Positions 1 through 64,000 of a DNA stretch of 64,000 bases are shown here, piece after piece. The DNA is from Prevotellaceae bacterium (GTDB taxonomy: Bacteria; Bacteroidota; Bacteroidia; Bacteroidales; Bacteroidaceae). Positions within the stretch are counted from its first letter, which is position 1. Every line of letters begins with the position of its first letter. The stretch covers positions 62,001 through 126,000 of the forward strand of contig QAML01000076.1 of the NCBI GenBank assembly GCA_003150315.1, read 5' to 3'. The notes below the pieces were generated by a model. The model did not search any database, was not told the DNA's origin, and saw nothing but the letters and a program-made list of their open reading frames with translations. Both the position numbers and the translations under genes were made by a program.

Positions 1-150
1 TTGTTGCTGTTAGGCGGGACAAAATTAGTCTTTTCGCATCAAATGATGAAATTTTATCTCTACTTTTTTCTCTTTTGTGCGATTTTCTGTTGCGCATGGC
101 TTATCGGGCGGCGGAAAACTGCTAACTTCGCACAATAGAAACTGCATAAT

Positions 151-1248
151 ATGATACTTCACAGGCTGTCATTGATTAATTACAAGAATATTGCTGCCGC
201 CGACCTTGAATTTTCGCCCAAGATCAATTGTTTGATTGGCAAGAATGGCGAAGGCAAAACTAATGTGCTTGACGCAATATATTATATGTCGTTTTGCCAC
301 AGCGCAACCTCTATGCTTGACGCTTTGACCGTGAGACACGACGAAGAATATATGGTGGCTGTGGGTAATTATTCTGATGAAGACGGAAAGAAGTATGAGA
401 TTTCGTGCGGTGTGAAGCAGCATAAAAGCAAGAAGTTCGCTTTGAACAAGAAGGCTTACAAACGTCTTGCCGACCATATAGGACTTATTCCGCTGGTAAT
501 GGTTTCGCCCAACGACGGCGAACTTGTTACGGGTGGGGGAGAGGCTCGGAGGAAATTCATGGATATTGTTATTTCGCAATATGACAGACTTTATCTCGAT
601 TCTCTCATAAAATACAATCGTGCTCTCAAACAGCGTAATGCCATTCTGCGTGCAGATGCCGAACCTGACGCTTCCATGCTCGATATTTACGAAGAGGAAA
701 TGGCGGCGGAGGGAGAGAAAATTTTCAAGGCGCGTTCTGTTCTTACGGAGAAGCTTACGCCTCTGTTCCAAAAGTATTATTCGCTTATTTCTGACTATGC
801 CGAGGAGCCGTGTCTCTCTTATGTTTCGCATTGTCAGAGAGGTCCGCTGTTTGAAATCATACGTGGCGGACGCGCAAAGGACAGGATTATAGGACATTCG
901 CTTCATGGCATTCACCGTGACGAATTGCAGATGAGCCTTGGCGGTTATCCCATTCGCAATGAGGGTTCGCAAGGACAGACCAAGTCGTTTCTGCTTGCTT
1001 TGAAGTTCGCTCAGTTTGATTTGTTGCGTCATTCCGGCAACTGCAAGGTGCCTTTGTTGCTGCTTGACGATTTGTTTGACAAACTTGATGCTTCACGCGT
1101 GTCGCAGATAGTGAATATGGTGGCGGGAAATGACTTCGGACAAATTTTCATAACCGACACCGACCGCGAAAGACTTGCTCCCATTCTTGCGGCAACAAAG
1201 CAGGACTACAGGGTGTTTAATGTGAAAAAAGGAGAAATAAGCTTGTGA
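151..1248 (+). CDS. recF: DNA replication and repair protein RecF
   Basis: 365-residue cytoplasmic SMC-like ATPase that acts with RecO and RecR to load RecA at gapped DNA. Visible: Walker A GKNGEGKT at about residues 30-37, an ABC-type signature EGSQGQTKS near 275, and Walker B LLLLDDLFDKLD near 305, in the order and spacing of RecF. Length matches the family. The ATG at 151 begins the conserved N-terminal strand just before the ATPase fold. The 150 nt upstream hold no gene; a weak -7 candidate TAACTTCG lies at 123-130. The stop codon overlaps the next gene by 4 nt, so the two are translationally coupled. Identification is firm. Confidence 0.96.
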   Translation: MILHRLSLINYKNIAAADLEFSPKINCLIGKNGEGKTNVLDAIYYMSFCHSATSMLDALTVRHDEEYMVAVGNYSDEDGKKYEISCGVKQHKSKKFALNKKAYKRLADHIGLIPLVMVSPNDGELVTGGGEARRKFMDIVISQYDRLYLDSLIKYNRALKQRNAILRADAEPDASMLDIYEEEMAAEGEKIFKARSVLTEKLTPLFQKYYSLISDYAEEPCLSYVSHCQRGPLFEIIRGGRAKDRIIGHSLHGIHRDELQMSLGGYPIRNEGSQGQTKSFLLALKFAQFDLLRHSGNCKVPLLLLDDLFDKLDASRVSQIVNMVAGNDFGQIFITDTDRERLAPILAATKQDYRVFNVKKGEISL

Positions 1249-1535
1249 GAAAAAAGGATGTAGAAAAAATCAGTGATGTCGTATCTGCAATTCTCCGAAT
1301 GCAGGGTCTTGAAACCCCGCTCAATGAAGCGAGGGCTGTGAACGCTTGGTCGGAAGTTGTGGGCGAGCGTGTGGCTAACGCCACAGGGAATGTCAGAATC
1401 TATAATCAGGTTCTTTTCGTGGAAGTGCCGTCGCCGGCGTTGCGCAACAATCTTTTCATGCAGCGCAAACAGCTTGTGAAAAAGATTAATGCTTTGGTCA
1501 AATCGGATGTAGTTACCGATATTATGTTCAAATAG
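1245..1535 (+). CDS. DUF721 (DciA-like) protein
   Basis: 96-residue DUF721 protein. The family is related to DciA, which in many bacteria without DnaC/DnaI assists loading of the replicative helicase DnaB; that role is inferred here. It starts at GTG, overlapping the recF stop as GTGA, with a purine-rich ribosome site AAGGAGA at 1229-1235, nine bases ahead. The sequence has the expected mix: a helical N-terminus, [15 protein letters not shown], then [19 protein letters not shown]. It is short compared with proteobacterial DciA and consists of the core domain only. The position next to recF fits a replication role. Confidence 0.85.
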
Positions 1536-1612
1536 CCTTTATTGCGAACAAAAGCCGGAAAACACGTGTTTTTTGCTTAAATTTGCAACAAAAGAATACC
1601 GTAAATAGAAAT

Positions 1613-2689
1613 ATGAATACGTTTGGAAGAGTTTTTCGCCTTACTTCTTTTGGCGAAAGCCATGGTGTGGCAATCGGCGGGGTTATAGACGGGATGCCTG
1701 CGGGAATAGAGGTTGACATGGAGTTTGTTCAGAGAGAACTTGACCGTCGCCGTCCAGGACAAAACAGTCTTACCACTCCGCGCAAGGAGTCTGACAAAGT
1801 GGAGATACTTTCCGGCGTTTTCGAAGGCAGGACTATAGGCACACCCATTGGTTTTGAGGTGAGAAATGAGAATCAGCGCTCAAAAGATTATTCGGAATTG
1901 AAAGATGTTTTCCGTCCTTCGCACGCCGATTTCACGTATCAAAAAAAATATGGCTTTCGAGATTATCGCGGCGGTGGCAGACAGAGTGCGCGTGAAACCA
2001 TAGCGCGTGTCGTTGCCGGTGCTTTTGCCAAGCTTGCCCTGAAAAAGACGGGGATAGAAGTCAGAGCATACACCTCGCGTATAGGTTCGGTGGGCATGGA
2101 ACGGGAATATGGTTGGTTTTCCACGGAAGATGTGGAGAATAATGCCGTTCGCTGCCCGAATGCAGAGCTTGCCGCGAGCATGGAAAACGAAATAAAATCC
2201 GCGCTGACCGACGGTGACACCGTTGGAGGCGTTGTGGATTGCGTCATAAAAGGTTGTCCCGTGGGACTTGGCGAGCCAGTGTTCGGCAAATTCCATGCGG
2301 CTCTTGCTGAAGCAAGTATGTCGATAAATGCGGCGAGAGCGTTTGAACTCGGAAACGGTTTCGATGCGGCAATAATGCGCGGAACGCAGTATAACGATGC
2401 TTTCGTGTTGGACGATAAGGGCAATATTTCTACGACAACAAACCACAACGGCGGAGTGCTGGGCGGAATAACCGATGGAATGGATGTGAATTTCCGCGTG
2501 GCTTTCAAACCGGTGCCGACATTGAAAGTGGAGCAGCACACAGTTGATGTAAATGGAAAGGAAATCGTCATAGCTGCTCGTGGAAGGCATGATCCTTGTG
2601 TTGTTCCCCGTGCCGTGCCGATAGTGGAAGCCATGGCGGCAATGGTAACGCTCGACTATTATCTTCTGGCCAGGACAAACCGCATTTGA
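1613..2689 (+). CDS. aroC: Chorismate synthase
   Basis: Last enzyme of the shikimate pathway: 5-enolpyruvylshikimate-3-phosphate to chorismate, using reduced FMN. From ATG 1613 the protein is 358 residues and begins [18 protein letters not shown], the family's N-terminal signature; a TTG 30 nt upstream in frame is unlikely to be used. Other conserved blocks are [16 protein letters not shown] and the FMN-site block [16 protein letters not shown], and near the C-terminus [17 protein letters not shown]. The gene is 77 nt after DUF721 on the same strand. No clear terminator hairpin follows immediately. Confidence 0.97.
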
Positions 2690-2744
2690 GTGCGATTTGC
2701 CGAAACAAAATTCATGTAATCAAAAATTTGTACCTCTGTAGGGG

Positions 2745-2842
2745 GTATTGCATACGCCCAGAATTGCGCGGATTTTGCAATGTTTTGGTGGCGGTTTGCG
2801 GTGCGCTTCATGCGGCGGCATACAGGGCGTATGCCATACGCC
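2745..2842. repeat. Long inverted repeat downstream of aroC
   Basis: GCATACGCCC at 2750-2759 is exactly complementary to GGGCGTATGC at 2825-2834, and the surrounding sequence is also partly complementary (GGTATTGCATACGCC against GGCGTATGCCATACGCC). A related near-palindrome, GGCATTGCAATACGCC, occurs at 27983-27998 upstream of valS. It could fold as a 3' structure of the aroC transcript. There is no T-tract, so it is not a classical terminator. Function unknown. Confidence 0.5.
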
Positions 2843-2890
2843 TGCAATTATCGTAAAAACGAAAACGATGGCTTTTTTCATAACACGCCG

Positions 2891-3012
2891 AAAAACTACA
2901 TCAGATGTAGGAAAAACTATGTCCGATGTAGAAAAAATTATGTCTGATGTAATTCAAACTACATCAGACCTTTTTTTGCTACTTGCAAACCTTTGAAAAA
3001 CAAATCGTTACA
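2891..3012. repeat. Variant 21-nt unit array with flank (ACATCAGATGTAG type)
   Basis: Four units recur with an exact 21-nt period: ACATCAGA, ATGTCCGA, ATGTCTGA and ACATCAGA start at 2898, 2919, 2940 and 2961. The first unit contains a perfect palindrome CTACATC-A-GATGTAG. The array is preceded by CCGAAAAAC and followed by a T-run and the flank CTTTGAAAAACAAAT (about 2978-3012). The same kind of flank accompanies the unrelated-sequence arrays elsewhere in this window. It appears to be a different unit family within the same architecture. Confidence 0.7.
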
Positions 3013-3155
3013 GAGAATGTTGTTTGTATGGGTATTCTCTTGAAATACAATAACTTACGTGTGCTTGGCTAAGTTTGCCGTACCGTGAACGAAATGGCTA
3101 TGGAATAATGTGGGAAACTGTTTTTCCTGCTTTATGTACAGAACATTTGTGAACA

Positions 3156-3200
3156 TGAAAAAAGCAACAGGGTGCGCCATAAAGCGCACCCTGTTGCTTA
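3156..3200 (-). terminator. Terminator of the LRR protein gene
   Basis: Perfect 16-bp stem: AAGCAACAGGGTGCGC at 3162-3177 pairs with 3184-3199, with a 6-nt loop. Read on the minus strand it is followed by a run of six T. It lies just downstream of the LRR gene stop: a textbook intrinsic terminator. Confidence 0.93.
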
Positions 3201-3221
3201 TGTGGCTTTGTGTTGCCGGCG

Positions 3222-4745
3222 TTATTTTTTCACAACTTTCTTTCCGTTTACAATGTATATACCTCGCGGCAGCAAGCCGAATGGTGTTGTCAGCCTTACG
3301 CCGTCGGGCGTGTAGATGCTTTCGCGCTTGGGCGTTGCGCCGTTTTTCGTGGAGGCAATGCCCACAGGGTGTTCGGCAGGGGCTATAAGCACTTTCTTTG
3401 CGGCTGCCCCGTTTTCGTATATAGTGTTGTTAGCCCCGATAGTGGCAGTCTGCGGCGTGATTATCTTGCAGCCGTCAATTTTCAAGGATTTGAAGCCGCC
3501 TATTGCGGCACTGTTTGCCGGGGATTCTGTTATCTGCACAACGCTGTTTATTATGTTGAGTTCTCCCATGTTATCTCCGTTTATGCCGGATGCAAAACTG
3601 TTGGCGTTGGAGACACTTTCTATTATTATGTTTGCGCCGTCGAGTTTGCATTGCTTGTTTGCTGATACCTTTATGCCGGAAGACTTTGTCCCAAGTCTGA
3701 GGGTCAAAGAAGAGCTTTTGCTGTAATTGGTTATGGTTGTGTTTGCTGCCAGATACAATGCAGTGTTATCGCCAGCGTTGAAATCAAGTATGCAGTCGCC
3801 TTTCACTCTTATGGTCAGGTCGGGGTTTCCTGAGTTAGTGATAATTTTGGAAACATTGCTGTAGTCGCCTTTCAGTTTGTCGAGCGTAAGCTTTGAGTAG
3901 GTGGGATCGAAGTAAATTCTGCCGCTCGATCCAAACTGCGTATTCCAAAGGTTTATATAGGAACGATTCTGGTCGTTTATCATCCGCCCCATATACTCGA
4001 CATTGTATTCTTTTGAAGCCTTGATTTCCCCGAACAGATTCCAAGGAGAGGTGCTTCGCAACTTGGCCACCCTGTCGGAATTTGCGTACAGTGTTTTCGG
4101 ATATTTTGGTGTGCTGCTGTCTATGTCGCTTATGTCGAATGTTGTTTCGTTAATTCCTCCCTTTGTTATTTCTTTTTTCTGATTTTTTGCGAATGCAACG
4201 AATTTGAGACTGCGGCAACCCCTGAACACATTCAGTCCGATGGCAAACATATTTTGGGGGAGGGTGATGCTTTCAAGCGAGGAGCAGTCTTTGAAGGCGT
4301 AACTATAAATCCAGCGCAGACTGTCGGGCAGTTGCACCTCTTTAAGGCCTGTACAGCCTTCGAAGGTGTAGGGTTGTATTTCTGTGACCTTGGAGGGAAG
4401 CTTGAGACATTCAATATCCTTTTTGCCGCTGAACGCACTTGCGTTTATCCATCTTACCTCGTATTTCGTGCCTTGGTATTCCACCACTTCCGGAAGTATC
4501 ACCTTGTCGGGGTCGGGGTTGTTGCCTAATGTTGTGTTTATGTACCTGTCTATTTCCACATAACGCTGGTATCTGTTTATGATTTCGTATCTGCAGGTCG
4601 TGTTGTTGTGCGTGTATTCGAAAGTTATTCCCGTGCCAAAGCCGTAGGATGTTACAGGGAATACTGTCGAGAAGATGAGGGCAAGCACAGCCGTGATGTT
4701 TTTTGCCGACAGCGTGTTTTTGTTTCGGGTTTTGAATTTGTTCAT
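3222..4745 (-). CDS. BspA-like leucine-rich-repeat surface protein
   Basis: 507-residue secreted protein. The N-terminus is basic then hydrophobic (NITAVLALIFSTVFPVTSYG), a signal peptide. Residues of about 90-190 carry tandem LRR_5 (BspA/Treponema-type) repeats, for example TFEGCTGLKEVQLPDSLRW and AFKDCSSLESITLPQN. The middle is a beta-rich region of unclear family. The C-terminus ends GLLPRGIYIVNGKKVVKK, which resembles the type IX secretion sorting tail common on Prevotella and Porphyromonas surface proteins. A role in adhesion is inferred from the family. The gene is monocistronic with its own terminator and a -7 box at 4787-4794. Confidence 0.85.
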   Translation of the reverse strand: MNKFKTRNKNTLSAKNITAVLALIFSTVFPVTSYGFGTGITFEYTHNNTTCRYEIINRYQRYVEIDRYINTTLGNNPDPDKVILPEVVEYQGTKYEVRWINASAFSGKKDIECLKLPSKVTEIQPYTFEGCTGLKEVQLPDSLRWIYSYAFKDCSSLESITLPQNMFAIGLNVFRGCRSLKFVAFAKNQKKEITKGGINETTFDISDIDSSTPKYPKTLYANSDRVAKLRSTSPWNLFGEIKASKEYNVEYMGRMINDQNRSYINLWNTQFGSSGRIYFDPTYSKLTLDKLKGDYSNVSKIITNSGNPDLTIRVKGDCILDFNAGDNTALYLAANTTITNYSKSSSLTLRLGTKSSGIKVSANKQCKLDGANIIIESVSNANSFASGINGDNMGELNIINSVVQITESPANSAAIGGFKSLKIDGCKIITPQTATIGANNTIYENGAAAKKVLIAPAEHPVGIASTKNGATPKRESIYTPDGVRLTTPFGLLPRGIYIVNGKKVVKK

Positions 4746-4786
4746 AATAGTAATTGTTATGTATTGTCTTGTTTTGCTACTAAGTG

Positions 4787-4794
4787 CAAATATA
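4787..4794 (-). promoter_or_regulatory. -7 box of the LRR protein gene
   Basis: TATATTTG on the minus strand, matching the Bacteroidota -7 consensus TAnnTTTG, 42 nt before the start codon. No good TTTG is seen 19 nt upstream, so this is partial evidence. Confidence 0.5.
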
Positions 4795-4959
4795 CGGCAT
4801 TTTCCCTCCTTTTTCCCTGTTTATTTTGTTGTATTTCGCGGTGTGGCATGAAATACAACAAAACCAAAGGGACATGACAACAATTTCCAAGGTTGTTTTT
4901 AGCGTAAAAGCGAGTTTTTCTGCTTTTGAAATACGGTTTGTCCTTGGCTGCGATTTTTC

Positions 4960-5002
4960 AAAAAACAATCCTCGCGGTTGCAAACAGCAGCCGCGAGGAT
5001 TT
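4960..5002 (-). terminator. Terminator of gdhA
   Basis: An 11-bp stem AATCCTCGCGG (4967-4977) / CCGCGAGGATT (4991-5001), followed on the minus strand by GTTTTTTG. It is 23 nt after the gdhA stop. Confidence 0.9.
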
Positions 5003-5024
5003 ATTGTAGGTGTCAGGGATGCGT

Positions 5025-6359
5025 TTAGAGAATGCCCTGCGCCATCATTGCCTTGGCAACTTTCATGAAGCCGGCAACGTTTGCACCCTTAACATAGTTG
5101 ATATACCCGTCGGGTTCTGTGCCGTATTTCACGCAAGCGGCGTGGATGTCGCACATGATGTTGTGGAGTTTCTTGTCAACTTCTTCGGATGTCCAGTTAA
5201 GACGCTCGGAGTTCTGGGTCATTTCGAGACCGGAAACGGAAACACCGCCCGCATTTGCTGCTTTGCCCGGAGAATATAGAATCTTGGCATCCTGGAACAC
5301 TTTGATTGCTTCGGGAGTGCTCGGCATGTTTGCGCCTTCGCTTACAGCAATTACGCCGTTAGCAACCAATTTGCGTGCATCGTCGCCGTCAATTTCGTTT
5401 TGTGTTGCGGAAGGAAGTGCAATGTCGCATTTTTCTCCCCAGGGACGTGCGCCGGCAACGTATTTAACGCCGTATTTTTCTGCGTATTCGCGAATACGAC
5501 CACGCTCAATGTTCTTAAGTTCCATGACATAGTTCCATTTCTCACGGTCAATGCCATCGGGATCATAGATATAGCCGTCGGAATCGGAGAGAGTAACGAC
5601 TTTGGCTCCGAGATCTATGAGTTTGTCAACGGTGTACTGTGCCACATTACCCGAACCGCTCACGCAAACTGTCTTTCCTTTAACGTCAATGCCTCTTGTC
5701 TTAAGCATTTCGAGCATGAAGTAAACATTTCCGTAGCTGGTTGCTTCGGGGCGAATGAGAGAACCGCCGAATTCGAGACCTTTACCAGTGAAAGTTCCGG
5801 TGAATTCGTGGGTGAGCTTCTTATACATTCCGAACATGTAGCCGACTTCGCGACCGCCAACGCCTATATCGCCTGCGGGAACATCGGTATTGGGACCAAT
5901 ATTTCTCCAAAGTTCAGTCATGAAAGCCTGGCAGAAACGCATGATTTCCGCATTGCTCTTGCCACGAGGGCTGAAATCGCTACCACCTTTGGCACCACCC
6001 ATGGGAAGAGTGGTGAGAGAGTTCTTGAATGTCTGCTCGAAAGCAAGGAACTTCAAAATGCCGAGGTTTACAGAGGAGTGGAAACGGATACCGCCTTTGT
6101 ACGGACCAATGGCGTTGTTATGTTGTACGCGATAGCCGTTGTTGATTTGAACTTTACCCTTGTCGTCAACCCATGTTACGCGGAACTGGTAGATACGATC
6201 GGGAATGCAAAGACGTTCAATAAGGTTCACCTTTTCGAACTCGGGGTGCTGATTATATGTTTCCTCAATTGTGGGGAGCACCTGCGACACAGCCTGAATG
6301 TATTCGGGCTGTCCCGGATAGCGGCGCTTCAAGTTTTCAATTACTTCGCTTGATTTCAT
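5025..6359 (-). CDS. gdhA: Glutamate dehydrogenase (hexameric, probably NADP-specific)
   Basis: 444 residues, the normal size of the small hexameric glutamate dehydrogenases that interconvert 2-oxoglutarate plus ammonium and glutamate. Conserved blocks: YKGGIRFHSSVNLGILKFL, then the catalytic-lysine region PMGGAKGGSDFSPRGKS near residue 125, VGGREVGYMFG, and the dinucleotide-binding loop VSGSGNVAQYTVDKL. Coenzyme preference cannot be settled by eye; the sequence resembles NADP-dependent bacterial enzymes. The gene stands alone with both a well-formed promoter and a terminator. Confidence 0.95.
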   Translation of the reverse strand: MKSSEVIENLKRRYPGQPEYIQAVSQVLPTIEETYNQHPEFEKVNLIERLCIPDRIYQFRVTWVDDKGKVQINNGYRVQHNNAIGPYKGGIRFHSSVNLGILKFLAFEQTFKNSLTTLPMGGAKGGSDFSPRGKSNAEIMRFCQAFMTELWRNIGPNTDVPAGDIGVGGREVGYMFGMYKKLTHEFTGTFTGKGLEFGGSLIRPEATSYGNVYFMLEMLKTRGIDVKGKTVCVSGSGNVAQYTVDKLIDLGAKVVTLSDSDGYIYDPDGIDREKWNYVMELKNIERGRIREYAEKYGVKYVAGARPWGEKCDIALPSATQNEIDGDDARKLVANGVIAVSEGANMPSTPEAIKVFQDAKILYSPGKAANAGGVSVSGLEMTQNSERLNWTSEEVDKKLHNIMCDIHAACVKYGTEPDGYINYVKGANVAGFMKVAKAMMAQGIL

Positions 6360-6396
6360 TTCTGTTACTCGTTTGTTAATACTCTATATCGTATTG

Positions 6397-6426
6397 CAAA
6401 TATACAAAAAGTTGGTTTAATGGCAA
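6397..6426 (-). promoter_or_regulatory. Promoter of gdhA
   Basis: On the minus strand TTG, 19 nt, TATATTTG: the Bacteroidota sigma-ABfr pattern. The -7 box is 38 nt ahead of the gdhA start codon. Confidence 0.75.
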
Positions 6427-7715
6427 GATTTCTGAAAATAAAATGCTTTTGAAATAATATTTCTTTCAAAAGTTCAGAATAATTCCGTTTGCAGACATTT
6501 ACAATATAATGTAGAAACGTCAATTTACGCATGAAATGCACATTATTTCGGGAAATATCCGTTTGCGAGTGAAATTGGCGGCATTTATAGTGCAAAGCAT
6601 GGGTTCGCAAATGTAAAATGTACATTTGCGCGGGTTCTTATTCCCGTTTCTGAAAGGTCGTAATGCAGGAAAAACAGAATACACGGTAGAAGGACGCTCG
6701 GGAACAGAAAGTATGGAAGTTTGCTCTTGAATTATATCAAAATCCGGAGCGAAGAAACTATCTCGAAAGGGGCGAAAATCTCCGTTTTGCAAATATCGGA
6801 AAAACAAGGTGATAGAAAGGCAAAAAATACAAGGCACTTGTTTTAAAATAAGTGCCTTGTATTTTAAAATATATGGCTTGTATTTTTTAGAACATGCCTT
6901 ATGTTTTTTTCGGCAGTCGGGAAACGTTGTTTTTTTATGCGATTTTAGATTAAATCAATATAAGAATCGTTTGTGATGTAAAGAGGAAAAAATGTCGTAG
7001 GCTCTGTGCGGATGTTAAGGTATTTAATAATGCGGGGCTGTTAAGTGTTACAAGGAAATCCAAAATCGGAACTGTAAATACGTTTTTACCAAGAACGCAG
7101 GCGAAAAGCAATATGATTGAAACATTTCTTATTTCTAACATAGCGAAATAATATATGCCCACGCTTTTTGCAAGAAAAATAATTTTCCCGTCTGTTGTAA
7201 AATAAAGGATGTTCGTGGTCACTGATATTTTTATCCGGTTAATTAGCCCCGGTTTGGCATTTCTTACTTACATAAAATCGTGCTTAACTTATTGCGATGT
7301 GCAATTATACGATACTTTCTGCTTCTGTAGGTAATATATGGTTTGATATTCGTGTGTAAATATACTCGACCGTGTTTTCATGAGAAAGTTTATTTCTGTT
7401 ATCTGCTATGGTGTAATGATTTTGAAGTAGTACAAGCGGGAGTGGAGGATTGGCAGAAAGACTAATATCTATGACACGTGTTATAAATGGAATAAAATTT
7501 CGGAAGTCTGCAAAGATTGGGTGTTTTTATGCACGTTGTTGCTGAAGCAATGTTATTTGGTTCTCAATTTATACTTGTTGGCATGAATGTGTGAAAAAAG
7601 ATTCTTTCGAGGTGGTTACTTTTTGTTAGCTTGTGAAATAGTATACTCGTATGCAGAGGCAAATTTCATCTAATCAGATATTGCTAAAAGAAAAGAGTGT
7701 TTGGTGTGGATAAAA
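6427..7715. other. Gene-poor stretch between gdhA and ppiD
   Basis: About 1.3 kb with no convincing gene. It holds one 21-nt-unit array (6822-6908) and a perfect 10-bp hairpin CGCAAATGTA/TACATTTGCG at 6606-6630. Open frames of 90-105 codons on the minus strand show no signal peptide, domain or start-site support, and one of them begins inside the array. It could be decayed coding sequence or hold a non-coding RNA I cannot recognise. Confidence 0.6.
6822..6908. repeat. 21-nt unit array, copy 1 (1 forward, 3 reverse)
   Basis: Four 21-nt units. The first reads ACAAGGCACTTGTTTT; the next three are in reverse orientation (AAGTGCCTTGTATTTT, ATATGGCTTGTATTTT and a degenerate ATGCCTTATGTTTT). The forward/reverse junction makes a hairpin with a stem of about 20 bp. 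It lies about 460 nt upstream of gdhA. The flank sequence found beside other copies is not clear here. Confidence 0.85.
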
Positions 7716-7755
7716 AGAAATCTCCCGTAAATCGTATGATTTACGGGAGATTTTA
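7716..7755 (-). terminator. Terminator of ppiD
   Basis: A 16-bp stem, AAATCTCCCGTAAATC (7718-7733) with its complement at 7738-7753 and a 4-nt loop, followed on the minus strand by CTTTTTA. It lies 18 nt after the ppiD stop. Confidence 0.92.
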
Positions 7756-7773
7756 TAATTGCTTATTGATGTT

Positions 7774-9921
7774 TTAGAAGTAGAGGTAGCGACGGTCTTT
7801 AACCTTTGCTTTTGAGAAAAGGTCGTTTGTAAATTGACCTACATTGCGCAAATAGCTTTCTGCTACGCTCTGTTCGTACATCTTTTCGTTGAATTTTTCT
7901 CCTGAAGCTGTGCGGCTCGTAACTTCGAACATGTAAACGCCGTTGTTACCCTTTACAGGACCGTAGCTCTTGTTGAGTTTTCCGTAAGAAACGCCACCGG
8001 CAAGGACAGGTTCGTTTCCGCCAGTTGATGCAACGAATGCCGGCATCGCAAAAGTAATTCCGTTGAGAGTATCTCTTGATGCTGCGGGAAGTTTAAGTGC
8101 TTGCTGCAAATTCTTACCTTTGAGTTGGCTCATGATTTTCTCGGCTTTCTTGTCACGGAGAGCAAGTTGTCTGAGAGCTTTCTTGACTTCCGGGTCTGTA
8201 GCTGGACGATAGCCTACTTTATGCTTGCCAGTTACATAGATGATAAGCATGTTGTCGTTGTTGCCGCATTCATAAAGTTGCGAAAGGTCGCCTTCTTTTG
8301 CTTCGAACAACCAACGAAGTGCATCTTTTGTACCGGGGATGTTAGCCACATAGTGCTCGTTGCAGAATTGGTCTTTGCGTTCTTGTACGGTATAACCGTT
8401 CTTTGCTGCGTTAGCTTCCATTTTTGCAAAAGTGGAGTTGCTTGCAATAAAATGGCTGAACTTGTTGTATTCTTTAGAATAGGTGTCTTTGCTGAAATCA
8501 ACGGTGCGTTTTACAACTGCAAGATTGTATTTCTTCTTCATTGCCTGACGCTTTGTAATTTGAACAACTACTACGTTTTGTGCAAGCTCAATTTTCTGAA
8601 TGGAATTGACTGCACTTGTAGTAATGGTCTTGATGAAGTTCGCATTATCTGCATCAATTGACTGACCTTCGTATTGATTAGCTGTAAGCCAAACACCGGG
8701 CGCGGGCTGATTGTATTTCTTTGCCACGTCTTCAAACTTCGCTCCGCTGTTAATGGCTTTGATTACACTGTCGGCAGTTGCCTTTGCTGCGTCAAGCGAA
8801 GTGTTTGCGCAGTTAATGGCACGGTATTCCACGGAGTCGGGAACTTCGGAGACTGCAACAAGTTTAAGAATGTTTTGAGTGTTGTCGTACGCATTATAAT
8901 AAGGACCTTTTACTGTACCAACGCTCAAAGAATCTATTTGACTCTGGACATCGTTGGGGAAAGCCTCTTTTGAGAATGGAAGTCCGGAATAAGGTACGAG
9001 CGAACTGCTTTGGTTTATTGTTGCAGCGATGTTTTCGCCTTCGGAAAGCTCTTTGGCGTAGCCTTTCATCTCTTTTTCGAGAGCTTCTTTGTCTGCTGCT
9101 GACGCTTTAACCTGTACGCTTATATATTTAATGTCTCTGCTCTCGTTGAATTGACGGAACATTTCTTTATATTGTGCGTAAAGTTTGTTGATATCCTCGT
9201 CAGCAACTTTAACATCATTGTCAGGAACAGAAGTATATGGGATGGAAGCTACAACAGCGTTGCTCTTGCTTGAAACACCTTCGAAAGCAAGTTTCGCAGA
9301 AATCGGATTGGAAAGAATGCAACGACCAACGAGTGCCTGGTACTTCTCGTTCAAGAGAGAAGAACGGAGAGTTTTCTCAATGAATCCCCAGAATTTGTAA
9401 AGACGTTGGTAATATTCGATATATTCTTGCGGAACCTGGTCGGGTTTTGCCAACATTTGGTCGTATTGCTCAAGAAATTGTTTGAGCTGTGCGGCATCGA
9501 AGCGACCGGTTTGCTTGTTTACGAAAGGAGTTTGCATAAGCATAGGATTTGTTCCCGTGCTTATAACATTGTTCAGCTCTGCATCCGTAACAGTAAGCCC
9601 GAGTTTTTCTGCCTCATGCTTTATTAGCTCATTGTTTACGAAAGTTTGCCAAACTTGGTCTTTGAGTTGGTTTTGCTCTGCGTCGCTCAAAGAACTCTCA
9701 CCGCGTGTAAACTTAATTGCTTCGGTGTATTCGTCAATTAAAGACTGGTAATCGTTGATAGCAAGTTTTTCGTTGTAAACTTGGCCTACGTGGCGTTTAT
9801 CTTCGCCAAAGAGCGTGTCAAAAACGCGGAAGAAGTCTTCTGCAATAAAAGCAAAAAGACCGAGACCTATTACTACCAACAGGGCTATGCCCCATTTTCT
9901 AATAGTTTGAATTGCTGCCAT
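7774..9921 (-). CDS. PpiD/SurA-type peptidyl-prolyl isomerase
   Basis: 715-residue periplasmic folding factor anchored in the inner membrane. Residues 11-28 form one N-terminal membrane helix (GIALLVVIGLGLFAFIAE). A SurA_N-like helical chaperone region (about 40-200) follows, then parvulin-type segments such as AKATADSVIKAINSGAKFEDVAKKY (two pieces in the 370-430 range), and a long C-terminal chaperone part. Bacteroidales homologues have similar length. It follows lptC after 182 nt, with a possible own -7 box TATCTTTG at 10028-10035, so it may be transcribed both with the upstream envelope genes and alone. Confidence 0.88.
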   Translation of the reverse strand: MAAIQTIRKWGIALLVVIGLGLFAFIAEDFFRVFDTLFGEDKRHVGQVYNEKLAINDYQSLIDEYTEAIKFTRGESSLSDAEQNQLKDQVWQTFVNNELIKHEAEKLGLTVTDAELNNVISTGTNPMLMQTPFVNKQTGRFDAAQLKQFLEQYDQMLAKPDQVPQEYIEYYQRLYKFWGFIEKTLRSSLLNEKYQALVGRCILSNPISAKLAFEGVSSKSNAVVASIPYTSVPDNDVKVADEDINKLYAQYKEMFRQFNESRDIKYISVQVKASAADKEALEKEMKGYAKELSEGENIAATINQSSSLVPYSGLPFSKEAFPNDVQSQIDSLSVGTVKGPYYNAYDNTQNILKLVAVSEVPDSVEYRAINCANTSLDAAKATADSVIKAINSGAKFEDVAKKYNQPAPGVWLTANQYEGQSIDADNANFIKTITTSAVNSIQKIELAQNVVVVQITKRQAMKKKYNLAVVKRTVDFSKDTYSKEYNKFSHFIASNSTFAKMEANAAKNGYTVQERKDQFCNEHYVANIPGTKDALRWLFEAKEGDLSQLYECGNNDNMLIIYVTGKHKVGYRPATDPEVKKALRQLALRDKKAEKIMSQLKGKNLQQALKLPAASRDTLNGITFAMPAFVASTGGNEPVLAGGVSYGKLNKSYGPVKGNNGVYMFEVTSRTASGEKFNEKMYEQSVAESYLRNVGQFTNDLFSKAKVKDRRYLYF

Positions 9922-10027
9922 TATATAATTATTTTTATTTCAATTGTTATGATTTGTAAGAACTTAGCGGCGAAATCCGTGCTGCGTGCGTCCAAACTCA
10001 ATCTGTATGATTTTACTTAAATACATG

Positions 10028-10035
10028 CAAAGATA
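10028..10035 (-). promoter_or_regulatory. Possible internal -7 box for ppiD
   Basis: TATCTTTG on the minus strand in the lptC-ppiD gap, about 107 nt before the ppiD start. No TTTG at the right distance. Confidence 0.4.
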
Positions 10036-10103
10036 TAAAAATCAATAAAACCGCAGGCATTTTGTACTGCAAAAAATCATCTATGCACAAACATCGTTGC
10101 AGG

Positions 10104-10832
10104 TTATTTGTTTTTAGGCGGTAAAATCTTGTTTTTGTGGTTCTCTGCCTTTTGGTCGTGTTTGTTGTCCGTGTTGTCTGTTTTTGCCGAAATATCTTTC
10201 GGGGCATCTGTGATTATTGTTTTGTTGTTAGAGATGTCGGGTTCTCGTTTCACGGAATCTTCCTGTTTTTTCTCTTCCGGTACGGGGAAAGAACCTGCTG
10301 AGTTTGTAATTTCATAGTTTGTCAGCTCCTCATCCGAGCGAAATCCCACGCCTTTTAGTTCCTGCTGCGGAGTTACTATATGTACAAATTTGCTTGAGTA
10401 GACTATGTGTTTGCCCATATCCCAGAAAAGTTCGTTGGTATTGAATACCGTACCGTTTTCTTTTCTTATTTCCACTCGTCCGCGAAGTTCCCAAAGATTT
10501 TGGTCGTACCAATAAGCGGTGTCAGCGGTTAAAAACATTGCCACCTTGAAATGTTCGTCAAACTTTTCCATGAAAATGCCGTTCATGAAGGTTTGCTTTT
10601 GCGGCTTGGTGCGATCGTAAACTTTCCAGTCCTCTGCAATTAGTTTGTACCTTATTACTCCTGAGTCGGAAATCAATTTCGAAACTCCCGTAGTAGTCAT
10701 AATGGGAAGTTTGTCCCTGTTATGCAGTGCGGGGGCTGTTGGTTTTTCGTCTTGGCTGCATGCCATGGTAAGGGCTGCAGTTCCTACAATCAAGAGGGCG
10801 GCTTTTATTCTGCTTTCCACTTTTGGAACCAT
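10104..10832 (-). CDS. lptC: LptC-like lipopolysaccharide export lipoprotein
   Basis: 242 residues. The N-terminus is a lipoprotein signal (ALLIVGTAALTMACS), with the lipobox Cys near residue 25. Residues of about 40-190 fit the LptC/OstA-like beta-jellyroll fold that passes lipopolysaccharide from the inner-membrane LptBFG complex to LptA: ISDSGVIRYKLIAEDW, GIFMEKFDEHF, AYWYDQNLWELRGRVEI, TNELFWDMGKHIVYSS. The C-terminal ~50 residues are charged and of low complexity, probably disordered. The reading frame overlaps the end of the upstream outer-membrane protein gene by 28 nt, indicating co-translation. Other lpt genes are not in this window. Confidence 0.85.
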   Translation of the reverse strand: MVPKVESRIKAALLIVGTAALTMACSQDEKPTAPALHNRDKLPIMTTTGVSKLISDSGVIRYKLIAEDWKVYDRTKPQKQTFMNGIFMEKFDEHFKVAMFLTADTAYWYDQNLWELRGRVEIRKENGTVFNTNELFWDMGKHIVYSSKFVHIVTPQQELKGVGFRSDEELTNYEITNSAGSFPVPEEKKQEDSVKREPDISNNKTIITDAPKDISAKTDNTDNKHDQKAENHKNKILPPKNK

Positions 10833-12130
10833 TTCTCGTTAAAGGTAATGCCGATGCAAAGACGCAGATAGTTTTCTGTTATTGCCCCCGGTCCTTTAGG
10901 CTTTATGTTTTCCCATTGTGCCGAGAAGTTCAGTGTGGAGCGATTGTTTATTATGTTTGCAATCGGAAGTCCTACGCCGAGTGTAACCAACAGGTCTTTT
11001 GCACCGCTTTGCCCGTTGGCTTTTGCGTATGTGGTGCCGTATGAAACACCGGCGCGGTAACGTATATGGTCGCGATACTTTATGCCGAGGCTGTTGTGCA
11101 CATATTCTCCGCCCAAAGAAACATGTTGACTGTTGTCAAAGGCTCCCGTGGTGGAAACATACTTGTTTTCGCCGCCTTTCGAGGTCAGTTGCGGGAATTT
11201 TGCGTTCTTCCACAGCTCGATAGAGTAATCAAGTCCCACTTTCCATTTGTTGTTGTGATTCCAAGCCACACCGGCAGCTACGGAATGGGGCATTTCGAAA
11301 GCATTCTTCACTTTTGTTGTGTCGCCCGAGGAAACGGAACCCGAATAATTGGCTGTCTGATTAATGAATTTCGCGTCGGAATTTATTTTATGCCCCAACG
11401 TGTAGCTTGCACCTACAGTCATGAGGTCTTTCTTTGAAAGCAATTTGCTGTATTGCGCGCCGAAATCGATTTTGTAGGTTGAAATGTCTGCGGAATACAC
11501 GCGTCGGAACTGGTTTACGTTATTGTCGTTGAAAGCTGCCTGTATAGTATGGCTGTAGTCGCCCCAAACAAATCCCACGTTAGCACCTATCGAGAAATCT
11601 TTCACGATGTTCCAGCCTGCACCGAGATACACTTCTCTCAATCCGCCGTCGCCGGAGTAGGATGTCGATTCTGTTTTCTCTCCGCTGCCGTCCATGTCGG
11701 GAAGTGTCTGCTTATTTTTGAAACTGTAGCCTATTGAAGTAAGCGGCAACAAGCCGAACGACATACCAACATTGCGCCAGGCTCTGAACTGTGCGGTTAT
11801 GTAATCGACCGAAGTGTTTTTGGCATTTGTTTTAAGGCTTCCCTGTTTGAAATTGGCGTTTTGCAGCGAAACTCCTATATCGAAAAGAAGTGTCAGAGAA
11901 TCTACTGCGGAATATGATGCCGGGTTTTGGAAGTTAACTGCTGTGGCATCGCGAAAACCTTGTGCCACACCTGCCATGCCTTTATTGAATCCCTGTGCAC
12001 GATCGTTTATTGTGCCGAATCCGTATCTGGAATATGGCGAGTTGCTACCGTTTTGGGCGTTTGCCTGTAAGGATATGAGCGATATTGCCGCAGCAATTGC
12101 AATTCCCGATATTCTTGTTCTTTTGTTCAT
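10805..12130 (-). CDS. Outer-membrane beta-barrel protein, FadL-like
   Basis: 441 residues. A signal peptide (MNKRTRISGIAIAAAISLIS, cleaved after about QANA) precedes SPYSRYGFGTINDRAQGFN, a start typical of a Bacteroidales outer-membrane protein family distantly like FadL/OmpP1 transporters. The rest is alternating beta-strands rich in Tyr, Gly and Asn, and the protein ends in strands LRLCIGITFNEKWFQK, as expected for a barrel. Substrate unknown. It sits between coaX (23 nt upstream) and lptC (28 nt overlap), an arrangement I recall from other Bacteroidales; the context suggests an envelope-biogenesis or transport role. Confidence 0.75.
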   Translation of the reverse strand: MNKRTRISGIAIAAAISLISLQANAQNGSNSPYSRYGFGTINDRAQGFNKGMAGVAQGFRDATAVNFQNPASYSAVDSLTLLFDIGVSLQNANFKQGSLKTNAKNTSVDYITAQFRAWRNVGMSFGLLPLTSIGYSFKNKQTLPDMDGSGEKTESTSYSGDGGLREVYLGAGWNIVKDFSIGANVGFVWGDYSHTIQAAFNDNNVNQFRRVYSADISTYKIDFGAQYSKLLSKKDLMTVGASYTLGHKINSDAKFINQTANYSGSVSSGDTTKVKNAFEMPHSVAAGVAWNHNNKWKVGLDYSIELWKNAKFPQLTSKGGENKYVSTTGAFDNSQHVSLGGEYVHNSLGIKYRDHIRYRAGVSYGTTYAKANGQSGAKDLLVTLGVGLPIANIINNRSTLNFSAQWENIKPKGPGAITENYLRLCIGITFNEKWFQKWKAE

Positions 12131-12153
12131 TGTTTGTCGAATGTTGTGGTCTC

Positions 12154-12894
12154 TTATTTTGTTTGAATTGTGTCGGGCACTTTGTCGATAAGTATTTCGC
12201 GCAGTCCCTCAAACACAAGGTGCTTGTCGTATATTATTTCCGCTCCTTTCACAGAAAGGTCGGTTTCCGCTCCGCCGGTTACTATTGTTATCAGGTCGGG
12301 ATACTTTGTCAGCGTGTGCCTTATATATCCTTCCACTTCGTGATTCACTCCGTTCACTGCGCCGGAGCGCATGGCGGTGTATGTGTCGTATCCTATTTCG
12401 GGCAGAGGTCCTTCCGTGTCTACGAGGGGCAGCAGCGAAGTCCACGTGTGCATTGCCTGCAGGCGCATGTAGATTCCCGGCGATATGTTGCCTCCCAAAT
12501 ATTTCCCGTTTGCCGATATGAATTCGTATGTAATGCAACTGCCGTTGTCCACAACCAGTATGTTGCGGTCGGGAAACTTTGTCTTTGCCGCCACGATAGC
12601 TCCCAGGCGGTCGCTTCCCATTGTCGAGGGCAGCCCGTAGCGTTTGTTATATTCGGGAGTGGTTGCATCGTTCAGCAGAACGTTCGGAAGTCCGGCTTCA
12701 CGCAGTTGCGGACCTACTTTGCCTTTCAGTCCCGCCACGGTTGACACTATGCTGCGTTTTATGGGGTATTTCCCGATAATTTCGTCAAGCGGTTTCAAAA
12801 AGTCATTGCGACAGGAATCTTGAAAAACTATGTTACGTTCTTCGAAGATGGCTATTTTTGCAGATGAGTTACCTATGTCAACAATCAGTTCCAT
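12154..12894 (-). CDS. coaX: Type III pantothenate kinase
   Basis: 246 residues, ASKHA-fold kinase that phosphorylates pantothenate in the first step of coenzyme A synthesis. Motifs: phosphate-1 loop VDIGNSSAKIAIFE at residues 5-18, GSDRLGAIVAAKTKFP near 93, catalytic-Asp segment ILVVDNGSCITYEF near 115, GGNISPGIYMRLQAM, and TGGAETDL. Size and motif order match CoaX, not CoaA. It follows the unknown 147-residue gene after 40 nt in the same operon. Confidence 0.95.
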   Translation of the reverse strand: MELIVDIGNSSAKIAIFEERNIVFQDSCRNDFLKPLDEIIGKYPIKRSIVSTVAGLKGKVGPQLREAGLPNVLLNDATTPEYNKRYGLPSTMGSDRLGAIVAAKTKFPDRNILVVDNGSCITYEFISANGKYLGGNISPGIYMRLQAMHTWTSLLPLVDTEGPLPEIGYDTYTAMRSGAVNGVNHEVEGYIRHTLTKYPDLITIVTGGAETDLSVKGAEIIYDKHLVFEGLREILIDKVPDTIQTK

Positions 12895-12934
12895 ATCCTT
12901 TTTTGTACGCGCGGCTTAATGTAGTTGCTTTTTG

Positions 12935-13378
12935 TTATTCTTCCATTAGTTTCTTCAGAAAATTGTCGAGGTCATCGTCTATTTTTCTGATCATCTCGTT
13001 GTCAAGCACAACAGTGTCCTCCTCCACGCAGTACAGGTTTGCCACCGTTTCTCCCTCATCGTTCACAAGGAGAATGTCATAGGGCTTCATGATGCCGGCA
13101 TCCAACAGTTGTGCGTGCATATCGCCTACGGCGCGGCGCAGATCTGCCAAAATGCCGTTGTAAAAGTCTTCGTCTTCGTTTTCTGCGAATTCTTCTATCA
13201 CGGCGCGGGCGAGTTCGTTGTTTTCGTCGTCGCTTACAACCAATTCTCCGCTGTCCTGATTTGCCTGAATCAGGATGTCGGTCATGGGCAAGGCTTCGTC
13301 AGAGTGGGGAAACGCTCCGAGGGCTTGGCTTATGACGTTTTTTATCTGTTCCAAAGTATGCTCGCTTGCTTTCATCAC
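12935..13378 (-). CDS. Conserved acidic protein of unknown function
   Basis: 147 residues, strongly acidic, cytoplasmic (no signal or membrane segment). The N-terminal half looks helical (EHTLEQIKNVISQALGAFP) and contains an acidic stretch EEFAENEDEDFYNGIL; the C-terminal half has short strands (DILLVNDEGETVANLYCVE) and a helical tail with repeated Asp. I do not recognise a domain. It is the first gene of the coaX-omp-lptC operon, with a -7 box TACTTTTG at 13401-13408. Its steady codon use and operon position make it a real gene. Confidence 0.72.
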   Translation of the reverse strand: MMKASEHTLEQIKNVISQALGAFPHSDEALPMTDILIQANQDSGELVVSDDENNELARAVIEEFAENEDEDFYNGILADLRRAVGDMHAQLLDAGIMKPYDILLVNDEGETVANLYCVEEDTVVLDNEMIRKIDDDLDNFLKKLMEE

Positions 13379-13400
13379 TTGTCGGATTTCGCATTATGTG

Positions 13401-13408
13401 CAAAAGTA
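13401..13408 (-). promoter_or_regulatory. -7 box of the coaX operon
   Basis: TACTTTTG on the minus strand, 22 nt before the first gene's start codon. There is no TTTG at 19 nt spacing. Confidence 0.5.
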
Positions 13409-13536
13409 CGCATTTTTTTCATTCTCGTTTACGGGCAACATATAAAAGATGTAACACACCCCGTAAGTTCGTAAATCTTGTGCGTGTAAATGCACCGGCA
13501 GGCTGCATAAAAACTCTGTATATTCATACGTTCGAA

Positions 13537-13619
13537 AACATAAGGCATTTCGTGAAAAATACAAGCCATATATTTTAAAATACAAGGCACTTATTTCAAA
13601 ATATATGGCTTGTATTTTT
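13537..13619. repeat. 21-nt unit array, copy 2 (3 forward, 1 reverse)
   Basis: Units: a degenerate ACATAAGGCATTTCG, then ACAAGCCATATATTTT, ACAAGGCACTTATTTC, and reverse ATATGGCTTGTATTTT. A diverged flank with GGAAAAACAGATGCTTAC follows at about 13620-13660. It is located between divergent genes (coaX operon and serB). Confidence 0.85.
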
Positions 13620-13811
13620 GGCAATTCGTAACTAATGGAAAAACAGATGCTTACAAATATGCAAAAAATGAATATGAAATTGCCCCGAATCCCATGTTTC
13701 CGGGACTTTTTCCCGTGTGTATTTACCCGCAAAGCCCGAATTAATTAATTTGTTATTTCTGTGCGGCGGCGAGCGGAATGTGGCTTATGGCGCAACAGGA
13801 AGCGCAAATGT

Positions 13812-13843
13812 TTTGCCTGTGTTGAGATAAAACACTATATTCG
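13812..13843 (+). promoter_or_regulatory. Promoter of serB
   Basis: TTTG at 13812-13815, 20 nt, then TATATTCG at 13836-13843 (one mismatch to TAnnTTTG), 19 nt ahead of the chosen start codon. It also argues against the longer open frame that starts upstream, because the promoter would lie inside it. Confidence 0.65.
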
Positions 13844-13862
13844 CGTATATTTTAATATCATC

Positions 13863-15107
13863 ATGCAAATAAAACCAACCAAGGAGGAGCAAATCCTTAT
13901 AAGAATCACCGGCAAAGACCGACCGGGACTAACGGCGTCGGCAATGGAGATTCTTTCGCGCTATGGTGCAAAAGTCTTTGACATAGGTCAGGCTGATATT
14001 CACAGCACCCTTTCGCTCGGAATACTCATCAGAATAGACGATGTTTCGGCGGGGCAGGTGATGAAAGAACTTCTGTTCAAAGCCTCTGAACTGAATGTCC
14101 AGATAGGTTTCGACCCGGTTACCGACGATGAATACGAAGCCTGGGTGAACCAGCAGGGAAAAAACCGCTACATACTCACACTCATCGGTCGCAGTCTCTC
14201 GGCTCGTCAGATTGCCGCCGCAGCCAAGGTGATTGCCGCCCAAGGTCTTAACATCGATTCCATTTTGCGTCTCACGGGTCGCATGAGTATTGTGCATCCC
14301 CAGCGTAATGTAAGAGCCTGTATAGAATTTTCGCTGCGCGGCACGCCGAACAATTATCCCGAGATGCAGAAAGAACTCATGGAACTCTCTTCCGAATTCG
14401 GCATAGACTTCTCTTTCCAAACCGATGACATGTACCGGCGCATGCGCCGACTCATTTGTTTCGATATGGACAGCACATTGATTCAGACAGAGTGTATAGA
14501 CGAACTCGCCAAACGCAACGGAGTGGGCGATAAAGTGGCGGAAATCACGGCACGAGCCATGCGTGGTGAAATAGATTTCAAAGAAAGTTTCACACAGCGG
14601 GTGGCTTTGCTCAAAGGTCTCGATGTGGCGGTAATGAAAGACATAGCGGAGAATCTTCCTATAACCGAAGGAACCGACAGATTAATGTCCGTGTTGAAAA
14701 AGTGCGGGTATATAATAGCCATTCTCAGTGGCGGATTTACTTATTTCGGAGAATATCTGCAACGCAAGTACAACATAGACTACGTATATGCCAATGAACT
14801 CGAAATAGGAGAGGACGGAAAACTCACCGGACGCTATGTGGGTGAAATTGTGGACGGCACGCGAAAGGCGGAATTGCTCAGGCTCATTGCGCAAGTGGAG
14901 AAAATAAATCTTGCACAGACAATAGCGGTGGGCGACGGGGCAAACGATTTGCCTATGATCTCGGAAGCCGGATTGGGAATAGCCTTCCACGCAAAACCAA
15001 AAGTGATAGCCAATGCCCGGCAAGCCATAAGCAACATCGGACTCGACGGGGTGTTATATTTTCTCGGCTTCAAGGACAGTTACCTCGGCGAATTGGGAAA
15101 ACTCTGA
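13863..15107 (+). CDS. serB: Phosphoserine phosphatase with N-terminal ACT domains
   Basis: 414 residues from ATG 13863. It hydrolyses phosphoserine in the last step of serine synthesis. Two ACT-type regulatory regions come first (ILIRITGKDRPGLTASAMEI at about 11-30; YILTLIGRSLSARQIAAA near 103), probably sensing serine. The HAD domain begins near residue 198: FDMDSTLIQTECIDELA holds the nucleophile Asp, ILSGGFTYFGEYL motif II, and VGDGANDLPMISEAGLG motifs III/IV. An in-frame ATG 102 nt upstream would add a low-quality extension and overlap the promoter. It converges on pnuT, with a shared terminator. Confidence 0.95.
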   Translation: MQIKPTKEEQILIRITGKDRPGLTASAMEILSRYGAKVFDIGQADIHSTLSLGILIRIDDVSAGQVMKELLFKASELNVQIGFDPVTDDEYEAWVNQQGKNRYILTLIGRSLSARQIAAAAKVIAAQGLNIDSILRLTGRMSIVHPQRNVRACIEFSLRGTPNNYPEMQKELMELSSEFGIDFSFQTDDMYRRMRRLICFDMDSTLIQTECIDELAKRNGVGDKVAEITARAMRGEIDFKESFTQRVALLKGLDVAVMKDIAENLPITEGTDRLMSVLKKCGYIIAILSGGFTYFGEYLQRKYNIDYVYANELEIGEDGKLTGRYVGEIVDGTRKAELLRLIAQVEKINLAQTIAVGDGANDLPMISEAGLGIAFHAKPKVIANARQAISNIGLDGVLYFLGFKDSYLGELGKL

Positions 15108-15128
15108 CCCGTCCCAAGAATACGAAAA

Positions 15129-15165
15129 CAAAAAATCTCCGGCAAATGTGCCGGAGATTTTTTGT
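15129..15165. terminator. Bidirectional terminator between serB and pnuT
   Basis: Stem AAAATCTCCGGCA / TGCCGGAGATTTT with a short loop, A-run on the left and T-run on the right, so it can serve both convergent transcripts. It directly abuts the pnuT stop. Confidence 0.92.
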
Positions 15166-15753
15166 TTAATGCCTTGTCTGCATCATCTTTCGCCATTTCA
15201 TGTAGCCCATAACCGCTATCACCACATACAATCCGTATAATCCGGCTTTGAAAGGTATTCCCTTGTCAATGTAAAGGTAACACGAAATCACGTCAACCAC
15301 AATCCAAACAAACCATTGCTCGATGTATTTTCGAGCCAACGCCCAAAGTCCCACAAAACTCAGGGCATTGGTGAAACTGTCAAGCACCGGAACAGTGGAA
15401 TTTGTGTAATTGACCAAAATGTAATGGGTTGCCCACATGGCAACTGCGAAAAAAATCACGGCAGGCAGTATCTTTTTTCGGGGGAAATGCGATATGGGCA
15501 TTTCTTGTTCCTTGCTGTCGCCCTTTTTACCGAACTTCCAGACAATATAACCGTAAACGGCAGCCGCCGTATAGTACACAGCCATTCCTGCATCGCCGTA
15601 AAGACCGTGGCTGTAGTATAAATATATGTCGAGAGAGGGCATTATTATTCCCACAATCCACAAGGCTATGCTTGCGCGGTATTCGAGCGCAATGTAAACA
15701 AGCCCGAGAACCGTGGTAACAATGTCAAGCCAGTGTTCGGCAAAGAAATTCAT
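15166..15753 (-). CDS. pnuT: PnuC-family thiamine transporter (PnuT)
   Basis: 195 residues, integral inner-membrane protein with about seven hydrophobic helices, of the PnuC vitamin transporter family. Visible family features: FAEHWLDIVTTVLGLVYIA at the N-terminus, SIALWIVGIIMPSLDIYLYY, and FVWIVVDVISCYLYIDKGI near the C-terminus. PnuC relatives take up nicotinamide riboside, thiamine or riboflavin. Thiamine is inferred here because the gene lies 1 nt after a TonB receptor led by a TPP riboswitch. No thiamine pyrophosphokinase gene follows, unlike the pnuT-tnr3 arrangement I recall from Bacteroides. Confidence 0.87.
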   Translation of the reverse strand: MNFFAEHWLDIVTTVLGLVYIALEYRASIALWIVGIIMPSLDIYLYYSHGLYGDAGMAVYYTAAAVYGYIVWKFGKKGDSKEQEMPISHFPRKKILPAVIFFAVAMWATHYILVNYTNSTVPVLDSFTNALSFVGLWALARKYIEQWFVWIVVDVISCYLYIDKGIPFKAGLYGLYVVIAVMGYMKWRKMMQTRH

Positions 15754-15754
15754 G

Positions 15755-18106
15755 TCAGAATCTCAATGTTATGTTGCCCATTGCCGTAAAACCTGCCATA
15801 GGTATGAATCCTATCTGGTAATAACGGTTGTCGAGATCGTAACCATTCTTTTGGCTCACTGCGCTATACACCCAGCCGCTGCTTGCATAGTGTCTGTCGA
15901 AAATGTTATTGAGACTGAGACCGAACACAACCTGCTTAACACCCAACGACAGCTTTTTAGTGTCGAGTGTGTAGTTCATGTTTATGTCCGTCTGGGAATA
16001 GCAGGGCAGCGAACGGTCTTTGTTTTCGGTGTTGTCAAGATATTGACGACCCACAAAGTTTGTGTGCCACGTTGCATCGAATCCTGCGTAATGGAAATTG
16101 AGGAATCCGTTCAAGATAACGGCAGGTGAGAACGAAAGAGTGGATTTTCCGTAGTGCTGTGTCTGGGCATCGCCGTCCCAATTGTCCACATATTCTGTGA
16201 AATCTTTGATTTTATTTTGCGAAAGTGCTGCGTTTCCTGCAACGGTAAACCATGAAAGCGGACTCCAATCGGCTGTAATTTCAATGCCTTGGCGATAGCT
16301 CTTGGATATGTTTGTTGTGAGGCTTTCGCCAATGTCGCTTTTTTCTCCTGTTTGCACAAATTGGTCTTTGTAGTTCATGTGATAGAAATTCACACCTGCG
16401 TGCCAGTTTCCGCCGTCATAGTTGTAGCCAAGCTCATAGTCTATCATGTGCTCCGCTTTCGGTGCGGGATAGCTGCCATTGTCGGTAAAGTTATTGCGTT
16501 CAGGCTCGCGTCCCGCATAAGCCACCGAGAAATATGCGTTATGTCCGTCCTGATAATAGCTTATACCTGCTTTGGGATTCCAGAAGTCGTAGTTTTTGTG
16601 AATGTCAAGGATTTGGTGGCTGTTGTCATTTTCATAGAATTTGTCATTCAGACCATTTGTCTTATAGAATACGTGGCGATATTGAATATCTCCGAACACG
16701 TCGAAGAAATCAAAGACATGATAAGTGGCTTTTGCGAAAACCGAATAATCGTCTTTGCGAGCGTCGGAATCGTAATATTTATAGCCTGTGTAATCTTCCA
16801 CCTGTCCCACATTGGATACGTATTTCAGTTTGCCGAAGTGGTTGCAACGGAATTGCGTCATGTTCATTCCGCCTATCACGTCCCACTTGTCGTTTTTGAA
16901 GTTCACATTATAGAGTGCGCCGTAGTTGTTTTGTGCAAGACCTTTCTTTCTTACGAAATCGGCTTTCTCGATTGTGTTGCCTTCGGAATCGGTGGCTTTC
17001 AGTCCGAATTTGGAAAATTTGTTTTGGGGACGGAATTCGCTGTAGTAACCATGGCCGTAAGTGTAGTGAATTGCGGCATTGTGGCTCCAATGTTCGTTGG
17101 GCATCCACGAACCTGAGAGAATGTTGTGGTTCTGATAGAAATTGTCGGTGGTTTTGTCCCAATATTTTCCGTTGTCAAGTTTGTAGCGGTAAGTCTGGAA
17201 GTTTCCTTTCGAATCTTGCGGGAATATCCAGTTGTCGGAATCGAAAACCATGCCTTCATACAGGGAGTTGAATCTACCGAGTCCGTGTTTGTACATATCT
17301 TTATAGGAGTGTATTCCCTGGGACATGAGTGATGCGTCATCGTTGCCCGCAGTTACTCCGCTCCAAGCCTGACCGGTTTTTTCAAAGTTGCCGATGTTTT
17401 TGTAGCGCAGGGTGAATTTGTCGCCAAACCATGTAAGTCCGCCATAATATGAGCCGGAGCGTCCGCTTGTTCCGTGAATGAATCCGTCGGTACCGGTTTC
17501 GTGATATGCACCATCGAATATCAGGTGGTTCCAAAGAAGTCCGCTCGAGAAACTTGCCCCTGCGTTGTATGTGTTATAGGTTCCGTATGAACCTGTTATT
17601 TCAAGCATTTTTTCGCGGCTCGGCATGTTTGTGAGTAATGATATGGTTCCGCCGAAAGCACCGTCGCCATTTGTACTCGTACCTATGCCTCGTTGTATCT
17701 GAACCGATTTGAGAAGCGAACCGTAAGAGTTCATGTTAGCCCAAAACACCGTTTGGTCTTCGGGCGAATTGAGAGGCACACCGTCGAGAGTAACATTTAT
17801 ACGGCTTCCTGCCGCTCCGCGTATTCTCATATAGGTTGTACCGGTTCCCACACCGTTCTCGCTCCATGCCGTAATGCCCGGAGTGTTGGCAAAGAGGAAC
17901 GGAAGTTCCCTGCCGCTCTTTGAAAAGTTGTTAAGCTCGGTTTTCTTGATGTTTGCCACTGCAAACGGTGCGTTCTTTTGGGCACGCACGCCTTTCACAA
18001 CCACTTCCTGCAATTTCTCGCTGCGTATGGAATCGTCGGCTTTTGCGGTGTGAGCAATTCCCGAAGCCGCGATGGCGAGAGAAGAGGCTAAAATCAAATT
18101 TCTCAT
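15755..18106 (-). CDS. TonB-dependent outer-membrane receptor, probably thiamine
   Basis: 783 residues. Signal peptide MRNLILASSLAIAASGIAHT; N-terminal segment LQEVVVKGVRAQKNAPFAV resembling a TonB box; plug domain (about 45-160) with RIRGAAGSRINVTLDGVPLN and GDGAFGGTISLLTN; then a large 22-strand-type barrel rich in aromatic residues and ending in GNITLRF with a terminal Phe, as in outer-membrane proteins. There is no carboxypeptidase-like N-terminal extension, so it is not SusC-type. The TPP riboswitch upstream and pnuT downstream indicate import of thiamine or a phosphate ester; the energising TonB-ExbBD is elsewhere. Confidence 0.9.
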   Translation of the reverse strand: MRNLILASSLAIAASGIAHTAKADDSIRSEKLQEVVVKGVRAQKNAPFAVANIKKTELNNFSKSGRELPFLFANTPGITAWSENGVGTGTTYMRIRGAAGSRINVTLDGVPLNSPEDQTVFWANMNSYGSLLKSVQIQRGIGTSTNGDGAFGGTISLLTNMPSREKMLEITGSYGTYNTYNAGASFSSGLLWNHLIFDGAYHETGTDGFIHGTSGRSGSYYGGLTWFGDKFTLRYKNIGNFEKTGQAWSGVTAGNDDASLMSQGIHSYKDMYKHGLGRFNSLYEGMVFDSDNWIFPQDSKGNFQTYRYKLDNGKYWDKTTDNFYQNHNILSGSWMPNEHWSHNAAIHYTYGHGYYSEFRPQNKFSKFGLKATDSEGNTIEKADFVRKKGLAQNNYGALYNVNFKNDKWDVIGGMNMTQFRCNHFGKLKYVSNVGQVEDYTGYKYYDSDARKDDYSVFAKATYHVFDFFDVFGDIQYRHVFYKTNGLNDKFYENDNSHQILDIHKNYDFWNPKAGISYYQDGHNAYFSVAYAGREPERNNFTDNGSYPAPKAEHMIDYELGYNYDGGNWHAGVNFYHMNYKDQFVQTGEKSDIGESLTTNISKSYRQGIEITADWSPLSWFTVAGNAALSQNKIKDFTEYVDNWDGDAQTQHYGKSTLSFSPAVILNGFLNFHYAGFDATWHTNFVGRQYLDNTENKDRSLPCYSQTDINMNYTLDTKKLSLGVKQVVFGLSLNNIFDRHYASSGWVYSAVSQKNGYDLDNRYYQIGFIPMAGFTAMGNITLRF

Positions 18107-18152
18107 TTGATACCTTTTGTTTTTGATAATAAAATAATGAAGGGATAATATC

Positions 18153-18257
18153 CTTGCACCTACCTACGCCGGCATTATCCGGATCAGGTTATAGGGTATG
18201 ATCTCAGACCGCCCAATAAAGCGGACACCCCTTAGAAAGCATTTTGCTTTCCAGGTG
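18153..18257 (-). promoter_or_regulatory. TPP (THI-element) riboswitch
   Basis: Read on the minus strand the hallmarks come in order: AGGGGTGTCC, a short P3 hairpin (CCGC...GCGG), TCTGAGATCATACCC, AACCTGATCCGGATAATGCC and GGCGTAGG. These are the conserved thiamine-pyrophosphate-sensing core. P1 appears to close with TTGCACCT/AGGTGCAA or a shorter part of it. An extra small hairpin GAAAGC-AAAAT-GCTTTC sits between the 5' strand of P1 and the GGGGTG core. It ends about 46 nt before the receptor start codon with no terminator-like T-run, so translational control is the likelier mode. Confidence 0.93.
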
Positions 18258-18288
18258 CAAAGTTACAAAAAATACATAAGGCGGCAAA
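18258..18288 (-). promoter_or_regulatory. Promoter of the thiamine uptake operon
   Basis: Minus strand TTTG, 19 nt, TAACTTTG: a full match to the Bacteroidota consensus. The predicted transcript start is near 18252, right at the beginning of the riboswitch, so only the inner part of the outermost P1 pairing would be transcribed. Confidence 0.8.
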
Positions 18289-18351
18289 GGTTCGTAAAGT
18301 CGTCTGTTTTTTCTTGCGCAATGAAGGCGAAAAACACACATGGGAAATAAT

Positions 18352-18417
18352 AAAAAATATAAGGCACATATTTTAAAATACAAGGCACTTATTTCAAAAT
18401 AAGTGCCTTGTATTTTT
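18352..18417. repeat. 21-nt unit array, copy 3 (2 forward, 1 reverse)
   Basis: Three units: ATAAGGCACATATTTT, ACAAGGCACTTATTTC, then reverse AAGTGCCTTGTATTTT. The flank CTTGATAAACAATGAAC follows at about 18418-18458. It lies between the riboswitch-led operon and a rightward pseudogene. Confidence 0.87.
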
Positions 18418-18651
18418 GCGCATTTCCAAATGCTTGATAAACAATGAACTATTAGAAGTTGAAAATGTGTGGAAAAAGTGCGTCGTAATGGGGCTTGCAA
18501 GGGCATAAATTTCAAGGAAAATCATATACGGGCGTGTGCTTTCGTACAACAATGTGCCCGATCTTGAAAATGTATGATTTTGTAATTTTTGAATAGCGTT
18601 TGTTTTTTTTGCTTGTTGTTTGCTTTTTTCTATATTTGCATTAGGAATATC

Positions 18652-18945
18652 ATGAAACGTAGTCTGTTAATATTGGTTTACTTCTTGCTTTGTCTTTCAT
18701 CGGCATTGGCTCAAGACAGAAAAGTAAAACTTCAGGGAAACATTTAGGATGCTTACTTGAAGTGCGGACTTTTTGAATGTAAAGTTTCGTTCTTTCGATC
18801 CGACAGCGTGGAAATTCCGTCCGAGTCCAAGGTGTTTGAGGTGGGAAACGACAGCTTGCATTTCATGACGGTCTATGCGATGGACGTGCCGGCACAGGCG
18901 GGCGATTATCTGGTACGGGCCTCCAAGAAAGGATATAAAGATTAA
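18652..18945 (+). pseudogene. Broken gene for a small secreted protein
   Basis: Starts with a clear signal peptide (MKRSLLILVYFLLCLSSALA) and QDRKVKLQGNI, then meets TAG at 18745-18747. The same frame resumes at once with DAYLKCGLFECKVSFFRSDS and runs to ASKKGYKD before a stop at 18943-18945. Another frame then continues for about 30 codons (IKFYLPKSKSVIEV) to about 19039. The interrupted frames read like one ancestral gene, probably of a Prevotella-type secreted family with a carboxypeptidase-regulatory-like fold. A -7 box TATATTTG is still present at 18631-18638. Loss of function is inferred; a sequencing error could explain one lesion but hardly both. Confidence 0.7.
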
Positions 18946-19044
18946 GTTTTACCTGCCAAAAAGTAAGTCTGTTATAGAGGTAAGCAATAAAAATTGCGAG
19001 AGAAACTTCTGGCATTCGAAAAATAAAGGTTGCATATAGACAAT

Positions 19045-19081
19045 AAATAATGAGCTTTCCACATAGAAAAGCTCATTATTT
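19045..19081 (-). terminator. Terminator of the valS-secA operon
   Basis: Stem AAATAATGAGCTTT (19045-19058) pairs with 19068-19081 around a 9-nt loop. It is AT-rich at the base and lies 50 nt after the secA stop. It may also serve remnants of the pseudogene on the other strand. Confidence 0.75.
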
Positions 19082-19130
19082 ATATATGGCAGAACTTATA
19101 ATTATTCTGCTTTATTTGTAGTCTGCAAGG

Positions 19131-22100
19131 TTATACAAGTCCTCTGCCGTGGCAGTTCTTGAATTTCTTGCCGCTTCCGCAAGGACACGGATCATTTCGA
19201 CCGGGAAGTTTATCAACGTGTATAGGCTGTTGTTTCTGCGGTTCGCGAGTATCCTGATTGGCGGCTGCCTGCTGATTACTGTCAACGAGGTCTGTGCGAC
19301 TTTCGGTATATTGCGGTCTTCTTGGTGCAGGCTCTTCATGAGCTTCTTGTACTTCTTCGGGAGCTTGCAAAGGTATTTGTCCGCGCATAAGTATTGAAAC
19401 CGTGTTGTTATTGATGTCGTCAATCATGGAATCAAACAGTTTTACGCTTTCAAGTTTGAAGATTACGAGCGGGTCTTTCTGCTCGTAGCTTGCATTTTGA
19501 ACAGATTGTTTAAGTTCATCAAGTTCGCGCAGATTTTCTTTCCATGCGTCATCAATGTCGTGCAAAAGAATGGATTTCTCGAAATCTTTTACAACGCTCT
19601 TGCAGTCGCTGTTATATGCTTCTTCAAGATCACTTGTAATAATGTACTGGCGTTTACCGTCGGTTATAGGAATTTGTATGCGCTTGTACATATCGCCCTG
19701 TTCCTCGTAAACCTTTTTGATGACGGGATTAGCCACTTGCGACATACGCTCCGTGCGGCGGTTGAAGTTGCTCATTGCTTCTTGGAAAGCGCGTTCGTAT
19801 AGGTCTTCGCGCTTCATGCCTTCAAATTTTTCTTCCGTGAACGGAATTTCCATTGCAAAAATCTTGAAGAATGATTCTTTGCAACCTTCGTAGTCGTTAT
19901 TATTAATAATGTTTATGCAGCGATCCCAAATCATGTTAGAAATATCCATTCCGATACGTTCTCCCATGAGGGCGTGGCGTCGTTTCTCGTATATAACGGT
20001 GCGCTGCTTGTTCATCACATCGTCGTATTCCAACAAATGTTTACGGATACCGAAGTTGTTTTCTTCAACTTTCTTCTGTGCACGTTCGATGCTGTGATTA
20101 ATCATGGGCGATTCGATCATCTCACCTTCCTTGAAACCAAGACGGTCCATGACACGCGCAATCTTTTCAGACGCAAAAAGACGCATGAGTTTGTCTTCCA
20201 AAGAAACAAAGAAAACAGAAGAACCCGGATCTCCCTGACGACCTGCACGTCCACGCAGCTGACGGTCCACGCGACGGCTTTCATGACGTTCTGTGCCGAT
20301 TATGGCAAGACCGCCTGCTTCGCGAACTTCGGGTGAAAGTTTAATATCGGTACCACGACCAGCCATGTTCGTAGCAATGGTAACAATGCTGCTCTCTCCT
20401 GCGTGTGCCACGATGTCTGCCTCTTTTTGGTGGAGTTTAGCATTGAGTACGTTGTGTTTTATTTTGCGCATGTCAAGCATCTTACTCAACATCTCGGAGA
20501 TTTCCACACTTGTAGTACCAACCAAGACTGGACGACCGGCATTTATCATCTTTTCAACTTCTTCGATAACTGCTTTGTATTTCTCGCGTTGTGTTTTGTA
20601 AACGCGGTCATTCATGTCGTCTCTGATGACCGGGCGGTTTGTTGGTATTTCAACTACGTCAAGTTTATAAATGTCCCAAAACTCACCGGCTTCGGTGCTT
20701 GCCGTACCTGTCATACCAGCAAGCTTGTGGTACATACGGAAATAGTTTTGAAGCGTTATAGTTGCAAAAGTTTGCGTAGCAGCTTCAATCTTTACGTGTT
20801 CCTTTGCTTCAACTGCCTGATGCAGACCGTCGCTCCAACGGCGACCTTCCATTATACGTCCGGTTTGTTCATCTACGATTTTTACTTGTCCGTCTATAAC
20901 AACATAGTCGTCATCGCGATTAAACATGGTATATGCTTTGAGCAATTGCTGCAGTGTATGTACACGCTCACTCTTTATGGCATAGTTTGTAAGGAGTTCA
21001 TCTTTCTTGTTTAGTTTGTCTTCTTCGCTCAAATCGTTTTCTGCTTCAAGAGCTGAAAGTTGCGAAGTAATGTCGGGCAAAACAAAAAGATCAGAATCGG
21101 AAACTTGTTTCGCAAGCCATTCGTTACCTTTATCTGTAAGGTCAACGCTTTTCTGCTTTTCGTCAACAACAAAATAAAGAGGGTCGGTGGCTTCCGGCAT
21201 AAGCTTGTTGTTATTCTCCATATAGTAAGCCTCTGTCTTGAGCATTCCCGCTTTTATACCAGTTTCGGAAAGATATTTAATAAGCGGTTTGTTCTTTGGC
21301 AAAGCTTTGTGAGAACGGAACAACTGTAGGAAACCTTGGGTTACGGATTCTTTATCCTTGTTCTCGGAAATAAGTTGTTTGGCTTCTGCAAGATATTTTG
21401 TAGCAAGTTGTCTTTGCACGTTTACGAGATTCTCTACCAAAGGTTGGAATTGCTCAAACATTTGGTCATCTCCCTTTGGCACGGGACCGGAAATAATCAA
21501 AGGTGTGCGGGCATCATCTATAAGAACGGAGTCAACCTCATCGACAATAGCATAATTATGTGCACGCTGTACAAGATCTTCAGGGCTTATAGCCATATTG
21601 TCGCGAAGGTAATCGAAACCGAATTCGTTATTTGTTCCGAAAGTAATATCTGCCTGATAAGCTTTGCGGCGTGCTGCGCTATTTGGTTGGTGTTTATCTA
21701 TACAATCAACGCTAAGCCCATGGAACATATAAATTGTTCCCATCCATTCCGAGTCGCGTTTTGCCAAATAGTCGTTTACTGTAACGACGTGAACGCCATT
21801 ACCTGTAAGGGCATTTAGAAAAACCGGAAGGGTTGCAACGAGAGTTTTACCCTCGCCGGTTGCCATTTCTGCAATTTTACCTTGATGTAGTACCACGCCG
21901 CCGAACAACTGTACGTCGTAATGAACCATATTCCAAGTTATTTCGTTTCCGCCGGCAATCCAGTGATTCTGATATATAGCTTTGTCTCCATCGATTCTTA
22001 CGAAATCGTGTGTAGCTGCAAGTTCACGGTCAAAATCTGTAGCAGTTACCGTGATTTCTTCGTTTTGTGAGAAACGGCGTGCAGTCTCACGTACAATGGC

Positions 22101-22433
22101 AAAAGCGTCAGGCAAAACTTCGTCGAGTTTTTTGTCATAGCGTTCCAGAACTTCTTTTTCGAGTTTGTCTATTTGAGAAAAAATAGGTTCACGGTCTTCT
22201 ATAGGCGTATCTTCAATCTTGCCTTTGAGTTCTGTTATCTTTTCTTTTATATCATTTGCAGAACTTTGGATTATGTTTTTTAGTTCTTGCGTTTTTGCAC
22301 GCAGTCCATCGTTATCGAGAGCTTGAATAGCAGGCTCTGCTTTCTTTATCTTTTCAACCCACGGCTGAATCTCTTTCATGTCGCGAGTTGATTTGTTTCC
22401 GAATATTTTGCTTAATAGTTTATTAATGTCCAT
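19131..22433 (-). CDS. secA: Preprotein translocase ATPase SecA
   Basis: 1100 residues; the motor that drives unfolded preproteins through SecYEG. Visible: Walker A region [20 protein letters not shown] near 190, [18 protein letters not shown], Walker [56 protein letters not shown], and a C-terminal zinc motif [15 protein letters not shown]. The length, longer than E. coli (901), is usual for Bacteroidota, where inserted segments enlarge the ATPase region. It is the last gene of a valS-led operon, 51 nt after the phosphodiesterase gene. Confidence 0.98.
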
Positions 22434-22484
22434 TTTTAATGTTCTTGTATTGTTATTATATGCCTGTCTGCTTGTAGCTTGTTT

Positions 22485-24068
22485 TTATTTTACTCCTTCA
22501 AGAGGAGCTGCAGAGCAGGCATTGGGAGCACGGATTCTCATGCACGACGAAAGCGTTGGTGCTATACGTTCTACGCTTACCGGCGTTGTTATTTTTTCCG
22601 CTTTTATATTGTATCCGTATAAGAAAATTGGGAAGTTGACATATGCCTCGCTGCAATAACTTACTTCTTTTGTATTGTCGTTTACGAGATTCCAGCCCGG
22701 TGCTATTTCTAGAAGTATATCGCCGGAGCATTTGGGATTATACCCGTTACGGATTTTGCTAATGCCCGGCGTCCACGCGCCAAGTTGCAATCGCGTGGAG
22801 GTATAAACATCTTTTATTCCGGATATGTCGATGAGGAAACCTTCGCAATGTTGCAGGATTTGCGAAAGGCTAAGTTGTTTTTCCTCTATAAGTTTATGGT
22901 TAAGGTATATTTCTGCTCCGTGGCATGCTTCTACGTATTGCCCTTGTCCGAAAAGAGCAACGAGATACATATTAAGTAATGCCGAGGTACGACTGATATT
23001 AAATGTGCCACTTGGAATGCGATATTTGTCGAGATTTTGTGCTGCGCTGTTGGTATATCCCGTAGAGGTTATTACAAACAGAGTATTGTTTGCACCGGTT
23101 TTCTTTTCAACTGCAGAGATTACTTTACTAAGCGCATTATCTATTCTTACGTATGTGTCCTGCAGCTCCATCGGGCTTTCAGGACCGGAAAGATTTTTGT
23201 AATTTCCTGCGTGAAGAGTTATTGACAAATAATCGGTTATTTCATCTGCTCCGATTTGCGTTCCATTAAGGCAGGCAAGTGCTGCATTTGTTATTTCATC
23301 GTTGATAGCTCCGCATTCTTTGAATTGACGATAGCGACTTGTACCTTCAAATTTATGACTGAAAGGCTTGGAAACCGCTCCCGACAGGAAATAATTGAAA
23401 TTTCCTACAATGTCCGAAGAAGGAGTCCAAGAATAGTTTTTAAGTTTTGTGGAAAGTGAGTTACCCGAATTGAAAGATCTCACCCATGCCGGCAGTTCGG
23501 TGCTATAATATGAAGAAGAACACCACTGCCCTGTAAGATTGTCAATCCAAAAAGCACCGTCGGCGGCGTGTCCTGCGCCAAAAAGAGCTTCTTCCCCAAA
23601 TGGTGCTATGGCATATACTATGGATTTTCCGCTGGTAGCAACTTTAAGTTCGTCTCCGATAGTGGAAACAGCAAGACGGCGCGGAGAATATTTGTCGAGA
23701 GTCATTACTCCCTCGCAATCATTATCGTCAACAGCCATTACAGGGCGCAGAGTTTCGCGGTCAAGCCACTGTATTCCTACAATTCCGTTATCATAAGGCG
23801 TTGCGCCTGTAGAAACTGTGGCAACAGCCGAAGCGCGGTCAAGACGGGATGAAGGATATTGTGCCTGAGTATATACACGGCTGTTTTCAAATAGCTTTTT
23901 GAACCCGCCGCTTCCATACAAAGGCGAGAAAGCTTCCATATAGTCGGTGCGCAACTGGTCTATTGTGATATTCACCACAAGACGTGGCACTGCCGGCAAA
24001 GACTGTGCTTCTCCTGTTGTGAAATATAGCCCGGCTATAAGGGTTGTTATTATTTTGATTTTTTCCAT
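22485..24068 (-). CDS. Secreted alkaline-phosphatase-superfamily phosphodiesterase
   Basis: 527 residues from ATG 24068, chosen because it gives a clean signal peptide (MEKIKIITTLIAGLYFTTGE); a longer frame starts 63 nt earlier inside the neighbour. The mature protein opens PRLVVNITIDQLRTDYMEAF with the first metal Asp, then PSSRLDRASAVATVSTGATP, where a Ser or Thr is expected as nucleophile, and YDNGIVGIQW. This fits the type I phosphodiesterase/nucleotide pyrophosphatase (PF01663) branch. Substrate unknown. It overlaps the DUF4105 gene end by 19 nt. Confidence 0.82.
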   Translation of the reverse strand: MEKIKIITTLIAGLYFTTGEAQSLPAVPRLVVNITIDQLRTDYMEAFSPLYGSGGFKKLFENSRVYTQAQYPSSRLDRASAVATVSTGATPYDNGIVGIQWLDRETLRPVMAVDDNDCEGVMTLDKYSPRRLAVSTIGDELKVATSGKSIVYAIAPFGEEALFGAGHAADGAFWIDNLTGQWCSSSYYSTELPAWVRSFNSGNSLSTKLKNYSWTPSSDIVGNFNYFLSGAVSKPFSHKFEGTSRYRQFKECGAINDEITNAALACLNGTQIGADEITDYLSITLHAGNYKNLSGPESPMELQDTYVRIDNALSKVISAVEKKTGANNTLFVITSTGYTNSAAQNLDKYRIPSGTFNISRTSALLNMYLVALFGQGQYVEACHGAEIYLNHKLIEEKQLSLSQILQHCEGFLIDISGIKDVYTSTRLQLGAWTPGISKIRNGYNPKCSGDILLEIAPGWNLVNDNTKEVSYCSEAYVNFPIFLYGYNIKAEKITTPVSVERIAPTLSSCMRIRAPNACSAAPLEGVK

Positions 24069-25273
24069 TCCGCCTTGTGTTGGATATATGCGCTTGTTGC
24101 TGTTTGCAGGCACAAAGATAATGCAAAACAATAAACTGATGCGCTGAATGTTTGCGAAATAAACAAACTTACCACAATAAACAGAAAAATTACGCCTGCC
24201 GCTATCGGGGCATAATTATCATATTTGTGTTTACGTATGTTTGCCATCCTTATTACCATATATATAATAGGTATGGGGTTTAGTATTGCAATCAGCCAGT
24301 TTGAGTTTACCGTAGGATGCTCGGAAAAGAAGAAAAGGGTGGCAATAATACATCCCGCCAATCCTTGTATTGTCATTAAGACGGCTTCGTATCCCCAAAA
24401 TATTTTATTCCATTTTATTTCCAACGCACATATAATCATTGTCAATGCAAGTATTGTGCCGAAAACTCCAATGGGATAAACAGGGAAGCCTTTTATCTCT
24501 TTCCGTGCCTTAATGGGCGGATAAATTTTGGTGTCTGCCACCAATTTCCTTTTGTTTCCGTCTTTGTCGGTGATGTATGCTTTGTCAATGTATTTCTTCA
24601 TATATAGCGGCGCAAACATCTTTTGACGTTCTCCTATATATTTGTCTGCATCGCTGCCCAAAAGCAAATCTTGTCCGAACTCCGACCATGGGCAGTCTTT
24701 CGTATAACGGTGTATTATCTGCCGATAGCTTTCCTGTGTCTCGTCTTTAGGATATGTAATTTTTCCGTTTACGCAATTTTCTATTTGGTCGCGTGCTCGT
24801 GTCGTGCAGTTGTCGTATAGGAAATTGTAACGATAGGTCCAATCTTCATATCTTGAAATTTTTACAAGACTGTGAAGCAATTTCTCCTTCTCTTCCTTTG
24901 TAAGGTTAAGAATTTGTTCGGTTACGGCAGAGCCGCGATACTCGTATTCGCTAATGAAGTCCTCAAAAGGAAATGCCGCCATGTAGTAGTCGGTTTTACC
25001 GAGTAAAAAGCGACCCACAAAATTTGAAGTGTGGAAGTCGAACATCCCGTAATTGAACACCCAATCCGCTCCCGAAGCTGTGCGTATCCTTATTGCCGAA
25101 TGTCCGTAAAGTGCGTAGATTTCCGTTCCCGGGTCGCAGGTCATGAAACTCACGGTTATAGTGTCGTCATTCAAGGTTTCGCCCAAACATTCATTGCCGG
25201 CGGCAAAAGCCGCAGGCTGAATGATAAAAGCCAAAACCGATAGTATAACGAACTTTAGGAACTTCAACGCCAA
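24050..25273 (-). CDS. DUF4105 membrane protein
   Basis: 407 residues. Signal peptide at the N-terminus (ILSVLAFIIQPAAFA). Residues of about 35-200 match the DUF4105 pattern: VSFMTCDPGTEIYALYGHSA, YGMFDFHTSNFVGRFLLGKT, YNFLYDNCTTRARDQIE. The conserved His and Cys suggest an NlpC/P60-like papain-type fold, but catalysis is unproven. The C-terminal ~150 residues contain about four or five membrane helices. Function unknown; exposure on the periplasmic side is inferred. It lies 7 nt after valS. Confidence 0.82.
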   Translation of the reverse strand: MALKFLKFVILSVLAFIIQPAAFAAGNECLGETLNDDTITVSFMTCDPGTEIYALYGHSAIRIRTASGADWVFNYGMFDFHTSNFVGRFLLGKTDYYMAAFPFEDFISEYEYRGSAVTEQILNLTKEEKEKLLHSLVKISRYEDWTYRYNFLYDNCTTRARDQIENCVNGKITYPKDETQESYRQIIHRYTKDCPWSEFGQDLLLGSDADKYIGERQKMFAPLYMKKYIDKAYITDKDGNKRKLVADTKIYPPIKARKEIKGFPVYPIGVFGTILALTMIICALEIKWNKIFWGYEAVLMTIQGLAGCIIATLFFFSEHPTVNSNWLIAILNPIPIIYMVIRMANIRKHKYDNYAPIAAGVIFLFIVVSLFISQTFSASVYCFALSLCLQTATSAYIQHKAEWKKSK

Positions 25274-25280
25274 GATTTTT

Positions 25281-27923
25281 TTATCCGAGATTCTTTAATG
25301 TTTCCTTTATTGTGGCAATCTTGCTCTGTGTGTCGCAGAGTTTCTTGCGTTCCATTTCCACAACCTTTTCAGGTGCATGGGCTGTGAATTTTTCGTTCGA
25401 AAGTTTCTTCTCTATCGAAGCAAGGAACTTTTCAAGGTGTTCGAGTTCTGCATTTGCTTTGGCTTTTTCGGCATCCTTGTCAATTAGATTGCCAAGAGGA
25501 ACGGCATATTCGGTTGTGCCTACCATAAATGAAGCTGACAATCCGTCTTTTTCGCTTATGGTTTGTATTTCGTTCACTTTTGCCATTTTCTTTACCGTTG
25601 AAGCAAATTTTTCGTTTACATTCGAGTTCACCACATTGAGTTGCAGTTCTTCGCGCGGGGCAATATTTTTTTCGGCTCTCACTGCGCGTATCCCCACAAC
25701 TATTTGTTTCACGGTTTCTATCTCTGCAAGCAGTTTTTCATCCTCGTTCGTGAATTTTTCGTTGCCGTTTGTGCTGTACATAATGCTTTCGCCGTCTTTG
25801 CGTTCGCGGATGTGCTGCCAGATTTCCTCGGTTATAAATGGCATGAACGGGTGAAGCATCTGCATTAACTTTTCGAATATGCCCAAGGTGGCTTCCATTG
25901 TTTTGCCGTCTATGGGTTCGCCGTATGCAGGCTTGATCATTTCGAGATACCAACTTGAAAATTCGTCCCAGAACAAGTGATAAACCTCCATGAGTGCTTC
26001 GCTGATTCTGTATTTCGAGAACAGATCATTAAGTGTTGCCTCGCTTTTGCGCAATTGTGCGGCAAACCATTCGGTAGCCGTTTTTGCGGTATCGGGTTGT
26101 GCTATGTTGTTGTCCACATTCCAACCTTCCACAAGACGGAAAGCGTTCCATATCTTATTGCAGAAGTTTCGTCCCTGTTCACAAAGGCTCTCGTCGAAAA
26201 GAATGTCGTTTCCTGCGGGAGCGGAAAGCATCATTCCCATTCTAACTCCGTCAGCTCCGTATTCTTCTATGAGTTTCAACGGATCGGGTGAGTTACCGAG
26301 CGACTTAGACATCTTTCTTCCGAGTTTATCACGCACAATGCCGGTGAAATATACGTTTCGGAAAGGCATCTTGCCCGTATATTCATATCCCGCCATTATC
26401 ATTCGCGCCACCCAGAAAAAGATAATATCCGGACCGGTTACGAGATCGTTGGTGGGGTAGTAGTAATCGAATTCCTTGTTTCCCTCCGGCTGCATAATAC
26501 CATTGAAAAGCGAAATGGGCCAAAGCCATGAAGAGAACCATGTATCAAGAGCTTCTTCGTCCTGACGCAAATCCTTTGCTTCGAGAGCCGCATTGCCACT
26601 TTTTTCGCGCGCAAGTTTCACGGCTTCTTCTATTGTCTCAGCCACAACAAAGCCTCCCTGCGGAAGATAATATGCGGGAATTCTGTGTCCCCACCACAAC
26701 TGGCGGCTTATACACCAGTCTTTTATGTTTTCAAGCCAATGGCGATATGTGTTCTTGTATTTTGCGGGATAGAACTTGATTTCGTCGTTCATTACGGGCG
26801 GAAGTGCCATATCGGCAAAGTGTTTCATCTTCAAGAACCACTGCATTGACAATTTTGGCTCTATTGCCACGTTTGTGCGTTCGGAGAATCCCACTTTGTT
26901 TGTATAGTCTTCGACCTTTTCCATGAGTCCTGCTTTTTCCAGGTCTTCGGCTATTTGTTTTCTTACCTCGAAACGGTCCATCCCAACATACATTCCCGCA
27001 GCTTCTGAAATGGTTCCGTTGTCATTGAATATGTCAATGCTTTCAAGATTATGCTTCTCGCCAAGCATATAGTCGTTGGGGTCATGACAAGGGGTAACTT
27101 TAAGACAACCTGTTCCGAATTCCGTGTCCACATATTCGTCTTCAATCACTGGAATTTCCCTATTAACGAGCGGCACTATGACATGTTTGCCTTTCAACCA
27201 GGTGTTTTTCTCGTCGTTCGGGTTTATACACATGGCTGTATCACCCATTATTGTTTCGGGACGGGTTGTGGCTACAACAGCATACTTTTTCTCGCCCTTT
27301 TTCGGGTCAACAACATAATAGCGAAGGTAGTAGAGTTTGCTGTGTTCCTCCTTGTATATCACTTCTTCGTCGCTGAGCGCGGTTTGTGCCTTCGGATCCC
27401 AATTCACCATTCTCACTCCGCGATAGATGAGCCCTTTGTTGTAGAGGTCAACAAACACGCGGATAACGCTCTTTGAGCGTGTTTTGTCCATGGTGAATGC
27501 CGTGCGATCCCAATCGCACGATGCGCCGAGTTTGCGGAGCTGTTTCAGAATAATGCCGCCGTGTTCGTCTGTCCACTCCCATGCGTGCTTCAAAAACTCC
27601 TCGCGTGTGAGGTCGGTTTTTTTTATTCCTTTTTCAGCAAGACGTCCCACAACCTTTGCTTCGGTTGCTATCGAGGCGTGGTCAGTTCCCGGAACCCAGC
27701 AAGCGTTTTTTCCTTCCATTCTTGCACGGCGAACGAGAATATCCTGTATGGTTTCGTTAAGCATGTGTCCCATGTGGAGCACACCGGTTACGTTTGGTGG
27801 AGGAATGACAATAGTGTAGGGTTCGCGACCGTCGGGTTTTGAACTGAACAATTTGTGATCAATCCAATACTGATACCATTTTGCCTCAATGTCTTTTGGG
27901 CTGTACTTGCTTGCAAGTTCCAT
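25281..27923 (-). CDS. valS: Valine--tRNA ligase
   Basis: 880-residue class Ia synthetase that charges tRNA-Val. HIGH-type motif [20 protein letters not shown] (residues about 42-61), editing-domain blocks such as [24 protein letters not shown] motif [18 protein letters not shown] near 530, anticodon-binding domain, and a C-terminal coiled coil ([20 protein letters not shown]). Length is normal for ValS. It heads a four-gene operon with DUF4105, the phosphodiesterase and secA. A full promoter lies 86 nt upstream. No T-box or other leader is seen. Confidence 0.98.
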
Positions 27924-28008
27924 GTTATATGTAAGTCTTTATGTTTTCTAAAATTGATGTTGTGCCGGCGTTGCCCGGTAAAGGCATTGCAATACGCCTA
28001 AATTGTTG

Positions 28009-28039
28009 CAAAATTACGAATTTCTGCGGTTACCGCAAA
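28009..28039 (-). promoter_or_regulatory. Promoter of the valS operon
   Basis: Minus strand TTTG (28036-28039), 19 nt, TAATTTTG (28009-28016). A 21-nt-unit array begins only 16 nt upstream of the TTTG box. Confidence 0.8.
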
Positions 28040-28055
28040 AACATAAAGGATATGG

Positions 28056-28144
28056 AAAAAAACATAAGGCATATATTTTAAAATATGTGCCTTGTATTTT
28101 AAAATAAGTGCCTTGTATTTTGAAACAAATGCCTTATGTTTTTT
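28056..28144. repeat. 21-nt unit array, copy 4 (1 forward, 3 reverse)
   Basis: Units ACATAAGGCATATATTTT, then reverse ATGTGCCTTGTATTTT, AAGTGCCTTGTATTTT and AAATGCCTTATGTTTT. Outer ends ACATAAGGC/GCCTTATGT are also complementary. The flank TATAAACAATAACTTG follows at about 28145-28185. It lies between divergent valS and acetyltransferase genes. Confidence 0.88.
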
Positions 28145-28295
28145 CGCATTTATAATGGTCTTATAAACAATAACTTGTAAAGAGGTGCGAAATGACCGTT
28201 TTTCGTGTGCCGATATGCGACTTCCGAGATGTGATTTCTCATGGCTTGCCGACATGTTAGCTTACGTTCTCAGAGGAATTGTGAGAATAAAGTGC

Positions 28296-28303
28296 TAACT
28301 TTG
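28296..28303 (+). promoter_or_regulatory. -7 box of the acetyltransferase gene
   Basis: TAACTTTG 30 nt before the ATG; no TTTG at 19 nt. Confidence 0.45.
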
Positions 28304-28333
28304 CACGAATTTTTAGCAATACACACATAGTTC

Positions 28334-29386
28334 ATGCTGCTCAAGAGATATAAAAATATAGAAGAGGAAGGTTTGCAACGTGCTTGGAAGAGTTTTGAAA
28401 ATTCAGGGGCAATGGTTTCTCCTTTTCTGTATTACGATTACATGAAATGGATTTTCAACGGCGGATTCTTAAACAATAGGGGATACAAACCTTTTGTGGA
28501 ATGCGTGGAAAACGAAGCAGGTGAAATATTGGCAATCTTTCCTATGAAGAAAAAGTTTTTGTTTGGCACGAAAATCAAGATGCTCGGCGACGTGCAGGGC
28601 TGCGGATGTGCAGGAGGCATTTTTTCGCCGAAACTTTCGGATAGTGAAAAGGAGAAGTGTATAAGATTGTTTTTCAAAACCCTGTTTGAAAGGGGAAATG
28701 TCCGTTTGTCGCGTATCAGGGAGGATTCTCTCGGCTACAGATACATGAAAAAGATTTTCGAACAAGTTCCGCGTTTGAAAAAACAGGCATGTGTGACAAT
28801 TGAATTCGGAGACGATTATGAAGCGTATTTGAAAAGTTTGTCATCGTCTGTGCGTTAAAATCTCCGCACAGCCGACAATCGTATGCGCAGGGACGGACAC
28901 GAGTGGAAACTTAGGGTGTTTTTGCCGGGCGAAAAGATTGACGATGAGAGTTTCAAACAGATAATGAAGCTTTATCTCGCGCGGCTTTTCGGACATTACA
29001 GACAAAATTTGGGCGCAAACCGGTTGAGACGCATTAAGAACTCGTATTTTTACAACCATATAAAACACGATACTTTGTCGTTGCGCAACAACACCAACGC
29101 ATGTCATTTCATTCTCTACATAGATGGGCAGCCGGCATGTTTCATGTCGGGCTTTGCAGACCATAAAGGTAAGAAAATTGTTGTTCCACGCCTTGCCATT
29201 GACGAAAGCCGCCGATTCTATTCGCCGGGATACGTGATGATAAGAGATGCCGTGCGTTATCTTATGGAAAATACTGATTTCAGAACGCTGGATTTAAGTC
29301 GCGGTTCGGAAAAATACAAACTCGATTTGGGCGGAAAGATATATGAAACGATCAGCATGGAGCTGAAAAAGCCGATGAAGATATGA
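28334..29386 (+). pseudogene. GNAT (BioF2/CelD-like) acetyltransferase split by an in-frame stop
   Basis: Two pieces lie in the same frame: residues 1-174 (to 28858) and a second part from TAA at 28856 onward, resuming with NLRTADNRMRRDGHEW and running to 29386. Joined, they make a 350-residue protein of the PF13480 acetyltransferase type; the C-terminal part has FMSGFADHKGKKIVVPRLA and LDLSRGSEKYKLDLGG. The stop falls in SSSVR-stop-NLRTA, where homologues usually have Gln before Asn; CAA to TAA is one base. A restart at ATG 28883 is possible but would lack the N-terminal half. Either a recent nonsense mutation or a sequencing error. Confidence 0.82.
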
Positions 29387-29434
29387 ACTCCGAATAATCA
29401 GGGACAGGAACAGGCTTGTTTACAATAAACCGAA

Positions 29435-29475
29435 AACAATAATCCCCGCTTTCCATAAGAGAGCGGGGATTGTAG
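29435..29475. terminator. Terminator between acetyltransferase remnant and GH36 gene
   Basis: Stem AATCCCCGCT (29441-29450) / AGCGGGGATT (29462-29471) in a convergent gap. The T-content after the stem is only moderate on either strand. Confidence 0.75.
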
Positions 29476-29505
29476 TATTTATGTGGCTTGCTGCCAATAA
29501 TAGAA

Positions 29506-31695
29506 TCAGTTTACGGCTTCGAGTTTGAAGACAACGCTCGAGAAATCTCCGTCAAGATTTACACGGATACCCGCTTTCTTGAGAGCACGACCGCTTATTA
29601 CTTTTCCACTGAGCCAGTGGGGACGGTTGGGATCGAGTGGTGTGATGTCGGTGAACTTATAGTTTTTGTTTTCGTCCACACCGTCAAGGCGAATCAACGG
29701 ATCGTTTTGAATTGTGCACACTTTATGGTCGCGATAAACGTAGAATACCGCTTTTGATTTGTCTTCCGAAGAATACATGAGTGAGGTTACGTAGTCGTTA
29801 TCATAGGGAGAATTCAAACGATAAAGGTCTCCCATCTGCACAACACGACGCACGTCCTTGTAAGCTGCTATTGCGCGTTTTGCAAATTCCTTTTCCTTAT
29901 CGTTCATGTTCTTCGGTTGCAATTCCATACCGAGTCTGCCCTGCATTGCAACGTCGAAACGGAATTTGAGAGGAGTTACGCGACCGGTTTGGTGGTTGGG
30001 AGTTGCGCTGACATGCGATCCCATACCGATTGCGGGGTAGAAGTGAGAAGTTCCCCACTGAATGAATAGACGCTGGAAGGCATCTGTGTCGTCCGAAGTC
30101 CAATATTCGTCAAAGAACGGGAGCAAACCGTAGTTTACACGTCCGCCACCGCCGGCACAAGCCTGCACCACAACGTTGGGATATTTGGCACGCAGACGTT
30201 TTAGTACGCTGCGAAGTCCGAGCTGATAGTCTATGAAAATCTGCGATTGGCGATCGGCTTTAAGATAATGCGATCCGTAATTCATGATGTTTGCGTTGGC
30301 ATCCCACTTGATGTATGCAATTTCTGGAGCCTGCGTCATTACGTTGTCGAAAACAGAGTAAACATAGTCCTGAACCTTAGGATTTGTGAGGTCGAGCACC
30401 ATCTGTGTGCCGCCGCGCCCTTGTGTGAGTGGACGGTTGGGACTGCTCAATGCCCAATCGGGATGTTTTTCGAAAAGTTCGCTCTTTGTGTTTATCATTT
30501 CGGGTTCAATCCAGATTCCGAACTTTATGTTATGTTTTTTAGCATCGTCTGTGAGGGCTTTGATGCCGTTTGGCAATTTCTTTTTGCACACCATCCAGTC
30601 GCCAAGACTTGTATGGTCGTTGTCGCGCGGGTATTTGTCGCCAAACCAACCGTCGTCCATAACGAAAAGTTCGCCTCCGAGCGATGCTATGTCGCCCATC
30701 ATTTGGTCCATGGTCTTTTCATCGATGTTGAAATATACACCTTCCCAGGAATTAAGGAGAATCATTCTTTCCTGGTCGCCGTGAGCGAGTGCGTATTTGC
30801 GTGCCCAGCGGTGGAAAGCCCTACTTACGCCGCCTTTTCCCTCTGTCGAGTAGGTCATGATGAATTCCGGTGTAGTGAATGTTTTACCTCCGTCAAGTAT
30901 ATAGCGTGATGTTTCTTCATTGATGCCTGCAAGTACTTCGAGTTGGCTTCCTCCGGCTGCTCTTGCCTTGATTTTGTAGTTGCCGCTCCAAGCCAATGCG
31001 CCGCCGAATACGGTTCCCGAATTTTCTGTTGCCTTGCCGCCCACGGAAATCATGACACTCGGGTTGTCGGCATGAGTGTTTTGAATGCCGTATTTGTTGG
31101 AAACCACAATCTGTCCGTCGGTGATTTGCTGTTCATTCATAAAACATTCGGCAGCCCAGCCTCCGTGGAAATGGGTTATGTAGTTGTCGCTACGTGCAAT
31201 GGGTATCTGCGCTGAAGCAAACATTTCGAGAGCCACGGATTTCTTTGCGGAGTTTACGATGTCGGTCCATGTCGAAATGATATCGGTTCCGTTAAAAGCT
31301 TTGAAGTATTGGCGCACGTAGAGAGGGTAAACCTTGTCTTTCATGTCTATTTCTATCGTTGTGCCGTCGGCATCTGAGGTTTTCTTGATGCCTTCCACTT
31401 TCAAATCGAGTGTGAGACTGCCGTCGGGCTGTGTGATTGCCAAGGCTCTTTCTTCGTTGGAATACACACCGAAAGCGTAGTATGATTCGCGATCAAAGGT
31501 CATGCGTGCGGCACGCATGTCGTTGGTTGAAGTGGATTCGTCTATTTTCGGTCCGTAATAGACTAAACGTGCCACTCCGTTGTCGTTGTTCACAATCAGT
31601 GTGGTGTTGGGCGTGGAAAGTCGGTATTCCTGTGCCGGGAGAACGCATAGCGGCAGTATTGCCACTGCTATTGCGCTCAGCAGTTTCTTAATCAT
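29506..31695 (-). CDS. Alpha-galactosidase, glycoside hydrolase family 36
   Basis: 729 residues with a signal peptide (MIKKLLSAIAVAILPLCVLP). The N-terminal beta-sandwich (to about 290) is followed by the barrel: MILLNSWEGVYFNIDEKTM, FVMDDGWFGDK, FGIWIEPEMINTKSELFEKH, nucleophile region AYIKWDANANIMN (Asp near 450), and acid/base region EYWTSDDTDAFQR (Asp near 520). It removes terminal alpha-galactose from oligosaccharides such as raffinose or melibiose, probably in the periplasm. It is downstream of a DUF1573 gene by 45 nt; no SusCD or other sugar genes are nearby. Confidence 0.94.
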   Translation of the reverse strand: MIKKLLSAIAVAILPLCVLPAQEYRLSTPNTTLIVNNDNGVARLVYYGPKIDESTSTNDMRAARMTFDRESYYAFGVYSNEERALAITQPDGSLTLDLKVEGIKKTSDADGTTIEIDMKDKVYPLYVRQYFKAFNGTDIISTWTDIVNSAKKSVALEMFASAQIPIARSDNYITHFHGGWAAECFMNEQQITDGQIVVSNKYGIQNTHADNPSVMISVGGKATENSGTVFGGALAWSGNYKIKARAAGGSQLEVLAGINEETSRYILDGGKTFTTPEFIMTYSTEGKGGVSRAFHRWARKYALAHGDQERMILLNSWEGVYFNIDEKTMDQMMGDIASLGGELFVMDDGWFGDKYPRDNDHTSLGDWMVCKKKLPNGIKALTDDAKKHNIKFGIWIEPEMINTKSELFEKHPDWALSSPNRPLTQGRGGTQMVLDLTNPKVQDYVYSVFDNVMTQAPEIAYIKWDANANIMNYGSHYLKADRQSQIFIDYQLGLRSVLKRLRAKYPNVVVQACAGGGGRVNYGLLPFFDEYWTSDDTDAFQRLFIQWGTSHFYPAIGMGSHVSATPNHQTGRVTPLKFRFDVAMQGRLGMELQPKNMNDKEKEFAKRAIAAYKDVRRVVQMGDLYRLNSPYDNDYVTSLMYSSEDKSKAVFYVYRDHKVCTIQNDPLIRLDGVDENKNYKFTDITPLDPNRPHWLSGKVISGRALKKAGIRVNLDGDFSSVVFKLEAVN

Positions 31696-31740
31696 TTCTT
31701 TATGGTTTAGATGTTTGTAAAAATTATTTTGGTAAAGATT

Positions 31741-32808
31741 TTATTGTTTCAGTTTCACGACCACAATTACCTTGGCTTGTTGCGGATCATTGGTAATCAT
31801 GAGCACTTTCAAACGGTTGCGCGAGTTCTGTTTGAGGAATTTGCGCAGAACAGTGATTTTTAGTTTCGTTTGTTTGCCCGGTGCTATTTTGCGGCTCACT
31901 CCTACGTTGAGCGCGGAGGCGAATACTTGTAGCGAACGTATTTGCAGTGTGCTTTTTCCGCTGTTTGTTATTGTCAGCGTGCCGCTCACTTTGTTTTTTT
32001 CGTTTATTCCTTCGAGCACGAGTGTATCGGAAGAGAGTGAAATGCAGGGTGCTTGCGAAAGTTGTGCTTCGCTAAGCTGCGCGGCTTCGGGAAGTATCAC
32101 CGCCGAAACGCCTATTTCGTTTTCTTCGTCCACTTTGTCTCCGGGGAAACGGCTAAGATATACCGATGTCTGCGTCAGCCCCATGTTGTTGAGCATACGG
32201 CTGTTGAGCGTAACCTGTATTTTTCCGCTGCGGTTTGGGAGCAGTGTTTCGGGTATGGCTTTAGCCGACAGATATTTTGGCAGGTGCATCAGCTCGGGCT
32301 TGTAAGTTTTTGTGCCTTCGTTGAAAATTTCTATTGTTTTAACTGGTGTGTCGCCAATATTTACGTCGTCGAACTCAATGTCTTCGGTATTGAGTTTTAT
32401 GTCTCCTATTTTACGTTTGTATTCTCCTATATAGTCGGGCAATTGAGCCACAACGTTGCCGTATATCGTGAGATAAGTGGGGCGTTTTGAGGCGTTTGTA
32501 TATACTGCCACCTGTTTCGTGAAATGACCGAGCATTTCGGCATTGTACGAAACGGATATTTCGGATGACGTGCCGGGAGCTATGTTTTTTTTGTCCCATT
32601 TTGCCACGGTGCATCCGCACGAGGCTTCAATGTTTTCTATTGCCAGGGGCTTGTCGCCCGAGTTTTTTATGGTGAAACGGGCTATGGCGGGATTGTTCCA
32701 AAGAATGGAACCCATGTCGTGCTTCGGGGCATCAAACACAACCGACGGCTGTGCAAAAGACAACGTCGGGGCAAGCCATGCGCACAACATGATAATTTTC
32801 TTTTTCAT
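31741..32808 (-). CDS. DUF1573 secreted protein
   Basis: 355 residues. Signal peptide (MKKKIIMLCAWLAPTLSFA), then a DUF1573 domain at about 20-115: FDAPKHDMGSILWNNPAIAR, FTIKNSGDKPLAIENIEASC, GCTVAKWDKKNIAPGTS. This is an ASPM/SPD-2/Hydin-like immunoglobulin fold found widely in Bacteroidota exported proteins; function unknown. Further Ig-like repeats follow, including a C-terminal one (VSGTLTITNSGKSTLQI). A -7 box TAACTTTG lies at 32830-32837 on the minus strand. Co-transcription with the GH36 gene is likely. Confidence 0.85.
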   Translation of the reverse strand: MKKKIIMLCAWLAPTLSFAQPSVVFDAPKHDMGSILWNNPAIARFTIKNSGDKPLAIENIEASCGCTVAKWDKKNIAPGTSSEISVSYNAEMLGHFTKQVAVYTNASKRPTYLTIYGNVVAQLPDYIGEYKRKIGDIKLNTEDIEFDDVNIGDTPVKTIEIFNEGTKTYKPELMHLPKYLSAKAIPETLLPNRSGKIQVTLNSRMLNNMGLTQTSVYLSRFPGDKVDEENEIGVSAVILPEAAQLSEAQLSQAPCISLSSDTLVLEGINEKNKVSGTLTITNSGKSTLQIRSLQVFASALNVGVSRKIAPGKQTKLKITVLRKFLKQNSRNRLKVLMITNDPQQAKVIVVVKLKQ

Positions 32809-33023
32809 CGGAATTTCTGCAATTTCCTACAAAGTTACTTTTTTCTGCGCATTTACGGGTAGGATGAGCATGAAAATATAATCTAAATACGTTGCTGTGG
32901 TTAACTTTGGGCAAAATATAAGTGTGAGTTAGCTTGTGGTCAGGAATTGCCGATTTTTTGCAGGTTGGAACTTTGCAAAATTTAGTTTGAAACGGGACAT
33001 TTGGGATGCCAAAACAGTTGCCC

Positions 33024-33112
33024 GAAAAAACACATGGCTTGTTGTGAAAAATACAAGCCATATATTTTAAAATACAAGGCACTTATTTCAAAATATATGC
33101 CTTATATTTTTA
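33024..33112. repeat. 21-nt unit array, copy 5 (3 forward, 1 reverse)
   Basis: A degenerate first unit ACACATGGCTTGTTG, then ACAAGCCATATATTTT, ACAAGGCACTTATTTC, and reverse ATATGCCTTATATTTT. A diverged flank CTGAAATTTAACGGCTTG follows at about 33113-33155. It is in a divergent promoter gap. Confidence 0.86.
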
Positions 33113-33224
33113 GCGTTTTCAAATGCCTGAAATTTAACGGCTTGTAAAAGCCGAAAATTCGAGTGTGAAAATGATGCTAAAAACGGGCGTTGAAACAAAT
33201 TTCTGGGGAGGTATGGCGCGCGTG

Positions 33225-33254
33225 TTGAGAAGCGCGGATTTTTTGTTATCTTCG
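33225..33254 (+). promoter_or_regulatory. Promoter of xthA
   Basis: TTG at 33225-33227, 19 nt, TATCTTCG at 33247-33254, 28 nt before the ATG. Confidence 0.65.
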
Positions 33255-33282
33255 CGTTATTCTTTTATAAAACGTAGAAAAT

Positions 33283-34041
33283 ATGAAATTCGTTTCGTGG
33301 AATGTCAACGGGCTTCGTGCTTGCGCAGGAAAAGGATTTGCCGATGCGTTCAATAGCCTTGATGCCGATTTTTTCTGTCTTCAGGAAACAAAGATGCAGC
33401 CGGGACAGTTGGACATGGAGTTTGAGGGTTATAAATCGTATTGGAATTCGGCGGAAAAGAAAGGCTATTCCGGCACGGCGGTATATGCACGTCGCGAACC
33501 GCTGGACGTTTCGTTCGGAATGGGCATTGATGATTTTGACCATGAGGGAAGGGTCATAACTTTTGAAGATAAGGATTTTTTTCTCGTGGATGTTTATACG
33601 CCCAATTCCCAGGACGGGCTGCGCAGGCTCGATTACCGCATGGAATGGGACGATGCTTTTCGTGAATATCTGCTGAAACTTGGCGAGAAGAAGGCGGTAG
33701 TGGTTTGCGGCGACATGAATGTGGCTCACGAGGAGATAGACATAAAAAATCCGAAGACCAACCGCCGCAATGCAGGTTTCACGGATGAAGAAAGAGAAAA
33801 GTTTTCAAAGTTGCTCGAAAGCGGTTTTGTGGACACGTTTCGCCATTTGAATCCCGAACTTGCGGGAGTTTATTCGTGGTGGAGCTATCGTTTTCATGCC
33901 CGTGAAAAGAATGCCGGCTGGAGAATAGATTATTTTCTTATATCCGAGGCATTGCTCGGCAAACTGCAAGATGCAAAAATCCACGGAAGCATAATGGGTT
34001 CGGACCATTGCCCCGTGGAATTGGATTTGGAATTGTCTTAG
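33283..34041 (+). CDS. xthA: Exodeoxyribonuclease III / AP endonuclease
   Basis: 252 residues of the ExoIII/APE1 family that cuts at abasic sites in base-excision repair. Motifs in order: MKFVSWNVNGLRACAGKGF at the start, FFCLQETKMQPGQLDM with the metal Glu, GYSGTAVYARREP, VCGDMNVAHEEIDIKNPKTN, NRRNAGFTDEER, WSYRFHAREKNAGWRIDYFL and GSDHCPVELDL with the catalytic His. Length is normal. The gene converges on a lipoprotein gene only 12 nt away, with no terminator in between. Confidence 0.97.
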   Translation: MKFVSWNVNGLRACAGKGFADAFNSLDADFFCLQETKMQPGQLDMEFEGYKSYWNSAEKKGYSGTAVYARREPLDVSFGMGIDDFDHEGRVITFEDKDFFLVDVYTPNSQDGLRRLDYRMEWDDAFREYLLKLGEKKAVVVCGDMNVAHEEIDIKNPKTNRRNAGFTDEEREKFSKLLESGFVDTFRHLNPELAGVYSWWSYRFHAREKNAGWRIDYFLISEALLGKLQDAKIHGSIMGSDHCPVELDLELS

Positions 34042-34053
34042 GATTGCGCTTTA

Positions 34054-34920
34054 TCAGAAAGCCGGTTGCGGCATGGCGGAAGTCCCGCCGTTGATGTCGT
34101 ATATGTCAACTTTCCAACCTTTGTCTTCAAAACGTGTGAAGTCGGCATTGCCGTAAGTGCGTTCGCCGTCTTTGTGGTTCGTGAGAATTTTTCCGAAAGG
34201 TGTTATTCCCGTGAATTTGCAAACAAAGTTGCATTTGCCGATGCCGCTTTTACTGTAATTGTCGGGGCAGAACACATTCAGCACTTTCTCTACCTTATAA
34301 AAACCGGTGAGAACGTTTACGGTGATGAACTTAACTTTTTTCAAGGCAGCGTAATACGGGTTCGCCTTGTCGGCATTGTTTGGTTGCGTGGAGCTTTCGG
34401 CGAGAATCATTGTGGCTCCAACACTGTCGGCTGCGGTATCGCCGGTATAAGCTTCCGTCTGTGTGGAGTCCGCGCTCATGTTATGGTAATCGGTTTCGGG
34501 GATGTTGTCTTCGCCCAAAGGTTTTACGGGCGGATTAGCCACGACATATTTTCTGCCTTCTTCGGTAAGCGACACATTGGCAAAGTAATGCTTTACTTCT
34601 TTATAGAAAACTTTCGTACCTTCCCACCAAGTGTATTGTTCAAAACGGTGGCGTTCGTTCACTTCGCTGATTTGGCATGAAACAACGCCTTCTTTGGCTA
34701 AGGCTTCCAGCTTTTGTTTCGCGACGGAATCGACTTCGTAATATCCCAAACCTATCTGTACCACCTGACTACTGTCGCGAAAAGCCGTTTCTCTCTCAAT
34801 GGCTTTCTTGGCACTGTGAGCGGTCAGAGTATATTTGTCGCACGAAGTAAAGAATGCCGCAAACAAAACTGTGCAAGCCGCAAAAAATATATTTTTGAAC
34901 AAATGGATTTTGCGTTTCAT
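34054..34920 (-). CDS. Predicted lipoprotein of unknown function
   Basis: 288 residues from ATG 34920, preferred because it gives a compact lipoprotein signal with lipobox FFTSC (Cys near 26); an upstream in-frame ATG adds eight residues. Residues of about 30-150 carry a region with YYEVDSVAKQKLEALAKEG and FANVSLTEEGRKYVV, and a second beta-rich part near the C-terminus (GKCNFVCKFTGITPFGKIL, GNADFTRFEDKGWKVD). I do not recognise a family with confidence. It is 30 nt past the terminator of the DUF349 gene. Confidence 0.75.
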   Translation of the reverse strand: MKRKIHLFKNIFFAACTVLFAAFFTSCDKYTLTAHSAKKAIERETAFRDSSQVVQIGLGYYEVDSVAKQKLEALAKEGVVSCQISEVNERHRFEQYTWWEGTKVFYKEVKHYFANVSLTEEGRKYVVANPPVKPLGEDNIPETDYHNMSADSTQTEAYTGDTAADSVGATMILAESSTQPNNADKANPYYAALKKVKFITVNVLTGFYKVEKVLNVFCPDNYSKSGIGKCNFVCKFTGITPFGKILTNHKDGERTYGNADFTRFEDKGWKVDIYDINGGTSAMPQPAF

Positions 34921-34950
34921 AATGATTAAGTAATAATGCTTCAAAATTAA

Positions 34951-34994
34951 ACGAAGCTATCGGAAACACAAGTTGCATTTCCCGATAGCTTCGT
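34951..34994 (-). terminator. Terminator of the DUF349 gene
   Basis: Stem ACGAAGCTATCGG (34951-34963) / CCGATAGCTTCGT (34982-34994), 16 nt after the DUF349 stop. Its far side is AT-rich. Confidence 0.82.
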
Positions 34995-35010
34995 CATATT
35001 AATATAGTTC

Positions 35011-36954
35011 TTAATCCTTGTTCTCGGTTGTTTCGACGTTATCAGCCTCTTTGTTTTCACCCTGTGCGTCTGTCTTGGCTTTTTCGTCAATATCTTCTAT
35101 GGATTTGCGCAGGTTGTCAACTTCGTTCTTGAGGTTTTCTATGCGGCGTTTAATCTCGTTTACAAAACCATTGCCGTTTTTCGAAGAAACATTGAGGAAA
35201 CCGAGGTTGTTTTCGTATGTTTGGATTTCGTTGCGCTTAGCTTCGTACATACGGAACAAACGTTCTCTTTCGCGATACATGGCATCACCTCCGCGAGAAA
35301 TGGCTGCCGTTGCCTGTGCTTTGATGTTTTCGGCGCGGCGGGACATGCGACGAAGATTAAGCTCTTTGTAAATTCTGTCAACTTGTTCGCGATATTCTGT
35401 ATAGAGTTTCTCTTTAAGGCGATAGGGAACGTGTCCTGTGTTTTGCCATTGGGAAATCAACTCTTGAACTTTCTTTGCGCCCTCGTCTTTTGCCTCTGCT
35501 GTTATGGCTTTAAGCTGTTCTATGATTCCGCGCTTGGTTTCCAGATTATCATTCTCGTTTTGTCGCAGAGAAGCAGTGGCTTTTCCGCGTGCTTCAAAGA
35601 AAGAATTGCAAGCCTCGGTAAAGCGTTTCCAAATTGTCTCGGAGTATTTGTGAGGAACGGAACCAATCTCTTTCCATTTGACACGTAGGTCTTTTATTGC
35701 GTTTGCAGTTGTGTTCCAGTCGGTACTGTCTTTTAATGATTCGGCTTTCTCGCAAAGTGCTAACTTCTTCTCGTAGTTTTCGTTGAGAGATGCTTTCAGT
35801 TGTTTGAAGTATTCGTTTTTCTTTACGAAGAAATTGTCGCATGCAGTGCGGAAACGTTCAAAAATCTTGGCATTTACGTTTTTGGGAGTAAAGCCAATGG
35901 TTTTCCATTCAGCCTGAATGTCTTTTATATCGGAAGTTACTTTGTCCCATTCAGCATAAGTGCGTAATTGGTCGGTGCTTATTGCTTCTATCTTTTCGCA
36001 AAGAGCGGTTTTTTTTACGAGATTGTCTTTTTCCGCTTCCTTAAGTTTGTCGAAATGTTCCTGATGACGCTTGTTAACAACGGTGGATGCAGCTTTGAAA
36101 CGCTCCCAAAGCTGTTCGCGTAAATCTTTTGCCACAGGACCTATCTCGCGGAATTCTTGATGTAGCTTCTGCAATTGGTGAAAAGCCGAAACAGGATCGT
36201 CAACAGTTTCAAGTTTCTCGGCAGCTTCGCAAAGATGTGTCTTTGCTTCAAGATTCTTTTTGAAATCGTATTCACGGAATTCGTTGTTGAGCTTCAGCAT
36301 ATCATAGAAGTTCTCAACACAATACTCATAGTTTTTCCAAAGTTCCGTAGCGTTTTCTGCAGGAACAGGATTAGCCTCTTTCCATTCCGCTTGAAGTTTG
36401 CGGAAAGCATCGTAGTTTTTACCTGTATCCTCGAGTGAGGAAGAGAGCGTCTTGATCTTTTCAAGAATTTCGAGTTTTTTCTTCAGATTATCCTGTTTTA
36501 TTTTTTCCTGACGCTCGTGTTCCTGCGCACGTTTTTCTTTTATGAGTTTAAGTTCCGCCTTAAAGCGTTCTTCATCAGCGTCTGCTTTCGGTTCGAATTC
36601 TTCTTCATTACCTCCGGCATTGATAAAAGCTTCGCGTTGTGCCGCTACTTCTTCGTAGCGTAGGCGATAATATCTTTTTTTCAGAAGTTCTATTTCCTCT
36701 TTGTCGGCTATTTCTTCAGCATGTGAGAGTTCGCTCATTCTGCGTATGACGTCTTCTTTGGTTCCCGGCACAACATAGGTTTTCTCCGCGCTTTTAGGTG
36801 CTTCGGAGTCTGTTGTTGCGTCAACCGCATGCTGTTGTTCCTGTGCCTCGGAGGCATTTTCTTCTTTTTTGATTTCTTCCTTAATGGGCTCTGTGGTATT
36901 GAGCTCTTCCTGAGAGGGTGTCATTTCGTTCGGTGTCATTTTGTTTTCTGACAT
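35011..36954 (-). CDS. DUF349 coiled-coil protein
   Basis: 647 residues, highly charged and almost wholly helical. An acidic disordered N-terminus (about 1-60) precedes a helical segment and then at least five tandem DUF349 repeats of about 70 residues, each with a W-K-x-I/A-x-P-V core: FRKLQAEWKEANPVPAEN, IQAEWKTIGFTPKNVNAK, LRVKWKEIGSVPHKYSE, LISQWQNTGHVPYRLKEK. The acidic C-terminus is probably disordered. The family is common in Bacteroidota and of unknown function. No signal peptide, so cytoplasmic. Confidence 0.88.
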   Translation of the reverse strand: MSENKMTPNEMTPSQEELNTTEPIKEEIKKEENASEAQEQQHAVDATTDSEAPKSAEKTYVVPGTKEDVIRRMSELSHAEEIADKEEIELLKKRYYRLRYEEVAAQREAFINAGGNEEEFEPKADADEERFKAELKLIKEKRAQEHERQEKIKQDNLKKKLEILEKIKTLSSSLEDTGKNYDAFRKLQAEWKEANPVPAENATELWKNYEYCVENFYDMLKLNNEFREYDFKKNLEAKTHLCEAAEKLETVDDPVSAFHQLQKLHQEFREIGPVAKDLREQLWERFKAASTVVNKRHQEHFDKLKEAEKDNLVKKTALCEKIEAISTDQLRTYAEWDKVTSDIKDIQAEWKTIGFTPKNVNAKIFERFRTACDNFFVKKNEYFKQLKASLNENYEKKLALCEKAESLKDSTDWNTTANAIKDLRVKWKEIGSVPHKYSETIWKRFTEACNSFFEARGKATASLRQNENDNLETKRGIIEQLKAITAEAKDEGAKKVQELISQWQNTGHVPYRLKEKLYTEYREQVDRIYKELNLRRMSRRAENIKAQATAAISRGGDAMYRERERLFRMYEAKRNEIQTYENNLGFLNVSSKNGNGFVNEIKRRIENLKNEVDNLRKSIEDIDEKAKTDAQGENKEADNVETTENKD

Positions 36955-37041
36955 TATAGATTATATCGTACAAATTAAGTGATTTTTATTTTAACCACCT
37001 AATGTTTTTTTGCTTTTTTGCAGTTTTACCGTCGTACTTTC

Positions 37042-37968
37042 TCAAATCCATGTTTTTTTTCTGAACCACCATACGAATATAATGGTTACTATCACGGATA
37101 TTCCGAACACTATCGGGAAGCCGAGATTAAAGTCTTCCATGCCGTTTATAAGGTTCATTCCGAATAAACTTGCAATAAGTGTGGGGAACATTAGGATAAT
37201 GGACACGGAAGTGAGGCTTTTCATCACGCTGCTCATATTGTTGTTTATGATGTTTGCGTATGTGTCCATTGTAGAGTTGAGAATGTTTGTATAGATATTG
37301 GTCATTTCTCTTGCCTGACTCATTTCAATGTTCACATCTTCTATGAGGTCGGCATCAAGTTCGTCTATCGGCAGTTTGAACTTCAATTTGGAGAGAAGCA
37401 TTTCGTTTCCTCGAATGGAAGTCGCGAAATAAGTAAGACTGTCTTGAAGTCTTGAAAGCCCCACAAGGTCTTCGTTGTCTATTTTTCGGTCCAGATTGAG
37501 TTTCGATTCCTCTATGAGAGTGTTTATTTGCTTCAGTCTTTTAAGATACCATACAGATGACGAAAGGAACAAGCGGAATACGAGGTCTATGTTGTCGGTG
37601 AAACCCACATCGCGTTTCTGTTGATAGGCAATAAAATCTATCATCATGTTGGTTTCATAGTTGCATATCGTTACGCAAACGTCTTTCTTTATAATAATAC
37701 CGAGAGGAATGGTGGTATGCGGGGTGTGCGAGCGCACTTCTCTCACGTAGGGTATTCTCAGAATGATTAACACCCAACCGTCTTCGTATTCGTAACGCGA
37801 ACGCTCGTCCTTGTCTCGAATGTCTTCTATAAAATATTCGGGAATGTTGAGTTTGTCTATCATGAACGAGATGTCCTCGTCGTTGGGACAGGTTACCTGT
37901 GTCCAGCAGGCGGGCTGCCATGTGTCAATGGTGCGCAGTCCGTTATTAATGTTCCAGTAGGTTCGCAT
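37042..37968 (-). CDS. corA: CorA-family magnesium/divalent cation transporter
   Basis: 308 residues. A large cytoplasmic N-terminal domain is followed by two membrane helices at the extreme C-terminus: SVSIILMFPTLIASLFGMN and IVFGISVIVTIIFVWWF, with the diagnostic GMN selectivity motif at the end of the first. The short basic tail KKTWI matches the family. It transports Mg2+ (possibly Co2+/Ni2+) inward as a pentamer. A 13-bp hairpin abuts its start codon (separate entry). It follows no gene closely and lies 87 nt ahead of the DUF349 gene. Confidence 0.93.
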   Translation of the reverse strand: MRTYWNINNGLRTIDTWQPACWTQVTCPNDEDISFMIDKLNIPEYFIEDIRDKDERSRYEYEDGWVLIILRIPYVREVRSHTPHTTIPLGIIIKKDVCVTICNYETNMMIDFIAYQQKRDVGFTDNIDLVFRLFLSSSVWYLKRLKQINTLIEESKLNLDRKIDNEDLVGLSRLQDSLTYFATSIRGNEMLLSKLKFKLPIDELDADLIEDVNIEMSQAREMTNIYTNILNSTMDTYANIINNNMSSVMKSLTSVSIILMFPTLIASLFGMNLINGMEDFNLGFPIVFGISVIVTIIFVWWFRKKTWI

Positions 37969-38010
37969 AGGCTTTTACTCCAAATAAAATTTCGGCAGGA
38001 GCAAAAGCCT
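37969..38010 (-). promoter_or_regulatory. Hairpin directly preceding the corA start codon
   Basis: AGGCTTTTGCTCC (minus strand, 38010-37998) pairs with GGAGTAAAAGCCT (37981-37969), 13 positions with one G-T. The second arm ends exactly at the ATG and includes the only purine-rich ribosome-site candidate, GGAG. The structure would hide the translation start, so translational control is plausible but not shown. Confidence 0.6.
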
Positions 38011-38236
38011 TTAAGGCACTTCTCCCGTCGGTCTAACGTTTGTTTTCCGCGTGATAGTCGTCCATATTGTTTTTTATGACCGTGGTGAAACTTATAATAA
38101 TGCTTTTGTGCTTCACGAAAGGTCGGGATTGATTATTTCTGTGTGCAAAATTAAAAATTTATTTTGAATTACGCTTGCTGTGCAAAATCTAAATGACGTA
38201 AATATGTGATATCGTTGCAACGCTGAGCGCAAAAGA

Positions 38237-38273
38237 ATACGGTTCGGAATGAAAAGATTATTCCGAACCGTAT
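38237..38273 (-). terminator. Terminator of the araC-type gene
   Basis: Perfect 14-bp stem ATACGGTTCGGAAT (38237-38250) / 38260-38273 with a 9-nt loop; on the minus strand it is followed by CTTTTG. It is 21 nt after the gene's stop. Confidence 0.85.
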
Positions 38274-38294
38274 AATCAATGTGTGGTTTTGCCT

Positions 38295-39185
38295 TTACGC
38301 GCCTTTTCTGTAGGCTGACGGTGTCTGTCCGTTCTTTTTCTTGAAAAACCTCATGAAGTGTTGGGGATATTCAAAGCCGAGTCGTTCGCTCACTTGGGCA
38401 ATGCTCAACTCGTCATCGTCGAGCAGTCGCTTCGCGGCAGCCATTAGGTGGTCTGAAATATAATCTTTGGCGGTTCGTCCTGTTTCCACTTTCACCAATT
38501 CGCCGAAATAACCTTTCGACAAGCAACATTTGTCGGCAAAGTAAGCCACTGTTGGCAAACCTTCGCGTATGGCTTGTTTTTCTATATACTCGGTGAGGAG
38601 GGTGTTGAACTTTTGTATTACGGTGTGATTGATTTCTTCGCGGGTAACAAACTGACGGTCGTAAAAACGAAGGCAATAATTGAGCAGCAGTTCTATGTTC
38701 GACACAATAAGTTCGCGTGTGTGTTTGTCGATTGCGTGATGAAGTTCACGGCTAATCATGTCGAGCACACTGCGGAAGATACTTATTTCCTCAACCGAGA
38801 GATGTAAAGCTTCGCTTGAGCTGTATGAAAAGAATTCATAGCGCAGGATGTTTCTTTCGAGGGGTGTGCGGGCAAGAAAGTCGGGATGAAACACGAGTGC
38901 GGTCCATATCGGGGTTGTAACACCCGGCATGGGCTTCACGTTAATCGTTTGTCCCGGTGCAAAACTCGTTACGGTCATCTCGTCAAAGTCGTATTTTGTG
39001 CGCCCGTAGGATAGTTCGCATCCTTTGTTCTCTTTCAAAAACAGCGCGTATATTCCGTAGTGAACCGTTCTTGCGGTGAAGTTAGCCGGTTTCGTGTTGC
39101 GCACCACACTCACAAGCGGATGTTGCGTCTCAAATCCGTAGTAGTCGTTAAAGTCTTGGACCGAATTGAAAGTTACTGTCTCCAT
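38295..39185 (-). CDS. AraC-family transcriptional regulator
   Basis: 296 residues. A cupin-like N-terminal sensor region (about 20-120, with VHYGIYALFLKENKGCELSYG and VTSFAPGQTINVKP) is followed by a C-terminal double helix-turn-helix of about 100 residues: YFADKCCLSKGYFGELVKVE, TGRTAKDYISDHLMAAAKRL and SIAQVSERLGFEYPQHFMRF, then FKKKNGQTPSAYRKG. Target and ligand unknown. The hydrolase gene 360 nt upstream on the same strand is a candidate neighbour target. -7 box TAAATTTG at 39202-39209, with TTTC 19 nt further upstream. Confidence 0.9.
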   Translation of the reverse strand: METVTFNSVQDFNDYYGFETQHPLVSVVRNTKPANFTARTVHYGIYALFLKENKGCELSYGRTKYDFDEMTVTSFAPGQTINVKPMPGVTTPIWTALVFHPDFLARTPLERNILRYEFFSYSSSEALHLSVEEISIFRSVLDMISRELHHAIDKHTRELIVSNIELLLNYCLRFYDRQFVTREEINHTVIQKFNTLLTEYIEKQAIREGLPTVAYFADKCCLSKGYFGELVKVETGRTAKDYISDHLMAAAKRLLDDDELSIAQVSERLGFEYPQHFMRFFKKKNGQTPSAYRKGA

Positions 39186-39201
39186 TATATGATGTTTTTT
39201 G

Positions 39202-39232
39202 CAAATTTACCATTTTATAGAAATGTGCGAAA
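39202..39232 (-). promoter_or_regulatory. Possible promoter of the araC-type gene
   Basis: Minus strand TTTC (one mismatch to TTTG), 19 nt, TAAATTTG, 16 nt before the start codon. Confidence 0.5.
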
Positions 39233-39314
39233 TTTTATCAGGCTTTTGCGGTGTTGAAAATATAGAATTCCCGGGACGAAAACAGGTTTTGTTTCGAAAG
39301 TTTCATGACATGCG

Positions 39315-39400
39315 AAAAAACATAAGGCATGTGTTGAAAAATACAAGGCACTTATTTTAAAATACGAGCCATATATTTTAAAATACATGGCTCGTATTTT
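39315..39400. repeat. 21-nt unit array, copy 6 (3 forward, 1 reverse)
   Basis: ACATAAGGCATGTGTT, ACAAGGCACTTATTTT, ACGAGCCATATATTTT, then reverse ACATGGCTCGTATTTT. The last two share the unusual CGAGCC/GGCTCG, so their pairing is conserved where the sequence differs from other copies. The flank CTTTGAAACACAATAACTT follows at 39401-39440. Confidence 0.88.
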
Positions 39401-39545
39401 CGGACTTGTAAAGTCTTTGAAACACAATAACTTATAAAGTAACTATGAAGTGCGCTTAAAGTTTTGAATTTCAGCGGTTTCCCGGAAAATGCATGCTTCC
39501 GCCGTTCTGAATGCCGGCACCGCCTGTTTGCCCCGAACCGTTGCC

Positions 39546-40598
39546 TTATAGATTTGTCTTGAAAAATTCTGTCAGTTTGCCCCAGGGTATATAGTTTTTG
39601 TCTCCTCCGTCGTAAAGGTCGCAATGTGTTGCGCCGGGAACGATAAACAGTTCTTTGTTCGAGGCGTATTTGCCGGAAGTTAACTTTTTATAGGCTTCTT
39701 CGCCGAAGTATCGGCTGTGGGCTTTCTCTCCGTGTACAATTATCACGGGAGTGCGCACTTCCGAGGCGAAGTCCCAAAGCGAAACATTCAGACGCATAAG
39801 CTGCGTGGTTATGTTCCAACCCGTATTTGAATTGAGCGAACGCGGATGATAGCCTCGTTTCGGATTCTTGTAATAAGCCACGTATTGTTTTACAAAGTCG
39901 GGTGCATTGTCGGGTGCTTTCTCGGGCAGACCACCCTGCGGAAGAATCTTGCCGCTGCGGAATTCTTCGGTGCGTTTTGCCGCTAATTGCATTTTGAGAG
40001 CATGGCGTGCCTCCTCGTCCATGGAGTCGAAATAACCTTTTTGGGTTACGCGCGTGAGATTGTAGAGTGTTACACTTGCCGTGGCTTTTATGCGCGGGTC
40101 GAGAGCTGCAGCGTTTATGGCAATGCCGCCCCAGCCGCAAATGCCGAGTATTCCGATGTGTTCGGCATCCACATCCTCCCGGCACGAAAGGTAGTCTACG
40201 GCAGCGCAGAAATCTTCCGTGTTAATGTCCATCGAAGAAGAGTAACGCGGTTCGCCGCCGCTTTCGCCTGTAAACGAGGGATCGAAAGCTATTGTCAGAA
40301 ATCCTTGCTCGGCAAGGGTTTGGGCATAAAGTCCGCTGGCTTGTTCTTTTACGGCTCCGAAAGGTCCGCTAACGGCAATGGCTCGCAGTTTGCCTTCCGA
40401 GGCAACAGGTTTGTACATATCGGCAACGAGTGTTATGCCGAACCGGTTTTTGAAAGAAACTTTCTCATGACTCACCTTTTCACTCTTGGGGAAAGTCTTG
40501 TCCCATTCTTTTGTTATGTTCATGTTTGTATTATTGTTTTGTGCGAAAGCAATCAGCGAAATCGCGATTACGGCTATCGTTGTTATTATTCGTTTCAT
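39546..40598 (-). CDS. Secreted alpha/beta hydrolase
   Basis: 350 residues from ATG 40598, giving signal peptide MKRIITTIAVIAISLIAFAQ; a start 12 nt upstream is also possible. The fold is alpha/beta hydrolase (dienelactone-hydrolase/CocE-like): KNRFGITLVADMYKPV, AFDPSFTGESGGEPRY, SCREDVDAEHIGILGICGWG at the nucleophile elbow, VIIVHGEKAHSRYFGEEAY with the acid region, and PGATHCDLYDGG with the His. The elbow reads GICGWGG, with Cys rather than Ser at the usual nucleophile position. Substrate unknown. -7 box TAATTTTG at 40644-40651. Confidence 0.83.
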   Translation of the reverse strand: MKRIITTIAVIAISLIAFAQNNNTNMNITKEWDKTFPKSEKVSHEKVSFKNRFGITLVADMYKPVASEGKLRAIAVSGPFGAVKEQASGLYAQTLAEQGFLTIAFDPSFTGESGGEPRYSSSMDINTEDFCAAVDYLSCREDVDAEHIGILGICGWGGIAINAAALDPRIKATASVTLYNLTRVTQKGYFDSMDEEARHALKMQLAAKRTEEFRSGKILPQGGLPEKAPDNAPDFVKQYVAYYKNPKRGYHPRSLNSNTGWNITTQLMRLNVSLWDFASEVRTPVIIVHGEKAHSRYFGEEAYKKLTSGKYASNKELFIVPGATHCDLYDGGDKNYIPWGKLTEFFKTNL

Positions 40599-40775
40599 GA
40601 TTCTCTGCATTTGGGTTATGTATGAGTTAACGATTCACGAATGCAAAATTACTTGGGACGCGGCAAAGAAAAAGTACCGTAAGTTCGGGTTGAATTACCG
40701 TTAATGCGGAAGCATACGGATTTTTCGCACTTGTATTCTAGTAAAACAACCGGCGTGAGTCATTACATGGGCGAA

Positions 40776-40820
40776 AAAAACAAAGCCCCGGCAAACGGTG
40801 TGGTACACCGTGCCGGGGGC
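40776..40820 (-). terminator. Terminator of pepD
   Basis: GC-rich stem AGCCCCGGCA / TGCCGGGGGCT with an inner CGGTGT/ACACCG hairpin; on the minus strand it is followed by TTTGTTTTTTTCGC. It lies 27 nt after the pepD stop. Confidence 0.92.
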
Positions 40821-40846
40821 TATATTATGTAAGGAATATCTAAGCC

Positions 40847-42304
40847 TTATTTTTCGGGAATGTTTTCGATAACTTTTATTATAAAGCTGTAGAATTCCTC
40901 AACAGACGGAACATAGCAACGTTCGCTCGTAGTGTGGGGCGAACGCAATGTGGGACCTAACGAAACAACGTCAAGTCCGGGATATTTGCCAAGGATTACC
41001 GAGCATTCCAAACCTGCGTGGTCAACCTGCACAAGGGCTTCCTTGCCGAACATATCCTTATATTCCTTTTTCAAAAGGGCAAGAATCTCGCTGTCATTGT
41101 TCGGATCCCAACCACCATAGCTTCCGCTGAACGTAACTTTCATTCCTGCCATTCCGAAACAGCTTTCAAGACTGCGGGCTATGTATTCCTTCATGCTTTC
41201 TTTACTGCTGCGGGCAAGGATATTGAATTCCGCTTTGCCGTTTCCTATCTTTATAATTGCAAGGTTCGAAGAAGTTTCAACAACATCGGGGAAATGCGGA
41301 ATCATTCTTACAACTCCGTCGTGGCAGGCGTAGATTGCATCGACGAGATTGTCTTGTATTTCGCGCGGAGTGATAGTTGCTGGCACTTCTGCCTCTTCTG
41401 CAAACATCTCAATGCCGCTTTCTATTCCTGCATACTCGTCAGTGAATTCCTTTTTCCATTTCTCCACGAGCGCATTGAGGTTTTCGGCTTTGTCTTGCGG
41501 TATAACGAGATTCACAGTAGCCTTGAAAGGAATGGCATTTCTCATGTTGCCGCCGTCCCATGCGGAAAGACGTGCGCCGCATTCCGTTATGGCTTCGCGC
41601 ACAAAGCGCACCATAAGTTTGTTAGCGTTTCCGCGACCTTCGTTAATCTCTAAGCCGCTGTGTCCGCCGCGTAATCCTTTAAGTGTAACCTTTACAGCTT
41701 TTACGCCTTGCATTGTGGGCTCTTCCTGATACTGCAACTCGGCTGTTACGTCAATTCCTCCTGCACTGCCGACAACAAATTTTCCCCACGTCTCCGAGTC
41801 AAGATTCAGAAGAATGTCTCCGTTAAGTTCTCCTTCGGGCAATTCGTTTGCGCCAAACATTCCGGTTTCTTCGTCGCGGGTTATAAGTCCTTCTATAGGT
41901 CCGTGTTTCAGGTTTTTGTTTGTCATAACAGCCATGACAGTCGCTACGCCGATTCCGTCATCGCTTCCGAGCGTCGTTCCCTTGGCTTTTACCCAATTGT
42001 CTTCAATGTATGTTTCTATCGGGTCTGTTTCAAAATTGTGTTTACTGTCCGGAGTTTTTTGCGGAACCATGTCCATGTGTCCCTGAAGTATTACGCCCTT
42101 GCGGTTTTCCATACCCGGTGTTGCGGGCACGCGTATCACGATGTTTCCGGCAGGGTCTTTGAAAGCCTCTATACCGTTTTCTTTCGAAAAATCAAGGAGA
42201 AATTGCTGTATTTTCTCGAGATGTCCCGATGGACGCGGTATCTGTGTGAGAGAATAAAAGTGTCCCCACAAATCTTTTGGCTGCAGATTTCTTATATCTT
42301 CCAT
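40847..42304 (-). CDS. pepD: Aminoacyl-histidine dipeptidase (PepD)
   Basis: 485 residues, M20-family metallopeptidase, cytosolic non-specific dipeptidase. Metal ligands and catalytic motifs: VILQGHMDMVPQKTPD (first metal His, residues about 75-90), TTLGSDDGIGVATVMAVM (bridging Asp), LITRDEETGMFGANELPEG (catalytic Glu pair), HAGLECSVILGKYPGLDVVS and SPHTTSERCYVPSVEEF near the C-terminus. Length is typical. It lies 16 nt after the flippase-like gene, so probably co-transcribed. Confidence 0.94.
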   Translation of the reverse strand: MEDIRNLQPKDLWGHFYSLTQIPRPSGHLEKIQQFLLDFSKENGIEAFKDPAGNIVIRVPATPGMENRKGVILQGHMDMVPQKTPDSKHNFETDPIETYIEDNWVKAKGTTLGSDDGIGVATVMAVMTNKNLKHGPIEGLITRDEETGMFGANELPEGELNGDILLNLDSETWGKFVVGSAGGIDVTAELQYQEEPTMQGVKAVKVTLKGLRGGHSGLEINEGRGNANKLMVRFVREAITECGARLSAWDGGNMRNAIPFKATVNLVIPQDKAENLNALVEKWKKEFTDEYAGIESGIEMFAEEAEVPATITPREIQDNLVDAIYACHDGVVRMIPHFPDVVETSSNLAIIKIGNGKAEFNILARSSKESMKEYIARSLESCFGMAGMKVTFSGSYGGWDPNNDSEILALLKKEYKDMFGKEALVQVDHAGLECSVILGKYPGLDVVSLGPTLRSPHTTSERCYVPSVEEFYSFIIKVIENIPEK

Positions 42305-42320
42305 AATATTTTGTTTTTAA

Positions 42321-43334
42321 TTAGTGAATATTCTCTGTTATCCTGTATGCTGCTGTACGTTTGGGTAAAAATTGCAATGAAATCAGTCCTCCCACGCCGA
42401 GCACTATTATTAATGCGGTTTGCATGGCGTGTACGACGAGCGCAAAGAGAATAGCGTTTGCCGCTCCCACTCCATATAATATCAGCATGGTTTTTACAGC
42501 AAAGTGCCACGGACCTGCGCCGTTTGGCGTAGGAATCAGTACTGCGTATGACCCTGCGCAAAATATCACGAGTGCGTCCAATTGGGTGAGATTCGCAGTG
42601 AAATCGAAGCAATATAGGGTGAGCGAAAAATGCAGATAGTAGCACAACCATATTGCAAAGCTATAGAACATGTACAGCCCGAGTGATTTCATTTTGCCAA
42701 GCGAAACAATTCCCTCCCATAAGTCGTGCAGAACGCTGTGAAGCTTGCCGAAAACTTTCAGTCTCCTCATGAAAAAAACAATCATCAGTATCAGCGCAAC
42801 AATACATATGGCTGTAACCACGTAGCCTGTGGTTGTGAAACGTTCCAAAAGGTTTCCGAAATTAGTGCCGGTGCGTGTAAAGAATGTGGTGAATGTTTTT
42901 CTTTGCGCAAAAAGGGCGAAAGCTGTAACGCCAAGCATGAAAAGCGCATCGACAATGCGTTCGGTAACCACTGTTCCTATTCCTTTTGCGAATGAAGTGC
43001 CGTCGTGGTGTTTCAGAGTGCCGCAACGGGTTATTTCTCCAATTCTCGGAACCACGAGACTTGCCGCGTAGGAAATGAAAATGGCAAACGTGCATGTTCT
43101 CCGCCTTGGCTTTTCGCCTGTAGGCTCAAGTGCGAGCCGCCATCTCAAGCCTCGCAATATTTGCGGCACAATGCCGAAAAACAACGACAGAAACATCCAT
43201 CCCCATTTCATGCGATGAAAAATCATGTCTCTGATGTCGCTCCACGAACTTCCGCGATACATCCAATAAAGAATGCCCGCTCCGAGGAGGAATGGCAGTA
43301 TAATGCGTAGCGATGTCGTTATAGTTTTTTTCAA
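42321..43334 (-). CDS. Lysylphosphatidylglycerol-synthase-TM-region membrane protein
   Basis: 337 residues with about eight hydrophobic helices, of the UPF0104/YbhN-like 'flippase-like domain' family. Visible blocks: LRGLRWRLALEPTGEKPRRR after the first helices, FISYAASLVVPRIGEITRCG, TVVTERIVDALFMLGVTAF, and SYAVLIPTPNGAGPWHFAVK, where PxPGGxG-like sequence is the family hallmark. A lipid or glycolipid translocation role is only inferred. It is divergent from rsmA across 63 nt, which also holds a minus-strand -7 box TATCTTTG at 43373-43380. Confidence 0.84.
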   Translation of the reverse strand: MKKTITTSLRIILPFLLGAGILYWMYRGSSWSDIRDMIFHRMKWGWMFLSLFFGIVPQILRGLRWRLALEPTGEKPRRRTCTFAIFISYAASLVVPRIGEITRCGTLKHHDGTSFAKGIGTVVTERIVDALFMLGVTAFALFAQRKTFTTFFTRTGTNFGNLLERFTTTGYVVTAICIVALILMIVFFMRRLKVFGKLHSVLHDLWEGIVSLGKMKSLGLYMFYSFAIWLCYYLHFSLTLYCFDFTANLTQLDALVIFCAGSYAVLIPTPNGAGPWHFAVKTMLILYGVGAANAILFALVVHAMQTALIIVLGVGGLISLQFLPKRTAAYRITENIH

Positions 43335-43358
43335 ATCCGTTTATTACGCATTTATTCG

Positions 43359-43380
43359 TAATTTTGTAAACGCAAAGATA
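43359..43380. promoter_or_regulatory. Back-to-back -7 boxes between flippase-like gene and rsmA
   Basis: TAATTTTG at 43359-43366 on the plus strand for rsmA and TATCTTTG at 43373-43380 on the minus strand for the flippase-like gene, with no convincing upstream boxes. The two promoters would overlap, so transcription may be mutually interfering. Confidence 0.4.
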
Positions 43381-43397
43381 AACAAATCCCTTTACAG

Positions 43398-44225
43398 ATG
43401 CCTAAAGTACGCCCGAAAAAATCGTTAGGACAACATTTTCTCACAGACATTCCCACGGTGGAGCGCATTGCCGCCACCGTGGATGCTTTACCCGATTTGC
43501 CGATTCTTGAAGTGGGACCGGGAATGGGGGTTCTCACATCTCCGCTTCTGGCACGCAAAAGGGAGCTGAAGGTTGTGGAGCTGGACAAAGAGAGTGTGGC
43601 ATATCTTCAGGAGAATATTCCCGAACTCGGAAGCAATCTAATCGAAGGCGATTTCCTGAAAATCCCGCTCAACACCCTTTTCAACGGACGCAGTTTTGTG
43701 CTTACGGGAAATTATCCCTATAACATCAGTTCGCAGATATTCTTTCACATGCTCGAATATAAGGATTATGTTCCGTTGTGTACAGGAATGATTCAGCGCG
43801 AAGTGGCTTTGCGTCTCGCTTCTCCACCGGGAAAGAAAGACTACGGCATATTGAGCGTGCTGCTTCAGGCTTGGTATGATGTGGAATACCTTTTCACCGT
43901 AGAACCGGGCGTTTTCAATCCACCCCCCAAGGTTCGCTCGGCTGTTATAAGCATGAAGCGCAACGACGTGTCCGATCTCGGCTGCAATGAAAAGCTTTTC
44001 AAGAGAGTGGTGAAGGGCACGTTCATTCACCGTCGCAAGATGTTGCGCGTTACATTAAAGCAACTTTTGCGCGAGATAGATATGAAAAACGGCAAGACCG
44101 CCGACCATGCGGAATTTCTTGCAAATCCGCAGCTTACACGCCGTCCTGAGCAGCTGTCGGTCAAAGAGTTTGTTGCTCTTACCAATTCTGTGGCGGAAGA
44201 GTGTGGATATGTTGCGGAAGAGTGA
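43398..44225 (+). CDS. rsmA: 16S rRNA (adenine1518/1519-N6)-dimethyltransferase
   Basis: 275 residues, KsgA/RsmA, which dimethylates two adjacent adenosines near the 3' end of 16S rRNA during small-subunit assembly. N-terminus KKSLGQHFLTD, SAM-binding LEVGPGMGVLTSPLLARK at about 34-51, acidic loop VVELDKESVAYL, catalytic NYPYNISSQIFFHM near 116-129 (N-x-P-Y), and C-terminal FNPPPKVRSAVISM. Length is normal. Confidence 0.97.
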   Translation: MPKVRPKKSLGQHFLTDIPTVERIAATVDALPDLPILEVGPGMGVLTSPLLARKRELKVVELDKESVAYLQENIPELGSNLIEGDFLKIPLNTLFNGRSFVLTGNYPYNISSQIFFHMLEYKDYVPLCTGMIQREVALRLASPPGKKDYGILSVLLQAWYDVEYLFTVEPGVFNPPPKVRSAVISMKRNDVSDLGCNEKLFKRVVKGTFIHRRKMLRVTLKQLLREIDMKNGKTADHAEFLANPQLTRRPEQLSVKEFVALTNSVAEECGYVAEE

Positions 44226-44296
44226 AAAAAAACGTGCATTTGCAAGAGTAAAAAAGTGCCATTGCAAGTTGTTGTGCATGAGACATTTGGAAAAGT

Positions 44297-44385
44297 AAAA
44301 AATACAAGCCATATATTTTGAAATATATGGCTTGTATTTTAAAATATATGCCTTATGTTTTTTACGATAAGCCATGTGTTTTTTC
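44297..44385. repeat. 21-nt unit array, copy 7 (1 forward, 3 reverse)
   Basis: ACAAGCCATATATTTT, then reverse ATATGGCTTGTATTTT, ATATGCCTTATGTTTT and a degenerate ATAAGCCATGTGTTTT. The flank GCAAGTTGTTGTGCATGAG precedes it at 44263-44296, so the whole element is inverted relative to copies 2-6. It lies 3' of convergent rsmA and the GDPD gene. Confidence 0.88.
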
Positions 44386-44475
44386 GGATGTGCCGAAATG
44401 TCTTCATAAAACTACATGTTTTTCGAGCCGGTACAGATGCCTCTTCAAAGAAACGGGTTGGGGTGTAAGAAATAA

Positions 44476-44522
44476 AGAAGTCTGTCTTGCCGTAAGGCTG
44501 AACCTTGGCAAAACAGACTCCG
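44476..44522 (-). terminator. Terminator of the pyrF-HD-GDPD operon
   Basis: Stem AGTCTGTCTTGCC / GGCAAAACAGACT with mismatch and inner AAGG/CCTT pairing; on the minus strand it is followed by TCTTTATTTCTT. It is 25 nt after the GDPD stop. Confidence 0.8.
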
Positions 44523-44546
44523 TGTATTCTTCTTCCAAACAGGTAC

Positions 44547-45443
44547 TTAGTGTCTTTTGTGCTTTTTGAGATATTTTATAAGCTCTTGCGGACGGTCTGT
44601 TTGTATAAGCGATGCTCCCTGTTGCAATATCCAGCCCCATGTTTCGTCTCTTTGTCCCAATTCCACGGCACGGTCATCGTCATGTCCTGCATTGAGTGAA
44701 GGCCACATTGAGTTTATCCAAATTTTCGAGCCGTTGTCCTTTACTTTTTTAAGCAGACGCAACACTTCGGGAGTAACCTTGGAGAAACAACATTCTATTG
44801 CTACCGGTTTCATGGCTTTGTATCCGTCGATAAACTCCTCGGCTCCCGGTTTGTCAAGGCTTACGATAGGCATATATATGACCTTGTTTAGCACATCACC
44901 GTTTTCGGCTTTTACTTTCTCATAGGGAAAGCCCGACTTTATGACTACCTGATCTACGGTTCCCGTTTTCACGAGAAGCGCATATACGTCCTGAAAAAAA
45001 TCGTAGCCTTGGTCTATGTTTATCAATATCTTGCCTTTGGTTTCGTTCAGCACTTCCTCGAGCGTGGGAATCCTATGTGCCGTTTCAACCTGTACACCGC
45101 TTCTGAGATGTAGCTTTTTCAGCTCGTCAAGAGTGTAATCGGACGGTTTCCCACTGCCGCTGGTTGTACGATTAATGGTGTTGTCGTGCATTATTACGAG
45201 TTGTCCGTCCTTAGACTTCTTCAGGTCAAGTTCAATCATGTCCACGTTCATGGCAATGCAGTTCTTGAAAGCCTGCAAAGAGTTTTCGGGCGCGTTACGC
45301 CAGTCGCCGCGATGCGAAACCACGAGAACTTTTTTGGATTTCGGGTTGTTCAGCTCCTCTATAAGGGCTTTTGCCTGCTTTTGTGCGTATAGCATAACTG
45401 CCGAAAGTAATACGGCTATCAGGCAAATGGTTTTTCTCATCAT
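44547..45443 (-). CDS. Glycerophosphodiester phosphodiesterase family protein
   Basis: 298 residues with a signal peptide (MMRKTICLIAVLLSAVMLYA). GDPD barrel motifs: VSHRGDWRNAPENSLQAFKN (catalytic HR and metal Glu), VDMIELDLKKSKDGQLVIMH (second metal pair) with the catalytic His in IMHDNTINRTTSG, and C-terminal LIQTDRPQELIKYLK. It releases glycerol-3-phosphate and an alcohol from deacylated phospholipids, probably in the periplasm. It is third in an apparent operon, 36 nt after the HD gene. Confidence 0.9.
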   Translation of the reverse strand: MMRKTICLIAVLLSAVMLYAQKQAKALIEELNNPKSKKVLVVSHRGDWRNAPENSLQAFKNCIAMNVDMIELDLKKSKDGQLVIMHDNTINRTTSGSGKPSDYTLDELKKLHLRSGVQVETAHRIPTLEEVLNETKGKILINIDQGYDFFQDVYALLVKTGTVDQVVIKSGFPYEKVKAENGDVLNKVIYMPIVSLDKPGAEEFIDGYKAMKPVAIECCFSKVTPEVLRLLKKVKDNGSKIWINSMWPSLNAGHDDDRAVELGQRDETWGWILQQGASLIQTDRPQELIKYLKKHKRH

Positions 45444-45479
45444 AATAAATAGAATTTTATTGTTAGTATAGTTGTTTTT

Positions 45480-46694
45480 TCAGAGTCTCTCGTGTACAAT
45501 ATATGTTTTGCGGTAAGGTGTTGCGGCGGTATCGGTTCTTATTATTTCCGAAACCTCCGGCATGGTACTTACACCGCCGTTGCGCAGAAGAATTCTTATT
45601 TGGTCCGCCTGCATGTTGTACATGTCTTTTTCTATGACCTTCTGACACACGAAAAAGTCGGTTTCTTCGTTGCTCAGAGCCAGTTTTGCGGCTATTTGTT
45701 TGCGTATTCCGTCCACACAGCCTGCGGGAACGTCGCCATCGTATATGTCGGTTTTGAACACACGTCGGTTTATGAAATTATTGCTAAGGACGGAAAGAAT
45801 CTTATCCCCGTTCTTCATCCAAACTTTCAGGGCGGAAATAATATCTGTGTCGTCAAGTTCCATATAGTTCTCGAGGCATTCGGGATTGTCTGCGAACTGC
45901 TGCGCCGTAATGTCGTTTCTAAGGAAAAAGTCGAGTGCCGGCGAAGCAAACAGGTCCGTTCCCGCGTGAATCATCTGCCTTGCCCGCCGCAATGCTCCCG
46001 TAAGCATTGCTTCGGCTGCCACGGCTGTTTTGTGAAAATATACCTGCCAATACATCATACGTCGCGTCATGAGATAATTCTCTATGGAATAAATTCCCTT
46101 TTCGTCCACAGCAATATGATCATCTTTGACATTGAGCATTTGAATTATCCTTGCCGCGCCCACGTTTCCCTCTCTCACACCGGTGAAAAAGGAATCGCGG
46201 CACAAATAGTCAAGTCTGTCAATGTCGAGCTGGCTCGAAATGAGTTCGTGAAGGAAGTGTTTGGGATATTTGTCCGTAAAAATCTCTATGGCAACGGTTA
46301 GTGCGCCTCCGAGTTCCCTGTTCATGCGTTCCATGACCATTTGCGAAATTTGCTCGTGGCTCACGTCGGGAATTATGACGTTTTCCAATACGTGCGAAAA
46401 CGGTCCGTGTCCCACATCGTGCAGCAGAATGGCGGCAAGAAGTCCTTCGCGTTCCTGCTTTTCAAGGTTCACGCCTTTCACTTCAAGGGCGGAAACTGCC
46501 TGACGGGTGAGATGGTATGCACCAAGCGAGTGTTGAAAGCGCGTATGTTGCGCTCCGGGATAAACAATTCCCTCAACGCCCAACTGACGTATGCGTGTGA
46601 GGCGTTGAAAGAGGGGATGTTTTACGAGCGTGGTTATTAAACCGTCGTCTATAGGCGTAAAACCGTGTACCGGGTCAATGATGTATTTCATCAA
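45480..46694 (-). CDS. HD-domain phosphohydrolase (dGTPase-like)
   Basis: 404 residues, cytosolic. HD-superfamily metal motif: HTRFQHSLGAYHLTRQA (first His), LHDVGHGPFSHVLE (HD pair and following His) and a later Asp in SSQLDIDRLDYLCRDSFFTG. This matches the YdhJ/SAMHD1-like branch of nucleotide triphosphohydrolases. Substrate unknown; dNTPs are likely. The C-terminal ~150 residues have no recognised motif. It lies 17 nt after pyrF, a pairing that could link dNTP pools with pyrimidine synthesis. Confidence 0.87.
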   Translation of the reverse strand: MMKYIIDPVHGFTPIDDGLITTLVKHPLFQRLTRIRQLGVEGIVYPGAQHTRFQHSLGAYHLTRQAVSALEVKGVNLEKQEREGLLAAILLHDVGHGPFSHVLENVIIPDVSHEQISQMVMERMNRELGGALTVAIEIFTDKYPKHFLHELISSQLDIDRLDYLCRDSFFTGVREGNVGAARIIQMLNVKDDHIAVDEKGIYSIENYLMTRRMMYWQVYFHKTAVAAEAMLTGALRRARQMIHAGTDLFASPALDFFLRNDITAQQFADNPECLENYMELDDTDIISALKVWMKNGDKILSVLSNNFINRRVFKTDIYDGDVPAGCVDGIRKQIAAKLALSNEETDFFVCQKVIEKDMYNMQADQIRILLRNGGVSTMPEVSEIIRTDTAATPYRKTYIVHERL

Positions 46695-46711
46695 AAGCCG
46701 TTGGGAGAGGG

Positions 46712-47539
46712 TTATTTCTTGAAGTTGTCCAGGGCTTTAGCCATTTGGTCGGCAAGAGCTTTGGCTTTTTCGCCCGCCACTTTGGCGTAGTTCTCGCCGG
46801 AATCTGCAAAAATTATTCCGCGTGAGGAATTGACGAGCAGACCGCAGTCCTTGGTCATGCCGTATTTGCAAACTTCTTCAAGCGAACCGCCCTGTGCTCC
46901 GACACCCGGTACAAGCAGGAAATTGTCGGGCACAATTTTTCTGACGTCTCCGATGAGTGTGCCACGGGTTGCGCCCACAACATACATCATGTTGTCTGCA
47001 TTTCCCCACGCCTGACTTGTGCGTAGCACTTTTTCAAACAATCGTTCTCCGTTGGTGTCTTCTGTCATTTGGAAGTCAAGACTTCCTGCGTTGCTTGTGA
47101 GAGCAAGGAGCACAACAAACTTGTCTTTGTGCTCGAGAAAGGGAGTTACGCTGTCGCTTCCCATATACGGAGCCACGGTAACGGCATCTGCGCCGAGCGA
47201 ATCGAATGCTGCCGTGGCATACATGCGTGCAGTGTTGCCTATATCCCCGCGTTTTGCATCGAGCAGTACGAAATGGTCGGGATAGTATTCTTTCAAATAC
47301 TCCACGGTGCGTTGCAGTGTGCTTTCTCCCACTATCCCGGCAGCTTCGTAAAAGGCTGCGTTGGGTTTGTAAGCCACACAATAGGGCGCGGTTGCGTCTA
47401 TTATGTTTTTATTGAAGGTGAACATTGCATCGTGGTCGGATGCAAGGCATTCGGGGAGCTTCTTGACATCGCTGTCAAGCCCTACGCAAAGAAACGATTT
47501 GCGTTTGAATATGTTTTCAATCAGTTGTTTGCGGTTCAT
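46712..47539 (-). CDS. pyrF: Orotidine-5'-phosphate decarboxylase
   Basis: 275 residues, last step of UMP synthesis. Active-site motif [19 protein letters not shown] (about 91-109) with the Asp-Lys-Asp constellation; further blocks [31 protein letters not shown] and [16 protein letters not shown]. The size and [10 protein letters not shown] form belong to the type 2 (longer) OMP decarboxylase group. A -7 box TAACTTTG at 47567-47574 lies 27 nt ahead of the start. First gene of the pyrF-HD-GDPD group. Confidence 0.96.
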
Positions 47540-47566
47540 ACAGATATGTTTGTTTTATAATTCTTA

Positions 47567-47574
47567 CAAAGTTA
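47567..47574 (-). promoter_or_regulatory. -7 box of pyrF
   Basis: TAACTTTG on the minus strand; the -33 region has no TTTG. Confidence 0.5.
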
Positions 47575-47722
47575 CGCATAAACTGCGAATAAAACCGAAA
47601 GTATGCGCTAAAACATTCTTTCCGTGTCTGTTTTGCGAATAACGATATGTTTGCGGCGGGAGAAAAAGAGCCTGATTTTTGCGCCGATGCAGGCAGTTGT
47701 TTTTCAGGAGATTAGAAATGAC

Positions 47723-47811
47723 GAAAAATACAAGCCATTTGTTTTGAAATATAAGGCACATATTTTAAAATATATGCCTTGTATTTTTTCATACAAGCCA
47801 TGTGGTTTTTC
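47723..47811. repeat. 21-nt unit array, copy 8 (2 forward, 2 reverse)
   Basis: ACAAGCCATTTGTTTT, ATAAGGCACATATTTT, reverse ATATGCCTTGTATTTT, then degenerate ACAAGCCATGTGGTTTT. The flank GGCAGTTGTTTTTCAGGAG precedes at 47692-47722. It lies between pyrF and the exporter operon terminator. Confidence 0.86.
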
Positions 47812-47867
47812 CGGAGTGGGGAAACACCACGGGAATGTCGGTTTCTGCTTGTGAATATATTCATAAA

Positions 47868-47902
47868 ATAACCGCGCAACGCGAAGGGCGTTGCACGGTT
47901 AT
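47868..47902 (-). terminator. Terminator of the GntR/ABC exporter operon
   Basis: Stem ATAACCGCGCAACGC (47868-47882) / GCGTTGCACGGTTAT (47888-47902), one mismatch, 5-nt loop, 33 nt after the tolC-like stop. The T-run on the minus side is weak (TTTTATG). Confidence 0.8.
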
Positions 47903-47935
47903 CAGTTGCAAACATTAATCGCACGGATGTTATGG

Positions 47936-49246
47936 TCATCCCAACTTATTTCCTTCGTAAAATTCTATGATTTTCATTCGCAGGATATATTCGTATTTGG
48001 CTTGCAGGGTGGAGGTGATGGCGTTTGCGCGTTTTGTTTTTGCCTCTTCGAGTTCTGTGGCGTTGGCACGTCCGTTTTCGAATTTCCCTGTCATCATGTT
48101 GAAATTCGATTCTGCGGCTTTGCGTGCGGCTAATGCCGATTCGTATTTCGCCTGTGCGTTGACAGCGTTGTAGTATGCCTGCTGTATTTCCTTATACAGG
48201 GTCTTTTTTGTCTCGTCAAGCTGCAGTGCCTGCTCGGATTGCTGCAGTTTTGCCTGTCTTATGGAATTGCGGGTGGCAAGACGGTTGAAAATAGGAATAT
48301 TGAGCGAAAGACCTATGGACTTGTTGAAATTGTCGCTTAACTGTTTGGAAAATGACGCTGCCTGATAGCCCGAAGTTTTGTAATACTCCGATGAAAGTCC
48401 AGCGCCGAGCGACAGAGTGGGGTAGAGAGCGGCTTTGGCAATGCGTATGTTCTTTTCGGCAGCTTGCAGACGCAGTTTCTCGGCTTGAATTTCGGGTTTA
48501 ACACCTTCGGCGCGGGCAAAAATACGGTCGGGAAGCGGTGGGAGTGTTGGCGAAGTCTCGCCTTGCGGTGCCACAATCTCTATGCTGTCGGGCGAAGAAA
48601 GCTCGAGCAATTGCGAAAGGTCGAGCATGGCGAGTTTGTAGTCGCACTTTGCCTGCGTTCTTCCCATTTCGTCCTGCGCCACTTGGGAATGGGCTTCAAC
48701 CACATCGCTTTCGGGCGATTTCCCGGCATTGAAGAGTTTGGAAATACGGTCTTCCTGAATTTTGGAAAACGCCACCTGGGCTTCCTGAACCTTTACAACT
48801 TCGGCGGCGTAGACTGCCTGCAGATATGCAGCCGCTACCTGAAGCGCAATGCTCTGACGCGCATGTTCTAGGTCGGCAGTTGCAGCCTGAAGATTCAGTC
48901 TGCTCATGGCTATCTCGTTCGGAATTCTTCCGCCGGTGAGTAGGGGAACGCTTGTCTGCAGATTGAAACCTGTGCTCTGCGTGTTGCGGTTGACGTAAGC
49001 GTTTTCCGAGTTTAGTCCGCGCCCGAAGTTGAAACTTTGCGAGGCACCTGCCGTGAGATCCGGCAGACGTGAGTTTCGTGCCGTGGACAGTTGTACTTTT
49101 TGTTGTTCCACATTGTTGGCGTAGCGTTTGACGTTTACATTGTGCGATACGGCATAGTCAATGCACTGTGCGAGAGTCATAACACGTTGTGCCGGAGCGC
49201 AGAGCGAAAAAGCTGCTGCAATGCAAATGGCAATGGTCTTTTTCAT
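47936..49246 (-). CDS. TolC-family outer-membrane efflux channel
   Basis: 436 residues. Signal peptide MKKTIAICIAAAFSLCAPAQ, then two OEP repeats. The helical hairpins are rich in Ala and Gln (for example LRLQAAEKNIRIAKAALYPT and LQQSEQALQLDETKKTLYKE), and the strands include YPTLSLGAGLSSEYYK and IGLSLNIPIFNRLATRN, characteristic of TolC. It forms the outer-membrane duct for the adaptor and permeases encoded just upstream (12 nt gap). Last gene of the operon. Confidence 0.93.
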   Translation of the reverse strand: MKKTIAICIAAAFSLCAPAQRVMTLAQCIDYAVSHNVNVKRYANNVEQQKVQLSTARNSRLPDLTAGASQSFNFGRGLNSENAYVNRNTQSTGFNLQTSVPLLTGGRIPNEIAMSRLNLQAATADLEHARQSIALQVAAAYLQAVYAAEVVKVQEAQVAFSKIQEDRISKLFNAGKSPESDVVEAHSQVAQDEMGRTQAKCDYKLAMLDLSQLLELSSPDSIEIVAPQGETSPTLPPLPDRIFARAEGVKPEIQAEKLRLQAAEKNIRIAKAALYPTLSLGAGLSSEYYKTSGYQAASFSKQLSDNFNKSIGLSLNIPIFNRLATRNSIRQAKLQQSEQALQLDETKKTLYKEIQQAYYNAVNAQAKYESALAARKAAESNFNMMTGKFENGRANATELEEAKTKRANAITSTLQAKYEYILRMKIIEFYEGNKLG

Positions 49247-49258
49247 GACGTTTCCTCC

Positions 49259-50380
49259 TTAGTCGTTAGCGTTGTTCTCCTGGTTTATGACGTTTCCCCT
49301 TACTTTCTCGCCGGCTTTAAGTCCGCTCTTGATTTCAATCTTTATTCCGTCGCTCAAACCGGTTACAACCTTGCGTCGTTCAAATGTCTGCGGTTCTTTC
49401 TTGGTAAGAACGTAAACGAAAGTCGTGTCGCCGCTGAATTCTACGCATCCCTCCGGCACGGAAACGACATGGGTGGATTTTTGAAGCTCTATCTCTGCGT
49501 TTGCGCTGTAGCCGGAACGAATTTTTACATCGGGCGAAACCTTGACAGCCGCTTTTATTTCAAACTGATTGGCACTGCTGCCGTCGGTTGACGATTCTAC
49601 TTCGGGCGAAATGTACTCAAGTTGTGCAGAAAATTTGTGGTCTTGCAGTGCGCCTACGGTTATAGTCATAGGCATTCCCGTGTTTACAAGTCCTACTTCG
49701 GTTTCGTCTATCGTTCCTTTGAATATGAGGTCGTTCATGTCGGCAACGGTGGCGATTGTAGTACCATCGTTCATCGTGTTACTCATTATGACCGAATTTC
49801 CGACCTTTACTGGGATGTCGAGAATAATTCCGTTGATAGTGGAACGTATGAGAGTTGTGCTGTAAGTGCTGTTTGATGCAGAAACACCCTCTTTTACTAT
49901 TTGCAATGCGTCGGCTGAAGTACGGCTTTCTTCTTTTGCTTTCTTCAAATCCTGTTGCGCTTTTTCGAATTCTTCGGTGCTAATCAACTTTTCATCGCAA
50001 AGTTTCTTTGCACGGTCGTAATCGCGTTTGGCTTGTTCGAAATTTATGTGCGCCACACGCACTCTGTCATCGGCAGAATTGAGTTCCTCCATACCGGGAA
50101 TAACCTTGACTTTGGCAATAATGTCTCCTGTGTGAACAACGTCGCCTGCGTGTTTGTAAATCTCGGCAATGATACCGTTTATCTGCGGTTTGATTTCAAC
50201 TTTGTCTCTTGGCTCAATGTTTCCGTTGAGTACCGTGGTGCGCGAAATGTTTGCGTATTCGGCGTTCTCCGTTTCGTAAAGTGTAGGAGTCTTTTTTGAT
50301 TTCTGATAAAGGTAAACAAAAGTTCCTGCAAACACGGCGACAATCACAACAGCCACCGCAATTCTTATTATTCGTTTCAT
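49259..50380 (-). CDS. MacA/RND-type periplasmic adaptor
   Basis: 373 residues from ATG 50380; a longer frame starting 57 nt earlier inside the permease gene is unlikely because this start gives a clean N-terminal anchor (IAVAVVIVAVFAGTFVYLY). Lipoyl-type half-motifs VEIKPQINGIIAEIYKHAGD and IINGIILDIPVKVG-like sequence (STINGIILDIPVKVGNSV) flank a coiled coil of about 90 residues (REQ/KAK-rich, about 100-170). Beta-barrel block TVGALQDHKFSAQLEYISPE follows. It links inner-membrane permeases to TolC. Confidence 0.93.
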   Translation of the reverse strand: MKRIIRIAVAVVIVAVFAGTFVYLYQKSKKTPTLYETENAEYANISRTTVLNGNIEPRDKVEIKPQINGIIAEIYKHAGDVVHTGDIIAKVKVIPGMEELNSADDRVRVAHINFEQAKRDYDRAKKLCDEKLISTEEFEKAQQDLKKAKEESRTSADALQIVKEGVSASNSTYSTTLIRSTINGIILDIPVKVGNSVIMSNTMNDGTTIATVADMNDLIFKGTIDETEVGLVNTGMPMTITVGALQDHKFSAQLEYISPEVESSTDGSSANQFEIKAAVKVSPDVKIRSGYSANAEIELQKSTHVVSVPEGCVEFSGDTTFVYVLTKKEPQTFERRKVVTGLSDGIKIEIKSGLKAGEKVRGNVINQENNAND

Positions 50381-50417
50381 AATTTGTATGTTTATTTCTA
50401 TGTTTGAAAATGTTTCT

Positions 50418-51698
50418 TTATTCGTCGCGCATTGCATCGACAGGTTTTATGGCAAGAGCCCTTGCGGCAGGGAAAATTCCTGCAACGAGTCCGAGGACAA
50501 GCAATGCCAAAGCTACGCAGAAGGCTATGGAAAATGGGATTTGGAAATTAGCTAATGTTTGCGAGCCACGCCGTATGAGCGGCTCGAAGACTCCGAGAAT
50601 TGCAACTGCGGCAATGAGTCCCGACATTCCTGCCATGAGAGTCATTATTTCGCTTTCGGTAAGAATTTGAACCAATATGTCGCGCGGCTTTGCGCCTATT
50701 GCCCTGCGTATTCCCAATTCCACGGTTCTTTCGCGAATTGAAACAAGCATTATATTGGTTACGCCGATAACTCCGCTTACAACAGTGCCGATTCCTATGA
50801 GCCATACCAAAATGTTTATGCCTCGAAAGAGATTATTAAACATTTGGAAAACCATTTCGGCGTTGAAATATTCCAAAGCTTCTTTGTCATCGGGGTGTAT
50901 GTTATGGGCACGATACAGAACACGTCTCACACTTTTGCCGAGTGAAGCCACAGTAGTGTTCTTTTGAGCGGTAAAAGTTACAATATCTACCTTCTCGCCA
51001 TAGTTAAGTATGTTGCGCATAACGGTATAAGGGATAAGAATACTCTCTTGCGACTGTCCGCTTATGCTTATATTGCTTGTGCGAACATCCATACCTATTA
51101 CCTCGTAGTAAACACCGTCTATGGTAATGAATTTGCCGCATGGATTTTTTCCATCAGGGAACAATTCTTCGAAAACTCTCTTACCAATGACGCACACTTT
51201 GCGCTCCTGACGAACATCGTTGGCATTTATGTATCGTCCGTATTTGAGTTCGGAAGTTTCTATTTTGAGTTGGTCGGGATGTATTCCTTTTAGTGCCTGA
51301 ACAGAATAGGTGCGCTTGGAACACTTTGCCGTTTTGCCCCATTCCACAATCATTGGAACAATAACGTCAATGCCTTTAATGTTTTTGCGAAGGTTTTCCA
51401 CGTCGCGCATATTCAGAGACCATTCGCGTCCTTTACTATATCCTTTGTAAGCTTTCGTAGTATTTTTGGAAGCTATGGCACCTGTGTTTTCTGCGAAGCC
51501 ACCGAATTTGGACATCATGAGGTCTTGCAAACCTTTTCCGCCTCCAAGCAACAAAATCAACATGAATACGCCCCAGAATATGCCGAATGCTGTCAGCATG
51601 GTGCGGGATTTGTTTCCCGCAAGTGTGCTTGCCACTTCCGCTAAACGGTCGCTGTCGAAAATTTGACGCAATGGATTGATAATATTTCTTGTTTTCAT
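50418..51698 (-). CDS. MacB-like ABC permease, first copy
   Basis: 426 residues, MacB_PCD plus FtsX topology: one helix near the N-terminus (TMLTAFGIFWGVFMLILLLG), a large periplasmic domain (about 60-290), then three helices at the C-terminus (ILVWLIGIGTVVSGVIGVTNI; MTLMAGMSGLIAAVAILGVF; CVALALLVLGLVAGIFPAAR). RERTVELGIRRAIGAKPRDI is the conserved cytoplasmic coupling loop. It lacks an ATPase domain; the ATPase is a separate gene. It is 1 nt from the second permease. Confidence 0.9.
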   Translation of the reverse strand: MKTRNIINPLRQIFDSDRLAEVASTLAGNKSRTMLTAFGIFWGVFMLILLLGGGKGLQDLMMSKFGGFAENTGAIASKNTTKAYKGYSKGREWSLNMRDVENLRKNIKGIDVIVPMIVEWGKTAKCSKRTYSVQALKGIHPDQLKIETSELKYGRYINANDVRQERKVCVIGKRVFEELFPDGKNPCGKFITIDGVYYEVIGMDVRTSNISISGQSQESILIPYTVMRNILNYGEKVDIVTFTAQKNTTVASLGKSVRRVLYRAHNIHPDDKEALEYFNAEMVFQMFNNLFRGINILVWLIGIGTVVSGVIGVTNIMLVSIRERTVELGIRRAIGAKPRDILVQILTESEIMTLMAGMSGLIAAVAILGVFEPLIRRGSQTLANFQIPFSIAFCVALALLVLGLVAGIFPAARALAIKPVDAMRDE

Positions 51699-51699
51699 A

Positions 51700-52962
51700 T
51701 TATTCTGCTCTTAATGCTTCTATCGGTTTTACCTTTACGGCTTTTCTTGCAGGGATAAGTCCCGCAATAACTCCTGCTGCAACCATAACCAACAGGGCTT
51801 TGATGCAAATGGAAAAATCAACCGTAGGATTAGAAAAGACTGTAATCGTCATGCCTTCGAGTGAAATTTTCGAATCTCCGCCAATTATGCTCATGTATTC
51901 CGTTGCAATTACTCCGAGAACCATTCCTATGTATCCGAAGACCGTTGTAACAACCACGCTTTCTATTATCACGCCTTTTAGAATAGACACCGGACGCGCG
52001 CCAAGTGCTTTGCGTATCCCGAATTCATGGGTACGTTCTTTTACTGTTATGAGCATTATATTACTTATGCCCACTACGCCGCTTATTAAAGTGAGAAGTC
52101 CGATGACCCAAAGGGCTATGTGAAGAATGTTCATGGCATCTGCGTTTTCTTCTGCGCCTGTTGTTGTGTTCCACATCCATACTGCGTTTTTATCGTCAGG
52201 CGAATATTGGTGAACAGGTCCTGCAAATCTGCGGTATTGTGCCGCGAAATCCTCAACATCTGCATCTTTGCGTATTCCTTTAGTCTTCAGAGAAAGCACA
52301 TTATATTTGTCTGCTTTTCCATATACCGCCTGCAATGTATTAAGTGGCATGAAAACGTCCTGATTCCTGCTCATTCCTTTATCAGGATATACTCCGACTA
52401 CGCGATATGCCACATTCTGTGCGTCAACAAGCTTCCCTACGGCATTACGCCAGGAACCGAAAAGTTCGTTTGCGTCTTTTTGCGAGATCACAATAACCTT
52501 TCTGCGCTCGCGTATGTCTATTTCGTTAATAAATCTGCCTTCTGCCACGTTTTCTGCCTGCGAATTCATCTCGCGATACTGAGGCGAAACGCCGGTTATG
52601 TCTCGTGATACGCTTTGTTTCCCGTATCGTATTGTAACGTTGCCTTGCGACATTTGTCCCGTTGCTATGCGCACGTTGTTTTTGAAGTTATGTCCGGCAA
52701 TGTTCAAGTCTCGTTTGTCGAGCGATATTTGTCGTCCTTCTTTCAAGCCGTGATATGGCATGGAGGTAGTGCCTCCGTAAATTTCCATTACGTCGAGCGA
52801 GAGTGAACCCGAGACATTTTCGAAAGCATGTATTATTCCGTTTCCGGCTCCAAGCAACAATATCAGCAGAAACATGCCTGTTGAGACAGAAATGCCGGTA
52901 AGTGTTGTGCGGAGTTTCGAGCGTCGCAGGGTTGCCATCAGTTCTTGTAGAGTGTCTATCAT
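51700..52962 (-). CDS. MacB-like ABC permease, second copy
   Basis: 420 residues, same topology as its neighbour: N-terminal helix (TGMFLLILLLGAGNGIIHAF), periplasmic MacB_PCD domain, and three C-terminal helices with the coupling loop KERTHEFGIRKALGARPVSI, ending in IPARKAVKVKPIEALRAE. The two permeases differ clearly in their periplasmic parts, so they probably form a heterodimer. The gene ends 1 nt from the first permease and begins 5 nt after the ATPase. Confidence 0.9.
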   Translation of the reverse strand: MIDTLQELMATLRRSKLRTTLTGISVSTGMFLLILLLGAGNGIIHAFENVSGSLSLDVMEIYGGTTSMPYHGLKEGRQISLDKRDLNIAGHNFKNNVRIATGQMSQGNVTIRYGKQSVSRDITGVSPQYREMNSQAENVAEGRFINEIDIRERRKVIVISQKDANELFGSWRNAVGKLVDAQNVAYRVVGVYPDKGMSRNQDVFMPLNTLQAVYGKADKYNVLSLKTKGIRKDADVEDFAAQYRRFAGPVHQYSPDDKNAVWMWNTTTGAEENADAMNILHIALWVIGLLTLISGVVGISNIMLITVKERTHEFGIRKALGARPVSILKGVIIESVVVTTVFGYIGMVLGVIATEYMSIIGGDSKISLEGMTITVFSNPTVDFSICIKALLVMVAAGVIAGLIPARKAVKVKPIEALRAE

Positions 52963-52967
52963 GATTA

Positions 52968-53684
52968 TTACTTCATTAATCCGTTTGCTCCGAAGATAGA
53001 TGCGTCATGGTGTACATTTTCTTCTATGTTTTCTATAACGCCGTCTTTCAGGTGGATTATTTTGTTTGTTACGTTTGCCACGCCACTCTCATGTGTTACC
53101 ACTACGATGGTCATGCCTTCATCGTTGAGCTTTTTCAATAGTTGCATAACCTCAAGTGATGTGCGACTGTCCAAAGCTCCCGTCGGTTCATCGGCGAGTA
53201 TTATGCGCGGCTTGGTAATCATTGCACGGGCAATAGCCACCCTTTGTTTCTGACCTCCCGAAAGTTCGTTCGGCAAATGGTGAGCGTGGTCTTTTAGTCC
53301 CAGACGGTCGAGATATTCCAAAGCCAATGCATTGCGACGTTTGCGACTTACGCCCTGATACATCAAGGGCAGAGCCACATTTTCCATCGCATTTTTGAAA
53401 GAGATGAGATTAAACGATTGGAATATGAAACCTATCATTCTGTTTCTTATATCTGCTGCACGATTTTCGCCCAGATTTTTTATTTCCACGCCGTCTATGG
53501 TGTAATCTCCGCTGTCATAGTTGTCGAGGATGCCCATAATGTTCAGCAGTGTGGACTTTCCCGAACCTGACGCGCCCATTATTGAAACGAATTCGCCTTC
53601 GTTTATGTCGAGCGAAACTCCTTTCAGTACATGAAGCTTTGTTCCGTTGTCGTAGGTTTTGTTTATATCTTTCAGGTGTATCAT
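52968..53684 (-). CDS. MacB/LolD-type ABC ATPase
   Basis: 238 residues. Walker A GASGSGKSTLLNI at about 36-48, Q-loop FIFQSFNLISFK, signature LSGGQKQRVAIARAM near 142-156, Walker B IILADEPTGALDSRTS, and H-loop VTHESGV. This is the lipoprotein-release/MacB subclass. It powers the two permeases. Its ATG overlaps the stop of the gntR gene as ATGA, so it is coupled to the regulator's translation. Confidence 0.93.
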   Translation of the reverse strand: MIHLKDINKTYDNGTKLHVLKGVSLDINEGEFVSIMGASGSGKSTLLNIMGILDNYDSGDYTIDGVEIKNLGENRAADIRNRMIGFIFQSFNLISFKNAMENVALPLMYQGVSRKRRNALALEYLDRLGLKDHAHHLPNELSGGQKQRVAIARAMITKPRIILADEPTGALDSRTSLEVMQLLKKLNDEGMTIVVVTHESGVANVTNKIIHLKDGVIENIEENVHHDASIFGANGLMK

Positions 53685-54058
53685 TTTTCCTGTTCCTTGT
53701 TGTTTTTATATTCGGCGTATAGCTTTTCTATATCTCCGAAGTCTATTCCGAGCATGTCCATGTGTTTGAAGAAATCGGGCACAAAGGATTCGAAAAATTC
53801 TTTTTTCCTTGCTTCGGTAATTATTTCCCTGCTGTCGGGAGTTACGAAATACCCCAATCCGCGTTTGCTTTCTATTATCCCAAGTTGTTCAAGGTATCCG
53901 TATGAGCGCACTGCGGTATTTGCGTTTACTTCCATTTGTGATGCGTAGTCGCGCACCGAAGGTATCCGGTTGCCTTCCTCATAAACGCCGAGCATTATCT
54001 CATCGCAAATGCGCGTGGCTATTTGTTGATATATTGATTTGCTGTCGTTGAAGTTCAT
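53681..54058 (-). CDS. GntR-family (YtrA-type) transcriptional regulator
   Basis: 125 residues. Winged helix-turn-helix at about 8-75: SIYQQIATRICDEIMLGVYE, GNRIPSVRDYASQMEVNANT, AVRSYGYLEQLGIIESKRGL. A short C-terminal helical tail follows, with no FCD/UTRA ligand domain, as in YtrA-type GntR proteins. In Bacilli these repress ABC transporter operons and respond to cell-envelope stress; by analogy it probably autoregulates this operon. An AGTGTA/TACACT palindrome sits at the operon's promoter (separate entry). Confidence 0.9.
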   Translation of the reverse strand: MNFNDSKSIYQQIATRICDEIMLGVYEEGNRIPSVRDYASQMEVNANTAVRSYGYLEQLGIIESKRGLGYFVTPDSREIITEARKKEFFESFVPDFFKHMDMLGIDFGDIEKLYAEYKNNKEQEK

Positions 54059-54114
54059 AGATTTGTCTTAGATGTTTTTTAATCCTACCTGACGGTTACT
54101 GAAACTGATAAAAT

Positions 54115-54945
54115 TCATAATCTTTTCCGCAGTCCGCTTAGGTAACTCTTCAGTCCGGGGCGTACAACCTGCATGCGTTTGAAAAGAAAATATGAAAGCC
54201 AGAAACAGAATACCGTCATTGCCGAAATTATTACTATATGAAAAATCAGACCTGCCGTTTTGTCCCCGTTGCACCAGATGTTGACGTTTATGTTTTTGAA
54301 AACTGTAAGATACTCTCCCGTAACTCCGAGAATAAAACAGGGCATCAGTATTATGGAAGTGATTATCCAGCTTTTCTTTTTCCACAATATTCCTCCGAGA
54401 AGGTATAGCGAGAAACCGAAAAGGGCACATACAAATCCCAATAAGGGTAGGAGAAACTCGCTAAACCTTGTAACGCCGTAGAAGCGTAAGTTGAAATATG
54501 CAAAAGGATTAAATTTCGCATCGGCAGGAATGTCTCCCGAAATCCAAAGTATGATACCGAGTAAAAGGTAGAGCACAAGATAAATAATATACGAAGCCAC
54601 AATCGTGCCGCATACCACTATTATGATACGGGCAAGGAATTTTTCCATATTTGTGGCGGGAAGCATTATGTGGCTTATGCGGTTTCCTTTATCGGAAAGG
54701 CTTGCTGCAAAAAACGATGCTCCGAATGTTATTCCGAAAACCATTGTTAAGAATGTAAAGTCCGACAATTCGTCCAGCATTTCGTATACCGGTGCGGAAC
54801 CGAATAGTTTCACGAAAAAGAATATCATATACATCACTGCCATTGACATGACACACAGGCGAAATTCCGGTGAAAGAAATCCACATTTAAGCACATGCAG
54901 GAAACGGTTGCCTGAGAAATTGTTTACGGGATTTATTATTTTCAT
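54115..54945 (-). CDS. ABC-2-type membrane protein paired with the first ATPase
   Basis: 276 residues with about six hydrophobic helices (MSMAVMYMIFFFVKLFGSA, FLTMVFGITFGASFFAASL, IIVVCGTIVASYIIYLVLY, LLPLLGFVCALFGFSLYLLG, WIITSIILMPCFILGVTG and a C-terminal helix). No ATPase domain. The position directly after a YtrA-like ATPase (4-nt ATGA overlap) suggests it is that ATPase's permease partner. Family assignment by eye is uncertain. Cargo unknown. Confidence 0.78.
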   Translation of the reverse strand: MKIINPVNNFSGNRFLHVLKCGFLSPEFRLCVMSMAVMYMIFFFVKLFGSAPVYEMLDELSDFTFLTMVFGITFGASFFAASLSDKGNRISHIMLPATNMEKFLARIIIVVCGTIVASYIIYLVLYLLLGIILWISGDIPADAKFNPFAYFNLRFYGVTRFSEFLLPLLGFVCALFGFSLYLLGGILWKKKSWIITSIILMPCFILGVTGEYLTVFKNINVNIWCNGDKTAGLIFHIVIISAMTVFCFWLSYFLFKRMQVVRPGLKSYLSGLRKRL

Positions 54946-55799
54946 AATTCTTCGTCTTTTTGATTGTTGTTGTCCTTGTTATCTATTGATATTTTGCCGT
55001 CAACTGTAGCGGTGAACAGCATTTCCAAGTCGAGTGGTGTGTCTGTTCCCGCATTATTGTCCATAATAATTTTATTACCGTTCACGGAACGTTGCACATA
55101 TATTGCGTCGTCAACGGGTTCTCCCATGGGGCGTTCGTCAAAAGCGTAGCGGTTTGTAATGGCTTCGGTTGAGGCGTTGAGCATAAGCTTTCCGTTGTCA
55201 ATTATAATGATATGGTCAAGAAGATTATCAATGTCTCTCACCTGATGAGTGGATATAATGACGCTCTTGTCCTCGGTCATGGTTTTTGAAATGGCTCTGC
55301 GAAATTGCACTTTCGACGGAATGTCCAAACCGTTTGTGGGTTCGTCCAAAAGCAGCAGGCTTACGTTGGTGGCAAGTGCAAAACATACGTAGGCTTTCTT
55401 CTTGTTTCCCATTGAAAGTTCGCCCATGGGCATGTCGTAAGGCATGTCGAATTCCGAAAGACAGGTTTTGAGTGTTTCTTCGCTGAAGCGCGGATAGAAG
55501 GGAGCGTAACGCTTCACGTATTTTTTGAAATTGTATTTCGGAAGTGTGAATTCTTCGGGAAGAATAAAGATGTTGCTCAAAGTTTTTGGCTCGCGCTTTT
55601 TTGTATCATCGCCCATAAAAAGAATATTTCCTTTTCGCGGGCGAAGCAGACCGGCTATGAGATAGATGAGAGTGGATTTGCCCGAACCGTTGCGCCCGAG
55701 CAGACCGTAGATGTTGCCTTGAGGTAGTGAAAACTCGAGGTTTGAGTAAAGGTTTCCATGTCCGGGATAACCGAACGATACTTTGTTGATGTCGATCAT
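54942..55799 (-). CDS. ABC ATPase, first gene of the GntR/ABC operon
   Basis: 285 residues. Walker A GRNGSGKSTLIYLIAG at about 35-50, Walker B LLLLDEPTNGLDIPSKVQF near 163, H-loop ISTHQVRD. The signature, LSMGNKKK, departs from LSGGQ; a similar variant is common in YtrB-like ATPases. The ~60-residue C-terminal extension has no known motif. It begins right after the promoter-operator region; the regulator encoded two genes downstream probably controls it. Confidence 0.9.
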   Translation of the reverse strand: MIDINKVSFGYPGHGNLYSNLEFSLPQGNIYGLLGRNGSGKSTLIYLIAGLLRPRKGNILFMGDDTKKREPKTLSNIFILPEEFTLPKYNFKKYVKRYAPFYPRFSEETLKTCLSEFDMPYDMPMGELSMGNKKKAYVCFALATNVSLLLLDEPTNGLDIPSKVQFRRAISKTMTEDKSVIISTHQVRDIDNLLDHIIIIDNGKLMLNASTEAITNRYAFDERPMGEPVDDAIYVQRSVNGNKIIMDNNAGTDTPLDLEMLFTATVDGKISIDNKDNNNQKDEEL

Positions 55800-55813
55800 T
55801 TGTATACTGTTTT

Positions 55814-55837
55814 AGTGTATTACTTAATTAGTACACT
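55814..55837. promoter_or_regulatory. Operator-like palindrome of the GntR/ABC operon
   Basis: AGTGTA and TACACT half-sites separated by 12 nt; 20 of 24 positions are symmetric. I recall the Bacillus YtrA site as AGTGTA-N13-TACACT, nearly identical. It lies across the predicted transcription start just below the -7 box, a classic repressor position. Confidence 0.75.
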
Positions 55838-55838
55838 G

Positions 55839-55869
55839 CAAAAGTATATATTGATTCAAATGTGGCAAA
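55839..55869 (-). promoter_or_regulatory. Promoter of the GntR/ABC exporter operon
   Basis: Minus strand TTTG, exactly 19 nt, TACTTTTG: full consensus. The predicted start is about 55833, inside the palindrome. Confidence 0.85.
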
Positions 55870-56108
55870 GAAAAATCGGGATTTTTTTTGTTTTTTCTAA
55901 AAAAAACTTTTTTCAAATCCGCAAATGCCGTCAGGCAGCGGGTATAAGACTGTTCATATTTTACGCATATATTCATTTTTACAATCCGAGTGGAGCATCC
56001 CGGGGCGGGATGCTGAATCGCGGGCACAACACCTTGAAACACAGGGAAATAGATGTGTAATAGTGATAAATATATAAGTTGCTGTTTATCAGAAAGTTGA
56101 AAAGTGCA

Positions 56109-56196
56109 AAAATACAAGGCACATATTTTAAAATAAATGCCTTGTATTTCAAAATATATGGCTTGTGTTTTTTGTAATAAGCCTTATGTTTTTTGC
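56109..56196. repeat. 21-nt unit array, copy 9 (1 forward, 3 reverse)
   Basis: ACAAGGCACATATTTT, reverse AAATGCCTTGTATTTC, ATATGGCTTGTGTTTT and ATAAGCCTTATGTTTT. The flank ATAAGTTGCTGTTTATCAG precedes at 56073-56108. It lies between divergent genes. Confidence 0.88.
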
Positions 56197-56302
56197 GAAA
56201 AGCGGAAAAGATGAAAAAATGAACTGATATATGGAATAAAAATTCGGATTGTTTTGAAAATTCAACCAATGGGTGTTGCGGAAAGGTTGTCATAAAAATG
56301 GC

Positions 56303-56310
56303 TACCTTTG
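56303..56310 (+). promoter_or_regulatory. -7 box of the DUF2867 gene
   Basis: TACCTTTG, 67 nt ahead of the start codon. TTG occurs 13 nt and 24 nt upstream, neither at the ideal distance. Confidence 0.45.
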
Positions 56311-56377
56311 TAGTGAGAATATCTTCATGGGATTTAGTTGAAATAAGTACAAGAACGTAATAAAACAAAATATAGTT

Positions 56378-56803
56378 ATGCTGCAAAACAATATTTACGA
56401 TTATACAGACATGTTTGAAGCATCTGTTCGTGTGGGTAGAAGAATTTGTGCGGAGGAACTTGCGAAAATGTTTTTTGCTTTGCCTCCATGGGTTGCGGCT
56501 TTAATGAAACTGCGTAATGCTCTGATGAAACCTTTGGGACAGAAAGGAGAAAAATCGCTCGGGGAGTATTTGTTGACTGAATCGGACAGTGTGGCAACGG
56601 TAAGCAAGAAGGACAGACACCTGAACCTCCTGGTGGTTTTCAGGTCGGAGGAAAACAATGACGGAAACCAAAAGATTTCTTTTTCTACCAATGTGTGCTT
56701 CAACAATGGCATGGGGAAATTTTATTTTGCGCTAATCAAGCCGTTTCATACTTTTATTTGTAAGAAAATGTTGAAGCGTGTGGTTAGAAAGCTTGAACGC
56801 TGA
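56378..56803 (+). CDS. DUF2867 protein
   Basis: 141 residues, no signal or membrane segment. It matches DUF2867 by YDYTDMFEASVR near the start, AEELAKMFFALPPWVAALMK with LRNALMKPLG in the middle, and the C-terminal FNNGMGKFYFALIKPFHTFI. This region is often seen as a stand-alone small protein or fused to oxidoreductases; function unknown. It is isolated between two leftward operons and converges on the ABC exporter gene across 49 nt. Confidence 0.85.
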   Translation: MLQNNIYDYTDMFEASVRVGRRICAEELAKMFFALPPWVAALMKLRNALMKPLGQKGEKSLGEYLLTESDSVATVSKKDRHLNLLVVFRSEENNDGNQKISFSTNVCFNNGMGKFYFALIKPFHTFICKKMLKRVVRKLER

Positions 56804-56852
56804 GTAAGCAGAAAGCATATCATCCGGAAAAACAGCAGGAGGTAATGAAGAA

Positions 56853-58508
56853 TCAGCTTATCCTTACAGTTTCGTCGGCATATTTTATTACGGCATCGCG
56901 GTGTGTAACAAAAAGAATGGTTTTGTCTTTTATGTTATTGCGTATGTTGTGCAGAATTTTCTCCTCTGTTTCGCTGTCAAGTGCCGATGTGGCTTCGTCC
57001 ATGAGCAGTATGGGCGACGGCGAAAGCAGTGCTCTTGCTATGCAAAGACGTTGCGCCTGACCTTGCGACAGACCTCGTCCGCTTTCTCCGCATTGGGTGT
57101 CGAGACCTTCGCGGTTGTGTGTTATGAAATCGGCACAAGCCCATTCGAGAGCCTGCAACATTTGCGTGTCCGTGGCTCCCGGGTTTGCCAGTCGCAGGTT
57201 GTCGCGCAGCGTCATGCTTAAAAGCGAATTTCCCTGCGGCACATAGGCAAAAGCACAACGGGTGTCGGCTGAAATTTCCCGTTTGTCGTTGCCGCATATT
57301 ATATATGTGTGTCCCGAACAAGGGGAAACGTATGAAAGCAGAAGCCTTATAAGCGTGGTTTTGCCCGCTCCGGTGGTACCAACAATAGCACTCATGGTTC
57401 CCGGCTTGAATGTATGGCTGAAGTTGTTGATTACGGTTCTTTTGTTGTCCGAATAGCGATAGGAAATATTCTCGCAGCAAATGCCGGGAACGCCGGAAAA
57501 GGGGCCTGATTTACCTGTGGATTTTTCGCTGTTTATGGAATCAATTTCGTTAAGTCGCTCACAGGAAGTGTAGAACTCCGCAAAATCGGAAATGGAATTG
57601 ATAAGCGTTCGCGAAGGTCCCTGAATCTGTCCCGTGAGTTGCACGAAAGCCATGAGTGTGCCGTATGTAATTGCTCCTGTTTCAAGATTCAGTACTCCCC
57701 AAATGAATACAAAAAGATAGCATGCGGCAAATCCGAGGTTCAACACCGTGGAAGAGAGAACGGAATAGGTTAATCGTCTTTTGATGTTGCCTTTCTGTAT
57801 GTCGAAAATGCCCGAGTAGTATTTGGCAAACAGGTTCTGCCCCGTAAGAGCTTTCAAAACCGAAATATTTTGAACGCCTTCCTGCAGCGCAGCTTGGAGT
57901 CGGCTGCCGCATTCTTTTATTTTGGCTGAAAAACTGCGGATTTTAAGAAAGTGGAATTTGCTTATCACTATGCCTAAAACCATTATTACGGCAAGGGCAA
58001 TGGCTATGTCTTTGCTGAGAACAAACAGGAAAATGTAGGCACCGCCTAATTGCAGAAGCACAAGCAGTATGGTGGGAATTGTGCCGTTTACGAACGAAAT
58101 GATTTCGGTTCCGTCTTCCTCGAAACGTCTCACAATGTCGCCCGTGTGATATTCGTTTATGTCTTTCCAGTTTGCCGAAACCGCGTGATGAAACAAGTGT
58201 TCCTGCATGCGCCGGTTCATGTTGAAACTTAGCAATGTTTTCAGCCGGCGGTTGATTGCCGAAATCACTGCTTGAAGTATGATGATTACCACAAGCATTG
58301 CGCAAGCAAACCGGAGAGCCCATTGGTTGTGATAGACTGTTGCCATGTCGATGGCGTTCTTTGTGGTCCACACGAAAAGAAAATTCAGTCCCACCACAGT
58401 CCATCCCAACACTACGTTAAGGCACATTTTCAGTTTGTAGTGCCTCACAACCTTGCCAATCCATGGCAGGATGACGGCGAACTTGTATTCCTTGCCTCCG
58501 AAGTTCAT
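56853..58508 (-). CDS. ABC exporter, fused membrane and ATPase domains
   Basis: 551 residues from ATG 58508; a longer frame running back into nadK is rejected. It has about six membrane helices in the first 320 residues, then an ATPase: Walker A GTTGAGKTTLIRLLLSY near 395, Q-loop FAYVPQGNSLLS, signature GLSQGQAQRLCIARALL (LSQGQ instead of LSGGQ), Walker B ILLMDEATSALDSETEEKIL, H-loop VTHRDAV. It is a half-transporter; substrate unknown. It lies 11 nt after nadK. Confidence 0.9.
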   Translation of the reverse strand: MNFGGKEYKFAVILPWIGKVVRHYKLKMCLNVVLGWTVVGLNFLFVWTTKNAIDMATVYHNQWALRFACAMLVVIIILQAVISAINRRLKTLLSFNMNRRMQEHLFHHAVSANWKDINEYHTGDIVRRFEEDGTEIISFVNGTIPTILLVLLQLGGAYIFLFVLSKDIAIALAVIMVLGIVISKFHFLKIRSFSAKIKECGSRLQAALQEGVQNISVLKALTGQNLFAKYYSGIFDIQKGNIKRRLTYSVLSSTVLNLGFAACYLFVFIWGVLNLETGAITYGTLMAFVQLTGQIQGPSRTLINSISDFAEFYTSCERLNEIDSINSEKSTGKSGPFSGVPGICCENISYRYSDNKRTVINNFSHTFKPGTMSAIVGTTGAGKTTLIRLLLSYVSPCSGHTYIICGNDKREISADTRCAFAYVPQGNSLLSMTLRDNLRLANPGATDTQMLQALEWACADFITHNREGLDTQCGESGRGLSQGQAQRLCIARALLSPSPILLMDEATSALDSETEEKILHNIRNNIKDKTILFVTHRDAVIKYADETVRIS

Positions 58509-58519
58509 TTGCTGTGTGA

Positions 58520-59404
58520 TTATTTCTGCAGGTCTCCGTCCCACATCAGTTTTTCGCGCATGGTGTCGAAGAAAGTTTTGTTTCCGCAGTGTATTGTTTT
58601 TATGTCGTAAGGCGCACGGCGAATGGTGATACAGTCTTCTTCGCTGCAACTCGAGTTTCTGCCGTCAACAGCTACGAGGAAATGTCCCGTGCGACTCATC
58701 ACGTTCATTTTTATCTCAACGTTGTCGCAAATTACAATGGGTCTTACGCTCAAACTGTGGGGCGCAACGGGAACAATGACTATTGAATTGGATTCGGGAA
58801 CCACAACCGGTCCGCCCGACGACAGGGCATATCCCGTAGATCCCGTAGGTGTGGCAAGCACAAGACCGTCTGAAGAGTAGGTGGTGAGGTATTCGTCGTT
58901 AATGAAAACCCTTATTTTTATCATGGATGAGATGTCCTGTTTGAGCACAGCCACTTCGTTGAGAGCAAAAGGGTAAACGCCGAGATTATGCCTGCCTGCC
59001 GCCACTTCAATAACGCTTCGCGATTCGATTTTGTAGCTTCCCGATAAAATATTGTCTATGGCTTCTTCGAAATTTTCTGGTTTTATTTCCGACATGAAGC
59101 CGAGGTGTCCTATATTAATGCCGAGTATGGGGATTCCTTTCGATTCCACGAACATTGCTGTGCGCAGAAAAGTTCCGTCGCCTCCGAGACTTATGGCGAA
59201 ATCTGCGTTGAAATCTTTGCCTTCAAAGATATTGCTTTTGTCAATTGCGTCAAGATATTGCGCAGAACTCTCGTAGAATCCGCTTTCCACAATCACGTTG
59301 CAGCCTTTTGCACGAAGCAAATCAACAACACGCCTTGCGTATTTGCTTTTATTTGTTTGGTGCATGTTGCCAAATAATGCGACTGTTTTTTGATTTGAAT
59401 ACAT
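58520..59404 (-). CDS. nadK: NAD kinase
   Basis: 294 residues, phosphorylates NAD to NADP. Motif [20 protein letters not shown] at about 73-92 and the conserved [20 protein letters not shown] (about 178-197) are diagnostic; the N-terminal half has [20 protein letters not shown]. Length is normal. It probably forms an operon with the downstream ABC exporter. It is divergent from pdxJ across 96 nt. Confidence 0.95.
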
Positions 59405-59442
59405 AATGTTTTTATTGCGAATCCTTATGAATATGTTTTTGC

Positions 59443-59450
59443 TACCTTTG
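59443..59450 (+). promoter_or_regulatory. -7 box of pdxJ
   Basis: TACCTTTG, 50 nt before the ATG. No TTTG at the preferred distance. Confidence 0.5.
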
Positions 59451-59500
59451 CAACAGGACTATTTGCAAATTTACAAAAATCTCCAATATATAAAACTATA

Positions 59501-60220
59501 ATGACAAGACTTAGCGTAAATGTAAACAAAATAGCCACATTGCGCAATGCGCGTGGAGGCAACAACCCGGATGTGGAGAAAATGGCGGCAGATTGCGAGT
59601 TTTTCGGGGCGGAAGGCATTACTGTTCACCCGCGTCCCGATGAGAGACACATAAGATATTCGGACGTAAGGGCTTTGAAGAAAATAGTAAAAACGGAGTT
59701 CAACATAGAAGGTTATCCATCGCAATCGTTTAATGAGTTGGTGTTGGAAGTGAAGCCCACGCAAGTTACTCTTGTGCCCGATAAACCTGATCAGCTTACC
59801 TCAAATCACGGTTGGGATACCAAAGGCGAGCTTGATTTCCTCAAGGAAACGGTGAAGAAATTCAAAGTTTCGGGCATACGTGTGTCGCTTTTTGTGGATC
59901 CTGTGCTTGAAACCATTGACTATGCCAAAGAAGTGGACGCTGACCGCATTGAACTTTACACAGGTCCGTATGCCGAGGCTTACGAAGAGGATCGCGAGAA
60001 AGCCATAGAGCCTTTTGTGATTGCCGCAAGGCATGCAAAGAAAATTGGTTTGGGAGTTAATGCTGGTCATGACCTGAGTTTGAAGAATCTTGCCTATTTC
60101 CATGAGTGCATTCCCGACACAGACGAGGTGAGCATAGGGCATGCTTTGATTTGCGATGCTCTTTATCTTGGCATTCACGATACAATATCATTGTATAAAG
60201 AGTGTCTGAAAGCCGAGTAA
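59501..60220 (+). CDS. pdxJ: Pyridoxine 5'-phosphate synthase
   Basis: 239 residues, TIM-barrel enzyme that joins 3-amino-2-oxopropyl phosphate and deoxyxylulose 5-phosphate to form pyridoxine phosphate (DXP-dependent vitamin B6 route). Motifs: [20 protein letters not shown] at the start, [86 protein letters not shown] and [17 protein letters not shown] perfect family member. Confidence 0.97.
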
Positions 60221-60355
60221 GGCGTTTGTAACCCGACAGGCGGCATAAGGCTGCGGACCGGTTTTATACCGGGCAAAACGCAGGGCTTGCGCCATGTTTC
60301 GGAAGGCATGAAAAACGTCTCTCGCAAGTTGTTGTTTTTCATAAGCTTGAAGAGA

Positions 60356-60424
60356 CAAAAAATACAAGGCATTTATTTTAAAACATAAGGCACTTATTTT
60401 AAAATATGTGCCTTATGTTTTTTA
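60356..60424. repeat. 21-nt unit array, copy 10 (2 forward, 1 reverse)
   Basis: ACAAGGCATTTATTTT, ACATAAGGCACTTATTTT, then reverse ATGTGCCTTATGTTTT. The flank GCAAGTTGTTGTTTTTCAT precedes at 60322-60356. It lies between convergent genes. Confidence 0.88.
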
Positions 60425-60499
60425 CGACAAGGGGAAGCTTTTTTTTTCGACTCAAATATCGTGCTCCGAAAAAGGTATTTGCGGTAAAACAAAAGCAAT

Positions 60500-60528
60500 A
60501 AAAAATCCCGCCAATCGGCGGGATTCAT
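60500..60528 (-). terminator. Terminator of the unknown secreted protein gene
   Basis: Stem AATCCCGCC (60504-60512) / GGCGGGATT (60517-60525), 4-nt loop, followed on the minus strand by TTTTTATTG. 26 nt after the stop. Confidence 0.9.
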
Positions 60529-60551
60529 TATTATATGAGTGGTGTTACAAA

Positions 60552-61034
60552 CTATTCCATGGCTTTGTTCACAAACTGAAAGGCTTTCTTCCAATCTGTA
60601 TCGAGACAGAACGGTGTGAGTTGCTTGTCTGAATTGATATATTTGTTTATTTTGTCCTTGTCTTTGTCGTTGAACAGCGGACATACCGCCGAGGCGTTCA
60701 CGAAAAGGAATACAATGGCTTTCTTAACAGAGTCGGGCTGACCTTCGCAGCAGATAATTTCGGTGAGATACTTACTTATGAACTCCGACATATAATATGA
60801 CTGAATGTCCAACAGATCGTTTCTCTTTATTGATTCGTATTTTGAGGTTTGACTCTTGAGATAGTTTAGTGCATCTATCTTGAATTTTGCAATTTGTGTC
60901 TTTGAAAAATTCTGAACAGGGTCTTTGAGTGCGTTTTGTGCGCTTTCGAGCACGCTGTTAAACACTTCCTGTGCGTTACTTTGGGTTGCGGTCATGGTGA
61001 GAAGCGCGATTAGTGTGTAAAACAATTTTTTCAT
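60552..61034 (-). CDS. Secreted protein of unknown function
   Basis: 160 residues. Signal peptide MKKLFYTLIALLTMTATQSN with cleavage after about NAQ. The mature part is largely helical with DALNYLKSQTSKYES, a Cys pair CC near 97, and two more Cys (VCPL and PFCL); polarity suggests a soluble periplasmic protein. I do not recognise the family. It has its own terminator and is 34 nt after the ModF-like gene, possibly co-transcribed. Confidence 0.75.
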   Translation of the reverse strand: MKKLFYTLIALLTMTATQSNAQEVFNSVLESAQNALKDPVQNFSKTQIAKFKIDALNYLKSQTSKYESIKRNDLLDIQSYYMSEFISKYLTEIICCEGQPDSVKKAIVFLFVNASAVCPLFNDKDKDKINKYINSDKQLTPFCLDTDWKKAFQFVNKAME

Positions 61035-61068
61035 GAAAGCTTGTGTTTTATAATTGTTTGTATTGTTC

Positions 61069-62532
61069 TTATCCTAATTTTTTAAGTCTCAGTCTGTGAT
61101 CTATTGTCGAGGGATATTCTTCCTCGTAGTGGGTAACCATTATGAGAGTTTTGCCTTTGCGTGAGCAGAATGTGTCAATTATGCTGCGCGATAACTCGCG
61201 GCGTTCGCGGTCAAGACCGTGAAAAGGTTCGTCAAGTACGAGAAGTTCGGGATCTTTTACGAATGCGCGCGCCAAAAGAACAAGTCTCTGCTCTCCGCTT
61301 GAGAGCTGCAGATAGTTTTTGTCGGAAATATTTCCAATTCCGAATATGTTAAGCCAAAACATTACCTTTTCCCTGGCATCGCCGTCAATTTCGCGATTGT
61401 ATATGCCGTTTGTGTCGCTCAAACCGCTTGCTGCAATTTTCAATACGCTCATGTTGCGTCTGTAGGAACGGAACATTTCCGGGCTTACATACCCGATTTT
61501 CTTTTTTATGTCCCATATGCTTTCGCCCGTGCCGCGCTTGCAGCCGAACAAACTTATGTTGCAGGCATAGGCGCGAGGGTTGTCGGCGCACACAAGGCTT
61601 AGAAGCGTAGATTTTCCTGCACCGTTTTCGCCGTTTAACGCCCAGCGTTCACCGCTTTTCACTGTCCAGGAGAAATCTTTGAAGATGTCGCGACTGCCGT
61701 ATGAGATGTTGATGTTGTTGCATTCCACAACAGGAGAGCCGTTTGCCGCATTTTCGTGGTCGGGAAGCGAAAGTATGGCGTTACGTCTTTCTGCGTCAAT
61801 GGCATAAGAAACGGATTTTTCTTCTTTGTGTAGATGAGCGAGAAAATCCTTCTTGTCGCAAATGGGATAAACTTTGCCGTTGCTGACAGGCAGGATTCTT
61901 TGTATGAAATCGGGAATGTCTTTCTCTCGTGAAACTATAAGAACAAGCGTAGTTTTGCCTTTTTCCACCACTTTTGTAAGAAAATCCGAAGTTTGCTTGC
62001 GTGCGTTAACATCCAAACCGATGTAGGGATTGTCAATAAAGAGAAGTCTCGGAGCACTCTGCAATACTTCGGCAAGTTGTACCCTACGCAATTCACCGCT
62101 TGAGAGCATGATGATTTTCTTTTCCAACAAAGGTTCAAGACCAAGGACTTGGCTCAGTTCTTCAGACAACATATCTGAGGAAGAAGCCGTTTTCAGAATG
62201 TCTTTGACTGTTGCGGAATCTTCTTGAAGCCCGTGATTCCAGCGCAATTGGTAAAAGTCGCCCCCTGTACTCCCGTAAGCATCGCGAAAGGTTACAACTT
62301 TTATGTTTTGGCTTGCTTTATTGCTTGCGGAAGGGGAAAAGTCGTATTTTATCTCGTTTCCGAGAAGCGGATGAGCCCCTGTGAGCATGTCTACAAGCAA
62401 TGTCTTTCCGCTCGCATTCAATCCAACGATAGCCAAAGGCGTGTCTGCGGGAATTACAACGTCTGCCGGTTCTTTCAATCTGAATTCCGGCATGCGCGCC
62501 ACGGCTTTGTTTATTTCTATTATATTGTGCAT
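61069..62532 (-). CDS. ModF-like protein with two ABC ATPase domains
   Basis: 487 residues from ATG 62532; a longer frame reading back through ruvC is rejected. Two ATPase domains and no membrane segment. First: Walker [15 protein letters not shown] near 36, signature [15 protein letters not shown], Walker [13 protein letters not shown] with Asn in place of the catalytic Glu. Second: [14 protein letters not shown] near 298, [27 protein letters not shown] intact. It is like E. coli ModF (molybdate-associated) in layout; no molybdate genes are nearby, so the role is open. Overlaps the ruvC end by 13 nt. Confidence 0.85.
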
Positions 62533-63287
62533 TTTGTATTCTTGCTGTTTGTAGGGTGAAGCCCAACCCTTCTGGGATTGTTCTTCACGAAGTCTGCCCA
62601 TTTTGTAGTGTGGCGTTTTCCCGGGATGTCTGAAAAGTTACCGGAAACATTGAATGCGGAATTATTCTTTCCTGTAGTTTCATACACTTTACAGTATGAT
62701 TCAATGAAATGACAGTATGCAGCGGCGAGAGCATCGGTTGCGTCAAGATAGGGAAGCAATGTCTCGTTGCTTATACCCAAATATCTTTGCAACATAGCCG
62801 CTACCTGTTCTTTCGAAGCTCTTCCGTTGCCTGTAATAGCCATTTTAATTTTTAGCGGGGCGTATTCGTGTATCGGCACATCCCTGTTTATTGCAGCGGC
62901 AATGGCAACTCCTTGCGCTCGTCCGAGCTTCAGCATACTCTGAGGATTGTTTCCGTAGAACTGAGATTCTATGCTTAACTCGTCAGGAAGGAAGCTTGCG
63001 ATAAGTGAGTTGACACGTTCGTGAATGCGTCCCAATTTGAGATAAACATCTTTGACTTTGCGCAAATCAATTACGCCCATTGCCACCATTTCTGCCTTTT
63101 TGCCGCAAACTTTAAGCACTCCATACCCCAAAAGGTTTGTTCCGGGGTCGATTCCCATTATGATTCGTTCGGTTTTTGAACGTTTCGCAATGTTGAATGA
63201 GCCGTTACCGTTATTGCCGTAATGCTCCCGGTGTTTGGCAGGTGCGGCTTCATCCGCGTGCTGTTTGTTTTCAGAAATCTCTTTCAT
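62520..63287 (-). CDS. ruvC: Holliday junction endonuclease RuvC
   Basis: 255 residues from ATG 63287. The core begins [20 protein letters not shown] (first catalytic Asp), then [20 protein letters not shown] (Glu), [20 protein letters not shown], and [20 protein letters not shown] (last two Asp). It resolves Holliday junctions with RuvAB. N-terminal extension of about 40 residues and a C-terminal extension of about 60 beyond the core are unusual; the extension is low in complexity and may be disordered. A further upstream ATG overlaps a -7 box TATCTTTG (63295-63302), so it is rejected. Confidence 0.92.
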
Positions 63288-63294
63288 CGGTATG

Positions 63295-63302
63295 CAAAGA
63301 TA
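63295..63302 (-). promoter_or_regulatory. -7 box of ruvC
   Basis: TATCTTTG on the minus strand, 7 nt before ATG 63287, implying a very short leader. Confidence 0.45.
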
Positions 63303-63365
63303 CATTCTATTTGCAAACGGATAATTACTAAACGCTTAAAGATTATTAAAGGAATTGCGGAAAAC

Positions 63366-64000
63366 TTATCTCGCGCCGATGCAGAGACATATCATTCCGA
63401 GAATCACCAATGCCAAATCAACTGCCTTGGAACGCAGATTATGTTCCCTGAATACCCATGCGCCGAAAAGGAATGAGACTATCACACTGCTGCGTCTCAC
63501 CATTGAAACTATAGCTATCATTGCGCCGGGAACAGAAAGGGCATAAAAATAAAGAAAGTCGGCAGCAGACAAAAATACAGAGATTCCGATTATTGCCCAA
63601 TGCCAACGAAATTTGTCGCCGTTCTTTCTGTGAGGAAACCAAACAGTAAACAATACTGCGCACATCATTATAAATTGGTAAAGATTATACCACCCCTGCA
63701 CGGCAAGATTGTTTAGTCCTGCGCCACCTTCCTCTACGGGAGACATAAGATATTTGTCGTAAAGTCCGCTCGCAGCTCCGAGCAGAGCGGAGCAGACCAC
63801 GCATATAATCCATTTGTTGTGGGCAAAGTTTACACCTTCGCGCTTGCTGCTTCGTGAGAGCATGAAAAAAGAAAATACGGCAAGAATAACGCCAACCCAT
63901 TGCCAAGCGTTCAGATGTTCTCCGAAAATTATTAAAGCTCCCATAAGTGTCATAACAGGGCGCGTGGCATTTATCGGACCTACTATTGTAATGGGAAGAT
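63366..64000 (-). CDS. EamA/DMT-family transporter (5' end outside window)
   Basis: At least 210 residues, truncated by the right edge: an in-frame ATG at 63953 is preceded by further coding sequence reading PITIVGPINATRPV in frame, which is family-like, so the true start lies beyond 64000. About six or more hydrophobic helices (WVGVILAVFSFFMLSRSS, WIICVVCSALLGAASGLYD, FIMMCAVLFTVWF, IIGISVFLSAADFLYFYAL, AVDLALVILGMICLCIGA) and the motif LSVPGAMIAIVSMVRRSSVI are typical of the drug/metabolite transporter superfamily. Substrate unknown. Confidence 0.88.
   Translation of the reverse strand, partial: LPITIVGPINATRPVMTLMGALIIFGEHLNAWQWVGVILAVFSFFMLSRSSKREGVNFAHNKWIICVVCSALLGAASGLYDKYLMSPVEEGGAGLNNLAVQGWYNLYQFIMMCAVLFTVWFPHRKNGDKFRWHWAIIGISVFLSAADFLYFYALSVPGAMIAIVSMVRRSSVIVSFLFGAWVFREHNLRSKAVDLALVILGMICLCIGAR

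Follow-up and report, generated by a model that had tools for sequence, protein, structure and literature searches.

A directional three-unit repeat element in intergenic DNA of Prevotella relatives, a probable non-autonomous miniature mobile repeat

The window analysed here, a single stretch of 64,000 nt, contains dispersed copies of a directional, non-coding element of about 125 nt (an approximate length, the element ends not being exactly fixed). A copy opens with a degenerate 21-nt unit, continues with three further units of 21 nt (four in one copy) and closes with a tail. The same architecture is common to the window, the related genomes G812 and G1112, and one copy in a third relative, G1127. 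Anatomy and tail are constant, the words within the units largely change, copy number is high, placement is intergenic, and six sites that can be compared between two genomes are unshared. The elements are probably non-autonomous miniature mobile repeats that spread, or once spread, through intergenic DNA.

A first-pass annotation of the window had described ten arrays of 21-nt units, in intergenic space only. All ten are present at the positions given, in strict 21-nt register, and a unit pattern with up to two mismatches gives 61 matches on both strands, against a mean of 0.16 in 100 shuffles. A period of 21 is found in 12 of the 15 tandem arrays with periods of 10-45 nt. Tandem Repeats Finder returns the same arrays and another 21-nt array at 2890 with a different unit; the count of ten is right for arrays of the described type, and this one, with another word, makes an eleventh copy. 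All eleven (11/11) lie within gaps of the gene list, which is a selection from mechanical ORFs aided by Pfam and leaves 13.5% of the window as gaps; several ORFs of 100-135 aa that overlap arrays have no support and were taken as non-genes. Divergent, convergent and co-directional gaps are all represented among the arrays, as had been noted. The Pfam matches of the window proteins fit what we take to be a Bacteroidales chromosome, and the nearest genomes detected are from the family that includes Prevotella sp. UBA2444.

With all copies turned the same way according to their last unit, nine can be aligned gap-free over 84 nt; the tenth, at 28056, is one unit longer. It is the sole one of the ten arrays with four good units, the unit count being constant in 9/10. 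The three or four units originally described correspond to a degenerate first unit followed by three good ones (four at 28056). U1, U2 and U3 are each built from a 6-nt AT-rich arm, a 9-nt word and another 6-nt arm. In the nine copies U1 always has the F orientation and U3 the R orientation, and U2 is F in seven and R in two. The good units of all ten arrays do switch once, F first and then R, because the outer units are fixed in orientation. The rule is not absolute, and the order is broken if the first unit is counted, since this unit has the R sense (CACATGGCTTR) in the copies at 33024, 44297 and 47723. Of the bounds CGAAAA and TTTTCG given to the arrays, a CGAAAA-like start exists on one side; the other side is the tail, and the element is asymmetric. 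The direction of the 28056 copy is taken from its tail, and the profile described below favours the reverse strand for its units (E=1.7e-21 vs 1.7e-18). The first-pass annotation had overlooked the tail, the degenerate first unit, the near-fixed length of the element and the replacement of words between genomes. The copies are listed in Table 1.

Table 1. Copies of the element in the window, with the positions of their parts.
Element	Coordinates	Strand	Parts	Evidence and remarks
1	6784..6907	-	first unit 6887-6907, U1 6866-6886, U2 6845-6865, U3 6824-6844, tail motif 6784-6807	profile E=3.7e-30; tail offset 16
2	13535..13659	+	first unit 13535-13555, U1 13556-13576, U2 13577-13597, U3 13598-13618, tail to 13659	tail offset 17
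3	18333..18457	+	degenerate first unit 18333-18353, U1 18354-18374, U2 18375-18395, U3 18396-18416, tail	pattern, alignment, profile
4	28038..28183	+	degenerate first unit 28038-28058, four units 28059-28142 (F R R R), tail motif 28160-28183	tail offset 17
5	33027..33150	+	first unit 33027-33047 (R sense), U1 33048-33068, U2 33069-33089, U3 33090-33110, tail motif 33127-33150	tail offset 16; without counterpart in the orthologous G812 gap
6	39317..39440	+	first unit 39317-39337, U1 39338-39358, U2 39359-39379 (CGAGCC), U3 39380-39400 (GGCTCG), tail	tail offset 16
7	44259..44382	-	first unit 44362-44382 (R sense), U1 44341-44361, U2 44320-44340, U3 44299-44319, tail	tail offset 16
8	47684..47808	-	first unit 47788-47808 (R sense), U1 47767-47787, U2 47746-47766, U3 47725-47745, tail	tail offset 17
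9	56069..56192	-	first unit 56172-56192, U1 56151-56171, U2 56130-56150, U3 56109-56129, tail	tail offset 16, second best of its strand
10	60319..60442	-	degenerate first unit 60422-60442, U1 60401-60421, U2 60380-60400, U3 60359-60379, tail	tail offset 16
11	2890..3016	+	four 21-nt units 2890-2973 with another word (CTACATCAGATGTAG type), tail motif 2993-3016	E=1.4e-6; tail offset 19, top tail score of the eleven; absent from the first-pass annotation

The tail motif, CTGAWWWWCA..ACTTGTAAAG, begins 16-17 nt after the last unit. A weight matrix built from 108 G812 copies only, with no window sequence, scores highest, within the 45 nt that follow U3, at offset 16-17 in 9/11 window copies and at 19 in the 2890 copy; in the copy at 18352 the best place is at offset 27 with a negative score, and the opposite strand of the same stretch scores 16.9. 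For 9/11 window copies the matrix place also outscores every other on the same strand of the 300 nt examined. Over both strands of the entire window the score reaches at least 9 at only 13 positions, and 12 of these are no further than 80 nt from an element, involving 9/11 elements. In G1112 the matrix finds the tail at offset 15-16 in 19 of the 20 copies read. The tail appears partly symmetric in several window copies, since there the opposite strand scores as well or instead; in G812 such opposite-strand matches occur in only 9/108 copies.

Among the window copies, U1, U2 and U3 have mean pairwise identities of 0.89, 0.79 and 0.85; the first unit reaches 0.68, the ungapped tail 0.43, and sequence outside the element about 0.28-0.30. 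The corresponding values are 0.93/0.89/0.92, 0.81 and 0.57 for the units, first unit and tail in G1112, and 0.70/0.72/0.78, 0.66 and 0.61 in G812. Within a genome the units are the best kept part, strongly so in the window and G1112 and to a lesser degree in G812, and between genomes the frame and the tail persist. Units that outlast the tail within a genome are not predicted by neutral decay of whole copies, so that selection or conversion acting on the units is likely too.

A profile of 23 copies (10 from the window and 13 from G812, the latter matching by construction) identifies 140 non-overlapping elements at E<=1e-5 in 1,145,611 bp of G812, one per 8.2 kb. The 108 that are full-length with 150 nt of sequence on both sides were used further. 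For G1112, a sequence-only model gives 131 matches at E<=1e-4 in 2.3 Mb, which may be an over- or undercount: no more than 150 candidates were scored, and at least four listed matches repeat a place on its other strand. All 20 G1112 copies read follow the frame of first unit, three units and tail, their units being 21-22 nt apart, and the one element in G1127 has its tail at offset 17. Unit number, judged by length, is constant in 107/108 G812 copies, one being 22 nt longer, and is three in all 20 G1112 copies, these being copies found with three-unit models, with partial hits dropped. Some G812 elements form tandem copies about 232 bp apart. The G812 elements also seem to break assemblies, with 50/123 merged loci within 700 bp of a stretch end (200 ends in all, of which 18 are our own 20-kb cuts and not contig ends).

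A pattern of the junction, with one mismatch allowed, matched 25 of 399 genomes of the family, and only G812 (5) and G1112 (4) had four or more matches; the backward control matched 10 genomes, never with more than two matches each. When 291 family genomes were drawn separately, a draw that need not have included G1112 and G1127, stricter filters left 8 genomes with a match at E<=1e-5, strong only in G812. A similar exact pattern matched 4 of 398 genomes of the genus of UBA2444, one of them, G415, with 6 matches; among 60 relatives of G415, only G415 itself is unit-rich (16 forward, 13 reverse; the others at most 2). G415 and UBA2444 carry 21-nt arrays with AAGTGGC-type words. Model matches at E<=1e-4 are absent from both, and profile matches there are weak and lie over the unit part (E of 1.6e-6 at best, within a small set of loci). 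Among the weaker matches of G990, G844, G950, G1003, G1047, G1057 and G1060 are 21-nt arrays with other words, and a tail scan of four weaker-match loci gave a strong hit in one (G844, L298). Tandem 21-23 nt arrays of many sequences are present in relatives. A scan of the genome collection with the centre pattern gave seven stretches, judged by eye to be chance except for locus L003 of Prevotella sp. UBA2444. Viral contigs gave one match, to nearly the same locus, and none to three further word patterns; no plasmid or phage matched a G812 element, and no plasmid matched a window element.

Each genome uses a small set of words. The main word of the window, CAAGGCAC, is also found in some G812 units, though a minority; different words occur in G1112 (TTATTAGTAAC in the 20 copies read) and in G1127 (GCGAGCCGAGC in its one element). 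Within G812 the words vary: four were defined, and 57/108 copies have the most frequent combination, CATAGGAC, CATTTGAG and CATTTGAG reversed. The orientation of its units follows that of the window, with U3 in R in all 108 copies, U1 in F in 105 (R in 2, unassigned in 1) and U2 in F in 97 and R in 11. The order R-R-R occurs in 2/108 copies, and the arrays of G415 are mixed in order by our own reading, so that the earlier statement that the switch is never lacking fails in relatives.

Placement in G812 was assessed from simple ORF-based gene calls within the examined stretches. Seventy-two elements lie outside ORFs with a called gene on both sides, 41 in co-directional, 20 in divergent and 11 in convergent gaps, where gap lengths predict about 38/23/11. 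Within the co-directional gaps 18 elements run along and 23 against the gene direction. The rest of the 140 comprise 63 with no called gene on one side or both and 5 that overlap ORFs, four of them only ORFs of at most 151 aa and the fifth (25.6 bits) the end of a 411-aa ORF. The G812 copies follow available intergenic DNA in either direction, in agreement with the original remark that the element does not simply follow promoters or terminators.

At the six sites that are comparable between the window and 100 contigs of G812, no position is shared. The divergent gap that holds the 33024 element is 474 bp long; its G812 orthologue is 134 bp and element-free, and the stretch adjoining the DUF1573 gene is still recognisable there by eye. 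The 44297 element lies on the 3' side of ksgA, where in G812 the next ORF is 60 bp away, and the outer-membrane efflux gene adjoining the 47723 element has no element in the 488 bp available in G812. The ABC gene 54942-55799 has an upstream element in both genomes, opposite in direction and different in distance, and both have one at glutamate dehydrogenase, again opposite in direction and different in distance (about 0.4 vs 1.5 kb). The corA gene has two upstream elements in G812 and none in the window. The differences in occupancy may be losses, because the window and G812 are distant (about 43-88% identity among the orthologues found).

A mobile repeat explains the copy number, the loss of similarity at the element edges, the direction-neutral intergenic placement, the non-orthologous sites, the tandem pairs and the genome-specific words. 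We infer from this reading mobility, an enzyme acting in trans and a joint change of unit and recogniser. An enzyme encoded elsewhere would recognise the units and the tail and then copy or move the whole element; the units may be recognised as tandem double-strand sites two helical turns apart, or as a single-strand hairpin of F and R. The small word set of each genome would arise if most copies stem from recent master copies, and the sets would differ between genomes if unit and recogniser change together. No transposase was found, and in an unsystematic look neither a target-site duplication nor an ORF-carrying copy was noticed. An association with RAYT transposases is unsupported, as Y1 proteins (PF01797) do not track the arrays: they are above the cut-off in G812, G001, G495 and 13/29 other genomes searched, below it in G415, and there are none in G1112. 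No RAYT was found beside elements in the genomes searched. The one Y1 protein of G812 has its nearest elements about 2.3 kb away on one side and a contig end on the other, and the ORF beside it is presumably OrfB-like.

The elements could also form an exchangeable address code, which seems improbable. The tail and the three-unit frame would then be kept across genera and the 9-nt words largely replaced from one genome to the next; a few words would serve 100 or more loci per genome and be read by a fast-changing recogniser, protein or RNA, that would move the element or mark the chromosome at intervals. This becomes slightly less likely because G812 uses at least four words and shares one of them with the window.

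The hairpin that had been proposed at the switch is borne out by folding. The single-strand RNA folds of all ten window copies (10/10) are more stable than shuffles, with z from -2.95 to -8.38; the last value belongs to element 2, where U1 is fully complementary to U3 with U2 in between, and 2/200 shuffles fold as well as the 47723 copy. Depending on the copy, U3 pairs with U2 or with U1, and in some copies U1 and U2 pair. The companion suggestion that pairing matters fares less well. The compensating change cited for copy 6 is real (CGAGCC/GGCTCG), but complementarity within the window copies is not above that of position-keeping shuffles between copies (19.4 vs 19.1 of 21, 86/400). In G812 it is slightly above shuffles (2/400), and the U3 word is complementary to the U1 or U2 word in 97/108 copies vs 84 in shuffles. 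In a joint alignment of 27 copies U2:U3 pair in 80.1% of cells vs 68.4% shuffled (0/500) and U1:U3 in 75.2% vs 67.7% (0/500), where, as for the G812 words, the copies are related; pairs changed on both sides are not above shuffles (137/500 and 275/500). Neither the tail stem nor the unit arms show covariation among the 108 G812 copies, and when the G812 alignment was folded to a consensus RNA, the U2:U3 stem survived in part only.

F and R units remain complementary when 13 genomes are compared through one element apiece (16.4 vs 13.0 of 21, 0/3000 shuffles); in the four tail-bearing genomes alone, 50/3000 shuffles reach the observed value. The test was run first on 12 elements of our own choice from 11 genomes and then on one each from 13, with G1127 and G1047 added, a second G990 element dropped, other copies used for the window and G1112, and the G844 element read in the opposite direction. 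Kept complementarity is no proof of selection for pairing, because each array may have gained its R units by inverted duplication of its own F units. Pairing is plausible but unproven.

These results bear on whether the elements act at the RNA level, as hairpins in transcripts that terminate transcription, shield mRNA ends or pair among themselves. The hairpin potential of every window copy and the F-R complementarity kept across genomes and in the 27-copy alignment are in keeping with such a role. It is nevertheless distinctly improbable, in view of the G812 copies without preference for gene 3' ends or for one direction, the window copies in divergent gaps, the lack of covariation in tail and unit arms among G812 copies, and an Rfam search in which the only window match above the gathering score is a TPP riboswitch (18146-18242). 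Intrinsic terminators and 3'-end hairpins in particular were rejected, the position of the G812 elements not being tied to gene 3' ends in the direction of transcription. Plain minisatellites, 21-nt tandem repeats grown by slippage and of no further meaning, are very hard to credit. They would account for tandem units of similar sequence and for the 21-23 nt arrays of many sequences in relatives, but not for a unit number that is nearly invariant (107/108 in G812, 20/20 in G1112, 9/10 in the window), outer units fixed in orientation and a non-repeated tail at a fixed offset.

A reading that is on balance unlikely, and the least so of these alternatives, takes the elements as binding sites under selection, retained at intervals on the chromosome for a protein that organises it or binds DNA in another role. 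Each 21-bp unit would be one site, three in helical phase would make a platform, and the tail would be a second site. The 21-bp period, the near-constant unit number, the units as the most conserved part, the partial symmetry of the tail in several window copies and the word common to the window and a minority of G812 units all suit such sites. So does a rather even spacing, with a CV of 0.33 in the window (P=0.0074 vs random distinct gaps) and, under the same kind of null, P=0.04 and 0.10 in G812. Even spacing is not claimed for G812, because the P=0.0015 obtained there with a uniform null weakens to these values. The spacing test was devised once the data had been seen, on 10 and 20 intervals. 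Against binding sites, the main unit words differ between genomes of one family, most sampled family genomes gave no match (8/291 with one at E<=1e-5 under the strict filters), the six comparable sites are unshared, and few G812 tails match on the opposite strand. Selection on the units as binding sites, alone or within mobility, may hold in addition to the mobile-repeat reading.

As a kind of miniature mobile repeat, the elements seem to be little charted. No account of such an element turned up in the literature covered, in which few subscription journals are represented, and the only comparable repeats in the literature searched are MITEs of Porphyromonas gingivalis, which also belongs to the order Bacteroidales. 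With the elements, the family of Prevotella (Bacteroidaceae in GTDB), a large gut group, gains a class of repeats that is precisely built and high in copy number. A frame and tail that are kept and words that are largely replaced are the trace expected from a race between a repeat and its recogniser, and the unit array with its tail provides a concrete handle for finding that recogniser.

The BrickBuilt MITE of P. gingivalis has 23-nt bricks, 1 to 22.8 per element and 19 copies in ATCC 33277, with 12-nt IS5-like terminal inverted repeats (GAGACCTTTGCA type) on some copies (PMC4596501). Like the elements here, it is dispersed, always intergenic and hairpin-forming, with spacer-free tandem units between a distinct leader and tail and no internal transposase (PMC4596501). 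The leader and tail have their counterparts in a first unit and a tail at fixed places, the latter found by an independent matrix. The end of the G812 tail (..ACAAAGGG..) resembles the right BrickBuilt repeat, by eye only, and a terminal inverted repeat pair was not seen by eye in the aligned copies, whose ends are approximate. Unlike BrickBuilt as described there, the elements have 21-nt units, nearly always three, with a switch from F to R in place of an all-direct order as the rule, words that mostly change between genomes, and more than 100 copies in G812 and in G1112.

REPINs are doublets of REPs thought to be mobilised by RAYT transposases, and they share with the present elements short extragenic inverted units that form hairpins, high copy number, tandem clusters, lineage-specific sequence and random extragenic placement (PMC3116915). 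They differ in having two REPs with a spacer, against three spacer-free 21-nt units and a non-repeated tail (PMC3116915). The tags GTAG or CGTC given for REP unit ends (PMC3733652) are absent from the units of the ten arrays, and GTAG/CTAC occurs in the 2890 units and in many G812 units. The BIME mosaic of REPs likewise has several regularly spaced short palindromic units, which alternate in orientation, unlike the single switch found here (PMC2817692). The elements are not filed under REPIN or BrickBuilt, because they lack one feature of each, the doublet with spacer and the variable number of 23-nt bricks, respectively; by analogy, they appear to work like both.

The window holds an eleventh element, whose 9-nt word is of a type that differs from that of the other window elements, so that one genome holds two word types together. 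Its tail has the highest score of all eleven when scanned with the tail matrix built from copies in the related genome G812. The window elements all lie at fairly regular intervals (CV 0.33; P=0.0074 against a null of random distinct gaps), and the tendency to even spacing is weaker in G812 (P=0.04 and 0.10), in tests devised post hoc on data already inspected. The element at 18333 has a TPP riboswitch ~90 bp away.

G812 has direct tandem pairs of elements ~232 bp apart, so part of the copies multiply jointly with their flanking DNA. Since 50 of the 123 merged element loci lie ≤700 bp from the end of a fetched stretch (200 ends counted, including 18 made by our own cutting), the G812 assembly is probably broken by these repeats. 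By eye, the G812 stretches L141 and L148 carry, 3' of their elements, extra arrays of ~21-22 nt that belong to different unit families, of the TTCTCATRCGGATG and GCATGTAATCGGATGCTCA types.

Coordinates of features in the window and in stretches (L) of related genomes
Feature	Location	Strand	Remarks
Eleventh element	window 2890-3016		CTACATCAGATGTAG-type word
TPP riboswitch	window 18146-18242	(-)	5' of TonB-dependent receptor gene
Direct tandem pair	L189 11203/11435		G812
Direct tandem pair	L204 3660/3891		G812
Direct tandem pair	L207 6846/7079		G812
Tandem array, 21-23 nt period	L059 1271-1354		unrelated unit
Tandem array, 21-23 nt period	L065 1267-1309		unrelated unit
Tandem array, 21-23 nt period	L067 508-574		unrelated unit
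Tandem array, 21-23 nt period	L073 4265-4362		unrelated unit
Tandem array, 21-23 nt period	L078 1282-1335		unrelated unit
Tandem array, 21-23 nt period	L014 1167-1238		unrelated unit

Further genomes of the family or order contain additional tandem arrays, with units that are unrelated and frequently palindromic. Arrays of 21-23 nt period may constitute a broad class.
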